From assembly GCF_003268655.1 (NCBI RefSeq), contig NZ_CP029642.1, forward strand, positions 2,914,001 to 2,978,000: a stretch of 64,000 nucleotides of DNA, read 5' to 3'. Each line of letters opens with the position of its first letter. Within the stretch, counting starts at the first letter, position 1. This DNA is from Arthrobacter dokdonellae. Lineage in GTDB: Bacteria > Actinomycetota > Actinomycetes > Actinomycetales > Micrococcaceae. The notes beneath the pieces were generated by a model. That model had not been told where the DNA came from, made no database searches, and worked only from the letters and a program-made list of their open reading frames with translations. Of the stretch, positions 1 through 64,000 are shown one piece after another. The position numbers and the translations under genes were made by a program.

Positions 1-885
1 TTGGCGCTGGTGGCCCTCTTCAAGGAAGCAGGACTTCCCGACGGCGTGCTGAACGTTGTGACCACCTCGGGCGCCTCCAGCGTGGTGCGGACATGGACGG
101 ACAGCGGAATTGCCCGCAAGATCAGCTTCACCGGCTCCACCGGGGTGGGCAAGATCCTCCTGAAGCAGGCCGCCGAGAACGTCATGCGCTCCTCCATGGA
201 GCTCGGCGGAAACGCCCCGTTCATTATCCTTGCCGACGCGGACATTGAAAAGGCTGTTGACGGCGCCATGAAGGCAAAAATGCGGAACATGGGCGAGGCC
301 TGCACCGCCGCGAACCGCTTTTTCGTACACCGGTCAGTGGTGGAGGAATTCAGCGAGAAGTTCGCCAAGAAGATCTCCGAACTGCGGGTAGGTGACGGCG
401 GGGTGGAAGGAACCGAAGTCGGCCCCCTGATCGAACAGAAGGGCCTGGACAAGGTGGAGGGCCTGGTCAGGGATGCGGTTTCCAAGGGTGCACGCGTCCT
501 GACCGGTGGAAGCCGCCGGGAGGGTCCGGGATACTTTTACACCCCGACAGTCCTGACGGACGTCTCCTTGGATTCCGAGTTGATGAGCACCGAAATTTTT
601 GGTCCGGTGGCCGCCATTTCCCCGTTCGACAGCGAGGACGAAGTACTCCGCCTCGCCAACGACACCGAGTGGGGCCTCGTTGGCTACGTCTTTACTGAGA
701 ACATGGACAAGGCACTGCGCTTTTCCGCAGAACTGGAAGTCGGCATGGTCGGAGTGAACACCGGCCTTGTTTCCAATCCCGCGGCACCGTTCGGAGGCGT
801 CAAGCAGTCCGGACTGGGGCGCGAAGGCGGCAAGATTGGCATCGAGGAATTTCTTGAGACCAAGTACACCGCAATATCAATCTAA
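1..885 (+). CDS. NAD(P)-dependent aldehyde dehydrogenase (succinate-semialdehyde dehydrogenase type), 3' part
   Basis: This is the C-terminal 294 residues of an aldehyde dehydrogenase; the gene begins before the window. It oxidises an aldehyde to its acid with NAD(P)+ in the cytoplasm. The FTGSTGVGK cofactor-binding stretch lies near residues 43-51 of the visible part. The general-base Glu is E67 in MELGGNAP and the catalytic Cys is C101 in GEACTAANR. The PFGGVKQSGLGREGG end is typical of the GabD/SSADH branch of the family. The NMGEACTAANR wording around the cysteine also fits that branch, but the true substrate cannot be told from this fragment. The FadR-type regulator genes directly downstream probably control the operon that ends here. 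Confidence 0.85.
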   Translation: MALVALFKEAGLPDGVLNVVTTSGASSVVRTWTDSGIARKISFTGSTGVGKILLKQAAENVMRSSMELGGNAPFIILADADIEKAVDGAMKAKMRNMGEACTAANRFFVHRSVVEEFSEKFAKKISELRVGDGGVEGTEVGPLIEQKGLDKVEGLVRDAVSKGARVLTGGSRREGPGYFYTPTVLTDVSLDSELMSTEIFGPVAAISPFDSEDEVLRLANDTEWGLVGYVFTENMDKALRFSAELEVGMVGVNTGLVSNPAAPFGGVKQSGLGREGGKIGIEEFLETKYTAISI

Positions 886-926
886 GAATCATGTAGTTAG
901 TCAAAGAGTGAAATGAGGCGATGGCC

Positions 927-1619
927 ATGGCGGCACCGGAGGGAATATTCATGCTGGAGGGCCGGCCCACGGCACAGCTGATCGCGGACCAGTTGCGGGA
1001 ACAGATTGTCCAGGGTGCGTTTCGTCCCGGTGAGCAGATCAATGAATCGGTTCTGGCAGGCCAGCTGCACACCTCCAGGGGTCCCGTCCGTGAGGCGTTG
1101 CAGCGGCTGTGCCAGGAAGGGATCCTGGTCAGCCATCGAAACAGGGGCGTCTTCGTCCTGGAACTCTCGACCGATGACGTCAGGGAGATCTACGCAGTCC
1201 GTGAGGCCGTGGAATCAACCGCGGCAGACGCGCTGCTGGATGCCGGTCAGGAGCAGGTTGAGCACACGTGCCAGGCCTTGACAGCCATCATTGGTGACAT
1301 GGCGAAGCAGGTTGCCGTTTCGGACTGGCAGGCCATTGCCCGGCTGGACATGGAGTTCCACAACGCCTTCGTGGCCGGCGCAGGCAACACACGCCTGATC
1401 CGGATCTACCAAACCCTCGCGGCGGAATCAAGGATGTGCATTCTCAACCTGGCCGTCGCCTACCCCCGGATCGACGTCCTCGTGGAGGAACACCAAAACA
1501 TCCTCGATCTGCTCGAGACAAGCAACAGGGAGGAACTCCATAAAGCCCTCAAACGCCACATGGAAACGGCGGTTGAGGACCTCACCGTCACAAGGGAAGA
1601 GGCGAACTCCACCTCCTGA
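927..1619 (+). CDS. GntR-family regulator, FadR/FCD type (copy A of a tandem pair)
   Basis: This is a 230-residue DNA-binding regulator. An N-terminal winged helix-turn-helix (about residues 10-75, containing LREQIVQGAFRPGEQINE and SRGPVREALQRL) is followed by an all-helical FCD ligand-binding domain. In the FCD part, the D and H of the LDMEFHNAF segment and later His residues would bind a metal ion and a carboxylate ligand, as is known for the family. ATG 927 is preferred over ATG 921 because GAGG at 915-918 lies 8 bp upstream and because the neighbouring paralogue starts at the equivalent ATGGCGGCACCGGA. The gene follows the aldehyde dehydrogenase by about 40 bp and is closed by a strong hairpin. 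Copy B is nearly the same protein. Confidence 0.9.
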   Translation: MAAPEGIFMLEGRPTAQLIADQLREQIVQGAFRPGEQINESVLAGQLHTSRGPVREALQRLCQEGILVSHRNRGVFVLELSTDDVREIYAVREAVESTAADALLDAGQEQVEHTCQALTAIIGDMAKQVAVSDWQAIARLDMEFHNAFVAGAGNTRLIRIYQTLAAESRMCILNLAVAYPRIDVLVEEHQNILDLLETSNREELHKALKRHMETAVEDLTVTREEANSTS

Positions 1620-1640
1620 AACGTTCCTCGCGCATCAATC

Positions 1641-1681
1641 AAAAGGGAAGTCCGGATCCAACGGATCCGGACTTCCCTTTT
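1641..1681 (+). terminator. Rho-independent terminator after GntR copy A
   Basis: A perfect 19-bp inverted repeat (1641-1659 and 1663-1681) has a 3-nt loop (AAC). Its arms end in A and T runs, so it can work in either direction. It separates the two tandem regulator genes, which are therefore probably transcribed as separate units. Confidence 0.9.
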
Positions 1682-1826
1682 TGAGCATCACGGCTGACCC
1701 ACCAGGAGGTGGACGGCGCCGAGCCGAACGAGAAAGCCTCGTGCCCGATGAAGGCGCCCAAGGCATCATGGATCCATAACTGGCTAAGAAATGCAATCAA
1801 CCCAAGAGCGAAGTGAGGGAACAGCA

Positions 1827-2546
1827 ATGGCGGCACCGGAAGGATCGTTGGTAGTGGAGGGAAGGCCCACGGCGCAGCTGATCGCCGACCGGCTGCGGGA
1901 ACAAATTGTCCAGGGGATATTCCGCCCCGGCGAGCAGATTAACGAATCTGTCCTGGCAGGCAGGCTGAGCTCATCCAGGGGTCCTGTCCGTGAGGCGCTG
2001 CAGCGCCTGTCCCAGGAAGGGATTCTGGTCAGCCATCGGAACCGGGGAGTGTTCGTCCTCGAGCTTTCAGACGACGACATTAGGGAGATTTACGCGGTAC
2101 GCCAGGCTGTGGAGTCAACCGCAGCGAACGCACTGCTGGATGGAGGGCAGGAACAACTCAAGGACACCTGTCAGACCCTGGAGGCCATCATTGGCGACCT
2201 GGCGGAGCAGGTTGCCGTCTCGGACTGGCAAGAGATTGCACGCCTCGATATGCGGTTCCACACCGCCTTCGTGGCCGGGGCCGGCAACACCCGCCTGATC
2301 CGGATCTACCAAACCCTCGTGGCGGAATCGAGGATGTGTATTCTCAACCTGGCCGTAGCCTACCCCCGGATAGACGTCCTCGTGGAGGAACACCAAAACA
2401 TCCTCGACTTGCTACTGGCAGGCAAAAGACCAGCCCTCCAGGAGGCCATCAAAGAGCACATGCGGAAGGCCGTGGAGGATCTGACCGCCCCACGGAATGA
2501 GAACGAAGTCACCGCGAAAGAATCCTGGCCTGCAGCGTCGTCGTAG
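1827..2546 (+). CDS. GntR-family regulator, FadR/FCD type (copy B of a tandem pair)
   Basis: This is a 239-residue paralogue of the gene just upstream. The two proteins agree through the winged-helix domain (same SSRGPVREALQRL / SHRNRGVFVLEL text) and through the FCD domain; one stretch from RLIRIYQTL to EEHQNILDLL is almost identical even at DNA level. The leader (AAGAGNGAANTGAGG) is also shared, so the duplication included the translation start. ATG 1827 is preferred over ATG 1791 because GAGGGA at 1815-1820 lies 6 bp upstream and because copy A begins at the same residue. The C-terminus carries about ten extra residues. The two proteins could heterodimerise or divide ligands between them; this is inference. 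Confidence 0.9.
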   Translation: MAAPEGSLVVEGRPTAQLIADRLREQIVQGIFRPGEQINESVLAGRLSSSRGPVREALQRLSQEGILVSHRNRGVFVLELSDDDIREIYAVRQAVESTAANALLDGGQEQLKDTCQTLEAIIGDLAEQVAVSDWQEIARLDMRFHTAFVAGAGNTRLIRIYQTLVAESRMCILNLAVAYPRIDVLVEEHQNILDLLLAGKRPALQEAIKEHMRKAVEDLTAPRNENEVTAKESWPAASS

Positions 2547-2669
2547 GGCCGGAGCTAAGTACTTCGGGGGCTTTACCCGCGACGCGCTTCCCGCAACGCC
2601 ATTCGGTGCCGTCGTCCCCGCATTGTGGCCGGTCCTTGGCTTCGCACTTGGATTCCGAGACGGGAAGGA

Positions 2670-2697
2670 GCCCCGGGCGGCTGCTCCCGCCCGGGGC
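2670..2697. terminator. GC-rich hairpin between convergent genes
   Basis: An 11-bp perfect stem (2670-2680 with 2687-2697) has a 6-nt loop. It lies between the end of GntR copy B and the convergent cupin gene, where a bidirectional terminator is expected. There is no real U-tract, so efficiency is uncertain. Confidence 0.55.
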
Positions 2698-2798
2698 CCC
2701 TTCAGGTCAGTCGCGCGCGAACCAGCCGCCAACGTTGCCATGAGCATTGGAATTCGGCAAGCCGGCAACCCTCGCTTTCGCGTTGCTGCGAGTCCGGA

Positions 2799-3152
2799 TT
2801 AGGCCGGAAGGTCCTTCACGACCCACATCTTGCGGAGCGTTTCATGGATGACCCAGGTCCCCTCCCAACCGGCAGGCGTCACGAACAAAGAACCGGGACC
2901 AATCTCAAAGCTGCCGCCATCCGGTTCAATGATGGTGGCGCTCCCACTCAGAATCTGGCAGATCTCGTCGTAGCCGGGGCGGGTGCTGTTGAACGTCCCC
3001 GGTGTTACCTCCCAGATTCCGGTCCTGAGGTCCTCCCTGGCCCAAAGGCCCAGGGAAACCTCGGTCTGTCCCGGGGTAGTCGAGGTTTCCTTTGATTTGT
3101 GCTCCCCAGGGTTCACCGTTGTTGCATCTCTCATGACGGTCGCCTTGACCAT
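2799..3152 (-). CDS. Small cupin-domain protein (Cupin_3/DUF861-like)
   Basis: This 117-residue protein consists almost only of one cupin barrel. The segments GIWEVTPGTFNSTRPGYDEICQIL and IGPGSLFVTPAGWEGTWVIHE correspond to the two conserved cupin motifs, in the order seen in the Cupin_3 (DUF861) family. Members of this group include ureidoglycolate-type lyases and many uncharacterised cupins found beside FCD-type regulators. The function is not known. The gene is alone on the minus strand, has an AAGGAG-like ribosome site just before ATG 3152, and has a palindromic operator-like site about 80 bp upstream. That site could be bound by the neighbouring GntR pair. Confidence 0.8.
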   Translation of the reverse strand: MVKATVMRDATTVNPGEHKSKETSTTPGQTEVSLGLWAREDLRTGIWEVTPGTFNSTRPGYDEICQILSGSATIIEPDGGSFEIGPGSLFVTPAGWEGTWVIHETLRKMWVVKDLPA

Positions 3153-3184
3153 GGTTACTCCTTCTTGGGCTGCGCCCCTCTACT

Positions 3185-3240
3185 GAACGTGCCCTCCTTC
3201 ATTGGAAGGCACGTTCTTCATCCTAACAATTGTCAACAAT
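3185..3240 (-). promoter_or_regulatory. Upstream region of the cupin gene: GntR-like operator and leader hairpin
   Basis: A perfect palindrome of half sites ATTGT/ACAAT separated by CA lies at 3229-3240. FadR-subfamily GntR proteins typically bind short palindromes of the TTGT-NN-ACAA kind. Between it and the gene, 3185-3193 and 3208-3216 form a 9-bp inverted repeat (GAACGTGCC/GGCACGTTC) in the leader. Assigning the site to the tandem GntR pair 0.7 kb away is inference. Confidence 0.5.
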
Positions 3241-4070
3241 CTACGATAGAGCCCGGGGTGAATTTTACGCCCTTGGCTTTGATCAGCGGGCAAGGATGCC
3301 CCCCATTGTGACCCTGGAAGGCCAGATGTGCGACGTGATCGCGCCCACCAGGCGGTGACGTTCCCTTGGCCGCCGCTTCGGGTCCGGCCCCGGGCCCACC
3401 ATGGCCGTGACCTGCGGCTCTGAATCATAGATCGGGGTCATTTGGGGCCAACTCCCCCCAATTCATCAAAATTTCACACCCCTTTCACTCCCCTTTTGAC
3501 TGTCGTGCCTTGTCCGGCCAGTCACAGAGCTTTTCTGCACCGTGCACGGATGGGTCAGTTGGCGGCGGGTTTTGACTTTGACCGAGCCGCGCGCCGATAT
3601 CGTCGGTCCTAGTCGAACCGCCGCCCTTGGCCGAGGCATGCAGGAATTCAAGGTCCTGGGGGGAGATGCAGTGGGCCGTGCTGCATCAATTGCCATGCCT
3701 GCATTGCCCGGGACCGCCTTGATGACCCGAGCGACAGTAGCCGATACAGGGATGTCGTCGTTTTCAGCTTTCCACCGCAGCAAATGACCAACCAGCTGAA
3801 TAAGGGCACCGCCGGCAGCTGCGGCAGCTGAACATAGCGAAGCCGGGGCGATTGTGAAAGAAGCTCCCTGGAACCTTTCGGCGAGCGAAATTTCCACCTC
3901 CTGAAACGCGGAGCCATGCACGTCAATATTCTCAGCAAGGGCAGAAAAACTGTCCTTCCTTGGCTGAGCGGTCCGAAACTGTAGCCAGAGGGCTCATAAC
4001 GAGCAGGCCAACCGGCAGCGTGTCGTGGAAGGTGTCGAATTTGGCCGCCAGTTAAACCAATTCGGCTCGA
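3241..4070. other. Intergenic stretch holding repeat copy 1 and no convincing gene
   Basis: This is about 830 bp between the cupin gene and the fructan operon. Open frames on both strands lack recognisable motifs and ribosome sites. The one structured element seen is the degenerate tRNA-end repeat at 3361-3480 (listed separately), followed by C/T-rich sequence like that after copy 4. The rest looks like decayed DNA. Confidence 0.6.
3361..3480 (+). repeat. tRNA 3'-end repeat, copy 1 (degenerate)
   Basis: Positions 3366-3400 read like the T-arm and acceptor end of a tRNA (TTGGCCGCCGCTTCGGGTCC, then GGCCCCGGGCCCACC). They are followed by a GTGACCTGCGG segment and by ACTCCCCCCAATTCATC, both shared with copy 4 near 52.55 kb. 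No tRNA 5' half lies upstream. The T-stem no longer pairs fully, so this is the most decayed copy. Confidence 0.6.
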
Positions 4071-4074
4071 ATCC

Positions 4075-4132
4075 TTGACAATGCCAAAACGTTTTCGTAA
4101 CGTGGTTCACACAATATGCCAAAACGTTTTGG
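4075..4132 (+). promoter_or_regulatory. Promoter with two LacI-type operators before the fructan operon
   Basis: A -35 box TTGACA (4075-4080) and a -10 box TAACGT (4098-4103) are 17 bp apart. The spacer contains an operator CCAAAACGTTTTCG (4084-4097), and a second, perfect palindrome CCAAAACGTTTTGG lies at 4119-4132, just before the ribosome site of the lacI-type gene. This geometry predicts repression of the whole operon, including the regulator itself, by its own first gene. Confidence 0.8.
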
Positions 4133-4141
4133 GAGTGTGGA

Positions 4142-5173
4142 ATGAGCAGCAGGGTAGGGATACGTCAGGTGGCGAAGGCTGCGGGGGTGTCGGTGACCAC
4201 GGTGTCCCATGCGCTTAACGACGTCGGCGGCGCCCGTGTCAGTGAGGAGACCAGACAGCGGGTCCAGGCGGTGGCCCGGGAAATGAACTATGCACCCAAC
4301 CGGCTGGCCAGTGGATTGCGCAATCAGCGTTCCGGGACCATCGGATTCATCAGCGATGAAATTTCCACAACACCCTTCGCGGGGCGGATGATTCTTGGTG
4401 CGCAGGAAGCGGCCAAGAAGAAGGGCCTGTTGCTGCTGCTGCTGAACACCGCGGGTGACGTTGAGGTTGAGGAAGCGGAGATCAGGGCACTGCTCCAGCA
4501 CCAGGTCGATGGGATCGTCTACGCCACGATGTACCACCGCCAGGTGGACGTTCCCGAACTGCTCAGCGGCATCCCCACGGTCCTGGCGGACGCCTCGGCT
4601 CCGGGGGCGCGGGTCTCCTCCGTGGTGCCGGATGAGGAGCGCGGCGCACGCAGTGCTGTGTCCGAGTTGTTGGCCGCAGGGCACCGGCGGATCGGATTCG
4701 TCACGAACGAGGACAACATTCCAGCAACCAGGCAGCGCCTGGCAGGCTACAAGGCGGCCTTACGGGACTACGGGGTCGCGTATGAGCCTTCCCTGGTAGT
4801 CGCGCACCGGTCCACGGCCGCTGGCGGCTTCAATGCGGCCGCCCATCTTTTATCGCTGGATGACAGCCCCACTGCCCTGTTCTGCTTCAATGACCAGATG
4901 GCCATGGGCGCCTATCAGGCCGCTGCGGTGGCAGGGCTGAGCATTCCCGCCGATCTGTCAGTCATTGGTTTCGACAACTTGGAGATCATCGCCGGCAATC
5001 TCCTTCCAGCACTGACCACTATGCAACTTCCCCACTACGAAATGGGCGTCTGGGCCATAGAGCAGCTGGAACAGGAAATTGCCCGGCCCGCCGGTCCTGA
5101 CGATTCCGTGAAGCAGGTCCTGCTGGACTGCCCCCTGGTACGTCGCGACTCGGTCGCCCCACCTTCCCGGTAG
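4142..5173 (+). CDS. LacI-family transcriptional regulator of the sucrose/fructan operon
   Basis: This is a 343-residue repressor. The N-terminal helix-turn-helix and hinge (about residues 4-60: IRQVAKAAGVSVTTVSHALN, then NRLASGLRNQRSGTIGFI) are followed by a periplasmic-binding-protein-like sugar-sensing domain. In that domain the FCFNDQMAMGAYQAA and DLSVIGFDN stretches are family hallmarks. It is the first gene of an operon with a binding protein, two permeases, a kinase and a GH32 hydrolase. The expected effector is therefore sucrose, a fructo-oligosaccharide or a fructose phosphate (inference). Two palindromic operators sit in its own promoter, indicating autoregulation. Confidence 0.92.
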   Translation: MSSRVGIRQVAKAAGVSVTTVSHALNDVGGARVSEETRQRVQAVAREMNYAPNRLASGLRNQRSGTIGFISDEISTTPFAGRMILGAQEAAKKKGLLLLLLNTAGDVEVEEAEIRALLQHQVDGIVYATMYHRQVDVPELLSGIPTVLADASAPGARVSSVVPDEERGARSAVSELLAAGHRRIGFVTNEDNIPATRQRLAGYKAALRDYGVAYEPSLVVAHRSTAAGGFNAAAHLLSLDDSPTALFCFNDQMAMGAYQAAAVAGLSIPADLSVIGFDNLEIIAGNLLPALTTMQLPHYEMGVWAIEQLEQEIARPAGPDDSVKQVLLDCPLVRRDSVAPPSR

Positions 5174-5174
5174 A

Positions 5175-5205
5175 CCCGGCGCCCGGCCAATGGTCGGGCA
5201 CCGGG
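5175..5205 (+). terminator. Intercistronic hairpin after the LacI gene
   Basis: Imperfect stem: CCCGG-GCCCG (5175-5185) pairs with CGGGC-CCGGG (5195-5205), with one unpaired base per arm and an inner CC/GG. It has no U-tract. It may lower read-through from the regulator or protect the downstream mRNA end, so that binding protein is made in excess. Confidence 0.5.
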
Positions 5206-5288
5206 GCCGTGGCCACTCTTGCCCGTTGCACCGGGCATCTCGAGGGCCGGCGAAGCCGCCGTCCCACATTATCTATGGAGGAAACACT

Positions 5289-6593
5289 GTGAAATCTCAC
5301 AAAGTACGGCAGCTCACTGCCGCCAGTATAGCGGTCCTGGTGGCCGGTCTTTCGCTCGCTGGATGCAGTTCCGGCCCTGCGCCCTCCGGCTCTTCGGGCG
5401 CGTCCGGCAACGCGATCACGCTGTGGACGCACAACGCGGGCAACCCGGCCGAACTGGCGGCGGATCAAAAGATCGTGACCGCTTTCAACGCCAGCCAGAG
5501 CAAATACAAGGTCAATGTCCAGGCTTTCCCGCAGGCCTCCTACAACCAGTCGGTGGTCGCCGCCGCGGCCGCGGGGAAGCTCCCCTGCGTGCTGGACATT
5601 GACGGCCCGACGGTGCCTGACTGGGCCTGGGCAAAATATCTGGCTCCACTGGAGCTGGGATCCTCGATCGCCAACCAGTTGCCCAGCACGGTGGGCAAGT
5701 GGAATGGCAAGGTTTACGCGGTGGGCTACTACGACGTGGCCTTGGCCATGTTCGCCCGGAAGTCCGTGCTCGCCGATGCTGGCATTAGGATTCCCACCGT
5801 TTCGGATCCCTGGACCGGAACTGAATTCAACGCCGCCCTGGCCGCACTGAAAAAGACCGGGAAGTGGGCCGCGCCATTGGACCTGGGCACCAGCGGAACC
5901 GGTGAATGGTGGACGTACGCCTACTCCCCGATGCTGCAAAGCTTTGGTGGCGACCTGGTCAACCGCTCCGACTATCAAAGCGCCGATGGGGCCCTTAACG
6001 GTCCTGCCGCCGTCAAGTGGGCGACGTGGATGCGCGGGCTGGTCACCCAGGGCATCATCGCCCAAAAATCGGGTGCGGATGCGAATGCCGATCTGATCAA
6101 CAACAAAACCGCCATCGAGTACAGCGGTTCCTGGGCGGCCGCGCCGCTCTCCAAGGCACTGGGCAGCGACCTCGCCGTCCTTCCGGCGGTGAACTTCGGC
6201 GCCGGTCCGAAGATCGGTGGCGGCTCCTGGGAGTGGGGCATGACCAACAGCTGTGGAAACAAGGCCGCGGCCACCGCCTACCTGAAATTCTCCCTTCAGC
6301 CCCGGTACCAAACCGGAGTCGCCGTCGCTGCCGGCACCATCCCTGCCGACCAGTCCCCCGCCTCGCTGAAACTCGACCCCAGCTACGGCCCGGGCGGAAC
6401 GAACGAGATCTTCGCAAAGATGTCCAGCAAGTTCGCCGAACTGCGTCCCCCGACACCGGCGTACCCGTTCATCTCCACCACGTTTACGACCGCGGCCCAG
6501 AACATCCTTGCCGGGGCCGATGCCAAGAGCACCCTTGACCAGGCCGTTCAGAGCATTGATGCCAACATCAAGACAAACAACGGCTACAAGTAG
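5289..6593 (+). CDS. ABC importer sugar-binding lipoprotein (family 1)
   Basis: This is a 434-residue extracellular solute-binding protein. A basic n-region and hydrophobic segment end in the lipobox LAGC (Cys at about residue 25), so the protein is lipid-anchored outside the membrane. The mature part (ITLWTHNAGNPAELAADQKI, then DLINNKTAIEYSGSWAA) matches family-1 sugar-binding proteins. GTG 5289 is chosen because GGAGGA lies 8 bp upstream and because it starts directly with the signal peptide; a longer frame from 5190 would put a GC-rich tail before it. Two permease genes follow. The bound sugar is probably sucrose or short fructans because of the kinase and GH32 genes in the operon. Confidence 0.9.
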   Translation: MKSHKVRQLTAASIAVLVAGLSLAGCSSGPAPSGSSGASGNAITLWTHNAGNPAELAADQKIVTAFNASQSKYKVNVQAFPQASYNQSVVAAAAAGKLPCVLDIDGPTVPDWAWAKYLAPLELGSSIANQLPSTVGKWNGKVYAVGYYDVALAMFARKSVLADAGIRIPTVSDPWTGTEFNAALAALKKTGKWAAPLDLGTSGTGEWWTYAYSPMLQSFGGDLVNRSDYQSADGALNGPAAVKWATWMRGLVTQGIIAQKSGADANADLINNKTAIEYSGSWAAAPLSKALGSDLAVLPAVNFGAGPKIGGGSWEWGMTNSCGNKAAATAYLKFSLQPRYQTGVAVAAGTIPADQSPASLKLDPSYGPGGTNEIFAKMSSKFAELRPPTPAYPFISTTFTTAAQNILAGADAKSTLDQAVQSIDANIKTNNGYK

Positions 6594-6617
6594 CCGATCA
6601 ACGGACTCGTTCTTTAT

Positions 6618-6646
6618 CCGGGTGCGGGCGGCACGCCCGCACCCGG
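6618..6646 (+). terminator. Perfect intercistronic hairpin after the binding-protein gene
   Basis: A 13-bp perfect GC-rich stem (6618-6630 with 6634-6646) has a GCA loop and no U-tract. Such hairpins between binding-protein and permease genes commonly stabilise the upstream mRNA and set protein ratios. Confidence 0.75.
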
Positions 6647-6666
6647 TCCAACCCTTTGGACACATC

Positions 6667-7617
6667 ATGCTTCTATCCCAAACCACCCGCGCCGCAACGG
6701 GTGCCCCTCGCCCTCCCCGTCGCAGACGCCGCAACATACTTAGTGGCTCACGCGGTGAATCACTCACCGGCTTGGGCATGGTCGCCCCGGCCCTGATCCT
6801 GCTGGCGCTGTTCATCTTCATCCCGGCACTGCTTGCCTTCGTGCTGGCCTTCACCAATGCCCAGCTCATCTCGCCAAACCCCATCCAATTCACGGGACTG
6901 ACGAACTTCATCCAGCTTTTCCATGACCCCGTGTTTTACCGGTCCCTGGTGAACACGCTGTATTTCGCCGTCGTTGTCGTCCCGGTGCAGGCCGGCGCGG
7001 CACTGGTCATGGCCATCCTGGTCAACACCAAGACCCGCGGCACCAGCTTCTTCCGCACCATCTATTTCCTGCCCGTGGTGACCTCAATGGTGGTCGTTTC
7101 CATGCTCTGGCTGTTCATGTACCAGCAACACGGCCTGATCAACCAGGTCATCCACCAGCTCAGCTTCGGCCTGGTGACCGGGCCTGACTGGCTCAACAAC
7201 CCCGCAACGTCGATGCCCGCCATCATCTTGATGTCCGTCTGGCAAGGTGTCGGCTTCCACATGATCATCTGGCTTTCCGGACTCCAAACCATTGCCCCGG
7301 ACCTGTACGAGGCGGCCTCGCTTGACGGTGTCACGCCGTGGCAGCGTTTTCGCTACGTCACCTGGCCGGGGCTGCGCAACACCCGCGCCCTGGTTCTGGT
7401 GACCATCACCATCCAAGCGTTGAGCCTGTTCACCCAGGTCAGTGTCATGACCCAGGGCGGTCCGCTCTACTCCACGACGACCATGGTGTACGAAGCCGTC
7501 CAGACCGGCTACCAGCAGCAACAAACCAGCTACGCGTCGGCCATTTCACTGGTCTTCTTCGCCCTGGTCCTCATCGTCGCCGCCATCCAGCGGTTCCTCA
7601 CCCGAGAAAAGGCCTGA
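6667..7617 (+). CDS. ABC sugar transporter permease (MalF/UgpA type)
   Basis: This 316-residue inner-membrane permease has about six transmembrane segments. A basic N-terminus (RPPRRRRRN) precedes the first helix. The cytoplasmic EAA loop, which docks the ATPase, reads EAASLDGVTPWQRFRYVTWP. ATG 6667 is chosen because an in-frame extension to 6508 would overlap the binding-protein gene and add a non-membrane, arginine-rich tail. It pairs with the permease gene 3 bp downstream. No ATPase gene is present in the operon, so a shared MsiK-like ATPase encoded elsewhere is expected from what is known of actinobacterial sugar importers. Confidence 0.92.
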   Translation: MLLSQTTRAATGAPRPPRRRRRNILSGSRGESLTGLGMVAPALILLALFIFIPALLAFVLAFTNAQLISPNPIQFTGLTNFIQLFHDPVFYRSLVNTLYFAVVVVPVQAGAALVMAILVNTKTRGTSFFRTIYFLPVVTSMVVVSMLWLFMYQQHGLINQVIHQLSFGLVTGPDWLNNPATSMPAIILMSVWQGVGFHMIIWLSGLQTIAPDLYEAASLDGVTPWQRFRYVTWPGLRNTRALVLVTITIQALSLFTQVSVMTQGGPLYSTTTMVYEAVQTGYQQQQTSYASAISLVFFALVLIVAAIQRFLTREKA

Positions 7618-7620
7618 GCA

Positions 7621-8547
7621 ATGGCTACCACCACAACAACATCCGCCCACGCCCAGTCCACAGCAGTCGGCAAGCGCCCTCGCGCACCCCGCCACATCCT
7701 TGCCACCGTCGCCAAAACCGTCCTGGCCCTGGTCTTCGTGCTTCCCATCATCTTCATGTTCATCTCCTCGCTCAAGCCGGACTCACAAATATTCGCCGAT
7801 CTGGGCTCCCTGAAGGCCTTCCTGCCCGTCGGACACATCTCCTTCGCCAATTACACCGACGTCTTTAGCCGGGTGCCGATCCTGCAGTTCCTGATGAACT
7901 CAGTCGGCATTTCCGCCGTCACAGTCATTTTGGGATTGCTGGTGAACTCGCTGGCCGCCTTTGCGCTTTCCCGCATGCGGATACGGGGCAAAAGGATCAT
8001 TCTCACATTGATCATTGCCACACTGGTCGTTCCGTTCGAGACCCTCGCACTGCCGCTGGTCTGGTGGGTCAACCAACTTCCCTGGCTGCAGATCAATGGA
8101 TTCGACCTGTCCCTCACGCACGGCTGGCTTGACACCTACCGGGTCCAAATCATTCCCTTCATCGCCAACGCCTTCTCCGTCTACCTCTTCCACCAATACT
8201 TCGACAGTATTCCCAAGGAACTCGACGAAGCAGCAAGAATGGACGGCGCCGGCTGGTTCACCATTTACCGCAAGATCCTCATGCCGCTCTCCGGGCCCGC
8301 CATTGCGACCGTTGCCATTTTGACATTCCTCCCGGCCTGGAACTCATACCTGTGGCCCATCATGGTCATCCAATCCGAGAACCTGCGTCCGGTCATGGTC
8401 GGCGTCGAATACTTCTATCAGCTCAACGTGGCTTGGGGACAAATCATGGCCTACACCACCATGATCACCCTGCCCATCCTTGTCCTGTTCATCGCCTTCC
8501 AGCGCTCGTTCGTCAACAGCATCGCCAGCACCGGCGTCAAAGGCTGA
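7621..8547 (+). CDS. ABC sugar transporter permease (MalG/UgpE type)
   Basis: This 308-residue permease is the second membrane subunit of the importer. Six hydrophobic segments can be seen, starting with TVLALVFVLPIIFMFISSL. Its EAA loop is EAARMDGAGWFTIYRKILMP. The start codon is 3 bp after the stop of the first permease, so the two are translationally coupled. With the upstream lipoprotein they form an importer that lacks only its ATPase. Confidence 0.93.
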   Translation: MATTTTTSAHAQSTAVGKRPRAPRHILATVAKTVLALVFVLPIIFMFISSLKPDSQIFADLGSLKAFLPVGHISFANYTDVFSRVPILQFLMNSVGISAVTVILGLLVNSLAAFALSRMRIRGKRIILTLIIATLVVPFETLALPLVWWVNQLPWLQINGFDLSLTHGWLDTYRVQIIPFIANAFSVYLFHQYFDSIPKELDEAARMDGAGWFTIYRKILMPLSGPAIATVAILTFLPAWNSYLWPIMVIQSENLRPVMVGVEYFYQLNVAWGQIMAYTTMITLPILVLFIAFQRSFVNSIASTGVKG

Positions 8548-8589
8548 CAACCCCACCCGCACCGCACCCCCATCCCCAAGGACCTTCCT

Positions 8590-9537
8590 ATGCCCCACCA
8601 CCCGCCCCCCGACGGAGTGCCCGAAAAGAACGTGATGGTGGTCGGTGAAGCGCTCACCGACATCGTCCACACCCCCCACGGATCAACCGAACATCCCGGC
8701 GGTTCCCCGGCCAACGTCGCCTACGGGCTCGCCCGCCTGGGAGTCTCCACATCGCTCCTCACAGCCCTGGCCCCGGATCCCCGCGGCAAAACCATCCGCC
8801 GCCACCTCACCGATGCCGGGGTGAGGCTGCTGCCCGAATCCTGCTCCCTGGCCAGAACGTCAACAGCCACCGCAACCATCGCCCCCGACGGCTCCGCCAG
8901 CTACGCCTTCGATACCACCTGGCAGCTGCCATCAACCGAAGACCTTCCCACACCACTGTTACTGCACACCGGATCCATAGCCACATTCCTGGAACCCGGA
9001 GCGGCTACCCTGCGCGCTCTGCTCGGGCGCCTTCACGGCACCTGCCGCATTAGCTACGACCCGAACATTCGTCCTTCCCTGCTCGGATCGCAAGCACACG
9101 CCAGATGCACCTTCGAGGACACCGCAGCCCTGAGCGACGTGGTCAAGCTCAGCCAGGAGGACGCCATCTGGCTCTACCCTGACTCCGAGCAGCACGACGT
9201 CATTGACACCATCCTGCGGCTGGGCGTGGAGCTGGTTGTCGTCACCGACGGGGCGGCCCGAGCAATCCTCGCCACGCGCAAACACCGGGTGACCGTCCAC
9301 GCCGTGCGCACCAAAGTAGTGGACACCATCGGCGCCGGCGACTCCTACATGGCCGCACTGATCGCGGGCCTACTGGATACCGACCCGGGCACCCTCCCAC
9401 CCCCGGCCCTCGCCTCACTGGGGCAAATGGCAGCCACCGCTGCTGCGATCACCGTCAGCAGGCGCGGAGCCCAGCCGCCAACGGCCGCGGAACTGAACCT
9501 GCCAGAAAACCAGGCACGCATCCCGGCTGCCGGCTAA
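8590..9537 (+). CDS. PfkB-family carbohydrate kinase, probably fructokinase
   Basis: This 315-residue cytoplasmic sugar kinase has PfkB signature 1 at GGSPANVAYGLARLG (about residues 38-52) and signature 2 with the catalytic Asp at DTIGAGDSYMAAL (near residue 250). The N-terminal VVGEALTDIVHTPHG is typical of bacterial fructokinases. It sits between the importer and the GH32 hydrolase, so the likely reaction is ATP-dependent phosphorylation of fructose released from sucrose or fructans (inference from context). The length is normal for the family. Confidence 0.88.
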   Translation: MPHHPPPDGVPEKNVMVVGEALTDIVHTPHGSTEHPGGSPANVAYGLARLGVSTSLLTALAPDPRGKTIRRHLTDAGVRLLPESCSLARTSTATATIAPDGSASYAFDTTWQLPSTEDLPTPLLLHTGSIATFLEPGAATLRALLGRLHGTCRISYDPNIRPSLLGSQAHARCTFEDTAALSDVVKLSQEDAIWLYPDSEQHDVIDTILRLGVELVVVTDGAARAILATRKHRVTVHAVRTKVVDTIGAGDSYMAALIAGLLDTDPGTLPPPALASLGQMAATAAAITVSRRGAQPPTAAELNLPENQARIPAAG

Positions 9538-9580
9538 CCAGCCCCGTCATTCCCCCACGCACCCACGGAAAGTCCCACCC

Positions 9581-11164
9581 ATGAACCCCAAAACCATCAA
9601 CCACGCCCTCCAGCCCGCAGCTAAGCCACGGCCAGGCGGCGACGGCGTTGAGCCACCCCGCGAGGTGTCCGGTTCAGAAAACTACCGCCCAGCCATCCAC
9701 TACACACCCCGCAGGAACTGGATCAACGATCCCAACGGACTACTGCACCACAACGGCCTCTATCATCTGTTCTACCAATACAACCCGAACTCCAGCGTGC
9801 ACGCGAACATGTCTTGGGGCCACGCCAGCTCGACCGATTTACTCCACTGGGAAGAGCACCCGGTCGCCATTCCCTGTGACGAGGAGGAACAGATCTTCTC
9901 CGGCAGCGCCGTCTTCGACGCCCACAATTCCAGCGGCCTCGGCACCGTCGACAACCCACCCCTGGTGGCCGTCTACACCAGCGCCTACACCAACCCGTCC
10001 GCGCTAGCCGGCAGACAGGCCCAGTCCCTGGCTTACAGCCTGGACGGGGGCAGCATCTGGACCAAGTACGCGGCAAACCCCGTTCTGGACCGGGGATCCG
10101 CCAACTTCCGCGACCCCAAAGTCTTCCGCCATACCCAAGGCGAAGCCTCCTACTGGGTGATGGTGGCTGTCGAGGCCCAGGCCCGCACCGTGGAGTTATA
10201 CCGCTCGGAGAACCTCACAGAGTGGACCCATCTCTCCAGCTTCGGACCCGCCAACGCCACCGGCGGCGTCTGGGAATGCCCGGACCTTTTCGAACTGCCC
10301 GTGGACGGGGACCCCGACACCACGCGCTGGATGCTCGTGGTCAACCTCAACCCTGGCGGCGTCGCCGGCGGCTCCGGGGCACAATACTTCATCGGTACCT
10401 TCAACGGCACGACCTTCACCCCCGAAAACACCACCACCGCCGGGACCGACGCCGGCACGAAACCGTTACGCCAATACGACTGGCTCGATTGGGGCAGGGA
10501 CTACTACGCGGCCGTGTCCTACAACAACGCCCCGGACGGGCGGCGGATCATGACCGGCTGGATGAACAACTGGGACTACGCCGCCGACGTGCCGCATGAA
10601 CCATGGTGCGGAGCCATGACCCTGCCCCGAGAAATCACCCTCACCCGCCACCACGGAGTCATCCGACCCAGCCAGCACGTCGTCCCGGAAATCGACAATA
10701 AATTCAAGGCCGCGGCGGCGTCAAGTGACGGGCCCAGAGTGATCCAGGACGAAATCCAGCTCCTGGCCACTCACGACGCCAACGAAGCGCAGCGAATCGA
10801 TGCCGTCTTCACCCCCGGTACCGGAACCGAGTTCGGCCTGATCATCCGCGGCGGCAACGGCCACGGCACCCGCATCGCCTACAACACATCCACCGGCTGC
10901 CTCCACCTCGACCGAACCAAATCCGGCGTCGTTGCCTTCAACTCGCTATTCTCCTCCATCGAATCCGTCCCCGTACACCTCTCCAACGGAACACTGGCCC
11001 TACACATCTATCTGGACAAATCCTCAGTGGAAGTCTTCACCGCCGACGGACTGGCCACCATCACAGACCAAATCTTCCCCCTCGAAACCAGCCAGGAACT
11101 CTCCGCCTACGCAAACGGAGGTTCCGCCACCCTGGACAGCCTGACCATTGGATACCTCTCCTGA
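9581..11164 (+). CDS. Intracellular glycoside hydrolase family 32 (sucrose/fructan hydrolase)
   Basis: This 527-residue GH32 enzyme shows the three catalytic blocks: nucleophile D50 in WINDPNG, transition-state stabiliser D178 in FRDPK, and acid/base E232 in ECPDLF. A five-bladed propeller is followed by a C-terminal beta-sandwich (about residue 370 on). There is no signal peptide, so it works on imported sugar in the cytoplasm. It releases fructose from sucrose, inulin-type or levan-type oligosaccharides; the linkage cannot be told from sequence alone. It is the last gene of the operon, after a fructokinase-like gene. An IS1595 element starts about 150 bp downstream. Confidence 0.92.
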   Translation: MNPKTINHALQPAAKPRPGGDGVEPPREVSGSENYRPAIHYTPRRNWINDPNGLLHHNGLYHLFYQYNPNSSVHANMSWGHASSTDLLHWEEHPVAIPCDEEEQIFSGSAVFDAHNSSGLGTVDNPPLVAVYTSAYTNPSALAGRQAQSLAYSLDGGSIWTKYAANPVLDRGSANFRDPKVFRHTQGEASYWVMVAVEAQARTVELYRSENLTEWTHLSSFGPANATGGVWECPDLFELPVDGDPDTTRWMLVVNLNPGGVAGGSGAQYFIGTFNGTTFTPENTTTAGTDAGTKPLRQYDWLDWGRDYYAAVSYNNAPDGRRIMTGWMNNWDYAADVPHEPWCGAMTLPREITLTRHHGVIRPSQHVVPEIDNKFKAAAASSDGPRVIQDEIQLLATHDANEAQRIDAVFTPGTGTEFGLIIRGGNGHGTRIAYNTSTGCLHLDRTKSGVVAFNSLFSSIESVPVHLSNGTLALHIYLDKSSVEVFTADGLATITDQIFPLETSQELSAYANGGSATLDSLTIGYLS

Positions 11165-11318
11165 CCGACCAGACCTGCGAACGATGACACCAACCGGACC
11201 CACACACACGTCAGGAGAGACCAAAAGACGATCAGTGACAACCTCCCGCAGCGGTCCCTGTGAGCTGCCTGCCTGACGAGCGTGTGACGCTAGTGGGTGC
11301 GGCTTGTGAAAAAGAGGA

Positions 11319-12610
11319 AAGGGGTATCCATCTTGGTGCCAAATGCGCTGGCTGGATGCGGGTAGGGGCTCGGGGCTCGGGGCTCGTAGGCTGAGGGCGT
11401 TGGATAAGAGAGTGTCCCCGCGAGGCGGCAACCTCCGGGGACGCGGACTACACCGTGAAGGGGTGTTGTCGTGGTTCAGGATACCGTTGCCCATCCGCAC
11501 GATGCGAGGCCTGTCGCTGGCTGGCACTACCCCGGCCGGGTCGCGGATCTTCGAGCGTGGTTCTCCACCGATGCGGCGTGTCTGGCATACCTGGACTGGC
11601 TGCGATGGCCGGACGGGTTCGTGTGCCCGCACTGCGAGGCGGGGTCAGCGAGTATCGGCGGGTCGGGCGTGTATCGCTGCCGCGGCTGCCGCCGTCGAGT
11701 ATCGGTCACGGCGGGCACGATCTTCGATAAGGCTCGGGTGCCGTTGACGACGTGGTTCGAGGCGGTCTGGCTGTTCACGTCGTCCAAGACCGGAGTCTCG
11801 GCGACGACGTTGCACCGTGTCCTGCCGATCAACTCCTACCAGACCGCGTGGACGATGCTCGGCAAGCTACGGGCCGTGCTGTCCCAGAGCGACCTGGAGC
11901 CGTTGACGGGCCGCGTCGAAGTCGACGAGACGTTCATCGGCGGCGTCAAGTCAGGCAAGCCGGGTCGCGGCGCGGCGGGGAAGGTGTGGGTCGCGGGCGC
12001 TGTCGAGATCACCGAGAACGGGTGGGGGCGTGCCCGCATGGCCGTCATCGAGGACGCCTCAGCGGCCTCGCTGCGGGGATTCATCACGGCGAACATCGCC
12101 CCTGGTTCCACGATCATCTCCGACGCGTGGAAGGGGTACCCGCCGGCGATGGACGGGTACGACCACGAGCCGTTCAACGTCTCTGCCTCCGGTAGCCCGG
12201 CGCACGAGTCGCTCCCCGCGATCCATCGCATCTTCTCGCTCGTGAAACGTCTCCTGGAGGGCACGTACCAGGGCGGTGGCTCCCACGAGCATCTGCGGGA
12301 GTACCTCGATGAGTACGTGTTCCGCTTCAACCGGCGCCACACGCGCAACCGGGGACTGGTGTTCATGCGGCTCCTGCAGCGAGCCCTCGCGTCCAAGCCG
12401 GTGACCTACCGCGCGCTTGTGCGTATCTCACGGCCGAAGGCAACGCACCCCACCGGAGTACACGCCAGCACTCGCGCCCACCCCCGGGACGCTGGATGTC
12501 CTTGCCATCGATCCTCCCTGGCGGCGTCCTCGCCCGACCTGACCATGACACGTTGAGACCGCAAGCTCGCGAGCATCGGGAACCCGTGGGCACCAAGATG
12601 GATACCCCTT
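11319..12610 (+). mobile_element. IS1595-family insertion sequence, complete
   Basis: The element is 1292 bp. Its ends carry a perfect 20-bp inverted repeat GGGGTATCCATCTTGGTGCC (11321-11340 and the complement at 12589-12608), extended by AA/TT. The flanks AAAGAGGA (11311-11318) and ATAGAGGA (12611-12618) match at 7 of 8 positions, as expected for the 8-bp duplication that IS1595 elements make. It carries one transposase gene and separates the fructan operon from the sugar-oxidation cluster. Confidence 0.9.
11471..12556 (+). CDS. IS1595-family transposase (ISXO2-like DDE domain)
   Basis: This 361-residue transposase has a zinc-ribbon-like N-terminus with two Cys pairs (CPHC, CRGC) that is typical of IS1595 proteins. 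It is followed by a catalytic domain with VEVDETFIGGVKSG, then SDAWKGY and a later HEHLREYLDEYVFRFNRR. The D in VDET, the D in SDAWKGY and the E in the C-terminal part fit the family's DDE/DDN pattern. The start is GTG 11471. The C-terminal 30 residues (PKATHPTGVHASTRAHPRDA and beyond) look like read-through beyond the usual family end but are in frame. Confidence 0.9.
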   Translation: MVQDTVAHPHDARPVAGWHYPGRVADLRAWFSTDAACLAYLDWLRWPDGFVCPHCEAGSASIGGSGVYRCRGCRRRVSVTAGTIFDKARVPLTTWFEAVWLFTSSKTGVSATTLHRVLPINSYQTAWTMLGKLRAVLSQSDLEPLTGRVEVDETFIGGVKSGKPGRGAAGKVWVAGAVEITENGWGRARMAVIEDASAASLRGFITANIAPGSTIISDAWKGYPPAMDGYDHEPFNVSASGSPAHESLPAIHRIFSLVKRLLEGTYQGGGSHEHLREYLDEYVFRFNRRHTRNRGLVFMRLLQRALASKPVTYRALVRISRPKATHPTGVHASTRAHPRDAGCPCHRSSLAASSPDLTMTR

Positions 12611-12725
12611 ATAGAGGAATATCCGACGCTAGGGATTTTTCGTGCGTCGTAGTGGCCTGTATTTGCGTGGTTTGATCTTGTTGGTGCGTGGGCACGGTAA
12701 CCGACTGCGGGGTTGGTTCTCCAGG

Positions 12726-13475
12726 TCAGGTCCCCATGCCGAGGTGCGCCCCACCTGCCACGTCCAGGGTAACGCCTGTGATGTAGCGGTTGTCGGGGTC
12801 GGCCAGGAAGAGGATGGCGCGGGCGACTTCGTCGGGTTCGGCGAAGCGGCGCATGGGAAGTTGGGCGGCGCGTTTGGCCCGGTTGGCGGTTGCATCCGGG
12901 CCGGAGTCTTTTGCGAACTGCGCCCACATGGGAGTGTTCACGGGGCCGGGGGCAATGGCGTTGACGGAGATGCCGCGGGGTCCGAGTATCTCGGCGAAGG
13001 ACCACATGATGTGAAGCACGGCGAGTTTGCTGGCGTTATAGGGCAGGTAGTTGCTGCGGGCTTCCTTGGCTGCGACGGAGGAGAGGATAACGATGGCGCC
13101 GGCGGTGCCGGTCCCAATCATTGACTGTGCCGTTTCCCGGACCATGGAAAACGTGCCGGAGGAGTTGATCCGCATGACGGATTCGTATTCTTCCGTCGTG
13201 GTGTCCATGATGTCCGGGGTGGCGCCCAGAACTCCGGCGGCGTGAATGAGGGCGTCGATGCGCCCGTACTTGCTGGTAACGTCCCGGACGACGGCGGCGC
13301 ATTGTTCCTCGGAGGTGACGTCCAGCGGGAAGAAGGCGGCCAACTCCTGGCCCTCCTTGGGGGCCCGGTCGGCCCCTATGATGAGGGCTCCTTCGGCTCT
13401 GAGCGCATCGATGACTGCGTTGCCGATTCCGCCGCTCGATCCGGTCACCAGAACCACCTGCTCGTTGAGGCTCAT
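12726..13475 (-). CDS. SDR-family NAD(P)-dependent oxidoreductase
   Basis: This 249-residue classical short-chain dehydrogenase has the cofactor motif TGSSGGIG at residues 11-18, catalytic Ser in ILSS (about 132-133), Y146 and K150 in YNASK. ATG 13475 is the natural start, 5 bp downstream of a GAGATG-like ribosome site; the open frame runs much further upstream but without homology. The C-terminus RYITGVTLDVAGGAHLGMGT is typical of the family. It is the last gene of a minus-strand cluster with two Gfo/Idh/MocA dehydrogenases and sugar isomerases, so its substrate is probably a sugar or sugar lactone. Confidence 0.88.
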   Translation of the reverse strand: MSLNEQVVLVTGSSGGIGNAVIDALRAEGALIIGADRAPKEGQELAAFFPLDVTSEEQCAAVVRDVTSKYGRIDALIHAAGVLGATPDIMDTTTEEYESVMRINSSGTFSMVRETAQSMIGTGTAGAIVILSSVAAKEARSNYLPYNASKLAVLHIMWSFAEILGPRGISVNAIAPGPVNTPMWAQFAKDSGPDATANRAKRAAQLPMRRFAEPDEVARAILFLADPDNRYITGVTLDVAGGAHLGMGT

Positions 13476-13542
13476 TCGACATCTCCACTCGTGGGCTGGC
13501 TGATCCGCACTGTCCCTGGGGTTGATTTCCGGGGTGCTCTTT

Positions 13543-14622
13543 TCATTTGCCTGGTTCCTTACTGGGGGTGTTTGTACCGGCGTCCGCCTCGGGAGCGCCC
13601 GGTGCGGCACGTGGTGCCCTTGTGGCTTGGCTGTTGCCAGCCGTGGCATGGCTTTGCCATGGCCGGCCTTGTTGTTCCTCCGCGGGCAGTCCGGAGGCTG
13701 CGAGGATCCGATCGAGCAGCCGCTGGGTATGCACGGCCTCGCGGCCGGAGGTGAGGGGCTGTGCCCTGTCGACGACGCGGTCCAGGAAATGGTGGACGGC
13801 GGCGGAGAATCCGAGGGTGTCGGTCGCTGTGGCCCAACCGTAGGCCTCGGCGCTGAGCTCGCGCGATGTGGTGACTCCGTTGACGGTGGTCGATACGGTT
13901 TCGGGTGCACGCACCTCCACGGTCTTTCCGTCGCCGTAGGCGTCCAGTTTTTCGTTCCAGGCACCTGCGGTTCGGGCTGCCATCAGCACTCCGGTGTTGC
14001 CGGTACTGAAGCGGATGAGGGCTGCGACGCCGTCTTCTTCCCAGGGGTCATCGCCGGCTGCATGCGCGGCCACGTCCACGGGGTCGCCGCCGCAGTACCA
14101 GCGGAGCAGGTCGACCATGTGAATGGCGTTCTCGAACGTCGCGCGGTATTCCGAACCGGGGCGGTTCTTTTGGGCGACGCAGAAGGTGGCGCCCTTCTCA
14201 CCGAACGCCTGCCGCCCTGCCGTGTAGACCGGTGCGTAGCGGCGGTTGAAGTCGACCATCAGGATGCGCCCGCGCTCCTCGGCGAGGTCCGCCAAACGTG
14301 CTGCCTCCACGGTGGCCGGAGCCAGGGGCTTTTCACAGAACACGTCGACGTCATTGTCCAGGCACAGCTGGACGGCGTGCGCGTGCTCGGACCGCGGTGT
14401 GAGGACGAAGACGGCGTCCAGCTCCTGGGCGGCCAGCATGTCCTCCACTGACCGGTATGCGGAACCGAAACCCCAGCGCCGGACCAGGTTTCCCGGGTCC
14501 TCCCGCCGGGACACCAGGGCAGCCAAGTCAACATCGTCGCGCTGTACGAGTGTGGGCAATTGGGCAATGGAGGCGATATTTCCCGCGCCGATGACGCCGA
14601 CGCGCAGACGCTGGCCGTTCAT
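13543..14622 (-). CDS. Gfo/Idh/MocA-family sugar oxidoreductase
   Basis: This 359-residue NAD(P)-dependent dehydrogenase has an N-terminal Rossmann fold (VGVIGAGNIASIAQLPTL, about residues 8-25), the conserved EKPL motif with the catalytic Lys region (about residue 96), and a C-terminal alpha/beta substrate domain. The last 45 residues are proline/alanine-rich and look disordered. ATG 14622 overlaps the stop of the upstream isomerase gene by 4 bp (ATGA), so the two are co-translated. The family oxidises or reduces ring hydroxyls of sugars and inositols; the exact substrate is unknown. Confidence 0.9.
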   Translation of the reverse strand: MNGQRLRVGVIGAGNIASIAQLPTLVQRDDVDLAALVSRREDPGNLVRRWGFGSAYRSVEDMLAAQELDAVFVLTPRSEHAHAVQLCLDNDVDVFCEKPLAPATVEAARLADLAEERGRILMVDFNRRYAPVYTAGRQAFGEKGATFCVAQKNRPGSEYRATFENAIHMVDLLRWYCGGDPVDVAAHAAGDDPWEEDGVAALIRFSTGNTGVLMAARTAGAWNEKLDAYGDGKTVEVRAPETVSTTVNGVTTSRELSAEAYGWATATDTLGFSAAVHHFLDRVVDRAQPLTSGREAVHTQRLLDRILAASGLPAEEQQGRPWQSHATAGNSQATRAPRAAPGAPEADAGTNTPSKEPGK

Positions 14623-15521
14623 CGTGCCTCCTGCACTTCCGCGAGATCGGAAAGCATTCCGCGCAGGGCGGTCGCTGATTCCCGGAACCCGTCCTCAGGG
14701 CTTGGGAGGTCCTGCGGGTGCCAGCGGTACTCATACTCGATGCTCAGCACATCATCGTAGCCGTGGCGCAGCAGGGCAGCGAGAATCCCGGGCCAGGGCA
14801 GGACACCGCTCCCGACAACTCGTGACCGGATGGAACGCTCGGAGGCATTGACGCGGGCCGTTTCCGTTGCGCGGAAGGCCGCCGAGGGATCGGTGAACAC
14901 GAGATCCTTGACGTGTACGTGACCGATCAGCTCGCCTTGAACATCAAAGGCCTGTTCGAACGTCTCGTCGTGGGTGAAGGTCAGGTTGGCCTGGTCGTAG
15001 AGAACACGAACGGCCGGGTGCGCAACCTCCCGGACGAGCGCCGCGGTTTCGGCCGCAGTCTGGGTCATGGTCCCGAAATGGTTCTCCACGCACAGACGCA
15101 CCCCGGCCTGTTCAGCCTCAGGTGCCAGGGCCTGCAGGGCCTCCCGCAGTCTCGCCCAGCGCCGGGCATGCTCGGCGTCACCCGGATGCCAGGAGCCCGC
15201 GTACACGCGCACCCGGTCGGCCCCGAGCAGATGCGCGGTCTCAATCGCGCCACGGAATTCGTCCACGCCGCCGCGCCATTCACTCTCGTCCAGAGCGTTG
15301 ATGGCCGTGGTGTAGGGCGTCAGGCCAATGATGGGCAGGCCCTCATCTTCCGCCGCCCTCAATGCCTCCATGGCCGCGCGCCGGTCCCCCTGAGGGAGAC
15401 CCGAAGTGTAGCCATCCTGGTAAATGACTTCTGCGGCATCGAGCCCTGCGGCCCGGAAAAGCCTGATGGCCTGCGGGACCGTATGGTTCGGAGTGCCTAG
15501 CGTGTGGCCTGCCAGTCGCAT
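14619..15521 (-). CDS. Sugar phosphate isomerase/epimerase family protein (TIM barrel)
   Basis: This 300-residue AP-endonuclease-2-like TIM barrel is of the kind found in sugar isomerases, epimerases and 3-keto-sugar lyases/hydratases. Likely metal-binding residues lie in RLCVENHFG, LYDQANL, HVHVKDL and SIEYEYRW. The start ATG 15521 follows the VOC gene by 1 bp, and the end overlaps the next dehydrogenase by 4 bp. In clusters with Gfo/Idh/MocA dehydrogenases such proteins often act on 3-keto intermediates (known for levoglucosan breakdown), which is a candidate role here. Confidence 0.85.
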   Translation of the reverse strand: MRLAGHTLGTPNHTVPQAIRLFRAAGLDAAEVIYQDGYTSGLPQGDRRAAMEALRAAEDEGLPIIGLTPYTTAINALDESEWRGGVDEFRGAIETAHLLGADRVRVYAGSWHPGDAEHARRWARLREALQALAPEAEQAGVRLCVENHFGTMTQTAAETAALVREVAHPAVRVLYDQANLTFTHDETFEQAFDVQGELIGHVHVKDLVFTDPSAAFRATETARVNASERSIRSRVVGSGVLPWPGILAALLRHGYDDVLSIEYEYRWHPQDLPSPEDGFRESATALRGMLSDLAEVQEAR

Positions 15522-15522
15522 T

Positions 15523-16092
15523 TTAAACGTCCTTCCTGAAAGTGTCTTGAACTGCCGCCCAGTCCGCGGGACCGACCAGCCGTGGCGGGGCCGTGACGCG
15601 GGAACGGTCGACGATTTCCATCAGCAGCCCCCAGGGGGTGATGAAGTAGGTCCAGCGGTTGCCCGCCACGCGGGGACTGTCACCGGCGACTTCCTTGCGC
15701 TCCCCGAGCACGCGCACTCCAGGGGTTTCCTGCAGCACGGCGACCGCTTCGTCCACGTCGTCCACAACGAAGCACAGGTGGTGCCCGCCTGCGTCGCAGT
15801 GCCGTGGCGGTGTTTCCCGCCGTTCCGCGCTGCTCCATTCGAAAAGCTCGATGTTCAGGTTCGGAGGCAGCCGCAGCATGGCCAGGGTGAGCCGGGCATC
15901 AGCAGGGACATCGAAGTTCGTGGGCATGAACTCGGGGTCGGGTCCGCGCTCGGAGCGGTACAGCTCCTCGGCACCAAGCACCTCGACGAAGAAGCTGACT
16001 GCGTCCGCGAGGTTCGGAACTGTCAGACCGACGTGGTCGGCATGCCGCAGCCCGGGCAGCCGGCGCAGCGTCCTTGCGCTGGCCCCGGTCAT
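15523..16092 (-). CDS. VOC-superfamily (glyoxalase-like) protein
   Basis: This 189-residue protein contains two beta-alpha-beta-beta-beta modules. The first begins DHVGLTVPNLADAVSFFVEVLG (about residues 18-40), the second GGHHLCFVVDDVDEAVAVL. Histidines in DHVGL and HHLCF and an acidic residue near the end (LLMEIVD) could bind a divalent metal. VOC proteins include epimerases, lyases and dioxygenases, so the reaction is open. It overlaps the LacI gene by 4 bp and precedes the isomerase gene by 1 bp, making it an integral step of this pathway. Confidence 0.82.
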   Translation of the reverse strand: MTGASARTLRRLPGLRHADHVGLTVPNLADAVSFFVEVLGAEELYRSERGPDPEFMPTNFDVPADARLTLAMLRLPPNLNIELFEWSSAERRETPPRHCDAGGHHLCFVVDDVDEAVAVLQETPGVRVLGERKEVAGDSPRVAGNRWTYFITPWGLLMEIVDRSRVTAPPRLVGPADWAAVQDTFRKDV

Positions 16093-17084
16093 GTGCGCGG
16101 CCCCGCGGTGGAGGCGCGCACCAGAAGTTCAGGTTCCAGAACGACGTGGTCCACCGATCCGTTCAGGTTCTGCTTTTCCGCCAGCTCGATCGCAATGTTT
16201 CCCATGTCAGCAATCGGCTGCCGCACTGTGGTCAGGGCCGGGTTGAACCGGGCGCCCAACGCCAAGCCGTCAAAGCCCATGACCGACACGTCATCCGGCA
16301 CGCGGATGCCGCCTTGGCCAAGGGCCGAGATCACCGCGAAGGCGACCATGTCATTGGCGGCGATAATCGCCGTCGGGGGATTTTCCATCTCAAGAAAGTG
16401 CTTTGCCGCGCGCGCCCCCGCGTCCGGATCGGAGCCGCTGTCAAGGACAAGGGGCGTGCCGCCGCCTTCCGCTGACAGCTCCAGAAACGCGTCCATCCTG
16501 TCCTGCGCCGTATGGGTCCCGGAGATACCGGAAACATAGCCGATCGAGGTATGCCCCAGGGAACGCAGGTGCTCCAGGGCGATGACTATGCCGCGGCGGC
16601 TGTCGACGGTGACGGTAGGAACCGAGTCGTCGCCTTCCACGCGGTCGATCACTACCACCCGGTGGCCAAAATCAAAACGCTTGAGGACGTCGGTATCGAC
16701 TTTCGTGGACGGAGCGACGATTCCGAAGGGTGCGTACATGGCCTGCATTGCGGTGAAGTACCCCTCGGTCTTGGCAGGGTCCCCATTCGTGACACACAGC
16801 AGCAGCTGGTAGCCGCGCTCATCAGCGGCCTGCGTCATGGTCTTGGCAAGTTCTGCAAAGAACGGGTTGGTGATGTCGGGGACGATCAGGGGGACGAAGG
16901 TGCTGGTCTTTCGACGCAACGCCTGGGCGAGCGGGCTCATCGTGTAGCCGAGCCCCTCGGCGATGCGCAGAATGTGCTCCCTGGTCTCGCTTTTCACCGC
17001 CTCCGGCCGGGAGAACGCCCGGGAAACCGTGGAGCGGTGGACGCCGGCCGCCTTCGCGACCACATCAATATTAGGGTCTGCCAT
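16089..17084 (-). CDS. LacI-family transcriptional regulator of the sugar-oxidation cluster
   Basis: This 331-residue repressor has a helix-turn-helix at IDVVAKAAGVHRSTVSRAFS (about residues 5-24) and a hinge helix at SPLAQALRRK, followed by a sugar-binding domain (IIAANDMVAFAVISAL, VSVMGFDGLALG). ATG 17084 is supported by GAGGAAG about 8 bp upstream; the start overlaps the preceding dehydrogenase gene by 14 bp. It is encoded inside the operon it probably controls. Five copies of TGAGATCGRTTGC near 18.1 and 19.55 kb are the likely operators (inference). Confidence 0.92.
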   Translation of the reverse strand: MADPNIDVVAKAAGVHRSTVSRAFSRPEAVKSETREHILRIAEGLGYTMSPLAQALRRKTSTFVPLIVPDITNPFFAELAKTMTQAADERGYQLLLCVTNGDPAKTEGYFTAMQAMYAPFGIVAPSTKVDTDVLKRFDFGHRVVVIDRVEGDDSVPTVTVDSRRGIVIALEHLRSLGHTSIGYVSGISGTHTAQDRMDAFLELSAEGGGTPLVLDSGSDPDAGARAAKHFLEMENPPTAIIAANDMVAFAVISALGQGGIRVPDDVSVMGFDGLALGARFNPALTTVRQPIADMGNIAIELAEKQNLNGSVDHVVLEPELLVRASTAGPRT

Positions 17085-18054
17085 CTTCTCTTCCTCCGTG
17101 GTCGTCATAGGCCTGCCAAATCGGGTGCATCGCATCTTCCAGCTGGGCCAGTGTGGGCAGCCCCCGGAATCCATTCTCCAGCGTCTTCGCGACCCGGCGA
17201 ACGAACAGATCATAGAGAGGGTCACTGTCAACATCGATCACGGCGGACTCCGTCGCCCCGTCCAGCGTGGTGAAGGTGGCGGAACCGTCTGAGTCGACAG
17301 AGGCAAATCCGGCCTCCCCTGCCGACGTGAAGCTGCAATACCGCTTCAACGGCGAATTCGGGAATGCGTACCCGACCTCGATGATGGCTTCACGCCCGTT
17401 CGGGGTGGTAATGATGAGGCTGGCATGGTCCTCAACATCCGCACCGTGCAGAACGGAAGAGAGCCGGGAATCTACGTTCTCCGCTGACTCGTTAGTGCTC
17501 TGCAGGAACATGTCGACAAAATGCGGTGCCAGATTCGCCAAGCAACCACCACCCGCAACAGCAGGGTCCAGCATCCAAGGATTGCCGTTCTCCAGATAGC
17601 GAGAGGGCGGCCCGGCGATAAAGGACATTCTCTGGTACGTCGGACGGCCGGCCTTGGCCAGCCAACTCTCGGTGGGGCCGTCCCGCTGAACGAACGGGAC
17701 GGTCACGGGCACACCGGCCGCTTCCGCTGCCTTCCGCACCTCGGAAAGTTCCGCAAGGGAGGTGCCCAGAGGCTTCTCTACCACGACCGGAATGCCGCGC
17801 TCGATCAGCGCGAGGCACTTTTCCGCCATGCCACTGTGCGGGCCGAAGACATAGGCAAGCCCGAGATCCGGCAGATCCACCAGTCTCCGCCAGTTGGCCA
17901 CTACTGGAGCGTTCCACGCCTCCGCAATCCCCCGGACGAGCGATACGTCCTCGTCACTGATGCCGACGACTTGGTGTTCTTCGCCGATCGCCCCTGAATA
18001 GAGCGGGAAATGCCAGTGCGAAGCACCAAGGATGATCGTGCGTGGTCTACTCAT
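17071..18054 (-). CDS. Gfo/Idh/MocA-family oxidoreductase, second copy
   Basis: This 327-residue dehydrogenase is distinct from the other family member in the cluster. The Rossmann start is slightly unusual (TIILGASHWHFPLYSGAI instead of a plain GxGxxG). EKPLGTSLAEL carries the catalytic Lys region (about residue 95), and GGGCLANLAPHFVDMFL is the typical helix with the substrate-site His. It is the first gene of the minus-strand operon, 150 bp from the divergent aldolase gene, with a good promoter and two operator-like motifs between them. Confidence 0.88.
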   Translation of the reverse strand: MSRPRTIILGASHWHFPLYSGAIGEEHQVVGISDEDVSLVRGIAEAWNAPVVANWRRLVDLPDLGLAYVFGPHSGMAEKCLALIERGIPVVVEKPLGTSLAELSEVRKAAEAAGVPVTVPFVQRDGPTESWLAKAGRPTYQRMSFIAGPPSRYLENGNPWMLDPAVAGGGCLANLAPHFVDMFLQSTNESAENVDSRLSSVLHGADVEDHASLIITTPNGREAIIEVGYAFPNSPLKRYCSFTSAGEAGFASVDSDGSATFTTLDGATESAVIDVDSDPLYDLFVRRVAKTLENGFRGLPTLAQLEDAMHPIWQAYDDHGGREDGRP

Positions 18055-18076
18055 CCGCCAGCCCCTTTGCTAAATT

Positions 18077-18135
18077 TGAGATCGATTGCTGAGATCGGTT
18101 GCATTCAGCCTATGGATGGTGGGAGAGTTTGTCAA
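18077..18135 (-). promoter_or_regulatory. Promoter and tandem operators of the sugar-oxidation operon (minus strand)
   Basis: On the minus strand, TTGACA (18135-18130) and TAGGCT (18112-18107) are separated by 17 bp. Just downstream lie two operator-like motifs, TGAGATCGATTGC (18077-18089) and TGAGATCGGTTGCA (18090-18103), placed end to end. The same motif occurs three times before the MFS gene at 19.5 kb, pointing to one regulator for both. Confidence 0.75.
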
Positions 18136-18204
18136 CGACACTTCAAGCACGATCCAGGGGTGCTCCGGAATAGGAAACTGCCTGGGTCAGAAGAAAGGCA
18201 AGCA

Positions 18205-18852
18205 ATGTACAAAAAACTTCGCACCCTCGAAACGATCGACCGGTCCGGTGCCGTCCTCATCGTGCGCCTTGACAATGAAGATCTGGCAGAACGCGTGGCG
18301 GAGGCCGCGATAGCCGGAGGCTTTCAGGCCCTTGAGATCACACTCTCGATCCCGGGTGCTGTGGACGTGATTCGCCGGCTCTCTGCCAAGCATGGGCCCA
18401 ATAGAGTAGCGATCGGAGCCGGAACAGTTCTGGATGAGCACTCAGCCTACGAGTGCATCCGCGCCGGCGCCGACTTCCTGGTCAGTCCCCAGCTGAACCC
18501 GGCAATGATCCGGATGGCCAACCGCTACCAGGTTCCGACTATCAGCGGCGCATATACGCCGACGGAGCTTGTTGAGACTGCCGAAGCCGGCGCCGACATC
18601 CTCAAGCTCTTCCCCACCGAAGCCGGCGGCATCCCCTACGCGAAATCGGTCCTCGCCCCGCTGGCACACCTGCCTGTCATGCCGGCAGGCGGCGTCACCC
18701 CCGGGAATGTCGCCGAATGGTTCGCCGCCGGCGTCGCCTGCGTTGGCGTTGGCAGTGCCGTGACAAAGGCATGGCAACCGGACGGCGACTTCTCCCGTGT
18801 CACCGAGGCCGCCAGGGAATTTCTCTCAGCAGTGGCACAGGCCCGCCAATGA
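18205..18852 (+). CDS. KDPG/KDPGal-type aldolase (2-keto-3-deoxy-6-phospho-sugar-acid aldolase)
   Basis: This 215-residue class I aldolase has the Schiff-base Lys K134 in DILKLFPTEAGG and the catalytic Glu E44 in ALEITLSIPG. The phosphate-binding PAGGVTPGNV loop near the end is also present. It cleaves a 2-keto-3-deoxy-6-phospho-aldonate to pyruvate and glyceraldehyde 3-phosphate in Entner-Doudoroff-like routes. ATG 18205 follows AGAAAGGCAAGCA. The gene is divergent from the dehydrogenase operon and overlaps the next gene, a small P-loop kinase, by 4 bp. That kinase may supply its phosphorylated substrate. Confidence 0.92.
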   Translation: MYKKLRTLETIDRSGAVLIVRLDNEDLAERVAEAAIAGGFQALEITLSIPGAVDVIRRLSAKHGPNRVAIGAGTVLDEHSAYECIRAGADFLVSPQLNPAMIRMANRYQVPTISGAYTPTELVETAEAGADILKLFPTEAGGIPYAKSVLAPLAHLPVMPAGGVTPGNVAEWFAAGVACVGVGSAVTKAWQPDGDFSRVTEAAREFLSAVAQARQ

Positions 18853-19397
18853 CGGGCCCCGAAGTCTTCATTGTCATCGGCTCCGCGGGATCTGGAAAGA
18901 CGACCATTGCCCAGCAAACAGCGAACAAGCGTGGAGCTGCATATCTGGACAAGGACCGGATCTGTGGCCGGCTTGTAGAGTTTGCTTTGAAGACAGCCGG
19001 ACACGACCCCAGCGATCGGGAATCCAACGGGTTTTACCGGGAGAATGTTCTGCCCCTGGAGTACGAGACGCTCATGGACATAGCCGGAGCGAATCTACGG
19101 CTGGGACGTTCGGTCGTACTCGATGCACCCTTCGGCGCGTACTTGGCCGTACCGGACTACCTGACGCGCGCCGCGGAAGAATTCCACTGGCCTCCCTCGG
19201 AGACCACGGTGATGCGGGTGCAGGTTCCCCAGGATATTCTCCGGGAGCGACTCATTCAGCGGGGTTTGGAGCGGGACCAGTGGAAACTTGCGCACTGGGA
19301 CGAATACTGGGCAAGGTACGGCAGCCTGGACTGCACCTGGTCCGGAGTCCGCTTCCTTGACCTCAACAATGAGAAGTCCCAGCCAATTCAGGGATGA
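18849..19397 (+). CDS. AAA/P-loop small-molecule kinase coupled to the aldolase gene
   Basis: This 182-residue protein has a Walker A motif GSAGSGKTT (residues 11-19) and a fold like that of gluconate/shikimate-type kinases (VLDAPFGAYL, then RVQVPQDILRERLIQRG as the lid region). ATG 18849 overlaps the aldolase stop as ATGA, so translation is coupled. PfkB-type KDG kinases are the usual partners of this aldolase, and none is seen in this cluster. A natural idea is that this protein phosphorylates the keto-deoxy acid or an earlier sugar acid; that is inference and not established for this family. Confidence 0.75.
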   Translation: MTGPEVFIVIGSAGSGKTTIAQQTANKRGAAYLDKDRICGRLVEFALKTAGHDPSDRESNGFYRENVLPLEYETLMDIAGANLRLGRSVVLDAPFGAYLAVPDYLTRAAEEFHWPPSETTVMRVQVPQDILRERLIQRGLERDQWKLAHWDEYWARYGSLDCTWSGVRFLDLNNEKSQPIQG

Positions 19398-19496
19398 CCA
19401 CCTAAGTCCGGCTCGTGTGGATCGGCCCCCGCCTGCCCTCCCGTTACGTGCTGGCGAAACGTTTGGACCTCCTGTTCCCTTGGTCAGAAATAACCG

Positions 19497-19582
19497 TTGA
19501 CAGAGCCGGCCGGCCTCAGTATCGTTGCTTGCAACCGATCTCAGCAACCGATCTCATTTAAGAACTTTTGCAATCGATCTCA
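19497..19582 (+). promoter_or_regulatory. Promoter with three operator-like repeats before the MFS gene
   Basis: TTGACA (19497-19502) and TATCGT (19520-19525) are 17 bp apart. Operator-like motifs TGCAACCGATCTCA (19530-19543), GCAACCGATCTCA (19544-19556) and TGCAATCGATCTCA (19569-19582) follow. They are the reverse complements of the sites at 18.08-18.10 kb, so the transporter and the sugar-oxidation operon probably share a LacI-type repressor. Confidence 0.75.
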
Positions 19583-19683
19583 CTGGGGAAGGGCTGGACC
19601 AGCTTCTTTCCATTGAAAGCCGGGCAGCGCCCATGCGTTGCCCATACCCCCACCGCAGCAAACGTGAAAATATGGAGAGTTCA

Positions 19684-21102
19684 ATGAAGACCTCAAATAA
19701 AGCCGTCGGCAGTCCGGATCCTTCGGGGATTCCCGACGTGTCCCTCCTCCCTCGCCGCTCCGTCAACATGGTGGCGGGCACGATCGGCCACTTCGTGGAG
19801 TGGTACGACTGGTACACCTACGGGCTGCTGGCCGCCGTGTTCTCGGCCCAGATCTTCCCGGGCCACTCCCCGTTCGCATCCCTTGTGGAAGCCCTACTCA
19901 CCTATGCCATCGGCTTCGCTGTACGCCCCTTCAGCGGAATCATCATCTCTCCACTGGCTGACCGCTTCGGCCGACGTCTTATCCTGACGCTGTCCATCTC
20001 CGGAATGGCACTGGGTTCCCTGATCGTTGGCCTGACTCCTTCATTTGCAACGATCGGCTACGCCGCACCAATTTTGTTCCTGTTCGCACGCATCATCCAG
20101 GGCATCTCCGCAGGCACCGAACAGCAGAGCGCGATCGCCTTCATGGTCGAACACGCTCCCCCGAACCGGAGGGGACTGTTCGGCTCCTTCTCCAACATGG
20201 CAAGCGGCCTCGCGACCCTGGCAGCGACCGGCGGCGCGGCGATGGTGACATTGACGTTTTCTCCTGCCGACCTCGCCGCCTTTGGTTGGCGCATTCCCTT
20301 CCTCGTGGGCGGCGTGCTTGGCCTCATCGGTCTCGTCATGCGGGCCCGCGCCGACGAGACACCCGAATTTGAGGCGAGCGCCCTCGTCGACCGGAAGTCC
20401 GCCTGGGCGCGCCTCAAGGACCTGCTCCGGGAGCACCCGAAGGCACTGCTGCAGGCCGCCGCGCTCTCGGCGCCGGCGGTGGCCTACTACACCTGGGCCA
20501 CATTCCTCCCCACCTACGCCAAGCTGACCACCGGCCGGGACCTGGGTTCCACCTTGGCCGGGAGCGTTATCGGGCTGGCCTTGCTCGTGATCATCGTGCC
20601 GATCTGCGGTGCGCTCTCTGACCGACTCGGCCGGCGCAAAATCTTCCCCATCATCGGCGCCATCGGCATGATCGTCCTCTTCTACCCCCTCCTCCTGCTG
20701 TTGAACCAGCCGGGCTTCGGCGTCTACGTTCTGGTATCGGCATCCGGATGGGTGGTTCTAGGTATCTGGCAGGCCGTCTACCCGACCATTCAGGCCGAGC
20801 TGTTTCCCGCCTCAGTCCGTGTATCCGGCATCGGGTTCGCACATCAGATCGTCATCGCCGTCTTCGGCGGCACCGCGCCTGTGATCGCCGCCGCATTCGT
20901 CGGCGCCGGGCACCCCATGTACGTCGCGATCTACATGATCGCCATTGTCGCCATCTGCCTCATCGCCTACTTCACCCTCCCCGAGACCGGCAGCCGGGCC
21001 GGCCGGGCCACCGTGGCTCTCGCCGACGCCGAGGTGCTCCAAGGCGAGCACCTGCTCGCGAGCACTTCGTCGGGCACCGAAGAGGGCAAGCGTTCCCAGT
21101 AG
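19684..21102 (+). CDS. MFS transporter of the metabolite:H+ symporter (MHS) type
   Basis: This 472-residue, 12-helix inner-membrane symporter has the N-terminal VNMVAGTIGHFVEWYDWYTYG, which is the hallmark of the MHS group (ShiA/KgtP/ProP relatives). The cytoplasmic loop DRFGRRLILT, the repeat loop DRLGRRKIFP and FTLPETG near the end are further signatures. MHS proteins import organic acids and sugar acids with protons. ATG 19684 is used because GGAGAG at 19674-19679 precedes it; longer in-frame starts exist. It is probably the uptake system of the neighbouring oxidation cluster, since its promoter carries the same operator motif. Confidence 0.9.
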   Translation: MKTSNKAVGSPDPSGIPDVSLLPRRSVNMVAGTIGHFVEWYDWYTYGLLAAVFSAQIFPGHSPFASLVEALLTYAIGFAVRPFSGIIISPLADRFGRRLILTLSISGMALGSLIVGLTPSFATIGYAAPILFLFARIIQGISAGTEQQSAIAFMVEHAPPNRRGLFGSFSNMASGLATLAATGGAAMVTLTFSPADLAAFGWRIPFLVGGVLGLIGLVMRARADETPEFEASALVDRKSAWARLKDLLREHPKALLQAAALSAPAVAYYTWATFLPTYAKLTTGRDLGSTLAGSVIGLALLVIIVPICGALSDRLGRRKIFPIIGAIGMIVLFYPLLLLLNQPGFGVYVLVSASGWVVLGIWQAVYPTIQAELFPASVRVSGIGFAHQIVIAVFGGTAPVIAAAFVGAGHPMYVAIYMIAIVAICLIAYFTLPETGSRAGRATVALADAEVLQGEHLLASTSSGTEEGKRSQ

Positions 21103-21285
21103 GCACGCTCGTCCGTAGCAAGCCGTGGCGGCTCGACTGGGCAAGAGGGGGCGTGTCTGCTCCGGGCCTCGTCGGGCCGCGTGGCCCGCCAAGAGTGCGA
21201 TCCCTTACGCAGGATCGAAATTCACATTGAGCTAAGCAATGAAACAAGTTTACTCTATAGGCACAGAACGGCGAGGACGATCTAC

Positions 21286-22098
21286 ATGATTATTAACACA
21301 TTCTCCTATCTATGGTCAGCAACGGCGATTGATGCGATTGCGAAATTGGTCGACAATGGATTTGAAAGTTTTGAAGTACCGATTAGCTCTCCCCATTGTT
21401 GGCCGGATGAAATATCCAGCTCGGAACGCTCCGCAATTCTTGCAAGACTCAATGACTCTGGTGCCAAAATCCGTTCTCTGAATGCAGGCGGTTATGACAT
21501 CAATTTGGCCAGCCCTGGCGCTAATATGCGTCGCAAAAGTATTGAGCACATTAATGCAGTGATTGATTTGGCCGTGGCTTGGGATGTCCCCGAGGTTGTG
21601 ATATCACCCGGCACAAGGCGTCCTATGATTTCACCGTCACTGGAAAAAACCTATGGGTGGATGTACGAGAGTCTGGGGAATCTGATTCCGCTGGCAAAAC
21701 AGGCTGGCACACGGCTGCTTTTAGAAAACACCCCTTATTGCTTCACTCCCACCATCCAGGACCTCGCAGCTATCGTACGCACGGTCAACGACGATTCGCT
21801 CAAACTCGTGTACGACGTCGCCAATGCTGCTTACATAGAGGAGGATCCCGCAACGAGCCTGCTCTCACATCACGAATCAATTGGACTCGTGCATATTTCT
21901 GATACGAGCTTGGAAACCTGGGGACATGATCCAATCGGAACTGGAGTGATCGACTGGCATGGATTAGGCAACGCCGTCGAAGCAACATGCGGCGTAGGAA
22001 ACGTGGTTCTCGAGATCATTCGCCCGGAAAATCCTGTGCATGAATTTACCCAGGCGATGCATGATCTCAGAAATCAAGGCTGGGACTTGGACAACTAA
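21286..22098 (+). CDS. Sugar phosphate isomerase/epimerase family protein, second copy (AT-rich)
   Basis: This 270-residue TIM-barrel protein of the AP-endonuclease-2/xylose-isomerase-like fold has metal-ligand regions at RLLLENTPYC, LVYDVANAAY and LVHISDTSLE. ATG 21286 follows GAGGAC. The DNA and its leader are much richer in A/T than the flanking genes, with codons such as AAT, ATT and AAA that neighbours avoid. This and the following SDR gene therefore look acquired as a pair. It may supply a second keto-sugar lyase, hydratase or epimerase step beside the protein at 14.6 kb. Confidence 0.85.
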   Translation: MIINTFSYLWSATAIDAIAKLVDNGFESFEVPISSPHCWPDEISSSERSAILARLNDSGAKIRSLNAGGYDINLASPGANMRRKSIEHINAVIDLAVAWDVPEVVISPGTRRPMISPSLEKTYGWMYESLGNLIPLAKQAGTRLLLENTPYCFTPTIQDLAAIVRTVNDDSLKLVYDVANAAYIEEDPATSLLSHHESIGLVHISDTSLETWGHDPIGTGVIDWHGLGNAVEATCGVGNVVLEIIRPENPVHEFTQAMHDLRNQGWDLDN

Positions 22099-22273
22099 CT
22101 CCAGAGTTAGAAGCTCCAGTACGTCGGCCGATGGCAATGACCTAATAATGTAGCCCGTTTCCATTTTCAATTGGGCTACAAATCGTCCGAATTTTGTAGT
22201 TCGCGTTTGAAGATCATATTTTAGTTATCTAGGAATGATTCCCTGCGAATCCTAATCAAAAGGAATGTGTGCG

Positions 22274-23065
22274 ATGAGAGCTTTGGTCAGTGGCGGAAGT
22301 AGCGGCATAGGCGCATCAACGTGCCTGAGACTCGCAGAGGCTGCTCTTGCTCGGGGAGTGCAGCCGATGATTGCGGTGTGTGGAAATGAAACGAACACTA
22401 ACCAAGAGCAAATTGTTCGTTCAATCCAGTCAATGGGAGGTGCCGCCATCGCATTGGCGGGCGACCTCGGTGACCCCGATGTGCCAAGTCAACTGGTAGA
22501 AGCGGCTGTGGCCGAATTTGGTGGCCTGGACGCGTTGATAGCGAATGCTGGAATTGCCAGCCCCGGCGCAATATGTGACCTATCCATTGAGGACTGGGAC
22601 AGCATGTTCTCCGTCAACCTCCGCGGATCGTGGCTTCTTGCCAAAGCAAGCTACGCGCATCTGAGGGATAGCCGCGGTTCCGCCTGTTTCACATCTTCAA
22701 TGTCCGGCCAGCTCCCGCATGCCGGCTCAGGCGCTTACAGTCCCAGCAAGGCTGCATTGACAATGCTAGCCCAAACACTCGCGTTGGAATGGGCACCTGA
22801 CGGAATTCGCGTAAACGTGGTATCCCCCGGCATGACGCATACACCGATGACTGAAAAAATGTATGCCGATCCCCAAATAAAGAAAGCAAGGGAAGATATT
22901 ATCCCGCTGGCAAGAATTGGCGACCCCATGGACATTGCGAACGTGATCGAATTTCTTATAGGCCCGCTATCGGGTTACGTCACCGGGCAAGACATCTGTG
23001 TCGATGGCGGCTTCTCTAAGTCTATTCTTAGCCATATTCCTGGCCGACCTAGCTCTAAATCTTGA
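22274..23065 (+). CDS. SDR-family NAD(P)-dependent oxidoreductase (AT-rich)
   Basis: This 263-residue classical SDR has the cofactor motif GGSSGIG at residues 7-13, NAG at 91-93, catalytic Ser about 141-142, Y155 and K159 (YSPSK). AAAGGA at 22257-22263 is well spaced for ATG 22274; ATG 22265 is in frame but too close to it. The C-terminus (VTGQDICVDGGFSKSI) is complete. Base composition matches the upstream isomerase gene rather than the host, and the two genes probably travelled together. Substrate unknown; a 3-oxo-acyl or sugar alcohol role is possible. Confidence 0.88.
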   Translation: MRALVSGGSSGIGASTCLRLAEAALARGVQPMIAVCGNETNTNQEQIVRSIQSMGGAAIALAGDLGDPDVPSQLVEAAVAEFGGLDALIANAGIASPGAICDLSIEDWDSMFSVNLRGSWLLAKASYAHLRDSRGSACFTSSMSGQLPHAGSGAYSPSKAALTMLAQTLALEWAPDGIRVNVVSPGMTHTPMTEKMYADPQIKKAREDIIPLARIGDPMDIANVIEFLIGPLSGYVTGQDICVDGGFSKSILSHIPGRPSSKS

Positions 23066-23880
23066 AGCCCGATCAGTATCGGAACCCCGGATCGTGACGT
23101 AGCCGTCGCCGGGAACAGCGGCACCCCGCCACCGCAGCGCTCCCCACCGGCAACCTCATACCAGGCATTTCCCTGGCCGCCATGGCGGCCAGAGCGCCGT
23201 TGCGCTTGGGGGTCCCGCTCGGCTGTCCCGTCGAGGGGCCGGCTGGACGGTGCCGGCGCTGCGGCGGTAGGCCGACGGTGCCGGGGCCCACCCCGATTCG
23301 CCACGGCTTCCCCACACACGCGCGAGCGTCGCGGCGGTAGCCCAGCCCGGGTTGACTTGGTGGAATCGTGAAAGCACGATCGGGCAACACCGGCGCGTTT
23401 GTGTACTACTGGACACGGCGGATTGGGACGGATCGGACGGTCGGCAAACCCGCCGTTCCACGGCCACTCAACGCGCGATTCCAGCAGTTGAAGGACTCTC
23501 GGTCCTCGGCCTATTGGACCCGCGTCAAACCAAACGTTCCCTTAACGTCAGTGCCGCCGTGATTCCGACGTTCGCAGCTTGGTCACGAAATTGAACCAAA
23601 CGCAGGCCCGCCGGGGCAGCGAAATCTGAAGCAAATTGCCGCGAAAAAACAGGGAAGTTCATGCTCCACTCCCCCAACAAAAAGTCACCAAAATCCATAT
23701 TTCGCAGCGGCAACTGGCCGTTTTGGCCGACAGGCCCGAAACCACGCCCCGGACAACGCAGTGCGTTGAAATACGACGGACCGCTTTCGACAACAGCTGG
23801 CATGCCGTTGACGACGCCGATGAGCCTGCAAACGGCCATCAAAAGGCCGCCCCGGCGCCGCGCTGCAGGTCCACGTCACG
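23066..23880. other. Gene-free stretch between the sugar cluster and repeat copy 2
   Basis: This is about 0.8 kb of GC-rich DNA. Open frames on both strands are short, arginine/proline-rich and lack motifs or ribosome sites. A small dyad ATCGTG-AAAG-CACGAT lies near 23366. It looks like degraded coding or mobile-element DNA leading into the tRNA-end repeat. Confidence 0.55.
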
Positions 23881-24229
23881 TTTGACTCACGTTTTTCAAC
23901 CAAAACCCACGCCAGTCCTTGGCATGTCAAAGGGGCCCCGTTGTCCCGCACTCCCCCGGGAACGCACCGTTTTTGACGGTCAACGGCGACCGTTGGCATG
24001 AGAGTCCTGGGTTTCTCTTGGTCGTGGGTTCAATTCCCTCCCGGGGCACTCATGGCCCCTGACCTGCGGTTATGATCCACAGGTCAGGGGCATTTTGAGG
24101 CCAAAAATGGTCCAGGCCGTCTACGTCATCTAATTCAGCAAACTTTTGCGGAACGTCTGGTCATCTTTTTCAGCACCTGATGGTCATCACTTTCAACATT
24201 CAGCCTCAAAAAGTGGCTAGATCCCTCTA
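23880..24229 (+). repeat. tRNA 3'-end repeat, copy 2, interrupted by an IS3 element
   Basis: The upstream part (TTTTTCAACC, AAAACCCACG, GGCATGTCAAAGG from about 23892) matches copies 3 and 4. The tRNA-like part runs from TTTCTCTTGG (24012) through GGGTTCAATTCCC to CCCGGGGCACTCA (ending 24052). A perfect 11-bp hairpin follows, CCCCTGACCTG (24057-24067) with CAGGTCAGGGG (24080-24090), like a tRNA terminator. The downstream part CATCTTTTTCA ... AAGTGGCTAGATCC matches copy 3, and the IS3 element sits within it. Confidence 0.75.
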
Positions 24230-24284
24230 CGTCAAGCTGGTTGTGAGCCATCCGGTTCTTTCTTATTGATTGAAGGAGACAGCC

Positions 24285-24689
24285 ATGAGCGTTGCTACGC
24301 AGGGGTATACCCGTGAGGAGATCCGTCAGTTCGTCCATGAGTATTATCTTCAGCCCCATGGGTCGAAGTCGGTATGGCTTGCGTCGCGGTCAGTGGCGGA
24401 TTGGACGTTTCGGCAGTGGCGGAAGATGGTGTTTGAAGGTGACCTCGACCGAACCCTTATTCCAAGGGATCATGGGGATATGGCCCGCACACATGGCGAA
24501 CGGTCCGCGCTGGAAAGAGCGCGCGCCAAGGAAATCGCTGACCACCAGTCCGAAGTTGAACAGCTCAAGGGCCGCATCCGGGAACTTGAGGGCACGAACG
24601 ATGCCCTGGGAAAAGCTATCGGGCTCTTGCACGGGTTGAACGTGCCAGAGCCCGATGCGAAACCGACGAACGATACAAAGAGTTCATAG
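24285..24689 (+). CDS. IS3-family transposase OrfA
   Basis: This 134-residue protein has an N-terminal helix-turn-helix region (REEIRQFVHEYYLQPHGSKS, then RSVADWTFRQWRKM) and a coiled-coil/leucine-zipper-like segment (HQSEVEQLKGRIRELEGTND). ATG 24285 follows GAAGGAGACAGCC. It binds the IS ends and controls the OrfAB fusion made by frameshifting. The gene overlaps orfB, which lies in the -1 frame. Confidence 0.85.
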   Translation: MSVATQGYTREEIRQFVHEYYLQPHGSKSVWLASRSVADWTFRQWRKMVFEGDLDRTLIPRDHGDMARTHGERSALERARAKEIADHQSEVEQLKGRIRELEGTNDALGKAIGLLHGLNVPEPDAKPTNDTKSS

Positions 24690-25720
24690 AGACGGAAAAC
24701 CGCCTCATCCGCACCCTGACGGAGCTCACGGGCTCCCAGCGGCAGGCCCTCGAGCTGTCGGGCATATCGCGCTCGACGTGGCATTACCGCCAAAATCCCC
24801 GCGCACGGGTAAAGGACCCGCTCCACCAGGCGGAGCGGGCGTACGAGTGCCGCATCAGCGACGAGGACCGTGAACGGATCGCCGAGTACATTATGGAAGG
24901 CTGGGCCGGGCAGGTCTCCGTGGACCACTCTTTCGCGGTGGCCTGGGACGCTGGCGTCATGCTCGCCTCCCAGCGCACCTGGTGGCGCATCGCCGCGGAG
25001 ATCGAGGAGCAGATGCTCCGCCCCACGATCCCCACCAAGCGCGGGAACAAGAACGGCAGATCCGCGCAGAAGCCCGTGCTGAAGGCCACGGGCCCGTGCC
25101 AGATCTGGTCGTGGGATATTACTGACATTTACTCGCCCTGGCGGGGAAAAGCCTTCAAGGTCTACTCCATCATGGACATTTTCTCCCGCCAGATCGTCGG
25201 ATGGCGGGTGGAAGAACGCGAGGCAGACCACCTTGCCGTGGACATGTTCGAGACCGCCATCGCCCTCTACGGCGCGCCCCGGGTCGTCCATGCCGATTCC
25301 GGGCCGGCGATGAAGTCCAACCTGCTCCGCGATGCCCTCACCGGCCACGGCGTGGAACTGTCCCATAACCGGCCCTACGTCTCCAATGACAACCCGTTCA
25401 GCGAGTCGGGATTTCGCACCATGAAGTACCGGCCCGGCTACCCGCGCGTCTTCATGGACGTCGAGGCCGCCAGGTCCTACATTGGCGACTACGTGCCTTG
25501 GTACAACACCAAGCACAAACACTCAGGAATTGCCCTCTTCTCACCCTCACAAGTCCACGACGGGTCCTGGAAGGACGCGTGGAAGACACGCGACCACGCA
25601 CTCCAGGACTACTACGACAAGAACCCCGGAAGATTCCGACAGCGACCCACCACACCAACCCCGGCAGGCCACGTCGGCATCAACCTCCCCGAAACAAAAC
25701 CAGCCAAACTAACCGCCTAG
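24608..25720 (+). CDS. IS3-family transposase OrfB (DDE integrase core, made by -1 frameshift)
   Basis: The integrase-like catalytic domain is intact, with first Asp in WSWDITDIY, second Asp in VVHADSG and Glu in PFSESGFRTMKYR. The reading frame is open without its own good start codon from about 24608, one base back from orfA. GGAAAAGC near 24610 is a plausible -1 slippery site. An isolated downstream ATG (24893) would cut off the conserved HTH_21-like part (ELSGISRSTWHYR), so an OrfAB fusion is the more likely product. Confidence 0.8.
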   Translation, partial: GKSYRALARVERARARCETDERYKEFIETENRLIRTLTELTGSQRQALELSGISRSTWHYRQNPRARVKDPLHQAERAYECRISDEDRERIAEYIMEGWAGQVSVDHSFAVAWDAGVMLASQRTWWRIAAEIEEQMLRPTIPTKRGNKNGRSAQKPVLKATGPCQIWSWDITDIYSPWRGKAFKVYSIMDIFSRQIVGWRVEEREADHLAVDMFETAIALYGAPRVVHADSGPAMKSNLLRDALTGHGVELSHNRPYVSNDNPFSESGFRTMKYRPGYPRVFMDVEAARSYIGDYVPWYNTKHKHSGIALFSPSQVHDGSWKDAWKTRDHALQDYYDKNPGRFRQRPTTPTPAGHVGINLPETKPAKLTA

Positions 25721-25740
25721 TGACTCCACACAGCTTGACA

Positions 25741-26137
25741 TTTTTCGGATTGCGCGGTTTTCACTTTCCCGAACTCGGCCGGACAGTGACGGGCGGGTCC
25801 GAGCAATAATTGGGCCTCCGAGCGCCGTAGTCAAGGGAATAGTTGGCGAGGTTCCGAAACTAACGTGACTTATGAGGCTCCAACCCGACTGCTCGGCATC
25901 TTGAGCGCACTCTCGACCTTGGGCTCCACTTCTTGACCCTGGCGTGGCCCCGGGGCATCCCTCGGCAACGACATGCTTTCCGAACTGCCGGTCTGCATAG
26001 GATTCTCTGTAGGGTTCCCGGCAGCCCCTGAAGTGCACGGCTCTCTGCGCTGCACTTTTCAGCCAAGCTCGCTAATTCAAGCGCCAGACAAATCGCATTG
26101 TTGGGGCTGCGCCACCCAAAACCGATGCTGGCGGTTC
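25741..26137. other. Gene-free stretch after the IS3 element
   Basis: This 397-bp stretch begins with sequence related to the downstream part of repeat copy 3 (CGGATTGCGCGGTTTTCAC). It continues as unremarkable DNA up to the end of the SIS-domain gene. No gene, terminator or repeat was recognised in the remainder. Confidence 0.55.
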
Positions 26138-27307
26138 CTAACCGGCATTACCAGTTTCAGTTCGAGTCAGTGGATGAATGAGCACTCCCTTCACCACCCG
26201 ATTCACATTGCCGCCAGGGAAGGGGTTGTCAGGGGTTAGCCCCAAGTGAAGGGAATAGGCCAGCCCTAAGAGTTGAGCGATCAAGACGAAAACTGGTGCG
26301 AGAAATGCGTCGTCTAGGTCTTTGAGTTCGGACAGATTCCATGTGGGCGTTTGTTGTTCCGTGAGGGCCAAGGCGGAAACTGCGACGACACTGCCTGCGG
26401 GAAGGGCCGTTTTCAACTCGGCGATGATGTCGAGGTCGTAGGAGCGCGTGTAGGGGTCGGAGGACACGTACACAAGTACTAGGGTCTCGTCGTTGAGGAT
26501 CGCTTTGGGTCCGTGCCGGAAGCCTAAGGAAGAGTCATGGTAAGCGACAATTTTCCCGGCCGTCAGTTCAAGGAGTTTCAACGCGGATTCTCTGGCGAGT
26601 CCTGCCAGTGGGCCGCTCCCGAGAAAGACCACACGTTGGTGCCCGGCCGAGACCAGTTCTCGAACGGCGCCCTGCGTAGAATCGATGAGTCGTTGCGCAG
26701 TTGTGGCCATCGCATCCACTGCCTCGTCGTTAGGACCACCCAGGATCAACAGGCAAGACAAAAGCATCGTGGTAAAGCTTGAGGTCATTGCGAACCCCTC
26801 GTCGTTCGCCATGGCCGGCATGAGCACGACGCAGGATTTGGGGCGGTCGTGGTGGTCTCGATAGAGCCGCCCGTCCTCGCTACATGTTAGGACTAGGTGA
26901 CTGACGTCGGTGAGGACTTGGTCGGCCAAACCGGTAGCGGCAGTGCTCTCCGGACTGTTGCCAGAGCGGGCCAAGGAGACCAGTAGTGTTGGGACATCTT
27001 CGGCAAAAAACTCCATTGGGTTAGAGACGAGGTCGGTGGTGGCTATTGCGTCAACCCGGCGGTGGAGCATGCGTGCCAGCGCTGGCGCTGCGATGCTGCC
27101 TGCGAAAGCGGATGTGCCCGCTCCGGTGAGCAGGATGCGCAGATCGGGTCGCCCTAATAACGGGGCGAGGAATGATTGCAAATATTCGTTGCGTTCGGCG
27201 AGAAGAAGGGCAGTTTCACGCCATACTTCTGGCTGCTGCGCGATTTCGCGAGTAGTTGCTTCAGATCCTGCAGCGAGCTCGACAGCGGATTCGGTGATCC
27301 TGTACAA
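26138..27307 (-). CDS. SIS-domain sugar isomerase (AgaS-like, ketose/aldose amino-sugar phosphate)
   Basis: This 389-residue protein has two SIS domains. The first holds ILLTGAGTSAFAGS and LLVSLARSGNSPES (phosphate-binding SGNS). The second holds VVFLGSGPLAGLARESALKLLELTAG and SLGFRHGPKAIL (catalytic His region). It resembles AgaS, the deaminase/isomerase of N-acetylgalactosamine breakdown. The start is TTG 27307, because AAGGAG lies 7 bp upstream and homology begins there; the frame extends to 27511 but that part reads antisense into the kinase gene. It is the last gene of the ABC-ROK operon. Confidence 0.88.
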   Translation of the reverse strand: MYRITESAVELAAGSEATTREIAQQPEVWRETALLLAERNEYLQSFLAPLLGRPDLRILLTGAGTSAFAGSIAAPALARMLHRRVDAIATTDLVSNPMEFFAEDVPTLLVSLARSGNSPESTAATGLADQVLTDVSHLVLTCSEDGRLYRDHHDRPKSCVVLMPAMANDEGFAMTSSFTTMLLSCLLILGGPNDEAVDAMATTAQRLIDSTQGAVRELVSAGHQRVVFLGSGPLAGLARESALKLLELTAGKIVAYHDSSLGFRHGPKAILNDETLVLVYVSSDPYTRSYDLDIIAELKTALPAGSVVAVSALALTEQQTPTWNLSELKDLDDAFLAPVFVLIAQLLGLAYSLHLGLTPDNPFPGGNVNRVVKGVLIHPLTRTETGNAG

Positions 27308-27393
27308 AGTATTCTCCTTGGCTAAGAAATCGTTGGAAAAGGTCGCCGGCCACAGAAAGCATGTCATTATGCCGGGATGTAAGGGATCGCCGC

Positions 27394-28326
27394 TCAGAGT
27401 CCCAGTCGCACCGCTGGGTCCGACAAGGCTTGACGGGCCAGTATGCCGGCGCCAAGACATGCGGCGTTGTCCCCCAGTGCCGCGGGAACGATACGTGGTT
27501 GCTCTTGCCATACGAGGCGACGGTGAAGCGAAGCGCTAAGCGGTTCCAGTAAATGATCCCCTGCCGCTGAGAGGCCTCCACCAATGACGATCAATTCGGG
27601 AGACAAAAGGGTCACGTACTGGACCAAAACGTGAGCGATGGCTTCGACGGCTTCTTCCCATACCCGAGTAGCGGTTCCGTCGCCCGCAAGCATGCGTTCC
27701 ACGACAGGTTTAGCCCCTGTGACCGAGGAATCCGTCAGTGCGTTGTAGCGTCGGGCGATGGAGGGGCCAGTAGCGATAGTCTCTAGGCAACCCGTTGCTC
27801 CGCAGGCACATATTTCTCCGGTGCCAGCGTCAATGTGGCCGATCTCGCCAGCGAACTTGTTATCGATGGATCGACCCTCGACATACATGGCACCTGAAAT
27901 ACCAGTGCCAATGGGCATGAAAAGAACGTCGTTGGCCCCCTGGGCTGCGCCTAGGACGCGCTCGGCCAGGCCTCCCGCCCTCACGTCATGACCAAATCCG
28001 ACGCTGATGCCGGTGCGGTTCATCAGCATCTCTCGAAACGGTACGTCGCGCCAGCCAATGTTCTCGGAATAGATCGCGACTCCGGCCTGATCATCCACCA
28101 GTCCCGGGACGACAAGTCCTACAGAGCGGGCATCTGGGGCTTGGGTGATGAGGTCGTCGATCGCGGTCATCACGGCATTTACAACGGCTTCCGGGCCATC
28201 CGCACGCGGCGTGGCCCAACGGCGGTATTCCCTTACACGACCGTCGCTCTGTAAGACTGCACCTTTCATTGCTGTTCCCCCCACGTCAAGCGCGATCATA
28301 GGTTCGTGGGAATCATGCTCAGTCAT
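27394..28326 (-). CDS. ROK-family sugar kinase
   Basis: This 310-residue kinase has the ATP-binding LDVGGTAMKGAVL (about residues 13-25), the catalytic GHDVRAGG region, GTGISGAMYVEG, and the zinc-binding ROK signature EIGHIDAGTG then CACGATGCLE. Typical substrates are glucose, N-acetylglucosamine or N-acetylmannosamine. Together with the SIS isomerase and importer it suggests uptake and phosphorylation of an amino sugar (inference). It has no N-terminal helix-turn-helix, so it is a kinase and not a NagC-type repressor. Confidence 0.9.
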   Translation of the reverse strand: MTEHDSHEPMIALDVGGTAMKGAVLQSDGRVREYRRWATPRADGPEAVVNAVMTAIDDLITQAPDARSVGLVVPGLVDDQAGVAIYSENIGWRDVPFREMLMNRTGISVGFGHDVRAGGLAERVLGAAQGANDVLFMPIGTGISGAMYVEGRSIDNKFAGEIGHIDAGTGEICACGATGCLETIATGPSIARRYNALTDSSVTGAKPVVERMLAGDGTATRVWEEAVEAIAHVLVQYVTLLSPELIVIGGGLSAAGDHLLEPLSASLHRRLVWQEQPRIVPAALGDNAACLGAGILARQALSDPAVRLGL

Positions 28327-28395
28327 GTATTACCTTCGATCAGAGTTAGGCGATTTGTTGTCGTCAACGGCCCAGCATGGGCCCGGGCCGTAGTC

Positions 28396-29232
28396 TCACT
28401 TCACGCTTCCAGTGAGGAGACCGCTGACTATGTACCGGTTGAGAATGAGGGCGATTGCGGCAGGGACGGCCAATGCCAGAACGCCAGCCGCATTCAGCAA
28501 CGTGTAGGGGACGAGGTGGCGTCCTTGAAGGGAAGCGATCACGACGGTTAGGGGCTGCGTAGAAAGGTCGCTTGAGAGCACGAGCGGGAAGAGGAATTGG
28601 CCCCACGCAAACAGGAAAGTAATAATCGCTGTCGAAATCACGCCTGGCCTCGCCAAGGGCAGGACAATGTGCCAAAGGACCTGCATCCTGTTTGCACCGT
28701 CGACATTTCCGGCTTCTTCCAAAGCTATGGGAAGGCTCGACATGTAATTGTAGAGGATCCACGTTGCGAGGGGAAGAAACCCTGACACGTATACTAGGAC
28801 GATACCGGTGTAGGTGTTGACGAGGCCGAATGTCGTCAGGATTTGGTAAAGCGGGATCAGAGTTGCATAGGCCGGAAAGGCCATTGTCGCAAGGACCGCG
28901 TAAAATAGTACGTTCCGTCCCCTGAATTTCATCCGTGCAAATGCGTACGCTGACAGTGTTGCAACAATGATGGTCACGACTGTTGCAGCAGAGCACTCAA
29001 TGGTTATATTCACGGCAGACTGGCGAACGGATTGTGCTAGATCCCCGTTCCCAAATAACAGCGAAGCATAATTGTGTAGTGACGCTGTCGGGGGCACATA
29101 ATTTGATGGCTTTGAGCTGGCTTGCGCGTCCGTCTGGAGACTGATATTGAAAGCCCAGTACAGCGGGACGAGTGACCACAGAAGGATGAAGGCAATGCCG
29201 AGCCTGCGGGCTATGGGGGTACGTTGTTTCAT
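28396..29232 (-). CDS. ABC sugar transporter permease (MalG type)
   Basis: This 278-residue inner-membrane permease has six hydrophobic stretches, the first being IAFILLWSLVPLYWAFNISL. The EAA loop reads EEAGNVDGANRMQVLWHIVLP, a slightly divergent form. ATG 29232 overlaps the stop of the other permease gene by 1 bp. It forms the importer with the preceding permease and the lipoprotein. As in the fructan operon, no ATPase gene is nearby. Confidence 0.9.
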   Translation of the reverse strand: MKQRTPIARRLGIAFILLWSLVPLYWAFNISLQTDAQASSKPSNYVPPTASLHNYASLLFGNGDLAQSVRQSAVNITIECSAATVVTIIVATLSAYAFARMKFRGRNVLFYAVLATMAFPAYATLIPLYQILTTFGLVNTYTGIVLVYVSGFLPLATWILYNYMSSLPIALEEAGNVDGANRMQVLWHIVLPLARPGVISTAIITFLFAWGQFLFPLVLSSDLSTQPLTVVIASLQGRHLVPYTLLNAAGVLALAVPAAIALILNRYIVSGLLTGSVK

Positions 29233-30173
29233 TAGAACTCCACCGGCCGATAGACGAATTTCAAGACGATCAGTGACGCTATGAGTGTGGCCGCCGTGAT
29301 CAGCAGCGACAGCGCGTAGCCCTCTCCGAAGTTAAGGTTTTGGAAGCTGATGAAATAGGTCTGCATCGTTAGGGATGCCCCCGTGGAGGCGGCACCATTG
29401 AGAATATATGGCTGGTCGAAAACGTTCAGGGTTGCGATGATCGCCTGGACCATTGCGATGGTGACACCCGGTCGGGCCAGCGGAAGGGTGATCCTTCTAA
29501 AGGTGCTCCATGCAGAGCTGCCATCTAGATTGGCTGCCTCGTAGAGATCATTGGGAATATTCTGTAAGGCAGCCAGGATAAGAAGCGTCGACAGTGGAGC
29601 TATCTGCCACACCTGAACCAACTCGATGGCCAAAATGGTCAGCAATTGATGCTGGCCCAAGAACACCATGTAATGATCTATCAAGTGCAGCGAGCTAAGG
29701 ACACTGTTGAGCAGACCAGAGTTACTGTCCCAAATGCTCCCCCAGACGATGCCTTCGACGACGCCCGGAAGCGCCCATGGAAGGATGAGGATGGCGATAA
29801 GCACAGAGCGTCCAGCAAACTTCTTTTGTAGTGTGACCGCCATGGCAATCGCAAAAACAGTAGACAACACCACACCAATGACGACGTAAATCGCTGTGTT
29901 TCCCATGCTGGCCTTGACAGCAGTGTTGCTGAAGAGCTGGCGAAAGTTTTCCAAACCATTAAAAGCGTCCGGCGGGTTGAGCGGCTGGATACGGAAGAAC
30001 GCCTCAACCACCGTGAACCCGGCCGGTATCAGCGCCAGCCCGACAATAAAGAGCGTCAGCGGTGTTACCAAGACGTATGGCAGCACATCGATCCGACGTC
30101 GGCGTCTTCCGAGTTCACCTCCTCCGGACCCAACTGTGGGACGCCGTCTGGAGCGGATACTGATAGTCATCAA
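29232..30173 (-). CDS. ABC sugar transporter permease (MalF type)
   Basis: This 313-residue permease has a basic N-terminal tail (SIRSRRRPTVGSGGGELGRRRRRI) and then six transmembrane segments. The EAA loop is YEAANLDGSSAWSTFRRITLP. It starts 3 bp after the binding-protein gene and overlaps the next permease by 1 bp. It is the first membrane subunit of the importer. Confidence 0.9.
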   Translation of the reverse strand: MMTISIRSRRRPTVGSGGGELGRRRRRIDVLPYVLVTPLTLFIVGLALIPAGFTVVEAFFRIQPLNPPDAFNGLENFRQLFSNTAVKASMGNTAIYVVIGVVLSTVFAIAMAVTLQKKFAGRSVLIAILILPWALPGVVEGIVWGSIWDSNSGLLNSVLSSLHLIDHYMVFLGQHQLLTILAIELVQVWQIAPLSTLLILAALQNIPNDLYEAANLDGSSAWSTFRRITLPLARPGVTIAMVQAIIATLNVFDQPYILNGAASTGASLTMQTYFISFQNLNFGEGYALSLLITAATLIASLIVLKFVYRPVEF

Positions 30174-30176
30174 ACC

Positions 30177-31499
30177 CTACTTACTTGACAGGCTGGTCGC
30201 TGTGGCCGCGATGGCTTTCATGGCAGCGTCAACAGTCATTGAGCCTGTCGCGGCTGCGTGGAGATTCGTGTAAACAGCGTTGGAGAACTGCGGATACCAG
30301 GTCGGAGCGCCATCAGGAAACACGGGCTTGCTGGACTTGAGCATTGTCGTCAGTTCCTTCCCGCCGACAAGGTTGCCCTTGGCTGTGAGCTTCGCCAATC
30401 CCGACAGGCGAGACGGAAGGAAGTACCCCGGCATGACCTTGGCCGGTCCGTTCGCACCCGCGAAATCCGCCTGGTTCTGGGCCGAAGTGAACCACTCGAT
30501 GAACTTGGCAGCGGCCTGCGGATACTTCGCGGTCTTCGGGATTCCTATGCCATCCGGGTTGCTGACATTCGCAGTCGTACCGCTCACGCCCGGCGTTGGC
30601 AGGTACTCGACCTGTCCCGCGACAGAGGAGGACGAAGGCACTTCATAAAGGCTCCCCAAGTTCCCCGAGTAGTCTGCGAAAGTGCTCGCCACTACGCCCT
30701 TAGCCATGAGCGTCTGCTGGCCTTGGCTGTCGCTGACGTTGATATTGCCGGCGGGGACCAAGCCAGTCTTGAGCGCATTGACCATCCACGTGGCTGCCTT
30801 GTACCCGGCTGAGTCAGGTGCCTCGAACTGCGGCTTACCCTGCCCGTCCAAGACCGTTCCACCGAATGCCTCCGTGGTCTGGTACCAGTAGGTGGAAAGG
30901 CCCTCGGCAGCTGCAAATGGGATGTTCAGTGGAGTCTGAGAAACACCTGTGCTCTTGATTTTCTGAAGGTCACTTGTGTACTGATCCATCGTTGTCGGCA
31001 TGGTTGCGATGCCCGCCTTAGCAAACATCTTCTTGTTCACTGTCGTCACAAGGAATGACGAATCAAACGGCACACCAACGAGATGTCCACTGGATTTAAA
31101 CGAATCCAACTGCGGCATGTCCGCAGCATAGGCGGGCTCGTCGATGTACTTTTCCATCGGAAGGAACCAACCAAGCTTGCCCTCCTGTCCGACCCTGGAC
31201 CAGTCAACGTCGGTCGCATCGGCAAAGTAAGTATTGGAGGTCGCCGCCGCAGCGATCTTCGTCTGCAAACTGTCCCAGTCGACCGTCGACCACTTAACAG
31301 TGATACCCGTACTCTTCGTGAACGCATCCAGAGAACTTTGAGGCGGCGGGGCGCCGAAGAGAGCCACCGTGATCGTAACCCCACTGGTTTGAGTTGAAGC
31401 AGCAGTACTACCGCCGCTGCACCCTGCCGCCATCAAGCTGAGGGCGGCGGCACTGGCGATGAGCGCGGCACCTCTTCGACCAATTCGCATCGATATCAT
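30177..31499 (-). CDS. ABC importer sugar-binding lipoprotein
   Basis: This 440-residue solute-binding protein has a signal peptide that ends in the lipobox MAAGC (Cys about residue 27). The mature part includes ITVALFGAPPPQSSLDAFTK and the C-terminal PTWYPQFSNAVYTNLHAAATG, typical of family-1 sugar-binding proteins. The start ATG 31499 is preceded by AAGGAAGG at a proper distance; a longer frame reaches 31649 but has no signal-peptide logic. It is the first gene of the minus-strand operon and divergent from the DeoR gene. Confidence 0.88.
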   Translation of the reverse strand: MISMRIGRRGAALIASAAALSLMAAGCSGGSTAASTQTSGVTITVALFGAPPPQSSLDAFTKSTGITVKWSTVDWDSLQTKIAAAATSNTYFADATDVDWSRVGQEGKLGWFLPMEKYIDEPAYAADMPQLDSFKSSGHLVGVPFDSSFLVTTVNKKMFAKAGIATMPTTMDQYTSDLQKIKSTGVSQTPLNIPFAAAEGLSTYWYQTTEAFGGTVLDGQGKPQFEAPDSAGYKAATWMVNALKTGLVPAGNINVSDSQGQQTLMAKGVVASTFADYSGNLGSLYEVPSSSSVAGQVEYLPTPGVSGTTANVSNPDGIGIPKTAKYPQAAAKFIEWFTSAQNQADFAGANGPAKVMPGYFLPSRLSGLAKLTAKGNLVGGKELTTMLKSSKPVFPDGAPTWYPQFSNAVYTNLHAAATGSMTVDAAMKAIAATATSLSSK

Positions 31500-31712
31500 C
31501 GGATGACCTTCCTTGGAGCCTTGTATGAGCCGTCGCTGCGACAACTTGCTCGAAATGCGCGTTGTGAGCGAACAGCTGCAATAATTGCACATGTTACGTA
31601 GAGCACACAAGAGTTTGGCATCAATCAATGAGCAATGAACACAAAACACTCATAAAATGCTCAGTACGGACAACATATTGCAAATATATGCGCATATGGC
31701 TAGTGTGGCACC
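31500..31712. promoter_or_regulatory. Divergent promoter region between the ABC operon and the DeoR gene
   Basis: This is 213 bp of AT-rich DNA. A 12-bp perfect palindrome ATATGCGCATAT lies at 31686-31697, about 15 bp before the deoR-type start. CAATCAATGAGCAATGAAC and an ACACAAAACACTC stretch near 31620-31650 resemble the short repeated sites bound by DeoR proteins. Exact -35/-10 boxes could not be fixed. Confidence 0.45.
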
Positions 31713-32471
31713 ATGCTTCGTAAACAACGATTGAATGGCATTGTCTCGGCGGTAGTCGAGGCTGGCAACGCCGATGTCGCCACCCTGGCAGGGAACTTCA
31801 ACGTGTCGGAGGCAACAATCCGACGTGACCTCGCTCTCCTGGAAGAGCAGCGGCTCGTCAGTCGCACACGAGGGGGAGCCGCAACAAATTCGGCCTTCAA
31901 CGACTTGCCCCTGAACTACAAGTCGGCCCAGGACCTCCCCGAAAAAAGACGAATCGCCGAGTACGCCCTGCGATATCTCAAAGGTGCTCGCGTCATCGGA
32001 ATGACCGGCGGCACGACAGCCACGGAGTTCGCGCGCGGACTAATGGACAGGGACGGTCTCGGGGTGGTCACCAACGCCCTGAATATTGCCATCAGCCTCC
32101 TCGCCAACCCAGCATTGCGCGTGTACGTGGCCGGAGGTGAAGCTCGCTCTAGCAGTCAAGAGACGATTGGCCCGATGGCGGAGTCGTTTCTTTCGGACTA
32201 CAACGTGGATGTTGCATTCCTCGGAGTGGACGGGGTAGATCCCGAAGCAGGCTGTACCAACTACGACCCCATTGGCGCTCGAGTCAATCGCGCACTCCAA
32301 GAACGGGCACGCATGACCGTAGTCTTGGCAGACGCCACCAAGATCTCACGAGTCACTCTGGCCCAGGTATGCAAAATGTCAGAAATCGATGTTCTCATCA
32401 CCGACAACAGGGCACCACTGGACATCGTCGAGCGAATTAGAAATCAAGGATGCAAAGTAATTTGCGTCTGA
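31713..32471 (+). CDS. DeoR-family transcriptional regulator
   Basis: This 252-residue repressor has an N-terminal DeoR helix-turn-helix (LAGNFNVSEATIRRDLALLEE, about residues 25-45, then RTRGGA) and a C-terminal sugar-phosphate-sensing DeoRC domain. The latter contains RVIGMTGGTTATEFARGL, VAFLGVDGVDPEAGCTNYD and VVLADATKISR. It is divergent from the amino-sugar-like ABC operon and probably represses it until a sugar phosphate binds. Confidence 0.92.
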   Translation: MLRKQRLNGIVSAVVEAGNADVATLAGNFNVSEATIRRDLALLEEQRLVSRTRGGAATNSAFNDLPLNYKSAQDLPEKRRIAEYALRYLKGARVIGMTGGTTATEFARGLMDRDGLGVVTNALNIAISLLANPALRVYVAGGEARSSSQETIGPMAESFLSDYNVDVAFLGVDGVDPEAGCTNYDPIGARVNRALQERARMTVVLADATKISRVTLAQVCKMSEIDVLITDNRAPLDIVERIRNQGCKVICV

Positions 32472-32811
32472 AGATTATCCGGCTCTTCAGAATCCAGAGT
32501 ATATTTTCGGTCTACAGTCCTGCCCAGATTCCAACACTGATCTGGCGACGTAGTTGGTGAAGTTGCGGACGCCGACAGCAGAGCCGGCATAGGTTTCCTT
32601 TTCGGAAACCACGCAAGCCAAAGAACCCGACTTCCACCTCACATCGCCGGAATCTTAATCTCAGCGACACTCACTATCGCTCAGTCATTATTCGTAAAAT
32701 GGTCAATATGGACAGCCACATCCACGCGATCGGTCACCACACGCGTGGACCACTCTGCCCGGAAGTTGGGCCCACTTCCAGACAGCCCCACCAGCTCACG
32801 ACGAGCCACTC
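32472..32811. other. Gene-free stretch with a possible transposase remnant
   Basis: On the minus strand near 32510-32610 a short open stretch reads ETYAGSAVGVRNFTNYVARS. It resembles the C-terminal end of some transposases but is too short to assign. The rest of the stretch has no recognisable gene. Confidence 0.35.
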
Positions 32812-33205
32812 CCCCTTTACTCCCCTTTTTCAAACGAAAATTACCGTCGCCTACGGCATGTCATCGCCTTTGAAATCGCAGACCCAACTCCCTAAAACCC
32901 CTTGTTTTTGGGAGTCAACGACACACATCATCGTCAAGATGCTGAGTTTCTCTTGGTCGCTGGTTCGATTCCAGCCCGGGGCACCAACATGGTCCTGACC
33001 TGCGGTTATGTCTCACAGGTCAGGGTTTGCAGGTGCCAAAGTTGCCCCCCTCATCTTTTACTCATTTTTTTCAACGAGAATTTGTCAGCTTCTTTGGCAT
33101 TTTTTCGTGAAGCTGGGTGCACCTTGTGCTCATCTTTTTCAACGTCGGGGTCCCAAAGTGGCTGGATTCCGCGGTTTTCAGGCTGGACAAGTTTCGGCTT
33201 TAGCT
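32812..33205 (+). repeat. tRNA 3'-end repeat, copy 3
   Basis: The upstream part (TTTTTCAAACGAAAATTACCG, GGCATGTCATCGCC from about 32824) matches copies 2 and 4. The tRNA-like part is TTTCTCTTGG (32947) to GCTGGTTCGATTCCAGC and CCCGGGGCACCA (ending near 32989). The T-stem pairs perfectly. TGACCTGCGGTTATG and CACAGGTCAGG form the terminator-like hairpin. The downstream part TTACTCATTTTTTTCAACG ... AAAGTGGCTGGATTCCGCGG matches copy 2, where the IS3 element interrupts it. Confidence 0.78.
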
Positions 33206-33661
33206 TCCAAGCATTGAGCCTGCGATCGTCCCATTTATGAACGAGTCCTCTGGCAGGGCATCATTCCCAGCCCAAGACCATGGGGGCAAACTGCGATACA
33301 TCGTTCCGTTCGAGACTATTGATCCTGATGACGACCATTCCTGTGGTTCGTTCAGTGAGGAGAGCGTAGGTCGTCTGTCGTTAGTGTCCTTGGCTGCACA
33401 TCGTGGACGATGCCGGGAGTCATGCTCAGATACACGCATTTGGGCCATTGCACATATCCAGGTGAAGTCGACAACCTCATTCGGCCGGCCCAATCATCGT
33501 CGCGGATCGCGCATGTTCACGATAGTTGGCGCTAGTTCGGTCAAGATGGCGCGCATTGCCGGCGGTATAATCATCCCGGCGGCAAAGTGACGCACCGGAC
33601 TGTCCAGTAACTCTGTCAGCCGGCACGTCACCGTGGAAATCAATTCGAACTTTCTCCTGCG
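33206..33661. other. Gene-free stretch before the APC permease
   Basis: Open frames of about 100 codons exist on both strands at 33200-33590, but none has a ribosome site or a motif I recognise. No terminator for the minus-strand permease operon was found. It is probably decayed DNA at the edge of the island. Confidence 0.5.
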
Positions 33662-35197
33662 TCAGCTCTGCAGGTCGATGGCGGGTACTGCCTCGGGCAG
33701 ATCCACATCATTCGAAGAATCGTTTTGCATTTCCCCCCGGACCTTTTTGCCAAAGATGTAGCCGAGGATGCCCAGGAGCATGATGCTTCCCAGCGTCCCG
33801 AGAGCAAAGGTCTCAAACGCCGGCTGCGACAAGCCCCAAACCCCTTCGAAGTCGTATTTAATGCCGAATACCCGCTCGAGGGTACCCGGGAACACAGCAA
33901 CCCAAGAGCCAATCGCGATCCAGGTGAGGCAAATGCCGCCGAGGACCTTAAACCCGGTGTCAGACACCGGAACCCTGAACGGACGCACCACCGAGGGGTA
34001 CTGGGTGCGCAGCCGGACAACGGCAGGAATCGCAATCAGGTAGCTGAGCAGGAAGGTGGAGATCGAAATCGTCAGCACGACCCCGAACAGTGCGCTGCTT
34101 GACCCGGTCAACTGCATGGCGGCGAGCATGAAGATGGTTGCCACGATGCCGGAGAGCGTGTTCACGCGAATCGGTGTCCCCAGCTTGGGGTGAAAGCGCC
34201 CGAAAAAGCCGCCAAAAAAGGAGCCGTCAGCGGCAGCCATGGCCTGCATGCGGTCGCTGATGATCATCCAGGCCCCGCCCTGGGAAACCAGGACGAAACA
34301 GAAGACGACCGCTGAGATGGCGAGCATTAGAGGTGCTGCGGATCCAAAGACCGTGAAGACGGTAGCAATGGCCCCGAAGAGGCCTCCGATGCCGGTGATC
34401 TGGTCCAGTGGCACCACCAGCAAGATGGCCAGTATCGGCAGCAGGTAGCTTGCTGCGGCAAGCAGTGAGGTCCGGGCGATGGAGATCGGCACGTCCTTCG
34501 CGGGGTTCTTCATCTCTCCCGCCGCGCTGTTCCCGGATTCGAAGCCCAGGAAGGAGAAGAGCAGCAACGGTGTGACGCCGAGGAAACCTGCCATGGTGGG
34601 CGAGAAGAACTTGAGGTCAAGGCCGTTGAATCCGTGCTGGAACCCGTAAACGGCAGTGACCACGAGGAAGAAGGCAAGGAACACGACTTTCAGAATCGCC
34701 CCGAGTGAGGGAAGCCACTTGCCGTGTTTGAGGCTGATGACGGCCGATGTCACGGTGATCCAGATGAAGCCGAGCTTGAAAAGGTAGTCCCCCACCCCGC
34801 CGGCGTGGATCGGGTACACATATTCGCTCCAGGTCTCAACCGCCACGAACGCCATGGCCCCGCCAACCCATACCGGCTGGGTCACCCACGTAAAGAGCGC
34901 CGCGACGGCGGCGGTCACCCGGCCAAACGCCATCTTGGTCCAGATGTAGACACCGCCTTCCTCGGCGAACGCCCCGCCCGTCTCGGCGAAGATCAGTCCG
35001 TAGGGAATCATGAAGGTCACCGCCAGTATGAGCGTCCAGGTGAATGTCTCGCCGCCAAAGCCGGAAACTTGGCCCAGGACCTCGATCGAGATAACGGCTG
35101 CGATGACGAGCAGGAGTATGTCCATGCGTCCGAGGGATTTTTGCAGATGCTTGGTCTGCTCTTGCGCAAGAAGTGTGGATGAAGTGGGGTGTTCCAT
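33662..35197 (-). CDS. APC-family amino acid/amine permease
   Basis: This 511-residue permease has about twelve transmembrane segments. The first is LLLVIAAVISIEVLGQVSGFGG, with the broken helix typical of APC transporters; IPYGLIFAETGGAFAEEGGVYIW follows. ATG 35197 is preceded by AGAGGAC; a longer frame to 35278 lacks a ribosome site. APC members import amino acids or amines by proton or substrate exchange. It lies 3' of the amidohydrolase and NCS1 genes on the same strand, in the same block as the copper amine oxidase, so an amine is a likely substrate. Confidence 0.88.
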   Translation of the reverse strand: MEHPTSSTLLAQEQTKHLQKSLGRMDILLLVIAAVISIEVLGQVSGFGGETFTWTLILAVTFMIPYGLIFAETGGAFAEEGGVYIWTKMAFGRVTAAVAALFTWVTQPVWVGGAMAFVAVETWSEYVYPIHAGGVGDYLFKLGFIWITVTSAVISLKHGKWLPSLGAILKVVFLAFFLVVTAVYGFQHGFNGLDLKFFSPTMAGFLGVTPLLLFSFLGFESGNSAAGEMKNPAKDVPISIARTSLLAAASYLLPILAILLVVPLDQITGIGGLFGAIATVFTVFGSAAPLMLAISAVVFCFVLVSQGGAWMIISDRMQAMAAADGSFFGGFFGRFHPKLGTPIRVNTLSGIVATIFMLAAMQLTGSSSALFGVVLTISISTFLLSYLIAIPAVVRLRTQYPSVVRPFRVPVSDTGFKVLGGICLTWIAIGSWVAVFPGTLERVFGIKYDFEGVWGLSQPAFETFALGTLGSIMLLGILGYIFGKKVRGEMQNDSSNDVDLPEAVPAIDLQS

Positions 35198-35380
35198 GAT
35201 CAGTCCTCTGTCATTGCCCTTGAGTGGAAGGTGTGGGCATCCGTGCCGAAAACCGTTCCGGACGCTCCGTGTGGACAAAGCCTAGGATGTGATTGCCATC
35301 ACTCAAAGAACTAGTTTTCGATCTTCTGCATCAGAAATTCAGATGGGTGGCGTTGGGCCTTCCCCTGCCGGACGGTGAAG

Positions 35381-37021
35381 CTAACTTTTTTGATAGACCC
35401 GCGATCCATCCACAAATGTCTGTTCTGCCTGCACCGACCCCAGTTCGGAGGCCGGCACTTCATAGGGGTCGCTGTCCAGGACGACAAGATCGGCGACCAT
35501 GCCCGCTCGCAGACGGCCGCGGTCGGCGTCCAGCCGGTTGGCATAGGCCGCGCCGCTGGTCGCGGCATGCAGGGCCGCATCCAAGGCAATCGCCTCATGT
35601 GGGAGCAGGGGATCGTGCTGGGAGCGCTCGTCTGACGCATGTGGGTCGGCAGGAGGTGCGGTGCGGTTCACGGCCGTGTGCACCCCCCACATCGGGTCGG
35701 GACTGGACACCGGCCAGTCACTGCCAATGGCGAGCCGGACCCCGGCCCGATGGAGCGATTCGAAGGCAAAGTGCATGCCCTGGTGACCGGCATCCAGGTA
35801 TGGCAGCTTGGTGTCCACCAGCACCGGGTCCTGGCGGGCCCACAGGGGCTGGATGTTGGCGATCGCGCCGATCCGGGCGAATTTCTCGAGATCGTGCCCA
35901 TCAATGATGTCCAGGTGGGCCACTTGATGGCGGGGGTCCCATCCGCTGCGACGCGGAAGATCCAGGGCGGCCAGGCTGTCCCGGACCGCTTGGTCCCCTA
36001 CGGCATGCAGGTGCAAGTCGAATCCTGCAGCATCCAGGGCCCGCGTGATTGAACACAGGACCTCGGGCTCGATCAGCGTCATGCCCTTTTCATGCGGATG
36101 CCCCCGGTATGGACGTGTCATGGCCGCGGTCAGATTTTCGCACACGCCGTCAAGCATGAGCTTCACCGCCGTAGCCCTGAATCGACCCTGGGCGCGGGAC
36201 CGGCGTTCGCGGAAGAAATCAAGCTGTTCAAGACCTTGGTCCCTGTGCCACCACAAGGCCCCCGTCACGGTGGCGGTCAGCAATCCCTGTTCTTCCAGTG
36301 CCAGGTAGTGGCCGAAGACGTCTGGGACGCCGAGGGCGTCCCCCACCGCCGCATCCTGCCAGGCCGTGACACCCTTGGAATGCAGAAACGCCTGAGCCGC
36401 CAACAATGCGCCGCGAACATGCTCCTGCTGGTGTGGCGGTATCAGCCGGGAGACCATTTCGGCGGCATTTTCGATGAGCATGCCCGTCGCCCTGCCCGTT
36501 GCATCACGGGCGATGATTCCCCCGTCGGGGTCGGGCGTCGAGTCGGTGATGCCGGCCAGCTCCATCGCCAGGGAGTTGACCCAGGCACCATGGGCATCAT
36601 GGCTCATGAAGTAGCACGGACGGTCCGGGACCAACTCGTCGAGCAGGTCCCGGCGTGGGAAGCCGCCGTCGAAGACGTCCCCGTACCAACCCGCCCCCTC
36701 GATCCATTCACGGTCCGGGTTGGCGCGAGCGTAGCCGGCGATGATCCTGTGATAGTCCGTCCATGAGTGGGATTCGGAAAGATCGCAGGAGACCATCTGC
36801 AACCCGCCCATCAGCGGATGGACGTGGGCGTCCTGGAACCCGGGAAGCAAAGCCCTGCCGGCGAGATCGATCACTTCGGTCCCGGGGCCGCGCAATTGCA
36901 GCGCCTCATCGCCCAGCGCCATGATCCTCCCATCTTTTACCGCCAGGGCGTGGCTGCGGGGGTTGGCGGTGTCCATGGTGTGCACGGCTCCATGGGCGAA
37001 CAGCAGGTCGGCGTGGGACAT
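35381..37021 (-). CDS. Amidohydrolase family protein (YtcJ/LAF-type), copy 1
   Basis: This 546-residue metal-dependent hydrolase has metal ligands at DAHVHPL (HxH near residue 65), DLHLHAVGDQAV and HQVAHLDIID, and an Asp in AIGSDWPVSSPD. The fold is the amidohydrolase TIM barrel with an N- and C-terminal beta-sandwich (DTANPRSHALAVKDGRIMAL, then ADLVVLDSDPY). YtcJ-type proteins hydrolyse amides or cyclic amides; natural substrates are mostly unknown. It starts 5 bp downstream of the NCS1 permease gene, so the two are an uptake-and-hydrolysis pair. A second member of this subfamily is at 61.7-63.4 kb. Confidence 0.88.
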   Translation of the reverse strand: MSHADLLFAHGAVHTMDTANPRSHALAVKDGRIMALGDEALQLRGPGTEVIDLAGRALLPGFQDAHVHPLMGGLQMVSCDLSESHSWTDYHRIIAGYARANPDREWIEGAGWYGDVFDGGFPRRDLLDELVPDRPCYFMSHDAHGAWVNSLAMELAGITDSTPDPDGGIIARDATGRATGMLIENAAEMVSRLIPPHQQEHVRGALLAAQAFLHSKGVTAWQDAAVGDALGVPDVFGHYLALEEQGLLTATVTGALWWHRDQGLEQLDFFRERRSRAQGRFRATAVKLMLDGVCENLTAAMTRPYRGHPHEKGMTLIEPEVLCSITRALDAAGFDLHLHAVGDQAVRDSLAALDLPRRSGWDPRHQVAHLDIIDGHDLEKFARIGAIANIQPLWARQDPVLVDTKLPYLDAGHQGMHFAFESLHRAGVRLAIGSDWPVSSPDPMWGVHTAVNRTAPPADPHASDERSQHDPLLPHEAIALDAALHAATSGAAYANRLDADRGRLRAGMVADLVVLDSDPYEVPASELGSVQAEQTFVDGSRVYQKS

Positions 37022-37026
37022 CGCAA

Positions 37027-38448
37027 TTACTTCCTGAGGGCTGGGACGGGGGTGCCGGGAATGGCCATGCGCACCATGGCCGGAGCCAGCTTGGCAATGG
37101 CTATATACGCGACGGCGCTGACCGTCAGGCCGACAAACCAGGCGATGTCAATGCCGTTCATGGCCCTGGCCACCGGGCCCGTGTAAAACGGCGTCGACAT
37201 GAAGGGGATCTGGGCCGCCACCCCAACGAAGAACACCAACAGTGCACCGGCGTTCCACCTACCGTAGCGGCCGCCGTCGGCAGCGTAAAACTCCGAAACC
37301 GCGTATGAGCCGTGGCGGATGATGTAGTAGTCAACGAGGTTCACGGCCGACCAGGGGATCAAAACGTAGAGCAGTATGCTCAGGAAGCTGAAGTAGGACG
37401 ATGCGAAGTTGGTGGCCGCGGTCAACGCCAGCCCGACCCCCACCAGGTGCAGGACCACCGAGGTGACCAAGCGGGCCTTGGCCCCGGGACGCCACCCGCT
37501 GCGGAACGTTTCGACCAGCGTCAGCGCACACAGCGCACTGCAGTAGGCGTTGACGGCATTGCCCGACGCTGCAACGAGAGCGAAGCACACCAAGACCACC
37601 AGACCCAGGATCGGCCCCAGGATGCCGTGAAGGCCGGCCATCGTATCGGCACCTTTGACGGCCAATCCGACAGAGGCCCCGAGGACCATCAACAGCGCGC
37701 TGGAGGTGACACAGCCAAGATAGGTTCCCCAGAACGCGCCCTTCGTGCCCGACTTGGCGGGCATGTAGCGGGAGTAGTCGGAAACGTAGGGTGCGTAGGT
37801 CAGCTGCCAGACGATGCCGATGGCCAGCATGGCCAAAAATCCCGGCCAGGAAAAGGTCCCGGCCGTGACGTTGCCCCAGAAGTCCCCGTTGAGGAACAAG
37901 GCAACGAACGAGACCAGGACAAGGGCGCCGACGATGACGGCACCCAGCTGGGTGACCTTGCGGACCAGGTTGTAGCCAAAGGCGGCAATGACGAAACTCA
38001 GTGCGGCGCAACCGATGATCAAGACCGAACTGTTCGCACCGGGCACCAGTGTGGTGATCGAGTGGGCGGAGATGATGAGGTTGGAGGAGAAGTATCCGAC
38101 GAACATCACGATTGCCACTGCCACGATCAGGCTGGCCCCCTTGGATCCGAACTGGCCGCGGGCCTGCAACATTTGCGGAACGCCCAACGCGGGACCCTGT
38201 GCGGCATGCAACGCCATTCCGATCCCGCCCAGTGCATGCCCTAGCAGGATGGCGAGAATCGAGGGCAGCAGGGGAAGTCCCAGCAGGGTCGTGGCGGTGG
38301 CTCCGGTGACGACAGTCAGCGGCGTCATGTTCATCCCGAACCAAATGGTGAACAGTTCCCGGGCCTTGCCGTGACGGGCGTTCTCTGGAATGGGCGCAAT
38401 GGATTCTTGCTCGATTTCAAAGAGCCGGGATTTTTGCTTGGTACTCAT
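37027..38448 (-). CDS. NCS1-family cytosine/purine-type permease
   Basis: This 473-residue permease has about twelve transmembrane segments. The N-terminal ESIAPIPENARHGKARELFTIWFGMN and the following TGATATTLLGLPL are typical of NCS1 transporters (CodB, hydantoin, allantoin relatives). The middle part IVWQLTYAPYVSDYSRYMP is also characteristic. Substrates of the family are nitrogen heterocycles. The next gene encodes an amidohydrolase, which suggests import and ring opening of such a compound (inference). A strong terminator closes the upstream neighbour, so this gene starts its own operon. Confidence 0.9.
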   Translation of the reverse strand: MSTKQKSRLFEIEQESIAPIPENARHGKARELFTIWFGMNMTPLTVVTGATATTLLGLPLLPSILAILLGHALGGIGMALHAAQGPALGVPQMLQARGQFGSKGASLIVAVAIVMFVGYFSSNLIISAHSITTLVPGANSSVLIIGCAALSFVIAAFGYNLVRKVTQLGAVIVGALVLVSFVALFLNGDFWGNVTAGTFSWPGFLAMLAIGIVWQLTYAPYVSDYSRYMPAKSGTKGAFWGTYLGCVTSSALLMVLGASVGLAVKGADTMAGLHGILGPILGLVVLVCFALVAASGNAVNAYCSALCALTLVETFRSGWRPGAKARLVTSVVLHLVGVGLALTAATNFASSYFSFLSILLYVLIPWSAVNLVDYYIIRHGSYAVSEFYAADGGRYGRWNAGALLVFFVGVAAQIPFMSTPFYTGPVARAMNGIDIAWFVGLTVSAVAYIAIAKLAPAMVRMAIPGTPVPALRK

Positions 38449-38569
38449 GGCGTTCCTGACGTGGGAGGTGCCGCTTGGGACGTGGCGCCGGTGTATGGAC
38501 TGCTCATAACGTTAAAGCTATGAGCTACATCACGTAAAGCATATTGATATGATGCCGTTCATCAATAAA

Positions 38570-38609
38570 ACAGATGAGGCCCCCGTCAGTAGACGGGGGC
38601 CTCATCTGT
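38570..38609 (-). terminator. Rho-independent terminator of the aldehyde dehydrogenase gene
   Basis: An 18-bp perfect stem (38570-38587 with 38592-38609) has a 4-nt loop. On the minus strand it is followed by TTTATTG. It starts 8 bp after the aldehyde dehydrogenase stop codon and insulates the NCS1 operon from it. Confidence 0.92.
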
Positions 38610-38617
38610 GCCTCTGG

Positions 38618-40105
38618 CTAGCCGAACTGGATCCAGGTCGTCTTGGCGGCGGTGTAGTTGTCGAACGCCTGCAGTGACAGGTCGCGACCGAAGCCCGATT
38701 GCTTGAAGCCGCCGAAGGGCGTGGTGTTGCCCATCGCGTCGACGGTGTTCACGGACACCGTGCCAGCGACCAGTTCCGAGGCGACCCGGTGGGCCCGCGA
38801 CAGATCCGAGGTCCACACGGAGGCGGCCAACCCGTAGTCGGTGTCATTGGCCATGTTGACGGCCTCCTCCTCCGTATCAAAGGGCTGCAGCACGGCGACG
38901 GGTCCAAAGATTTCCTCCCGGTGCACGTCGTGGCCGGAATCCAGTCCACCGAGCAGGGTGGGTTCAAGGTAGGCATCCGAACCCCGAATGTCCAGCCTCT
39001 GCCCGCCGAAGAGCACCGCGCCCTCACGGCGGCCGCGATGGATCCACGCCTCGACCGAATCTGCGTGGGCCGTGGAGATCAGGGAGCCGTTGCCTGCCAG
39101 CCCGGCCAGCGGATCTGCCGGGGCGTAGGCTTGCGCCGCTTCAGCCAGCAACGCCAGGAACTCATCGTGGACGGAGCGCTGGACCAGGATGCGCGAGTTG
39201 GCCGAGCAGACCTGCCCCTGGTTGTAGAAGGCACCGAACGCCGCCTTTTCGGCCGCAAGGGCCAGGTCAGCGGTATCGGCAAAGACCAGGTTAGAGCTCT
39301 TTCCCCCGGCCTCGAGGCTCAGGCGCTTGAGATTGCTGCGCCCGGATGCCTCCAGCAGGGTTCGCGAAACAGCGGTGGAACCCGTGAACGCAAGGGCATC
39401 GACATCCATGTGAAATGCCAGCCCCGCCCCGACCTCCCGCCCTGAACCGGTGACGATATTCAGCACGCCGGCGGGCATCCCGGCCTGAGCCGCGAGTTCG
39501 GCAGCGCGCAGGATACTCAACGAGGTTTGCTCGGCGGGCTTGAGCACCACCGAGTTTCCCGCCGCCAAGGCGGGAGCCAGCTTCCACATGGCTATTTCCA
39601 GGGGAAAGTTCCACGGAACGATGGCGGCCACCACACCCAGGGCCTCTCGGGTCACCATGGCCGTGGCGCCCCTTGGCACGGCCGGCAGTTCCCCCGACAG
39701 CTTGTCGATCGCCTCGGCGTACCAGCGCAGCGTAGCTATCGCGCCGGGGACATCCACTGTCGAGGTTTCCAGGATTGGCTTGCCGCTGTCGAGGCATTCG
39801 AGCAGTGCCAGCTCGTCCGCGTGTGCTTCCATCAGTGCCGCCCAGGCCAGCAGCACCGTCTTCCGGGCTTCGGCCCCCGAACGGGACCAGGAGGGAAAGG
39901 CGCTGCGGGCCGCCGCGACTGCCGCGTCGACGTCCGCCGTGCCACAGGCACTGAGTTGTGCCAGCTCGCGTCCGTCGATGGGGCTCGACGTCATGCGCAG
40001 TGAACCGGATGCGGCGCCCCGCCGTTCGCCGTTGACGAATGCGCGCCCGTCGATCTGCAGGGCATCGGCCCGGGCATCCCAGGCGGAAAGGGTTGGGTTG
40101 GTCAT
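38618..40105 (-). CDS. Aldehyde dehydrogenase next to the copper amine oxidase
   Basis: This 495-residue NAD(P)+-dependent aldehyde dehydrogenase has IVPWNFPLEIAMWKLAPALA (cofactor entry), FTGSTAVSR, general-base Glu in SLEAGGKSSN and catalytic Cys in NQGQVCSANSRI. The TPFGGFKQSGFGRDLS end is complete. It resembles the betaine/4-aminobutyraldehyde-type branch. It is divergent from the copper amine oxidase gene, whose product is an aldehyde. Oxidation of that aldehyde to the acid is the obvious role. The 440-bp divergent region holds a dyad operator and a broken small membrane gene. Confidence 0.92.
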   Translation of the reverse strand: MTNPTLSAWDARADALQIDGRAFVNGERRGAASGSLRMTSSPIDGRELAQLSACGTADVDAAVAAARSAFPSWSRSGAEARKTVLLAWAALMEAHADELALLECLDSGKPILETSTVDVPGAIATLRWYAEAIDKLSGELPAVPRGATAMVTREALGVVAAIVPWNFPLEIAMWKLAPALAAGNSVVLKPAEQTSLSILRAAELAAQAGMPAGVLNIVTGSGREVGAGLAFHMDVDALAFTGSTAVSRTLLEASGRSNLKRLSLEAGGKSSNLVFADTADLALAAEKAAFGAFYNQGQVCSANSRILVQRSVHDEFLALLAEAAQAYAPADPLAGLAGNGSLISTAHADSVEAWIHRGRREGAVLFGGQRLDIRGSDAYLEPTLLGGLDSGHDVHREEIFGPVAVLQPFDTEEEAVNMANDTDYGLAASVWTSDLSRAHRVASELVAGTVSVNTVDAMGNTTPFGGFKQSGFGRDLSLQAFDNYTAAKTTWIQFG

Positions 40106-40130
40106 TTTCTGCTCCGTTGCTTGGAAGTGG

Positions 40131-40411
40131 TTAGTGGACCGGGATCTGGGCTGCGCCCAGGGAAATGGAACGGTTGATGCGCATCACCGCAGATGCCAGG
40201 GTCAGGGCCAGCAGCTCCATGGCGATCAGGGCAAGCATGGCTGCCGCGTGGCCGGCGCCGGCAGCCGTGGCGGCGGCGGGGCCGGAACCATGGCGCCTTG
40301 GCTCCCCAGCGCCATCAGCACGTGCACCACGGCTGCGGTGACGGCAGTGCAGCCCAACAGACAAGGCAGCACGCGAATGGCGCCCACCGCAGGAAATTGG
40401 CTGCATTCCAC
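40131..40411 (-). pseudogene. Small two-helix membrane protein gene with a frameshift
   Basis: Two overlapping frames together give one sensible protein of about 92 residues. The first (from ATG 40411) has helix 1 VLPCLLGCTAVTAAVVHVLM. After a run of CCG/CCA triplets near 40268-40285 the sense continues in the other frame with helix 2 HAAAMLALIAMELLALTLAS and a tail to the stop at 40131. Neither frame alone gives both helices. It may be a real mutation or a sequencing slip in the GGC/GCC repeat. Function unknown; it lies 25 bp from the aldehyde dehydrogenase start on the same strand. Confidence 0.55.
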
Positions 40412-40497
40412 CCCCGTTCTGCCTTCCCTCGCCTATTTCAGCGACTTTTCCCTGGCACCCTTTACGAGATGCGGTGACTTGGGTAACATCAAACTTG

Positions 40498-40521
40498 TTG
40501 ATTGAACAGTTGTATCATCAA
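40498..40521. promoter_or_regulatory. Dyad operator before the copper amine oxidase gene
   Basis: A 24-bp imperfect palindrome has outer arms TTGAT/ATCAA and inner ACA/TGT, centred about 34 bp before the amine oxidase start. Size and symmetry fit a TetR-type operator; the TetR gene directly downstream is the natural candidate. Confidence 0.55.
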
Positions 40522-40543
40522 AACCGTAATTTGAGGAAGACCC

Positions 40544-42493
40544 ATGACACTCCAGACCGACCGCAGGGCCCCGCAGACCACACACCCGCTCGACCAGTTG
40601 ACCACCGAGGATTTCCACGCCGTGCGCTCCGTGCTGGAGAAGGCCGGGCTGGTGCAGGACACCACCCGGTTCGCCTATGTGGGCCTGCTGGAACCGGCCA
40701 AGGCCGAGCTGTACCCGACACCGGCCCCGGGCACCGACCGCCGCGTGCGAGTCATGCTGTGGGACGCGGCACTCTCCCGTTCCCTGGACGTCGCCCTTTC
40801 CCTGACGAGCAAGTCCGTGCTCAGCCAGGTGGAGCTGGACCCGGCGGTCGACGGACAGCTTCCGGTGCTGCTCGAGGAGTTCGACCTCATCGAGGAAATC
40901 CTCGCCGCGGACGAGGGCTGGATCGCCTCGTTGGCCTCCCGCGGCCTCACCACCGCCCAGGTCCGGGTGGCGCCGCTGTCCGCCGGGGTCTTCGACTACG
41001 AAAACGAGACCGGCAAGCGCCTGCTGCGCGGGCTGGGCTTCCGCCAGGACCACCCCGGGGACCATGCCTGGGCCCACCCGATTGACGGACTCGTGGCGTT
41101 CGTTGACGTGGAAAACCGGCGGGTCAACCACCTGCTCGACGACGGCCCGGTCCCGGTCCCGGAAGTCAACGGGAACTACACCGACCCGGCCATCCACGGG
41201 GAACTGCGCACCGACCTGAAGCCCATTGAGGTCATCCAGCCGGAGGGCGCCAGCTTCACCATCGAGGGCAACCACCTCTCCTGGCTCGGCTGGGACCTTC
41301 GCGTGGGCTTCGACGCCCGCGAGGGCCTGGTCCTGCACCAGCTGCACCACACGCTCAACGGAAACCGCCGCCCGATCATGCACCGCGCGGCCATCTCCGA
41401 GATGGTCGTCCCCTACGGCGATCCCGCCCCCTACCGCAGCTGGCAGAACTATTTCGACTCCGGCGAATACCTGGTCGGCCGCGACGCCAACTCACTGAAG
41501 CTTGGCTGCGACTGCCTGGGCGAAATCACCTACCTCTCCCCCGTCGTTGCTGATGACTTCGGCAACCCGCGCACAATCCCCAACGGCATCTGCATCCATG
41601 AAGAGGATGCCGGGATCGCCTGGAAGCACACAGACGAATGGGCCAACTCCAACGAGGTGCGTCGCAACCGCCGCCTCGTCGTCTCCTTCTTCACCACGGT
41701 CGGCAACTACGACTACGGCTTTTACTGGTACCTCTACCTCGACGGCACCATCGAATTCGAGGCCAAGGCAACCGGCATTGTCTTCACTGCAGCGCTGCCG
41801 CACAAGGGCTATGAATACGCCTCGGAGATTGCGCCGGGACTCGGCGCACCCTATCACCAGCACCTCTTCAGCGCCCGCATGGACATGATGATCGACGGCA
41901 ACTCCAACCGTGTGGAGGAACTGGACCTGGTGCGCCTGCCCAAGGGCCCGGGCAACCCCCACGGGAACGCCTTCACCCAGAAGCGGACCGTGCTGGAGTC
42001 CGAACAACAGGCCATCCGGGACGCGGACGGCACGGTGGGCCGGATCTGGCACATCAGCAACCCGGAGTCGCTGAACAAGATGGATCAGCCCGTAGGCTTC
42101 ACCCTGTTTCCGGAAAACTCCCCGACGCTGGCCATGGCCGATGACTCATCCATCGCCTCCCGCGCAGCTTTCGCCCGACACCACCTGTGGGTGACGAAGT
42201 TCGCCGAGGACGAACTCTACGCGGCCGGGGACTTCGTCAACCAGCACCCCGGCGGAGCGGGACTTCCTGCCTTTGCCGCCCAGGACCGCAACATCAACGG
42301 CGAGGACATCGTGGTGTGGCATTCCTTTGGCCTCACCCACTTCCCCCGGCCCGAGGACTGGCCGATCATGCCCGTGGACACCACCGGATTCAAGCTCAAG
42401 CCCCACGGGTTCTTTGACGAGAACCCCACGCTCAACCTCCCCGCCTCCACGGCAGGACACTGCAGCCCCAGCGGCTGCCACGACGAGAACTGA
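40544..42493 (+). CDS. Copper-containing primary amine oxidase (TPQ-dependent)
   Basis: This 649-residue enzyme oxidises primary amines to aldehydes with release of ammonia and hydrogen peroxide. Y389 in GNYDYG is the tyrosine that becomes topaquinone. D305 (YFDSGEY) is the catalytic base, and H438 and H440 (PYHQH) plus a His near 599 ([10 protein letters not shown]) bind copper. All these spacings equal those of the Arthrobacter globiformis phenylethylamine oxidase shifted by +7, so the protein should be active. No signal peptide is seen. GAGGAAG precedes ATG 40544. The neighbouring aldehyde dehydrogenase would use the product. The amine is not fixed by sequence; histamine, tyramine or phenylethylamine are possible. 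Confidence 0.95.
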
Positions 42494-42524
42494 CGCGGGG
42501 AACCAAAACCTCGCTGATACAGTG

Positions 42525-42558
42525 GCGGCGGGCAGGATCCTTGGATCCTGCCCGCCGC
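42525..42558 (+). terminator. Perfect hairpin between amine oxidase and TetR genes
   Basis: A 16-bp perfect stem (42525-42540 with 42543-42558) is separated by TT. It has no U-tract, but the stability is high. It probably ends or attenuates amine oxidase transcription just before the tetR-type gene. Confidence 0.75.
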
Positions 42559-42585
42559 ACGTCCCATTCCAGGAAGAAGAAACAC

Positions 42586-43191
42586 ATGCCCCGCTTGGTT
42601 GACCATGCCGAACGCCGCAGCTCCATCATTGAAACGACGTGGCAGGTCATTGCGGACCGGGGCATCGAAAACGCCAGCATGCGCGACATCGCCCGTGAAT
42701 GCGGCTATGCTGCCCCAGGGGTCCTGGCCCACTACTTCCCCAACAAGACAGCCCTGCTGCTGGCTTCCTATGAACTGATCTGCCAGCGGACCAATGAGCG
42801 CATCGCCGCATCCACTGCGGGCAAACGCGGACTCACGGCCCTGCGATCACTGTGCATGGAGATTATTCCCGCCGAAGACCTGACCACTGTGGAGGCCAAG
42901 GTTGCCGTGTCCTTCTGGCAGCGGGCACAAAGTGATGAAGCCCTGCGCCAGGTGGGCCGGGGCGCCCTCTCGCATTGGCATGCGGAGATCATGGGCTGCC
43001 TGGCCGAGGCCCAGGCCGACACGCCGACAGGTAGACCGGCGGATCCGGACCTGTTTGCCGACGAACTGCTGAACACCATGATGGGACTGCACATCACGGC
43101 GATGCTTGATCCGTACGCCATGAGCGGCTCGCGCCAGCGCAGGCTGATCGAAACGATACTCCGTCGGCTCTGCGATCCTGACGCTAGCTAG
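42586..43191 (+). CDS. TetR-family regulator (BetI-like)
   Basis: This 201-residue repressor has an N-terminal helix-turn-helix ASMRDIARECGYAAPGVLAHYF (about residues 27-48) and a BetI-like C-terminal domain. ATG 42586 follows AGGAAGA; an upstream in-frame ATG (42541) falls inside the hairpin. It follows the copper amine oxidase and probably responds to the amine or aldehyde. A 24-bp dyad before the oxidase gene is its likely operator. Its end overlaps the convergent LysR gene by 8 bp. Confidence 0.88.
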   Translation: MPRLVDHAERRSSIIETTWQVIADRGIENASMRDIARECGYAAPGVLAHYFPNKTALLLASYELICQRTNERIAASTAGKRGLTALRSLCMEIIPAEDLTTVEAKVAVSFWQRAQSDEALRQVGRGALSHWHAEIMGCLAEAQADTPTGRPADPDLFADELLNTMMGLHITAMLDPYAMSGSRQRRLIETILRRLCDPDAS

Positions 43192-44110
43192 GTGTCCGGG
43201 GCGCGGCGGCGGACAAGCCGGCCACCTGTTGCCGCACGGCCTGCGCCACCGCCCGGATTCGTGCCGTGGGACGTTGGGTGCGCAACCGGGCAATCACTGT
43301 CTGCAGTTCAGGTACATCTCCCTTGATGGCCACGGGCGCGACGGTACCGCCGTCGTAGGTGAAATCGTGCTGGGGGCGCTGGTGCAGGATGGAGTAACCG
43401 TGTCCGCTGGCCACAAAGGTGCGCACAGTCTCATAGCTGCCGGACTGAAAGCACACATTCGGCTCCACTCCGGCGTTGGTGAGGATTGAGAGCATCAGCT
43501 CCTTGGTGTGGGGAAGGTCCAGCAAAACAAACGGCTCGTTACGCATCTCCGTCAGCGCCACTTCCGCCCGGTGCGCAAAACGATGGGTTGACGGCAGCGC
43601 CAAATAGGGACGCGCAGCGTGCACGGCCGTGGCGGCGACATCATCCGGAAGCCCCAGGTCGTAGCACAACGCCACGTCCACCTGTCCGCCAAGCAGGGCC
43701 GCGGAGCAGCCCGCGGCATCGGCCTCAACCACCTCCAGCTCCAATTTCGGGTGGTCGGTCCGCAACCTGGCGAGCAGACCCGGCAACAGAAACGGCGCGA
43801 GAGTGCTAAAACATGCCAACCGCACGTTTCCGGCGATCGTGGTCTGCTCCCCCCGGGCGTGCTCAACCGCTTCTTCCACATGGGCGAGAACAGCCTGGGC
43901 GTCACGCAGGAACAACTCACCGGCAGGTGTCAGCACCAAGCCCTTGGACCGTTGGCGGATGAAGAACTGGGAGCCGATCTGGCGTTCGAGCTGGGCGACC
44001 GCACTGGACACCGCCGATTGGGCAACGTTCAAGCGCTCGGCGGCGCCGGTCATCGACAGCCGTGCGGCGGCCTCACTGAAATACCTCAGCTGGGTGAGCG
44101 TGACATCCAT
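43184..44110 (-). CDS. LysR-family transcriptional regulator
   Basis: This 308-residue regulator has an N-terminal winged helix (LTQLRYFSEAAARLSMTGAAERLNVAQSAVSSAVAQLE, about residues 5-42, then FIRQRSKGLVLTPAG) and a substrate-binding domain. It is divergent from the RidA-DUF1028-M20-aspartase operon, with a dyad between them, so it is likely the activator of that operon. Its ligand is expected to be a pathway intermediate. Confidence 0.92.
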   Translation of the reverse strand: MDVTLTQLRYFSEAAARLSMTGAAERLNVAQSAVSSAVAQLERQIGSQFFIRQRSKGLVLTPAGELFLRDAQAVLAHVEEAVEHARGEQTTIAGNVRLACFSTLAPFLLPGLLARLRTDHPKLELEVVEADAAGCSAALLGGQVDVALCYDLGLPDDVAATAVHAARPYLALPSTHRFAHRAEVALTEMRNEPFVLLDLPHTKELMLSILTNAGVEPNVCFQSGSYETVRTFVASGHGYSILHQRPQHDFTYDGGTVAPVAIKGDVPELQTVIARLRTQRPTARIRAVAQAVRQQVAGLSAAAPRTPS

Positions 44111-44130
44111 GCACCGAGCCTACGGCATTG

Positions 44131-44147
44131 CATCTGCAAAACAGATG
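44131..44147. promoter_or_regulatory. LysR-type dyad in the divergent region
   Basis: CATCTG (44131-44136) and CAGATG (44142-44147) form a perfect 6-bp inverted repeat around CAAAA, 21 bp from the lysR start. Size and place fit a LysR recognition-binding site. Confidence 0.6.
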
Positions 44148-44265
44148 ATTTAGTTCGGAAAAAACTGTTCGACAGATTTGGACGACCGTTGGAAGCTGGA
44201 AGCATACGCCGGTTTGAACCGGCTGGTTCCTTCCAGACCACATTGCCACAGCTAAGGACGATCCC

Positions 44266-44679
44266 ATGAAACACACCCGCATCCGTGCCTTCAACACCAA
44301 GGACACCTACCCGGAACAGAACCTGGACAACGATCTTTGCCAGGCCGTCGTCGCCGGCGGCGTGGTCTACCTGCGGGGCCAGATCGGACAGGACCTGGAC
44401 ACCCGCGAGTCCGTGGGCATAGGAGATGTGGAGGCGCAAGCCGAAAAGGCCATGGCCAACATCAAGATGCTGCTCGAGGAGGCAGGCGGCACACTGGAGG
44501 ACATTGTCAAGGTGACCGTCTACCTCATCGACCCGCGTTACCGCGAGGCCGTGTACCGGACCATGGGGCGCTGGCTCAAGGGCGTGTTCCCCGTCTCCAC
44601 CGGCTTGGTCGTCACTGCGCTGGCCCGTCCCGAATGGCTCGTTGAAATCGATGCCACCGCCGTCCTTTCGCAGGAGTGA
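44266..44679 (+). CDS. RidA-family (YjgF/YER057c) enamine/imine deaminase-like protein
   Basis: This 137-residue RidA-type protein reads VVYLRGQIGQDLDTRESVGI, then EDIVKVTVYLIDPRYREAVY and a C-terminal RPEWLVEIDATAV. RidA members hydrolyse reactive enamine/imine intermediates and form trimers. The usual Arg of archetypal RidA near the end is not clearly placed here, so the protein may belong to a Rid subgroup with another role. It begins an operon with DUF1028, an M20 hydrolase and aspartase, divergent from LysR. Confidence 0.85.
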   Translation: MKHTRIRAFNTKDTYPEQNLDNDLCQAVVAGGVVYLRGQIGQDLDTRESVGIGDVEAQAEKAMANIKMLLEEAGGTLEDIVKVTVYLIDPRYREAVYRTMGRWLKGVFPVSTGLVVTALARPEWLVEIDATAVLSQE

Positions 44680-44681
44680 AC

Positions 44682-45353
44682 ATGACTTTCTCCATTCTCG
44701 GCACCGACGGCAACGGTCGATTTGGCATGGCTGTTTCATCATCCTCCCCGGCCGTGGCGGCGAGGTGCGTCCACCTGCGCGACGGCGTGGGGGCCGTCAG
44801 CTCCCAAAACATCACCGACCCGCGGCTGGGCAGCACCCTGCTTGACCGCCTGGAATCCGGCGACAACGCCCAGCAGGCCCTGGACGCCGTGGTCGCCACG
44901 GCCGCAAACATTGATTTCCGCCAACTCGTGGTGCTCGACTCCTGCGGAGGTTCGGCCGTCTACAACGGTTCCAGGACCCTGGGGGTCTTCGGGCAGGGCA
45001 GCGGCCCGTCCTGTGTGGCTGCCGGCAACATGCTGGCGGACGCCGGGGTGCTGCAGGCTGCCTGTGACGCATTTGGGGCCGCCAACGGCGAACTTGAAGG
45101 GCGGCTCCTGACAGGGCTGAACGGGGCCATGTCGGCAGGCGGCGAAGCAGGGCCCGTGCACTCCGCAGGGCTGTCGGTGGTTTCCGGTCACGGATGGCGC
45201 GACACGGACTTGCGCGTCGACTGGCACGATGATCCGATTGCCGAGCTGGGCAGGGTGCTCGAGGTCTGGATGCCGCAGCGCGATGCCTACGTGACCCGCG
45301 GGCTGGATCCGCGCGTCTCCGAGGGCTACGGGGTGCCCGGCGATGAGCGATAG
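44682..45353 (+). CDS. DUF1028 family protein (Ntn-hydrolase-like)
   Basis: This 223-residue protein starts MTFSILGTDGNGRFGMAVSS, the typical beginning of DUF1028. The family has an Ntn-hydrolase-like fold and often lies in operons with RidA and amidohydrolase genes; its reaction is not known. ATG 44682 is used because CAGGAG at 44671-44676 lies 5 bp upstream; GTG 44676 is in frame but lies inside that site. It overlaps the M20 gene by 11 bp. Confidence 0.85.
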   Translation: MTFSILGTDGNGRFGMAVSSSSPAVAARCVHLRDGVGAVSSQNITDPRLGSTLLDRLESGDNAQQALDAVVATAANIDFRQLVVLDSCGGSAVYNGSRTLGVFGQGSGPSCVAAGNMLADAGVLQAACDAFGAANGELEGRLLTGLNGAMSAGGEAGPVHSAGLSVVSGHGWRDTDLRVDWHDDPIAELGRVLEVWMPQRDAYVTRGLDPRVSEGYGVPGDER

Positions 45354-46533
45354 TCTCCCCCCGGGATCGGTACCCTTCCGCGCCGGCCCCGAAACGGCAA
45401 CCGAGCGCGTCCTTAACTCCGTCCGGGCCGAACACCCCGCCCTGGTGGCCTACTCCGAGACCCTCCATGCCAATCCCGAACTCGGCTGGGAAGAACACCG
45501 GGCAGCGGCCTGGACCGCCGAGTTCCTGGAAGCCCGCGGCTTCGCCGTCGAACGTGGCTACCTCGGATTCCCGACCGCCATTCGGGCCATACTGGGCACC
45601 GGCAGCCGGAGGATCGGCCTCATGGCCGAATACGATGCTCTCCCCGGGCTCGGGCACGCCTGTGGACACAACATCATTTCCGCTGCATCTGTCGGTGCAG
45701 CGTGTGCACTGGCCGGTTTCGCCGCCGAATACGACCTAAGCGTCGAGCTCTACGGAACCCCTGCCGAGGAAGGCGGCGGCGGCAAGATCGAATTGCTCAA
45801 GCGAGGGGCCTTTGTGGGCCTGGACCTTGCCATGATGGTTCATCCCAGCCCCGTCGACTCGGCAGTGGCGAACCCCTTTGCCGTCGCCCACCAGCACGTG
45901 GAATACCGCGGCAAGTCCGCCCACGCAGCCGCCTACCCAGACCAAGGAGTCAACGCCAACGACGCCTTTCTGATAGCACAGATGGCCATAGGGCTGCTGC
46001 GCCAGCAGCTGCCGAAGGAAACCCGTGTCCACGGGATACAGACTCGCGGCGGAGAGGCACCCAACGCGATCCCGGAAACCACCCAAGGCCGCTGGTACGT
46101 CCGGGCCGAAACCCTCGCCGAGCTGGGGCCGCTGAACGAGCGCGTGAACAAGTGCTTTGAGGCGGGCGCCCTGGCCACCGGCTGCGAACTGGAGATCACC
46201 GCCGAATCTGAACCGTACTCCGAGTTTCGTACCGATGAACGGGCCCTGGGCATCTACACACGGCATGCCATGGCACTGGGGCGCTCCTTCGACGCCCCGC
46301 CAGAGCATGCCACCATGAACCGTGCCTCCACCGACATGGGCAACGTCTCGCAGATCGTCCCGGCGATCCACCCCTATATCGGCCTTGGATGTTTCCCTGC
46401 AGCCAACCACCAGCCAGAATTCGCCGCCCACTGCATCGGCGACGCAGCCAACCTGGCCATACACGACGGGGCAGTCGCCCTGGCACTTACCGCACTGGAC
46501 TACGTCAGGGTCCCCGGAGCCGGCAAGAAATGA
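45343..46533 (+). CDS. M20-family amidohydrolase/peptidase
   Basis: This 396-residue zinc-dependent hydrolase is of the AbgA/AbgB-like branch. Metal and catalytic regions are GLGHACGHNIISAASVG, PAEEGGGGKIELLKRG and MVHPSP; the dimerisation domain follows from about residue 180 (HVEYRGKSAHAAAYPDQGVN). It cleaves an amide bond, releasing an amino acid. In front of an aspartase gene the obvious candidate products are aspartate-like amino acids from N-acyl, N-formyl or N-aryl amides (inference). Its stop overlaps the aspartase start as ATGA. Confidence 0.9.
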   Translation: MSDSLPPGSVPFRAGPETATERVLNSVRAEHPALVAYSETLHANPELGWEEHRAAAWTAEFLEARGFAVERGYLGFPTAIRAILGTGSRRIGLMAEYDALPGLGHACGHNIISAASVGAACALAGFAAEYDLSVELYGTPAEEGGGGKIELLKRGAFVGLDLAMMVHPSPVDSAVANPFAVAHQHVEYRGKSAHAAAYPDQGVNANDAFLIAQMAIGLLRQQLPKETRVHGIQTRGGEAPNAIPETTQGRWYVRAETLAELGPLNERVNKCFEAGALATGCELEITAESEPYSEFRTDERALGIYTRHAMALGRSFDAPPEHATMNRASTDMGNVSQIVPAIHPYIGLGCFPAANHQPEFAAHCIGDAANLAIHDGAVALALTALDYVRVPGAGKK

Positions 46534-48002
46534 GTGAACAGAACATGGACCACCAAACATTGGCCGCCACCGACGAGGCGGGTCAGACGGGCGCGCCGGT
46601 CCGCCTCGAGCGGGACTCCCTGGGCGAGCGCGAGGTCCCGGCAGGCGCCTACTGGGGCATCAGCACACTGCGCGCCGTCGAGAACTTTCCCATCAGCGGA
46701 CGCCCGGTGGGCAGCATGCGCTCGCTCCTCTGGGCCTTTGGGTCGGTCAAATGTGCGGCCGCCAGGGCCAACACCGCCCTTGGCCTTCTCGACGCAGAGC
46801 GCGGGCTGGCCATCGAGGTGGCCGCGCTGGAAGTCCGCGACGGGGTCTTCGACACAGAATTCCCCGTCGACCGGATCCAGGGCGGGGCCGGCACCAGCAC
46901 CAACATGAACGTCAACGAAGTCATTGCCAACCGCGCACTGGAGATCCTCGGCTTCGAAAAGGGCGATTACGCCCAACTCGATCCCATCGACCATGTCAAC
47001 CGCGGCCAAAGCACCAATGACACCTATCCCACGGCGGTCAAGATCTCACTTCAGTCAGCGCTCCTGGACTACTGCCGCGAACACCAGCTGCTGATCAATT
47101 CCTTCGCTGCCAAGGGCAGCCAGTTCGCAGGTATCGTCAAGGTCGGGCGGACCCAGCTCCAAGATGCCGTCCCCATGACCCTTGGGCAGGAATTCGGCGC
47201 GTTCGCCGAGACGCTGCGTGAGGACCTGGCTCGGATGAACGAACTCAGCCCCCATCTCAAAGAGATCAACCTCGGGGCGACCGCCATAGGCACAGGCATC
47301 ACCGCCCATCCGGAATACCGATCGCGCGTCACGCTCGAACTGAATGGGCTGACGGGCCTCGGGCTGGTCTCCGCCCACGACCTGGTCGAGGCGACATCCG
47401 ACACCGGGGTGTTCATGCTGCTTTCCGGCGTACTCAAGCGTTCAGCGGTCAAGCTCTCAAAGATCTGCAACGACCTGCGTCTGCTCTCCTCCGGACCACA
47501 ATCGGGCTTCAACGAAATTTTCCTGCCCGCCGTTCAAGCCGGATCATCCATCATGCCGGGAAAGGTAAACCCGGTGATTCCGGAAGTCGTCAATCAGGTG
47601 GCGTTCAAGGTGGTGGGCGCCGACGCAACAGTCACCATGGCCGTGGAGGCGGGACAACTGCAATTAAACGCGTTCGAGCCGGTCATGGCCGACTGCCTGC
47701 TCGAATCCATGGAGTGGTTGACCTCAGCGTGCCGGACGCTGCGCACCAAGTGTGTTGATGGAATCGAGGCCAATGAGCCCGTGTTGGCCCGACGCATGGC
47801 CGAATCCGTCAGCATCGTCACCGGGATGGCACCATTCATCGGCTACACACACGCCGCCGCGCTGGCCAAGGAATCCTTGGCCACCGGCCGCGGCATCAGG
47901 GAACTCGTGATCGCGCAAGGACTCCTTGAGGCGGACCGCCTCGATGCCCTGCTCTCGCCCTCCGCCCTGGCAGGGTTTCCAGTCCCGACCCCTACGCACT
48001 AA
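46530..48002 (+). CDS. aspA: Aspartate ammonia-lyase (class II fumarase/aspartase superfamily)
   Basis: This 490-residue enzyme converts L-aspartate to fumarate and ammonia. The superfamily signature GSSIMPGKVNP carries the catalytic serine loop. GAGTSTNMNVNEVIANRALE and HVNRGQSTNDTYPTA match the substrate-binding blocks of aspartases and fumarases, and the TSTNMNVNEV wording fits aspartase. ATG 46530 overlaps the M20 stop by 4 bp; the open frame continues upstream only as a shadow of that gene. It is the last gene of the LysR-controlled operon and feeds the pathway's carbon into the TCA cycle. Confidence 0.88.
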   Translation: MSEQNMDHQTLAATDEAGQTGAPVRLERDSLGEREVPAGAYWGISTLRAVENFPISGRPVGSMRSLLWAFGSVKCAAARANTALGLLDAERGLAIEVAALEVRDGVFDTEFPVDRIQGGAGTSTNMNVNEVIANRALEILGFEKGDYAQLDPIDHVNRGQSTNDTYPTAVKISLQSALLDYCREHQLLINSFAAKGSQFAGIVKVGRTQLQDAVPMTLGQEFGAFAETLREDLARMNELSPHLKEINLGATAIGTGITAHPEYRSRVTLELNGLTGLGLVSAHDLVEATSDTGVFMLLSGVLKRSAVKLSKICNDLRLLSSGPQSGFNEIFLPAVQAGSSIMPGKVNPVIPEVVNQVAFKVVGADATVTMAVEAGQLQLNAFEPVMADCLLESMEWLTSACRTLRTKCVDGIEANEPVLARRMAESVSIVTGMAPFIGYTHAAALAKESLATGRGIRELVIAQGLLEADRLDALLSPSALAGFPVPTPTH

Positions 48003-48276
48003 CGCAAAGCCACTTGAGGGGCCCCGATGGCGCATCACCTGGCGTCATCGATTTCCCGTCGACACGGTGGTGGCGATGGCAGTGGGTCGACGGCGCCAAT
48101 CTGCATCTGAATAATCGATGCGATTGACCGCTAACGAATGTTTGAAAGATGAATGAAAATACGGTTTTGTAAAGGTATTCCGATGGACGAAAAACCTCCC
48201 CGCCGGGGAGCCACCCCCAGCACCCACAGGTGCATCGTCACGTTGGAGCAGACTATCTACAGCAATGGAGGTTGAC

Positions 48277-49608
48277 ATGTCGAAGCAAGAGACCGAAGTC
48301 GTAATCGTCGGCGCGGGCCAGGCGGGAGTGGCAATGAGCGAGCACCTAAGTGCCCGAGGCATCCCCCATCTCGTTCTGGAACGGGACCGTATTGCCGAAC
48401 GGTGGCGCACCGGACGGTGGGACTCCCTGGTGGCCAACGGTCCCGCCTGGCACGATCGCTTTCCCGGCCTGGAATTTGACGATGTCGACCCCGAAGGGTT
48501 CGCTCCCAAGGAACGGGTGGCGGACTACTTCGCGGCCTACGCCGAAAAGTTCGACGCTCCCATCCATTGCGGCGTCGAGGTCAAGAAGGTGCGCAGGAAC
48601 GCCGACAGACCCGGCTTCCAGGTGGACACATCCGAAGGCACCATCAACGCCCGCTACGTTGTCGCCGCAACGGGGCCGTTCCAGAAACCCGTGATTCCCG
48701 CAGTCGTTGACGCAGACACAGGACCGCTGCAGATGCACTCCAGCTCCTACCGAAACCCGCAGCAGCTTCCCGAGGGCGGGGTGCTGGTCGTGGGCGCCGG
48801 ATCATCGGGAGTGCAGATCGCCGAGGAACTGCGGCGGTCAGGGCGGCAGGTGTTCCTCTCCGTCGGTCCGCATGATCGTCCCCCGCGGCACTACCGCGGC
48901 CAGGACTTCTGCTGGTGGCTTGGCGTCCTGGACAAATGGTCTGCGGTCGCACCCCCCCGGGGCGCAGAACACGTCACCATAGCCGTCAGTGGCGCCAACG
49001 GCGGGCACACAGTGGACTTCCGTGCCCTCGCCGCAAACGGCATCAGGCTCGTAGGCCGGACCAATTCGTATGACCACGGGACCATGCACTTCGCATCGGA
49101 CCTTGCACGCAACATCGCCAACGGTGATGCGAACTACTTGTCAGTACTCGATGAGGCCGATGCATACATCGCGCGCAACGGCCTGGATTTCCCGGAAGAA
49201 CCCCTCGCCCGGGATCTTGGCGCCGATCCTCAGGATGTAACGGACCCGATCAGTGAGCTCGATCTCGCTGGCGCCGGCGTTACGACGATCATTTGGGCAA
49301 CCGGCTTTGCGGTCGACTACAGCTGGCTCGACGTCGACGTCGTTGACGACAACGGCCGCCCCCGCCACCAGCGAGGCGTGTCCCCGGAGAGCGGCATTTA
49401 CTTCCTGGGACTGCCGTGGCAGTCTCACCGTGGATCTAGCTTCATCTGGGGCGTATGGCATGACGCCAAATACCTGGCTGAGCAAATCGCGATTCAACGC
49501 GGCTACCTTGCCCACCTTGGTGCCCAACAACGCAACGAACACCACGCCGCCCAGGACAGCACCATCGATTTCCTTGAGGAAAAACTCGCAGACATGCAAT
49601 CGGTGTAA
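48277..49608 (+). CDS. Flavin-containing monooxygenase-like NAD(P)/FAD enzyme
   Basis: This 443-residue enzyme has an FAD-binding VIVGAGQAGVAMSEHL at its N-terminus, an NADPH-binding LVVGAGSSGVQIAEEL in the middle, and the IIWATGF motif near residue 345. This pattern is that of class B flavin monooxygenases (FMO/YUC-like). ATG 48277 is chosen because GGAGG at 48267-48271 lies 5 bp before it; ATG 48265 is upstream of that site. It lies 275 bp after the aspartase gene on the same strand. It could hydroxylate a nitrogen heterocycle or amine of the same catabolic region, but its substrate is unknown. Confidence 0.88.
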   Translation: MSKQETEVVIVGAGQAGVAMSEHLSARGIPHLVLERDRIAERWRTGRWDSLVANGPAWHDRFPGLEFDDVDPEGFAPKERVADYFAAYAEKFDAPIHCGVEVKKVRRNADRPGFQVDTSEGTINARYVVAATGPFQKPVIPAVVDADTGPLQMHSSSYRNPQQLPEGGVLVVGAGSSGVQIAEELRRSGRQVFLSVGPHDRPPRHYRGQDFCWWLGVLDKWSAVAPPRGAEHVTIAVSGANGGHTVDFRALAANGIRLVGRTNSYDHGTMHFASDLARNIANGDANYLSVLDEADAYIARNGLDFPEEPLARDLGADPQDVTDPISELDLAGAGVTTIIWATGFAVDYSWLDVDVVDDNGRPRHQRGVSPESGIYFLGLPWQSHRGSSFIWGVWHDAKYLAEQIAIQRGYLAHLGAQQRNEHHAAQDSTIDFLEEKLADMQSV

Positions 49609-49835
49609 GAGCCGGGATGGTCAGCCGCATCCTCAACGGCATCGGAGAACTCCCAACGGTTCCGGACCCCAAGGACTTCGCGATACTTCCGGGACACCGG
49701 ATGAAGAGGACATCTTGGACGACCTGAACCTGAGTGTGAAAAGGATCAATCCTTCACAAGAGGTCCCCTATGCTGCTCTCCAAAGCAGCATCGGGGACCT
49801 TTCCCGCACTTCACCCCCAACCCCGTAGAGGAAGC

Positions 49836-50507
49836 GTGATCCACGTGTTGAATATCCCGGCAATTACCTGGACCCTCACGGCCCTGCTTCTCCTCAGCGG
49901 CAGCTACCACCTCCGGCAGGCCGCCAGGTCTCCCCGACGCACGGAACAGATCAATAACAGCATCCATGCCCTTATGCACATCCTGATGGCCGCCATGTTA
50001 TGGCAGCTGGCCCCTTCGACCGTGCTGGCTCAAATCACGGTCCTCACCGGCGCGGCACTATGGTTCATCATCCAGGCAGTCGCCCGGCCCGAATTCAAAA
50101 TCCTATGCTCGAAAGGCCCAGGCCGACTCAAATGCTTCTACCACAGCCTGAGCATGGCCGGTGCCGCAACGATGATCGCCATGATGGGACAAATGTCCAC
50201 CGGAACAGGAAGGGCTCCTACCGACGCAATGGCCGGAATGTCCATGTATCACGGCAATCACGCAATGACAGGCCCAGCCAAAACTACACCCACAACAATC
50301 GGCCACTCCCCTAACCTGGCCATCCTGTTAACAGCAGTCTTCACAGCAGCAGCCATCACTTTCATCATCCTGCTACTCCGAACCCGGGCCACACAAACCA
50401 CCCACTACAACACGGCCGCGCCAAAAATCTCCAAACGCGCAGATCACGCACTAGAAGCACTCGGTGCCGCCGTCATGGCCCTCATGTTCGCCACCATGAT
50501 GGCATAA
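49836..50507 (+). CDS. DUF5134-like multi-helix membrane protein, Met/His-rich
   Basis: This 223-residue integral membrane protein has about five hydrophobic segments (ITWTLTALLLLSGSYHL, HALMHILMAAMLWQLAP, ITVLTGAALWFIIQ and two later ones). A Met/His-rich loop (MAGMSMYHGNHAMTG) is suggestive of metal binding. This layout matches the actinobacterial DUF5134 family, function unknown. GTG 49836 follows AGAGGA; a longer frame to 49770 has no membrane logic. It stands alone between the monooxygenase and the ISL3 element. Confidence 0.75.
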   Translation: MIHVLNIPAITWTLTALLLLSGSYHLRQAARSPRRTEQINNSIHALMHILMAAMLWQLAPSTVLAQITVLTGAALWFIIQAVARPEFKILCSKGPGRLKCFYHSLSMAGAATMIAMMGQMSTGTGRAPTDAMAGMSMYHGNHAMTGPAKTTPTTIGHSPNLAILLTAVFTAAAITFIILLLRTRATQTTHYNTAAPKISKRADHALEALGAAVMALMFATMMA

Positions 50508-50963
50508 AAACTGTGTCACCGGACGCGCGCCACCGAACCAGCCTCAGTGACGGCCAGATTGACGGCGGGACTGTAGACACAGGCTGCGGACCGTCGGCAT
50601 TCGGCCCAACATTGCAGGTGAATCGAGGGGAATTTCAAGGGATCCGCTTACCCCGTCACCGACTTTGCATAACCTCTGGATTCCCGTGCGGGACATGGAA
50701 ACCATCACTTCCAGTTTGAGTTAACCGTCGCTCTGATCCAAATAATCATCATGTCCGAACTCGTGCCCCCGGCACTGACACTGGCGACGTCCCGCGCTCG
50801 AGACCATCCGCCGGTACTCTGCCCCTGCCCCTAATCCCAGCGTAAAGTGGTATTCACGGGCGGTAACCTGCAGTGCCCCGAAGGGGGTCACTGATGAACT
50901 TGCTTTCGACTATACCGGCAGCCCTAATCCGCGATGACGTCGCCAGTCGCCAAGAAACACCCA
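50508..50963. other. Gene-free stretch before the ISL3 element
   Basis: This 456-bp stretch has no plausible gene on either strand. A C/T-rich segment (50815-50835) is the only local feature. Confidence 0.5.
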
Positions 50964-50971
50964 TCTTTTTC

Positions 50972-52407
50972 GGCTCTCCTGACGTATCCGTGGGTTAGTT
51001 TCGGCCCGGGAGGACGGGTTTGTGGCCTCCCAAGCTGAGCATGGCTAGGGCGATCAGTGCCTCGGGTTTCTTGAAGCCGAAGGCGATGCGGGTGATGAGC
51101 CTGATCTTGGTGTTCATGGATTCGATGCGGCCATTGGAGAGTCCGTGTTCGATGGCGGCCAGGATGTTGGGACGCTGGTCGACGATGGTTCGTTGTAGTT
51201 TCACGAAGGCGGGGAGCTGGGACCGCCGGGCCCAGGAAATCCAGGAATCGAGTGCTTCGTCGGCATCTTCCAGCGGTAGTTTGAAGATGGTCCGCAGGGC
51301 TTCCTTGAGGAAGTAGGCGCGAGCCAGATCCGGATTGGTTTGCACGATCCAGGCGAGTTTGGTTTGTTGTCGTTCGGTGAGGTCTTCCGGGTTTTTCCAG
51401 AGCGCGTAGCGGGAGTTTTTCAACCCTGCTGCCCGGGCGCTGTCGGGCCGTGGCGGGGCGTCTTGGGGAGGGCGTCCCCGACCCCGGTAGGGTTCGTTGG
51501 CGCGGGCGGCTTTACGGGCCTCATTCCAGGCGCCACGGCGGACGTTATCGAGGGCATCGGTGGCCCATGAAACGACGTGGAACGGGTCCGCGCAGCGGAC
51601 CGCGTGGGGGCATTTAGCGGCAACAACGTGGGCAATCCAGCTGGCCCCATCAGCGGAAACATGGGTGATCTGCGCGGATCGTTCGGCGCCGAGGGCGTCG
51701 AAGAACTTGCTCAGCGTCGCGATATCCCGGCCCGGGCAGGCCCACACCAGCCGGCCAGTGTCGTGGTCAACGACGATGGTCAAATATTTATGTCCGCGCT
51801 TGTAGGAGATCTCGTCAATACCGATCCTGGAGAGGTTCGCGAACGGGTCAAAGGTCGCGGCAGTGTCAGCCCAGACCCGGGTGATGATCGCCCCGACGGT
51901 CCGCCAAGCGATCCGCATCAATTCGGTGATCGCGGTCTTCGAGGTTTGGGTTGCCAACCAGGCGACCTGGGCATCAAAAGCCAGGGTGTGTCCGGCCTGG
52001 TGTCGGGCCCAGGGAACGGCCGCTACGACCACGCCGTGCTCCCGGCACCTCACCCTTGGTGCGTCGGCTTCCAGGACCGCCGGGACCGTGCCGAGATCCA
52101 GGGCCCGCCAGCGGCGCCGTCCTTCACCCTGATCATATTTCGGGCACCGCCGCCGACACACACCACACCGACGCGCACTGGCCGCGGAAGGCCTGACAGA
52201 AGCAATCAGAACCCCGGAGACACTGTCATAGTTGACGTCCTCCACGACCGTTTTTTCGACACCGAGCAGGGTTCGCCATAGTGTTGCATCTTGCACGCCG
52301 CTTTCCGATCTTCAGTTTCTTTTCTTAGACAGTCAGAAACCTAGACGGAAAGCGGCGTGTCCTCGTTAAGCCACGCCAAACGAACCCACGGAAGAGTCAC
52401 AAGAGCC
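50972..52407 (-). mobile_element. ISL3-family insertion sequence with perfect 8-bp target duplication
   Basis: The element is 1436 bp. Its ends form an imperfect 27-bp inverted repeat (50972-50998 and 52381-52407) sharing GGCTCT, TGAC and TCCGTGGGTT. TCTTTTTC occurs directly before (50964-50971) and directly after it (52408-52415), the 8-bp duplication expected for ISL3. The perfect duplication and intact transposase suggest a recent insertion. It landed in the upstream part of repeat copy 4. Confidence 0.95.
50995..52296 (-). CDS. ISL3-family transposase
   Basis: This 433-residue transposase has an N-terminal zinc-finger-like Cys cluster (ARRCGVCRRRCPKYDQGE), then a DDE catalytic domain with GIDEISYKRGHKYLTIVVD, a second Asp in VSADGASWI and Glu in NGRIESMNTKIRL. 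The helix RIAFGFKKPEALIALAML near the end is typical of ISL3. Length and domains are complete, so it should be active. Confidence 0.95.
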   Translation of the reverse strand: MQDATLWRTLLGVEKTVVEDVNYDSVSGVLIASVRPSAASARRCGVCRRRCPKYDQGEGRRRWRALDLGTVPAVLEADAPRVRCREHGVVVAAVPWARHQAGHTLAFDAQVAWLATQTSKTAITELMRIAWRTVGAIITRVWADTAATFDPFANLSRIGIDEISYKRGHKYLTIVVDHDTGRLVWACPGRDIATLSKFFDALGAERSAQITHVSADGASWIAHVVAAKCPHAVRCADPFHVVSWATDALDNVRRGAWNEARKAARANEPYRGRGRPPQDAPPRPDSARAAGLKNSRYALWKNPEDLTERQQTKLAWIVQTNPDLARAYFLKEALRTIFKLPLEDADEALDSWISWARRSQLPAFVKLQRTIVDQRPNILAAIEHGLSNGRIESMNTKIRLITRIAFGFKKPEALIALAMLSLGGHKPVLPGRN

Positions 52408-52415
52408 TCTTTTTC

Positions 52416-52700
52416 TCGTCTATTTCAACCGAAAACCACGGCAATTACTGACATGTCATAGGCGCCAACAACTCCGAAAGTTCCCGAGAATACACGATTA
52501 TTGATAGACAGCGGCACCCCTCAGCATCCAGATGGTGAGATTCTCTTGGCCGCCGGTTCGAGTCCGGCCCGGGGCACCAATTATGGCCCTGACCTGCGGT
52601 TATGTCCAGTGGGTCGGGGCCATTTGGGAGCAACTCCCCTTTTACTCCCCCAATTCATCAATATTTTCTTTCACTTTCGCTCCCCCTTTTCAGCAAGTCA
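52416..52700 (+). repeat. tRNA 3'-end repeat, copy 4 (best conserved CCA end)
   Basis: The upstream part (TTTCAACCGAAAACCACGG, GACATGTCATAGGCG from 52427) matches copies 2 and 3; it is cut from its left flank by the ISL3 element. The tRNA-like part is TTCTCTTGG (52540) to GCCGGTTCGAGTCCGGC and CCGGGGCACCA (ending near 52580), with a perfect T-stem. CCCTGACCTGCGGTTATGTCC and GGGTCGGGGCC follow but pair less well. ACTCCCCCAATTCATCA is shared with copy 1. No tRNA 5' half is present. Confidence 0.78.
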
Positions 52701-53186
52701 ACTCCCCCCCTTTTGCCGCGAATTGGCGCCACTGGAAACGTTCAGATTGTCAAACCTGGACGATCGCGGATAAAGTCGGCGGCACTCAAACATCGGCGAC
52801 AATGGACGCACATTTAATCTCAACGTTCAATGATTCGAAGGCGTCCTCCAGGAGAGGTGTCGCCTTGCCCGGCCGTCAATTACCAGAGCACGCCAGCATC
52901 CGCGCGACCAACCCCCGAGTGTGACTGAGAGGCTAGGCCGCGGACCTTGAGCTAGGTATCGGCGCAACCCCAGAACGACGAAGTCAACCCTGCCGTGACT
53001 TGAGAGATCAATCGGCTCTGCGGCGGCAAGCCGGGAGCGGAAGTTGGCCACGAGCTTCGATTTCGTCCTTAGGCGTACAACTATGACACCGTCTCTTGCA
53101 GCGAATTCACGGTTGCCTTCGCGGAGTCAATCCCCGTGACCCTCCAATGCGTTGTGCAGCGGCAGGTCAATCCCGTCGGTCCATAA
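52701..53186. other. Gene-free stretch after repeat copy 4
   Basis: This is about 490 bp with only short open frames and no motif, hairpin or promoter that I can support. It forms the edge of the defence-island remnant. Confidence 0.5.
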
Positions 53187-53822
53187 TTAGTATTTCCAAG
53201 CCCAGCCGTCCCCACCGGCAGGGTCGAAGACAATCGTTCCTGACGGCGTGGTGACATCCAGGATCACGATTCCTTTCAGCTTCTCACCCTTCCCGAAGTA
53301 GTCAGGAATGAGCCGGCCCCTGTCCTGCAGGCAGTTGTTCGCAGCACTCGTGTCCACGCTGTTCATGCGCGTGCCGTCAGGTTCGTAGCCCCGCCAATAG
53401 TGGGACCCGAAGCTTATTTGGCCATCGACTCCATTGACCTCCAACGGGCCGAAGAAATTTGCATCCGTGGAGATCTCAAGACCAATGGCAAGTGCCATAC
53501 CGCTGGGCTCGACCCCCGACCTGTCACACTCAATAGGTGCGATGGACGTGACTTTGAAGTGCAGCGTGATACCTGTGTCGTCATAGCCCCAACTGGATTC
53601 TTGACCGATCTCTTTTATAAGTTCTCCACGAACGGTCACATCGCGTGTCGGCGTCGGCGATGCCGTCAGTGGCGCGGCGTCCGAGGTGGCCGGCACAACT
53701 GTGGTGGACGCAATTGCAGTCCGTACTGCCTCGGTTCGCACAGCCTCCGTAGACGCCGGAGAACATCCTGCCAACAGCAACGTCGCAGCGATCCCGACTG
53801 CCGTCATTTCATAAAGTTTCAA
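53187..53822 (-). CDS. Putative lipoprotein of unknown function
   Basis: This 211-residue secreted protein has a signal peptide ending in lipobox LLAGC (Cys about residue 20). A short direct repeat TEAVRTEAVRT and a Thr/Ser/Ala/Pro-rich linker follow, then a beta-rich domain from about residue 62 (VTVRGELIKEIGQESSWGYD). The domain resembles DUF4352-type extracellular folds, but I do not recognise the family with certainty. It is a single gene, not obviously tied to its neighbours. Confidence 0.7.
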   Translation of the reverse strand: MKLYEMTAVGIAATLLLAGCSPASTEAVRTEAVRTAIASTTVVPATSDAAPLTASPTPTRDVTVRGELIKEIGQESSWGYDDTGITLHFKVTSIAPIECDRSGVEPSGMALAIGLEISTDANFFGPLEVNGVDGQISFGSHYWRGYEPDGTRMNSVDTSAANNCLQDRGRLIPDYFGKGEKLKGIVILDVTTPSGTIVFDPAGGDGWAWKY

Positions 53823-53898
53823 TTTTCCCCGTTACGCAAGTGATGAACCTTCAGGATAGGTGACACCACCGACATCGCCGCCTAAACCAACATCAGCC

Positions 53899-54611
53899 CT
53901 ATGTGCTCGACCGGAGTCGTCTGAAGAGGGTTATTTCTATCTCGTCGGCTCTGACGGGCCTTGCCCCGTCGAGCCGTTCGCCTGCATGGTCAGCCCAACG
54001 CTCAAGCAGTCCGCAGTACCGTTCGTATGTCTCTGGCCACCAGCCTGCAGTTGGCGATTGTGGCCAGGCGTCCTGACGCAAATTTTTTGAGACAACTTGA
54101 TCCAAGATGACGTAGCGGGGGTTGGCCGCGCCGCCTTGGGCGAAGTAAAGGAATTTGGTGGAGAACGCTGGCCCGAACCACGGGATTCGTCCAGCGCCTC
54201 GATTGGTGATCAACGTTCCATAGGCCTCCCGAATGGGTGCTCCGTCCTGAACCAATGTCCAGGCTGCCACGAGAAGCTGCCCCGCTTTCTCCTGGTGAGC
54301 GACTAGTCCATCCAGCCGCTGGTGGAGCCGCGGAGCGCGAGTACCCAAGCCCCAAGCCAGGGAGTAGTAGAACAACTGCACGGCGTTCTCGACTGTCGGG
54401 ATCTGATCTCCAAGATCGAATAAATCCTTGCGTGTCACCGATGTAAGTCCAGCGCCTGCGAGTTTCCCCCCCCGAACGGTGGCAATCCACGAGCCGCGAG
54501 AGCGCTTTTCCACCGGGCACCATCCACGGATACTGCGTGGCTCATTACAGCAGAGGAACCAGGCAATTTCGCGAAAATGTCATCGGGCAGGGGCGCATTT
54601 TCGATGATCAT
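53899..54611 (-). pseudogene. 8-oxoguanine DNA glycosylase OGG-fold-like protein gene, frameshifted in a G8 tract
   Basis: The N-terminal frame starts at ATG 54611 (MIIENAPLPDDIFAKLPGSS, SVDGARWKSALAARGLPPFG) and the C-terminal frame runs to the stop at 53899 (SVTRKDLFDLGDQIPTVENA, RIPWFGPAFSTKFLYFA, DQVVSKNLRQ). The two join at a run of eight G on the minus strand (54466-54473). Nine G would give one continuous protein of about 237 residues. The joined protein matches the OGG-fold-like group found in actinobacterial accessory regions. The gene may be broken, mis-sequenced or phase-variable. Confidence 0.6.
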
Positions 54612-55138
54612 AAGCTGACTATACGATGGATGACTGACACTGCGGACCACGCCGACGTTTTGCGCAGCGATCAGTCGGAGGCTCAATCAGCCGAAGGTTC
54701 GATATTCCGCCCTGGTTGGCGGAAGGAACGATTGACCTGCGTCCGCCCCTCGCTCCTGCCAAATCCGGGATCGGCATGCTCAGCTCACTGCTATTCGACG
54801 GATCCTCCCGTGGCGCGCGGTTCGTCCAGAAGTGATTCGCGCGGTTCGCGCGTTCGCGCGGTTGATTGGCGAGTCCACCGACATCGACCAGCCCGCCTCC
54901 CTGGCGAAGGTAGTGCCACTGCAAGCGACTGGGCCTGCACATCGCGTCGCCTATCGACCGTCTGATATCTCGATGGCCCGGTCTCGTCGTATTTCGGCGA
55001 GTGCTGGTTCCATGGCCCATCCGCCCGTGGTTTCTGCCAAGTAGTCTGCCGCCAACGTTTTCCTAGACCGCGGGAGACTGGTCGAGGACCATTTGGCCGT
55101 GGCCGCGAGTCCGTTCGCCAGTTGATCTAGCCGAGACC
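54612..55138. other. Decayed coding DNA, family not recognised
   Basis: Minus-strand fragments look like real protein: LTMEIRSRLDQLANGLAATA, LAADYLAETTGGWAMEPALA near 54960-55170, and a different frame near 54700-54950. No family can be named. The density of frameshifts equals that of the drm remnants beside it. Confidence 0.4.
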
Positions 55139-55900
55139 TTATTTCCATTGTGAGCCGCGTCGTTTCCGCCGCCAACGGCCCGAGAGGAGCGCCAGTGCTA
55201 AATTGCGAGAACTGTCCCCGTTATCAGGATCAGGTGTGAGCCCCTTGGCCACCGCCAATCGCTTCCGGGGCGGTGCCGCCCGGAATGTGGGATCCATCAG
55301 CAGCTGGGTAATTATGTCTTCGGCCGACGACTTCCGAGCTGTCGAATTGTCCGCATTTTCCATCGAACAGTTTCGTTTGGAGCACCTCCCCTGGGGATAA
55401 CCACCCTGCCACGTCATCGGCGCTCGGACCGCGTCCACCGGTATTGGCTTCGGCGTCTATACAGGCTCGGACCGAGACTCCAGGTCGCCTTGCGGCATCG
55501 TGGAGGGCAGTCCACATGCCAGAGGTCTTCTGGAAATTGAAGGTCGAGCACACTACCGACTATCGTGCGCCCTCGACCATCGACACCAAGGCTGTCGTCA
55601 ATGCACTTGTTCCGAAGACGTGCCCGGGGGACGTCCATAGCGTTTCCACAGCACGTGTCGTGGACCGCGCACCCTCAATACCGCGGAGCACCGCCGCAAC
55701 GAGCTCGCCGTCGAAGCGCAGGCCAGCTGCGCCAATAATCTGGGAGATTTCCGGCCGTTTGGCGACGTCGATTACTCCGACGGCCGAAGTCAGGCTTTCT
55801 CCATCTTCCAGTGCCTCGGCAACGAGGCCGGCTTCAGTTCCTGTAAGCAGGATTCCGAGCTGCCGGAATGCCTCTGAATTTGCAGAAGACCGATCAACTA
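55139..55900 (-). pseudogene. drmC: drmC-like remnant (phospholipase-D-like DISARM protein)
   Basis: Sense passes through at least three frames. 55900 to about 55565 reads LRFDGELVAAVLRGIEGARS, ETLWTSPGHVFGTSALTTAL and VSMVEGAR. A second frame continues TIVGSV, then a third reads FNFQKTSGMWTALHDAARR and PGVSVRACIDAEAN. This order matches the start and first PLD half of DrmC. The second half with the HKD motif is not seen; unrelated sequence (MENADNSTARKSSAEDIITQ) follows from about 55380. The start overlaps the end of the drmB remnant, as in intact systems. The end coordinate is approximate. Confidence 0.5.
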
Positions 55901-57893
55901 AAGAAGCCAAGTCCCACCGACCCTGGCAGGTCGACCAGAAACCTGCGGTCTTGGGAGCGGTTGGCCCGTTCACAGGAGGTCTCGGAGGCCAGGGCACACG
56001 TGTGGCATGCAGCACCGTGCAGGAATTCTTCGGGATCTTTGGGAGTCCGATGCGCGCATACCGGGTCGGATGAGCACCGGAGAGCGCGTTCCAGTGCCCG
56101 GCTCATCACCCGTTCGAGGTTGTCGCGTGCACTCAGCTGGACCAGCCCGCCGAGCGTTCCGTCGGAGTCCGACGCCGTCGTCACGATCAGCAGCCCGGCG
56201 GCGGCAGGACGGTCTGCCTCGGGCTTCCATGCGTAGATGCGCTCGGATAGTGAGGCCGCCGAGTCACCAGCGTACATAGCCATCTCGCGGATGAGCACGT
56301 GGGCGAGGGTATGCATGAGCCAGTAGCGGGCGGGGCGGAAGCGGCTCTCAGGGTCGACGTCCTTGGCTGTGTCGGAGAATCGTGCCAGAAAGTTGCGTAC
56401 GTGCGCGGAGCGATGGGCCTCCCACAGGTGGGTCTTCTCCACCGTCGCTTCCCAGTCGGCGATGGCCTTCTCATCAAGCTGCAGATAGATCCCCTCGCCT
56501 CGGTCTTCTGTCGCGACCGTCCATTTCGGACGGCCGCTACGGCTCAGGTGGACCAGGCGCTGGCCAATGTCGTTGGCGCGTTCCATCTCATCGATGCGGG
56601 TAAAGCCGAGGACCGCATTGACCTTGCGAAGCTTGTCAATGGCCATGACGCGGCTAACGTGCCTGGCAGTTAGATCGGCATGCACTCCTCCCGCAGTGGG
56701 GGCGACAGGACCAGACCGCTTTTCTCATCTGCCTTGTGCAGCTTGCCGAGGGATCGCGCAACAAGAAGTTCCATTCCGGCACGAGCAGCGAGATTGGATC
56801 GAAATTGCGTCGCTGTTCGGCAAGTTCCTCCTCCGATGGCGGTGGCTCCATCAGTTGAGCGATCGCTGCAGCCAGATGGTCATCTGAAAGTTCAGCAAGG
56901 GGAGAGTCTTCATCGTCCAGATATTCACGCCATTTGGCGAGATTGCTGCCGTATTTCTCAAGGCGTTTGACGCCAGCGGCGTTGAGAAGGTCGGCAGCCA
57001 TCGTCGCATGAGTCTCGGAAGTGGCCTCCGGCATGACAACGATCGAGAGGCTGGCAGGGAACCAGAGGTTGGAGGCACTAAGCAGCATGAGCTTGGTCGC
57101 GTTAGGGCAGCCATTCTTGTCGAAGAGACCGAGGTGCGGGTGCCTACCACGGCAACGCGGGAGTTTCGAAGCTCCGGCTCCACCCTGGGCCTGGTTCATT
57201 GGGCGTTTCAGGCCACGGGCCCCGCACTCGATCATGGCCGAAGCACCTTTCCCTACTGAGCGGTCATGCATCGCAAGACTGGGGACTTCCACAGCCGTAC
57301 ACTTGGCACCCTCATGGACCCACCAGTTGTAGGGGAATTCGTCAAGGTGGCCGTCGGGGCAAGCGAGCAAATAGCGGGCCGGGACAGCGGGCCTTGGCCT
57401 TACGGCCCTTGTGGCCGGGACACTTCTCATGCTCGATTCGGGCTTGGTCAGGTCGATAGGGGTTGGTGTTGCGGTAGGAGAACCGGGTGAGCGGGGCGAG
57501 CATGTCGCAGTGGGTGCAGCGCAGCCACTGTGGGAACACGCGCGCAGGCACGCCAAGGTCGTCGCCTTCTCTACAATTTGACGACGGCTTCGGCGCCCAC
57601 GGGAATGGCCGGAGCTCGGATAATTGCGGTCCAAGATGAACCTTGACGGCGTCCAACAGCCGCGGAGCATGAACCGTTGGCACTGAGCCTCTACGCGCCC
57701 ATACCCGGTCCCGGTCGTCAAGGCCGGCGGGCATGATCGTAAATGACGGAAGGTCCATCGTGGCGCCGGGGCCATAGGTGTACAACAAGGACGACGGCCG
57801 CGCTGAACCGACCTTTGCTCGATTCTTGGTCGCCGCTTGAGAGTCGCCAAATTCCAAGTCACCAACCGGGTCCAAAGTCCCCCCCAGTTTCAA
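55894..57893 (-). pseudogene. drmB: drmB-like remnant (DUF1998, DISARM) with several frameshifts
   Basis: Three long frames join into one DrmB-like protein. 57893 to about 57390 holds RPSSLLYTYGPGATMDLPSF, FPQWLRCTHCDMLAPL and EHEKCPGHKG. About 57385 to 56750 holds ARYLLACPDGHLDEFPYNWW, MLLSASNLWFPASLSIVVMP and VPEWNFLLRDPS. 56685 to 55894 holds VLGFTRIDEMERAND, YWLMHTLAHVLIREMAMYAG and the Cys-rich CSSDPVCAHR and CHTCALASETSCE. Between 56750 and 56685 there are two further shifts (KLHKADEKSGLVLSPPLREE is read in a fourth piece). In DISARM, DrmB works with the DrmA helicase; this copy cannot make a full protein. Confidence 0.65.
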
Positions 57894-57898
57894 GAATT

Positions 57899-58090
57899 TC
57901 AGTCATTAGATTCTCCGTCCAGAGGAGGAGCAAGTACCCATTCCGGCTCTTCTTGAAGTTCCCACGACATGAGCTTCTCCTTCTTAGGGGTGACGAGCAG
58001 ATTGATCTCCGGCTGCACCTCGCGCATCGAGTTCGCGACTGTGAACGGCGGGCTGTCAACTATGTTTGTAGCTATGGCAATCCTGTTCAA
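57899..58090 (-). pseudogene. Possible 3' fragment of a drmA-type helicase gene
   Basis: A 63-codon open stretch ends 5 bp before the drmB remnant. It contains FTVANSMREVQPEINLLV and ends EEPEWVLAPPLDGESND. The position, strand and the SMREVQPE wording fit the C-terminus of a DISARM helicase (DrmA). Upstream of 58090 the frame cannot be followed. Assignment rests mainly on position. Confidence 0.35.
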
Positions 58091-58388
58091 CCCGCTTATC
58101 CCGATCTACGCGACAAGAGAGTTCTCGCAGCCGGTAGACATCGTCTCCGTCATACTGTACTGGGTAGCTGGCGTACGCTTGCGTGTCTCCAAGCCTGCAG
58201 CTCAGTAGCGCCACACTTTTTCGCCTCAAAGGCCCATAAGAACGCTGCCTGTAACATCTTTTTAGAACAAATCAATAACAATGTGTTCCAGTATTCAAAG
58301 TTGGCAAAATCTTAGTTAACAGTGCCAGTAGGCTGTGGACTGCAGAGGTTTACATCATCACAAATCATTATGGAAGGTCTCACGCCTG
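58091..58388. other. Short gene-free stretch between drm remnants and the TM2-Ltp gene
   Basis: This is about 300 bp. The part near 58250-58330 is AT-rich and may hold the promoter of the TM2-Ltp gene; no clear -35/-10 pair was fixed. Confidence 0.4.
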
Positions 58389-59297
58389 ATGTCTTATCCC
58401 GCCCCTGGCCCCACCAGTAACTATCCCGGAAACCAGGACCCCGCACCTATGACTCCGCAGACCATGCCATATCCTTACCCGCTGGCAGGCAATCAGGGCG
58501 GGAAGAGCTTTATGGTCACCTGGCTCTTGGCACTCTTTCTGGGCGGATTGGGAATCGACAGGTTCTACCTGGGCAAGATCGGCACGGGAATCCTTAAGCT
58601 CATCACGTTTGGTGGATTTGGCATCTGGGTGTTGATCGACCTCATTCTGGTACTCACCGGGGTACAGCGAGATAAGGCAGGGCGCCCTCTCGTTGGCTAC
58701 CACCAGCATAAGAAGATGGCCAGGATCGTCACCATTGCCATTTTTGCTATCGGCCTCTTGATCTCAGCGTTTTCCCCGAAGGGATCCGCCGTGGATGCGA
58801 CACCCGTGCCGAGCGCAACGCAGGAGCAGGCTGCACCTACCACTGAGCCGTCCATCGCCCCAGTCGTAGCGCCTGCAGCAACCGTGGCTCCCAAGCCGGT
58901 AGAGACCGTTGCGCCTAAGCCAGCAGCGACCGTGGCAGCACCTGCACCCAAGCCGGTGGCACCCAAACCAGCCCCCAAGCCGGCACCGGCCGTTCCCACG
59001 GAATACTATTCAGCATTGAAGTCCGCCGGAAACTACTCAGATATGATGCACATGAGCAAGGCCGGCATCTACGACCAGCTGACATCCGCTTATGGAGATA
59101 AGTTTTCCCCAGCAGCTGCCCAATACGCTGTGGATAACCTCAAGGCTGACTACAACCAGAACGCCCTGGAATCAGCAAAGAACTACCAGGAATCAATGTC
59201 TATGTCTCCCGAGGCAATCCGTGATCAGCTTGTCAGCGACTACGGTGACAAATTCACACAGGCACAGGCTGACTACGCTGTCAGCCACTTGGGCTAA
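58389..59297 (+). CDS. TM2-domain protein with C-terminal Ltp-like repeats
   Basis: This 302-residue membrane protein begins with a Pro-rich cytoplasmic start (MSYPAPGPTSNYPGNQ). A TM2 domain follows (SFMVTWLLALFLGGLGIDRF, YLGKIGTGILKLITFGGFGI), then a third hydrophobic segment (IVTIAIFAIGLLISAF) and a long Ala/Pro/Lys-rich linker with APKP repeats. It ends in two about 45-residue repeats (YYSALKSAGNYSDMMHMSKA and ALESAKNYQESMSMSPEAIR, each followed by YGDKF). These repeats match the Ltp family of host cell surface-exposed lipoproteins; a phage Ltp is known to block superinfection. A membrane-anchored anti-phage role is possible. ATG 58389 follows GGAAGG. Confidence 0.85.
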   Translation: MSYPAPGPTSNYPGNQDPAPMTPQTMPYPYPLAGNQGGKSFMVTWLLALFLGGLGIDRFYLGKIGTGILKLITFGGFGIWVLIDLILVLTGVQRDKAGRPLVGYHQHKKMARIVTIAIFAIGLLISAFSPKGSAVDATPVPSATQEQAAPTTEPSIAPVVAPAATVAPKPVETVAPKPAATVAAPAPKPVAPKPAPKPAPAVPTEYYSALKSAGNYSDMMHMSKAGIYDQLTSAYGDKFSPAAAQYAVDNLKADYNQNALESAKNYQESMSMSPEAIRDQLVSDYGDKFTQAQADYAVSHLG

Positions 59298-59305
59298 TTC
59301 CCCAA

Positions 59306-59355
59306 CAAAGAATCCCTCCGCAGCATCGTTATTGATGCTGCGGAGGGATTCTTTG
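59306..59355 (+). terminator. Rho-independent terminator of the TM2-Ltp gene
   Basis: A 22-bp perfect stem (59306-59327 with 59334-59355) has a 6-nt loop GTTATT, 9 bp after the stop codon. It is flanked by A- and T-rich bases and is one of the strongest terminators in the window. Confidence 0.95.
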
Positions 59356-59437
59356 TTTATGGGGTGGATCGAGAGCCAGCTACTCCCGCACTTCCAGGGA
59401 ATGGGGTTCCCCGCAAGTAGTGGACACGTGATCCGTC

Positions 59438-59940
59438 TTACGCTGCTTGCGTGAGTGCTTTTTGGTTGTTGTTTTCCTGTTGCGTTTCCTGTTCGAATTC
59501 GACCGGTGGGACCATGCCCAGTGCCGTGTGCAGCCGGCGCCGGTTGTAGACGATCTCGATCCAGGGTGCGACCTCACGCCTGGCCTCGGCCCTTGTGTGC
59601 CAGATGCGGCGGTCGTAGAACTCAGCCTTGAGGGTCGACCAGAATGACTCGTTCATCGCACAGTCCCAGCAGACCCCGGTTCGCCCCATGGAAGAACGCA
59701 TGCCCAGGTCCTTGACAAGGGTGCGGAATGAGGCGGAGGTGTAGACGCTGCCACGATCGCTGTGCCAGGTCGCGCCGGGGCGGACCAGGGTCGTTGCGGC
59801 TGCGTTGCGCAGGGCCGTTTCAACGAGTTCGGCACGCATGTGGTCTGCGATGGCCCATCCGACCACGCGTTTGGAATAGCAGTCGATCACGGTGGCCAGG
59901 TAGATGAATCCCTGCCACGTATGGATGTAGGTGATGTCCT
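59438..59940 (-). pseudogene. IS3-family transposase OrfB, truncated at its N-terminus
   Basis: The visible part starts at DITYIHTWQGFIYLATVIDC (first catalytic Asp) and continues with WHSDRGSVYTS (second Asp) and CAMNESFWSTLKAEF (Glu), ending QENNNQKALTQAA. It is an IS3-type integrase core different from that at 24.6 kb. The 5' part, including orfA, is missing: at about 59940 the homology stops at an inverted-repeat-bounded 82-bp segment. The right IS end is probably near 59420 (TAGTGGACACG). Confidence 0.85.
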
Positions 59941-60020
59941 ATGCCGACCTCCGGACCATGCCGATGATTCGGTAATGGCGCAGGTCATTGATACTGCTGA
60001 GGTTCGAAAGGTCGGCATAG
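59939..60020. repeat. 82-bp segment bounded by inverted repeats (transposon end or MITE-like)
   Basis: CTATGCCGACCT (59939-59950) and AGGTCGGCATAG, read as AAGGTCGGCATAG at its far end (60008-60020), face each other. The arms extend with mismatches to CCGGACC and GGTTCGAA, giving about 19 bp. The segment cuts off the IS3 fragment on its left. Confidence 0.55.
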
Positions 60021-60175
60021 TCACAGGGATGTGAGCCAGGCCAGGATGTCGGGTTCTGGTTGGTATGTTCCGGGCTTGACGTTGGGTGGTCTGGTCTGGT
60101 CTATGGCGGCCTGCTTGATGGCCAAACGTGCTCCGCGCGCAGAGGCGGCGGCACTTCGATCGATAGAGTATGTGT
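60021..60175 (-). pseudogene. C-terminal remnant of an unidentified mobile-element protein
   Basis: About 50 codons end at the stop at 60021-60023 (ARLAIKQAAIDQTRPPNVKP, then GTYQPEPDILAWLTSL). The stop lies directly at the inverted repeat end, as is common for transposase or recombinase genes. I cannot assign the family. Upstream the frame decays. Confidence 0.35.
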
Positions 60176-60603
60176 ACCGTCAGGAATCAGTCCCCACGGC
60201 GTCCTACATCACATACGCGAGTCTTCGTCGAACCCCGGGGCGACTCAGCGACTTATTTGAGGAGAGATGACAATAGTGGGAATCACCACCGGCGCCCTGG
60301 TCGCAGTCTTTGTCACCCTGTTCGTGGTCCTTGTCGCTCTGTACGTCGTCCGCCGAAGGAAGTGACCACTCGGCGGCCAAACCCCTCAGCCCGCGTTCAC
60401 AACCTCACGGGGAATAACAGCTAGGGAAGCTGATTGTCCGGAAATTCACTACCGACAGTTTGACGACGATAGCGGGGGCGTCGCTGTCGTGGTCGTAATC
60501 GCTGCGAACTCGTTCTCGTTCTGGGCTCGATGGAGCGTCGAGTGCCCGCTGAGGGATCCGCTTGCGGACGCTGGCTAGGGGCCGCTTATAGGAAAATGAC
60601 GAT
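60176..60603. other. Gene-free stretch before the kinase-like gene
   Basis: This is about 430 bp. A short hydrophobic frame at 60268-60365 (VGITTGALVAVFVTLFVVLV, ALYVVRRRK) could encode a 31-residue single-helix peptide, with GAGGAGAG just before it. No other gene was recognised. Confidence 0.4.
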
Positions 60604-61125
60604 ATGAGGCAGTTCATGCGACTACTGGCCACTGACATTCTCAGCGCCGTCGGTCCGGGGCTCCGATTAGTGGCCGTCGACGGCGTCGACGGCAGTGGCA
60701 AGACATCCTTCGCCGCAAACGTCGCATTCGAGATCCATAATCGACCCGTGATCGTCATCCACGCCGACGATTTTTTGAACCCCTCGCCCGTGAGGTATGC
60801 CAAGGGACGTACTTCACCCGAAGGATTCTGGGAGGATACCTACAACTACGCGGCCCTACAGGACCAGTTGCTCGCTCCACTCGGTCCAAATGGGGACGGC
60901 TGGTACTCGCTGGCTTCCTATGACGCAGCGACCGGTCGAATGAAACAAGCGGAAGTCGTTCGCGCCCCATCAGATGCGCTGGTCGTTGTAGAAGGTATGT
61001 TCCTGCACCGCGATGCAGTCACCTCCTACTGGGATGCATCGGTATTCCTGGATGTTCCGTTCGCCGTAACCGCGGCACGAATGGCAGTACGGAACGGCAG
61101 CAACCCCGACCCAGAGCACCCGGCG
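60604..61125 (+). pseudogene. Uridine-kinase-like P-loop gene, truncated by an IS630 remnant
   Basis: The frame runs from ATG 60604 with a Walker A motif GVDGSGKTS (residues 27-35), HADDFLNPSPVRY, then SYDAATGRMKQAEV, VVVEGMFLHR and SVFLDVPFAVTAARMAVRNG. This is the uridine kinase/phosphoribulokinase-like fold. After about residue 172 (NPDPEHPA) the sequence turns into transposase DNA read in another frame (to 61200), so about 25-30 native residues with the C-terminal helices are missing. The nucleotide-kinase function is probably lost or impaired. Confidence 0.7.
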
Positions 61126-61627
61126 GGACCGGCTACCGGCCAACTACCACCGCACCGCCGGGGTCAGGTATTTCCACGGCTGCTACTCGATCGGCGATGA
61201 CACGTTGTGGCGCGGGAACCGCGACCACAAAGGAACTGCCAACACGCTACAGGCCCTGCGCAGCATCCGCGCCGCCTGCCGGGACAGAGAGGATCTACAT
61301 CATCTTGGACGTGGCTCTCGTCTCACACCGGGAAGCTGATCAGCCGGTGGGCGCAAAAGCACCACGTGAGTTGTGTTTCACCCCGACGTATTCCTTCTGG
61401 ATCGATCCGATCGAAGCCGTTTCGGGCCCCTGCACCAGTTCACCATGGCCAACTCGAACCACCCCAACCGCACAGTGCAGAGCCGCAAACTCCAGGCCCA
61501 CCTCCGGTGGCGCAACAACCACGCCCGCGCACCAGAAGCCCTAGACACCCAACGCCCTGAACGAGCCCGCATCCGCAGCGAAAAAGAACACCACTGGGGA
61601 CGCCACTACAGCATTCAAACAGCCTGA
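61110..61627 (+). pseudogene. IS630-family transposase remnant, 3' half with frameshifts
   Basis: Fragments in order are RRDRLPANYHRTAGVRYFHG, CYSIGDDTLWRGNRDHKGTA and NTLQALRSIRAA in one frame; IYIILDVALVSHREADQPVG and LCFTPTYSFWIDPIEA in a second; FGPLHQFTMANSNHPNRTVQ to EKEHHWGRHYSIQTA in a third. IYIILD (second Asp) and WIDPIEA (Glu) are the IS630 DDE landmarks, with the usual N of the WANPIE motif changed to D. At least two frameshifts make it non-functional. Confidence 0.75.
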
Positions 61628-61670
61628 GAAACACCACCGGACATTCCGGTCACAGCACTAGTCAACCTCG

Positions 61671-63356
61671 TTAGTCCAATCGGTCGTTCGTGAAGGTGCC
61701 ACCGACAACGGTGGCGCGGACCTTGATGCCAGCGATTTCCTGCGTCGGAACGCTCAGCGGGGAATCGCTAAGGATCGCGAAGTCGGCGAGCATGCCAGGA
61801 GCGATGTTGCCCTTGGTTGCCCCGAAGCCGGTGGCCCGAGCGGCGACGCTGGTGTAGGCGGCGAGGGCTTGGTAGGCGGTGATCCGCTCGTCCGGGGAGC
61901 CGAAGATCTGCCCGCTGGCGGTGCGCCGGTCGACGTAAGCCTGGATGCCGGCAAGAACGTTGCCGTCGGCGACCGGACGGTCGGAGCTTCCGGGCATTAG
62001 GATGCCGGCGTCGATGAACGAGCGGGCGCGGTAGGCGTAGCGAGCGCGTTCGGTGCCGAGCGAGGCCGTCATGGCGTCGCCCATCGGAGCGAAGAAGCTC
62101 GATTGCGGGGTGACGGCGATGTCGGCGGCCTTAAGCTTGGGAAGGTGTTCGGGCCGGGTCAGCGAGGCGTGTTCGATCCGGTTGGGGATCGATGGCGGTC
62201 CGTACCGGCGCACGGCCTCGGTGAGGACGTCGAGGGCCAGATCGACGGCCCGGTCTCCTATGGCGTGCGCGGCGATGGACCACCCGGAGCGATAGGCGCC
62301 AAGGATGCGATCGCGCATCTGTCTGGGGTCAGCTTGGAAGTAGCCGCGGCGCCGGGCCTCGCGCGTCCCCTCCACACCAGCGATCGCAGGGCCGGCCGGT
62401 CCGTGCGCATGTCCGCAGTAATCCTCAGTCAGCGCAGCGGTCTCGCTGAACAGCGAACCGTCGAGGAATACCTTGGCAGGGCCGAGGGATAGGTACTCGT
62501 CGCCGAAGCCGGAGCAGATGCCCAGATCCAGGCCCAGCCCGAAGTCGTCGTCCGGATTGGCTGCCAGCGGGTGCAACATGTCCAGGGCGGGCATCAGCTG
62601 GGCGCGAGCATGCAGACTCCCGGCGGTTCGTGCCCGCTGGTAAGCGGCGAATTCGGCCGGGCTGTGCCCGATCCAGCCGCCACCGACACCGGCCTCCGTG
62701 AAGCTGGTGATGCCCTCCTGGGCATAACGGGTAGTGCCACGGTCAAGCGCTTCGACAATATCGGCCTGCGAGTAAGGCAGGATCAGGTTCTGGATCAACT
62801 GCTGTGCGTTTTCCTGCAGCAGGCCGGTGGGGTGGCCGGCGTCGTCGCGGCAGATCACGCCGCCGTCCGGATCAGGGAAGTCGGCAGCCAGCACGCCGGC
62901 CAGCCGCATCGACGCCGAGTTGGCCAGTGCCATGTGCCCGGAGGTGTGACGAATGTACAGGGGTCGGTCTCCGGTGAGACGGTCCATCACCGCCAGCTCG
63001 GGAAATGCGCCGCCGTGGTCACGGTGGTTGAAGCCGGTGGCACGTAACCACTGCCCGGCCGCGGTGCCTCCGGCGGCCTCCTCGAGCCGGCGGTACACTT
63101 CGTCGAGGCCGCGGGCGCTGGCCAGATCGATCTCGGCCAGACCCAATCCGAACCAGGTGGTGTGGCAATGCGAGTCATTGAATCCCGGCGTCACCGTAGC
63201 CCCGTTCAGGTCCCGGTGCTCCCGTGCACCCAGCCCACGAAGCTCATCGTCCAAGGCGACAATCCGGCCGTTGAGCACCCCGATGGTATGGGCCGCGGGC
63301 CGTGCCGGGTCCATGGTGATGACGTTTGCATTGCTTAGAATAAGGTCGATTTTCAT
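61671..63356 (-). CDS. Amidohydrolase family protein (YtcJ/LAF-type), copy 2
   Basis: This 561-residue metal-dependent hydrolase has metal ligands in NDSHCHTTWFG (HxH near residue 63), SIAAHAIGDRAVD and IEHASLT, and an Asp in PGSSDRP. The overall order matches the amidohydrolase at 35.4 kb, but sequence differs clearly, so these are separate lineages. ATG 63356 is 1 bp downstream of the amidase stop; the longer frame (63401) overlaps that gene. With the amidase upstream it forms an amide-hydrolysing operon. Confidence 0.88.
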   Translation of the reverse strand: MKIDLILSNANVITMDPARPAAHTIGVLNGRIVALDDELRGLGAREHRDLNGATVTPGFNDSHCHTTWFGLGLAEIDLASARGLDEVYRRLEEAAGGTAAGQWLRATGFNHRDHGGAFPELAVMDRLTGDRPLYIRHTSGHMALANSASMRLAGVLAADFPDPDGGVICRDDAGHPTGLLQENAQQLIQNLILPYSQADIVEALDRGTTRYAQEGITSFTEAGVGGGWIGHSPAEFAAYQRARTAGSLHARAQLMPALDMLHPLAANPDDDFGLGLDLGICSGFGDEYLSLGPAKVFLDGSLFSETAALTEDYCGHAHGPAGPAIAGVEGTREARRRGYFQADPRQMRDRILGAYRSGWSIAAHAIGDRAVDLALDVLTEAVRRYGPPSIPNRIEHASLTRPEHLPKLKAADIAVTPQSSFFAPMGDAMTASLGTERARYAYRARSFIDAGILMPGSSDRPVADGNVLAGIQAYVDRRTASGQIFGSPDERITAYQALAAYTSVAARATGFGATKGNIAPGMLADFAILSDSPLSVPTQEIAGIKVRATVVGGTFTNDRLD

Positions 63357-63357
63357 A

Positions 63358-64000
63358 TCAGGAGGCCGCCATGGGGTCGGAGAGAAGAGGCTCGACGGCA
63401 ATTGCCACCGTCAAGAGGGTGAGGTCGGCATCCATCAGACTATCCAGGGTCAGGCCCACCGGCAGACCGTCCGTGGTGAAGCCGGCCGGAAGGGAGATCG
63501 AAGGGGTTCCGGCCACCGCCGACGGCGTGGCGTTGGCCACAATGGTGCGCAGCACATCGGCAGGTCGGCCGTTGTGGATGAAGGAGTCCTCCCGGCCGAG
63601 CAGCGGGGCGGTGGTGACCACGGACGGGTATATCACAGCCTGGATGCCGTTAGTTTGGAAAGCTTCCCGATAGCGGGAGCGCAGATCTTCGCGTGCTCCC
63701 AGCGCGGCGTTGTAGGCCTCGGTGGGCGTCGGCGCATTCACAATGTCCTGCAGGATGGCGCGGACGTCGGGCGATTCAACGGACTCGGCCAGTTGGCTCA
63801 AGGTGATGTGGTCGTCTGAGATGGCATTCAGGTATTCGCTGAGGCAGCGCTCGGTCTCGAAGTTCATGATCGCGAATCCGGCAGCTAGGGAATCGGCGCG
63901 CGGCGTGCCCATATCGACCTCGACTAGGGTGACGCCGGCATCCGCCAAGCGCTCGAGCGCAAGCTCAGTCAGCCGTGCCACCTCGGGATCGAGGTCCTCA
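63358..64000 (-). CDS. Amidase signature family protein, 3' part
   Basis: This is the C-terminal 214 residues of an amidase; the gene begins beyond the window, and the catalytic Ser-Ser-Lys part is not visible. RYREAFQTNGIQAVIYPSVV and GTPSISLPAGFTTDGLPVGL are the typical C-terminal blocks of the amidase signature family (GatA/indoleacetamide hydrolase relatives). It splits amides into acid and ammonia or amine. It lies directly upstream of a YtcJ-type amidohydrolase and is probably co-transcribed with it. Confidence 0.85.
   Translation of the reverse strand, partial: EDLDPEVARLTELALERLADAGVTLVEVDMGTPRADSLAAGFAIMNFETERCLSEYLNAISDDHITLSQLAESVESPDVRAILQDIVNAPTPTEAYNAALGAREDLRSRYREAFQTNGIQAVIYPSVVTTAPLLGREDSFIHNGRPADVLRTIVANATPSAVAGTPSISLPAGFTTDGLPVGLTLDSLMDADLTLLTVAIAVEPLLSDPMAAS

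Follow-up and report, generated by a model that had tools for sequence, protein, structure and literature searches.

The window, i.e. the whole stretch of 64,000 nucleotides analysed here (Arthrobacter dokdonellae, contig NZ_CP029642.1, positions 2,914,001 to 2,978,000), lies, with a probability of about 80 %, within a row of genomic islands that accreted by integration at the 3' end of a tRNA-Arg(UCU) gene. Seven-digit positions below are those of the contig, smaller ones those of the window; genomes carry our own numbers, G000 being that of A. dokdonellae.

Copies of the tRNA-Arg(UCU) 3' end

Four copies of the tRNA 3' end were read directly in the window, all on one strand. A sequence model of 65 positions (R1), run on G000, recovered copy 2 at 24013..24074 (+; 62.9 bits, E 1.3e-16), copy 3 at 32948..33010 (+; 69.3 bits, E 1.3e-18) and copy 4 at 52541..52604 (+; 75.4 bits, E 1.5e-20), all three members of its training set. 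Copy 1, a degenerate att core at 3361..3421 (+) with 7 mismatches to the core consensus, was left out of the training and still reached 34.5 bits (E 9.1e-8); it is followed by a B-type tail and has no recognisable leader. Thus the four same-strand repeats of an earlier note on this DNA are present where it had placed them, and its leaders at copies 2-4 and T/C-rich tails are real. ARAGORN found no tRNA in the window. An intact gene, expected in that note to start with GCCCCGG, was detected 114 kb to the left (C1:2799851-2799923, +; Rfam tRNA, 61.8 bits); it starts with GCCTCGG, and ARAGORN on this locus (L154) named it tRNA-Arg(tct). All five T-stem pairs were retained in 65 of 80 pseudo copies, compared to a mean of 31 and a maximum of 44 in shuffles. 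The intact tRNAs have a common 5' half and several 3' alleles.

Extent of the array

The row extends over about 240 kb, with ten same-strand core copies, four of them in the window, and one junction with a deleted core. A mismatch scan placed the six further copies at 2857969, 2862818, 2876134, 2884663, 2999960 and 3011684 (+); the junction at 3040194 consists of leader and tail (nhmmer), and a core-less tail lies at 2991685. The window is part of an array of eleven intervals, which in G000 measure 4.8-58 kb and hold several genes each, as predicted with a simple purpose-made gene caller. On the left, the row begins with the intact tRNA. The earlier suggestion of islands inserted in tandem at the 3' end of one tRNA gene is supported. 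A point against is the right side of G000, with a G+C content of 64.3 %, only slightly above that of the units.

In the proposed mechanism, an island would bring its own version of the tRNA 3' end (the core) together with recombinase arms, the tail on its left and the leader on its right. A tyrosine integrase would recombine this version with the core that the tRNA gene already has; the 5' half would stay, the 3' half would be swapped for the island copy, and the old 3' end would be shifted to the right as a pseudo-att site. Repeated integration would produce a same-strand row of islands, as the comparison supports, with end types A, B and D sharing one core. Gain or loss of an island would leave block breaks at TCTCTTGG.

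End types and integrase subtypes

Both ends of a block agreed in type (A, B or D) in 38 of 46 typed units, a value reached in 0 of 20,000 shuffles, which ignore the kinship of copies; the motifs were picked after inspection of the G000 junctions, and the counts follow the typing rule as tightened after a first tally. Typing with HMMs, built from the motif-typed ends that they then scored, gave an agreement of 42/53 (0/20,000 shuffles). Across a core, agreement was 24/49 by motif (17.5 in shuffles, reached in 623 of 20,000) and 28/58 by HMM (21.4 in shuffles, reached in 743 of 20,000). Since the ends agree within blocks and only about half of them agree across a repeat, the blocks and not the repeats are the units. 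Mixed ends, like the slight excess of agreement across a core a point against the accretion reading, were seen in eight of the 46 typed units, among them two of the three window blocks, W1 and W2.

Each of the integrase subtypes A and B is associated with the end type of the same letter. In a tally of integrase matches that spanned 150 residues or more and lay on the strand of the cores, all 14 typed ends of subtype A units were A, and six of the seven typed ends of subtype B units were B, the exception being one A end in G021. This pattern suggests that the integrase subtypes recognise the arms. If arm type and integrase subtype indeed form a compatibility code, it would tell which integrase-less islands remain movable, and by what, a point on which studies of such islands usually give no answer.

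The three blocks of the window

The three blocks between the copies were proposed as possible cargo modules in the earlier note, and that they are or were units is supported. W3 (32.9-52.5 kb; 19.6 kb), the one block with matching ends, is a coherent D-type unit, flanked left and right by a core and a D end. Its left end is a D-type tail at 32988..33182 (+; nhmmer tailD 133.5 bits, tailA 53.2) and its right end a D-type leader at 52406..52541 (+; leadD 113.1, leadB 72.8, leadA 27.5 bits), which was untyped by motif and not among the ends used to build the HMMs. The cargo (33662..50507, NCBIfam) codes for amino-acid and NCS1 transporters, amidohydrolases, an aldehyde dehydrogenase, a primary-amine oxidase, a LysR regulator, a member of the aspartate ammonia-lyase family and a flavin oxidoreductase; homologous clusters of 71-80 % identity without cores are present in G004 (C47). 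An ISL3 family transposase follows at 50995..52032 (-; NF033550, 247.6 bits, cut-off 180). The next block starts with a B-type tail at 52584..52770 (+; tailB 127.4 bits) and runs past the window to C1:2999960.

W2 (24.0-32.9 kb; 8.9 kb) bears cargo and has a core on both sides, but its ends are mismatched: a D-type tail at 24055..24241 (+; nhmmer tailD 148.6 bits, tailB 50.2) and a B-type leader at 32748..32948 (+; leadB 145.6 bits, leadD 56.6). Behind an IS transposase with an rve integrase-core domain (24893..25720, +; PF00665, 64.6 bits), Pfam identified SIS and ROK proteins, an ABC permease, a solute-binding protein and a DeoR regulator (26138..32471). At E 1e-30, none of the 22 remaining genus genomes matched the region 25800-32471.

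W1 (3.4-24.0 kb; 20.6 kb) likewise carries cargo between two cores; its ends are mixed and it looks like two fused modules, the halves of which occur apart in two other species. A B-type tail (3402..3568, +; nhmmer tailB 83.2 bits, tailD 18.8) precedes the left half (4031..11177, +) with a LacI-type regulator, sugar ABC permeases, a kinase and a sucrose-6-phosphate hydrolase family protein, 90 % identical to G022:C14 3814-10965. The seam is marked by an IS1595 family transposase (11810..12556, +; NF033547, 150 bits, cut-off 75). The right half (12712..23151, +, genes on both strands), with SDR and Gfo/Idh/MocA oxidoreductases, a sugar isomerase-like protein, a LacI regulator, a KDPG aldolase and an MFS transporter, is 86-93 % identical to contigs C48 and C90 of G004; the right end of W1 is an A-type leader (23816..24013, +; leadA 195.5 bits). 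Two observations run counter to the accretion reading: in G022, the sucrose module is itself flanked by unlike ends, an A-type tail and a B-type leader, and a core after this leader was not found, and the G004 contigs showed no A-type end. Fusion by deletion and IS activity is well supported for W1 and may also explain W2. The mixed ends of W1 had hinted at a fusion before the separate halves were found.

Integrases and the head element

The absence of an integrase from the window, reported earlier, holds for tyrosine integrases: no Phage_integrase match was obtained there. The earlier note had proposed to look for a tyrosine recombinase in the flanks, and the array contains two integrase genes outside the window; the one at 2847809 is an open reading frame, whereas the N-terminal part of the other, at 2885356, is broken by an in-frame stop. 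The tRNA-proximal, A-type unit 1 carries Int (PF00589), Xis (TIGR01764, above cut-off), a MobF relaxase (NF041492, 241.9 bits, cut-off 100), a VirD4-like coupling protein (TraG-D_C, PF12696), a VirB4-like protein with a match below the curated cut-off and an NlpC/P60 protein; it is a putative integrative conjugative element. In seven other genomes, the unit next to the tRNA contains related DNA. This unit could carry A-ended neighbours in cis by accretion, or supply its integrase in trans. W3, however, lies six intervals to its right and differs in type (D versus A).

An intact B- or D-type integrase was not found in G000, and those window units with D or B ends are probably stranded cis-mobilizable elements. 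CIMEs have att sites at both ends, which in W3 are cores with D ends and in W1 and W2 cores but mixed ends, and lack integration genes of their own. No conjugation families were detected among the window proteins scanned, a subset of the window genes.

Arrays in the genus

At least three repeat matches were present in 13 of 23 genus genomes. Surrounding stretches were taken from 21 of the 23 and from G076, where matches had shown, and cover part of the matches; a match in G076 that belonged to a different tRNA was left out of the counts made on them. The interval from tRNA to backbone was mapped in six species: the shortest, of about 16-27 kb, held 1-2 cores, and the longest reached about 352 kb, with 11 cores. 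The locus thus varies more than tenfold between species, and very different array sizes lie between the same chromosomal flanks; the flank comparison was restricted to matches in the same direction with 700 bases or more and at least 72 % identity, some of them not collinear, e.g., two between G000 and G002. A Tad-type ATPase as right-flank marker was matched (E 1e-100) in just 9 of 23 genomes, so the right flank was mapped by DNA comparison instead; in G019 and G011 its anchor was not found within 94 and 55 kb, respectively. Unit ends of different species were near-identical up to the core, and unit parts were 96-98 % identical among the matches listed, which points to recent transfer at the tRNA-Arg(UCU) site within the genus. 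No sequence of the tyrosine integrase family concerned was present in 49 of 60 units, and the arrays of G002, G006, G010, G017 and G022 were free of it.

The arrays illustrate how a soil genus can gather and exchange cargo, both catabolic and of candidate defence function, at a single tRNA locus, and end-type pairing offers a simple sequence test for intact versus fused modules. Tentatively, and with the odds somewhat against so wide a reading, tRNA-Arg(UCU) may be a genus-wide docking site where modules, most of them without an integrase, pile up and are traded in the manner of very large cassettes. At least three arm-defined compatibility groups would use one core, each with its own integrase subtype provided by conjugative elements, and the head element would decide which stretches leave together.

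Alternative readings

Just short of even odds is the reading that the islands entered long ago by site-specific integration and that the window blocks are now permanent, with decayed sites and no mobilisation. Degenerate copy 1, the deleted core at 3040194, the core-less tail at 2991685 and the mixed ends of W1 and W2 would be such decay, and both the lack of an intact B- or D-type integrase in G000 and the five integrase-free arrays agree with it. However, W3 has intact D ends and a core, the head element looks complete, and the 96-98 % identity across species argues for recent transfer.

Tycheposons are tRNA-associated elements with cargo and a tyrosine recombinase (PMC10872708, PMC11389934), and their layout had served as one model in the earlier note. 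The Arthrobacter units share these three features. Tycheposons are listed among proposed phage satellites (PMC11389934). It is improbable that a helper phage packages the units, for all their variable cargo, as satellites or in the way of tycheposons, and tandem accretion of cis-mobilizable elements fits better: the row is headed by a conjugative-type element, and in the one phage search with junction DNA, that of copy 3, no match was obtained in 50,697 phage records. Compared to plasmids, junction DNA gave one short match.

Even less probable is that the row stems from copying of a single island, or from homologous recombination together with IS transposition, rather than from repeated site-specific integration. 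Several IS genes lie within the row, and the fusion in W1 fits such events. In a self-comparison of the G000 row, however, almost only the unit ends and two integrase genes were repeated and the cargo was not, and the copies are of different end types and carry different 3' alleles.

That the repeat is a noncoding element with no relation to tRNA, scattered through otherwise ordinary chromosome, is hardly credible: terminator-like parts of the motif also occur at other tRNA genes, R1 found an isolated core copy on the other strand (2051233-2051294), and end agreement is in weak excess across a copy, yet the copies continue the intact tRNA exactly, retain the T-stem pairing, stand in a same-strand row and border blocks with agreeing ends. 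An integron cassette array was rejected on the tRNA 3' ends at the junctions and the multi-gene intervals of 4.8-58 kb, in contrast to short single-gene attC cassettes.

Comparison with known systems

A literature search covering titles and abstract starts, with bioRxiv preprints and most subscription papers outside its scope, gave no title on such an array in Arthrobacter. The closest known kind is tandem accretion of cis-mobilizable elements; new are the scale, the recurrence and the end-type groups. CIMEs are described as having att sites without integration or transfer genes and as standing in tandem, at one shared site, with an element that has them; mobilisation was shown for some CIME-ICE pairs (PMC5704250). 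The Arthrobacter units are likewise mostly integrase-less, att-flanked and in tandem at a shared site; their mobilisation would be a prediction from sequence, and they differ from the described cases in up to 11 cores per row, recurrence across the genus and three end-type groups on one core.

The ssrA islands of Dehalococcoides also form a tandem row behind a single RNA gene, with a repeat of its 3' end bordering every island; 15 of 31 islands lack an integration module, and CIMEs and accretion were considered by the authors (PMC3146451). They differ in the target, tmRNA instead of tRNA-Arg, in a Ccr-related serine recombinase module, in repeats within 100 kb and in the lack of conjugation genes, and the available part of the report makes no mention of end-type groups, of which Arthrobacter has three (PMC3146451). 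The additive fGI-2 of Methylophilaceae resembles the arrays in a variable number of 20-bp tRNA-Lys 3'-end repeats with variable islands, and differs in a size of 330 bp to 42 kb and mostly unknown proteins (PMC10872708). Actinomycete ICEs at tRNA-Arg and tRNA-Lys share the phylum Actinobacteria, the tRNA 3' ends and the tandem arrangement, and in Frankia tandem elements excise singly or together (PMC3218068). As described, these are pairs with their own integrases (PMC3218068); the head element of G000 has VirB4- and VirD4-like proteins.

The tRNA gene and the row of its 3' ends

In the window (C1:2914001-2978000), the four repeats start at 3361, 24013, 32948 and 52541 on the plus strand, as read directly from the sequence and with a repeat model. 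Each consists of a tRNA 3' part (T-arm and acceptor; the core), a terminator-like motif and a T/C-rich tail. The earlier note had proposed searching the genome (4.53 Mb, two contigs) for an intact tRNA gene and for further copies of the repeat. The Rfam tRNA model located a full tRNA-Arg(UCU) gene at C1:2799851-2799923 with the same motif directly after it, and a mismatch scan downstream revealed a row of cores on the same strand reaching beyond the window, at 2857969, 2862818, 2876134, 2884663, 2917362, 2938014, 2946949, 2966542, 2999960 and 3011684. An HMM of end types (A, B and D, see below) added a junction at 3040194 that had kept leader and tail but lost the core, and a B-type tail without core at 2991685. 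Cores and junction thus define a row of about 240 kb with eleven intervals of 4.8-58 kb, whose G+C contents were 56.2-62.7 %, compared with 67.7 % in 39 kb on the left side and 64.3 % in 19 kb on the right. A lone 3'-end copy lies off the array at C1:2051233-2051294 (minus strand; loci L001/L095; 51.2 bits), and about 2.4-5 kb from it are two tyrosine recombinase genes whose kind recurs at three other places in this genome.

Thirty-eight fetched regions of 22 genomes contained 98 cores; an intact 5' half preceded 18 and was absent before 80 pseudo copies. The sequence before the core was TTCTAA in all 18 intact genes, and several 3' alleles were present. All five T-stem pairs were kept in 65 of the 80 pseudo copies (5,000 shuffles: mean 31, maximum 44; as the copies are related, this count is no probability), the middle pair occurring as C-G, G-C, T-A or A-T. 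Pairing and variable alleles fit islands that would bring their own tRNA 3' end and replace the resident one. The terminal CCA was not encoded in six of the 18 intact genes (G002, G005, G008, G010, G011, G017; CAA or CCC instead), a lack that apparently came with the integrated 3' end. Some copies had a non-tRNA left flank up to TCTCTTGG (G006 1335063, G010 438472, G021 3979559), which would fit secondary integration sites with a crossover at TCTCTTGG.

The distance from the tRNA gene to a shared right-hand chromosome stretch was about 16 kb in G010 (two cores), 26-27 kb in G009 (one), 72 kb in G021 (three), 168 kb in G002 (five) and 200 kb in G003 (seven). To a second shared stretch it was 352 kb in A. 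dokdonellae (G000, eleven cores), 193 kb in G003 and 17 kb in G009; the interval in G000 is only partly array, because the last junction lies at 240 kb. G002 and G010 had 4.5 kb of right flank in common (85-91 % identity, from 0.4-1.2 kb past the last cores), hence like flanks enclose 124 kb in the former and 3.7 kb in the latter. A right-flank anchor was absent from the 94 kb of G019 and the 55 kb of G011 examined. Integration at the tRNA gene with exchange of its 3' end is strongly supported by these sequence comparisons, and repeated accretion, in which the same site would be reused by one island after another, is supported.

Blocks as elements

An element that consists of the repeat predicts a match between the leader and the tail on either side of one core; an element that consists of the block between two cores predicts a match between the tail at the left end of the block and the leader at its right end. 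Short motifs served to type the ends: A, CACG with a T/A-rich stretch after it; B, CTCCCC; D, CATCTTTT-like. Of 60 units in total, 46 had a type assigned to each end, and in 38 of these the two ends of the block agreed, a value reached in none of 20,000 shuffles (mean 18.3, maximum 31). Across the same core, agreement was seen in 24 of 49 cases, against a shuffle mean of 17.5; 623 of the 20,000 shuffles came to this value. HMM typing gave 42 of 53 within blocks (0 of 20,000 shuffles) and 28 of 58 across cores (mean 21.4; 743 of 20,000). A class-free measure, the average number of shared 9-mers, was 6.0 within blocks, 2.6 between blocks from different regions and 2.8 across cores. It is the blocks that are, or once were, the elements, with a weak agreement across cores besides.

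Integrases and the head element

A Pfam Phage_integrase search yielded no match in the window, as the earlier note had stated, and its suggestion of a tyrosine recombinase in the flanks was borne out by two matches in the row, at 2848361 and 2885908. An excisionase-family gene precedes the first integrase gene; in the second, the N-terminal part is interrupted by an in-frame stop. Relatives with at least 57 % identity occurred in 10 of 23 genus genomes, and sequence of this family, broken copies included, in 11 of 60 units. Two subtypes were set apart by N-terminal stretches, presumably the arm-reading part, as in lambda-type integrases. In units with subtype A (83-100 % identical), 14 of 14 typed ends were of type A, and in those with subtype B (65-80 %, broken copies counted), 6 of 7 were of type B; we infer a mechanistic basis for this association. 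A D-type integrase was not recognised among those of the surveyed units. A search with this integrase gave twelve named loci, mostly of Arthrobacter (among them A. silviterrae and A. sp. GMC3, HY1533, SDTb3-6 and H35-MC1), and in 5 of the 12 more distant relatives adjoin tRNA-Met, not tRNA-Arg. The integrase occurs in L148, a record titled Sporosarcina beigongshangi REN13 whose name may be wrong. Elsewhere in G000, a relic of the tRNA-Arg type (C1:1144844-1145434, minus strand) is 76 % identical to integrase P0002 over residues 125-319, with four stops, and two groups of three neighbouring tyrosine recombinases each (C1:394273-396751 and 1117059-1119408) may represent a RIT-like arrangement.

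Unit 1 (2799889-2857969), the head element adjoining the intact tRNA gene, encodes a MobF relaxase, VirB4-like and VirD4-like proteins, an NlpC/P60 protein, a DNA polymerase III alpha homologue, Xis and Int, and is a putative ICE. Units without integrase could be mobilised by it. Related DNA of at least 6 kb was present in the tRNA-adjacent unit of G003, G007, G013, G014, G016, G019 and G021, as well as in another unit of G003. Unit 1 also holds a cluster resembling defence genes: of five minus-strand genes at C1:2801817-2818174 (L049:1817-18174), four matched PADLOC models (type II restriction enzyme, DrmMI/type IIG methylase, DpdE/DrmD helicase, DruE), possibly a mixed defence system aboard a conjugative element. 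A protein with caspase and sulfatase-modifying-factor (FGE) domains is likewise encoded in unit 1, at C1:2851498-2853237 (L051:11498-13237).

Distribution and traffic

The repeat model matched all 23 genus genomes (E up to 0.01); at E up to 1e-6, 13 had three or more matches and 10 five or more, some partial. Five of these ten (G002, G006, G010, G017, G022) lacked P0002 relatives above 45 % identity. Phage_integrase was absent inside the rows of G002 (124 kb, five cores), G010 (3.7 kb) and G011 (6.1 kb); the G006 row had one fragment below cut-off, with other recombinases clustered just beyond its last core. In the family, searched under stricter filters, 93 of 245 genomes matched at E up to 1e-6, and more than two matches were confined to the genus and G076 of another genus. 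G003 has a second row (C1:2641936-2677623; L115-L117), which comprises five cores and units of types A, B and D; no intact tRNA gene was present in the 60 kb covered.

Over its right-hand 4.7 kb, up to the core, a G006 unit was 98.4 % identical to the G019 head element at the right end of the latter, and a G013 unit had two segments of some 2.8 kb in common with the head element of G003 (96-97 %). Identities of 96-98.4 % across species suggest recent movement of unit parts. Directly left of the tRNA gene, the chromosome of G000 was 83-85 % identical to that of seven relatives.

In the available portions of the reports, the closest descriptions are CIME accretion (PMC5704250) and the Dehalococcoides ssrA islands (PMC3146451); the layout is also common to tandem AICEs (PMC3218068) and Methylophilaceae tRNA-Lys repeats (PMC10872708). 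Compared with these systems as described there, the Arthrobacter row is larger, recurs genus-wide, has a conjugative-type head element and combines several end-type groups on one shared core.

The window blocks

W1 (20.6 kb) combines a B tail with an A leader, and these mixed ends suggest that two elements were joined. The left half of W1 (4031-11177), with genes for sucrose and sugar uptake, has a 90 % counterpart in G022:C14, followed there by a B-type leader without a core; an A-type tail lies on the other side, so that unit is also mixed. The right half (12712-23151) has 86-93 % counterparts in two G004 contigs, in which end sequences were not seen. An IS1595 transposase marks the seam in G000. 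In W2 (8.9 kb), the tail is of type D, the leader is of type B and an IS transposase is present; the W2 cargo had no match in the other 22 genus genomes. Present-day mobility of W1 and W2 is doubtful. W3 (19.6 kb) is of type D at both ends by HMM, its leader being untyped by motif, and carries amine and amino-acid catabolism; related clusters occur in G004:C47, a contig without core (71-80 %), and one is present on plasmid CP012478 of Arthrobacter sp. ERGS1:01 (73 %).
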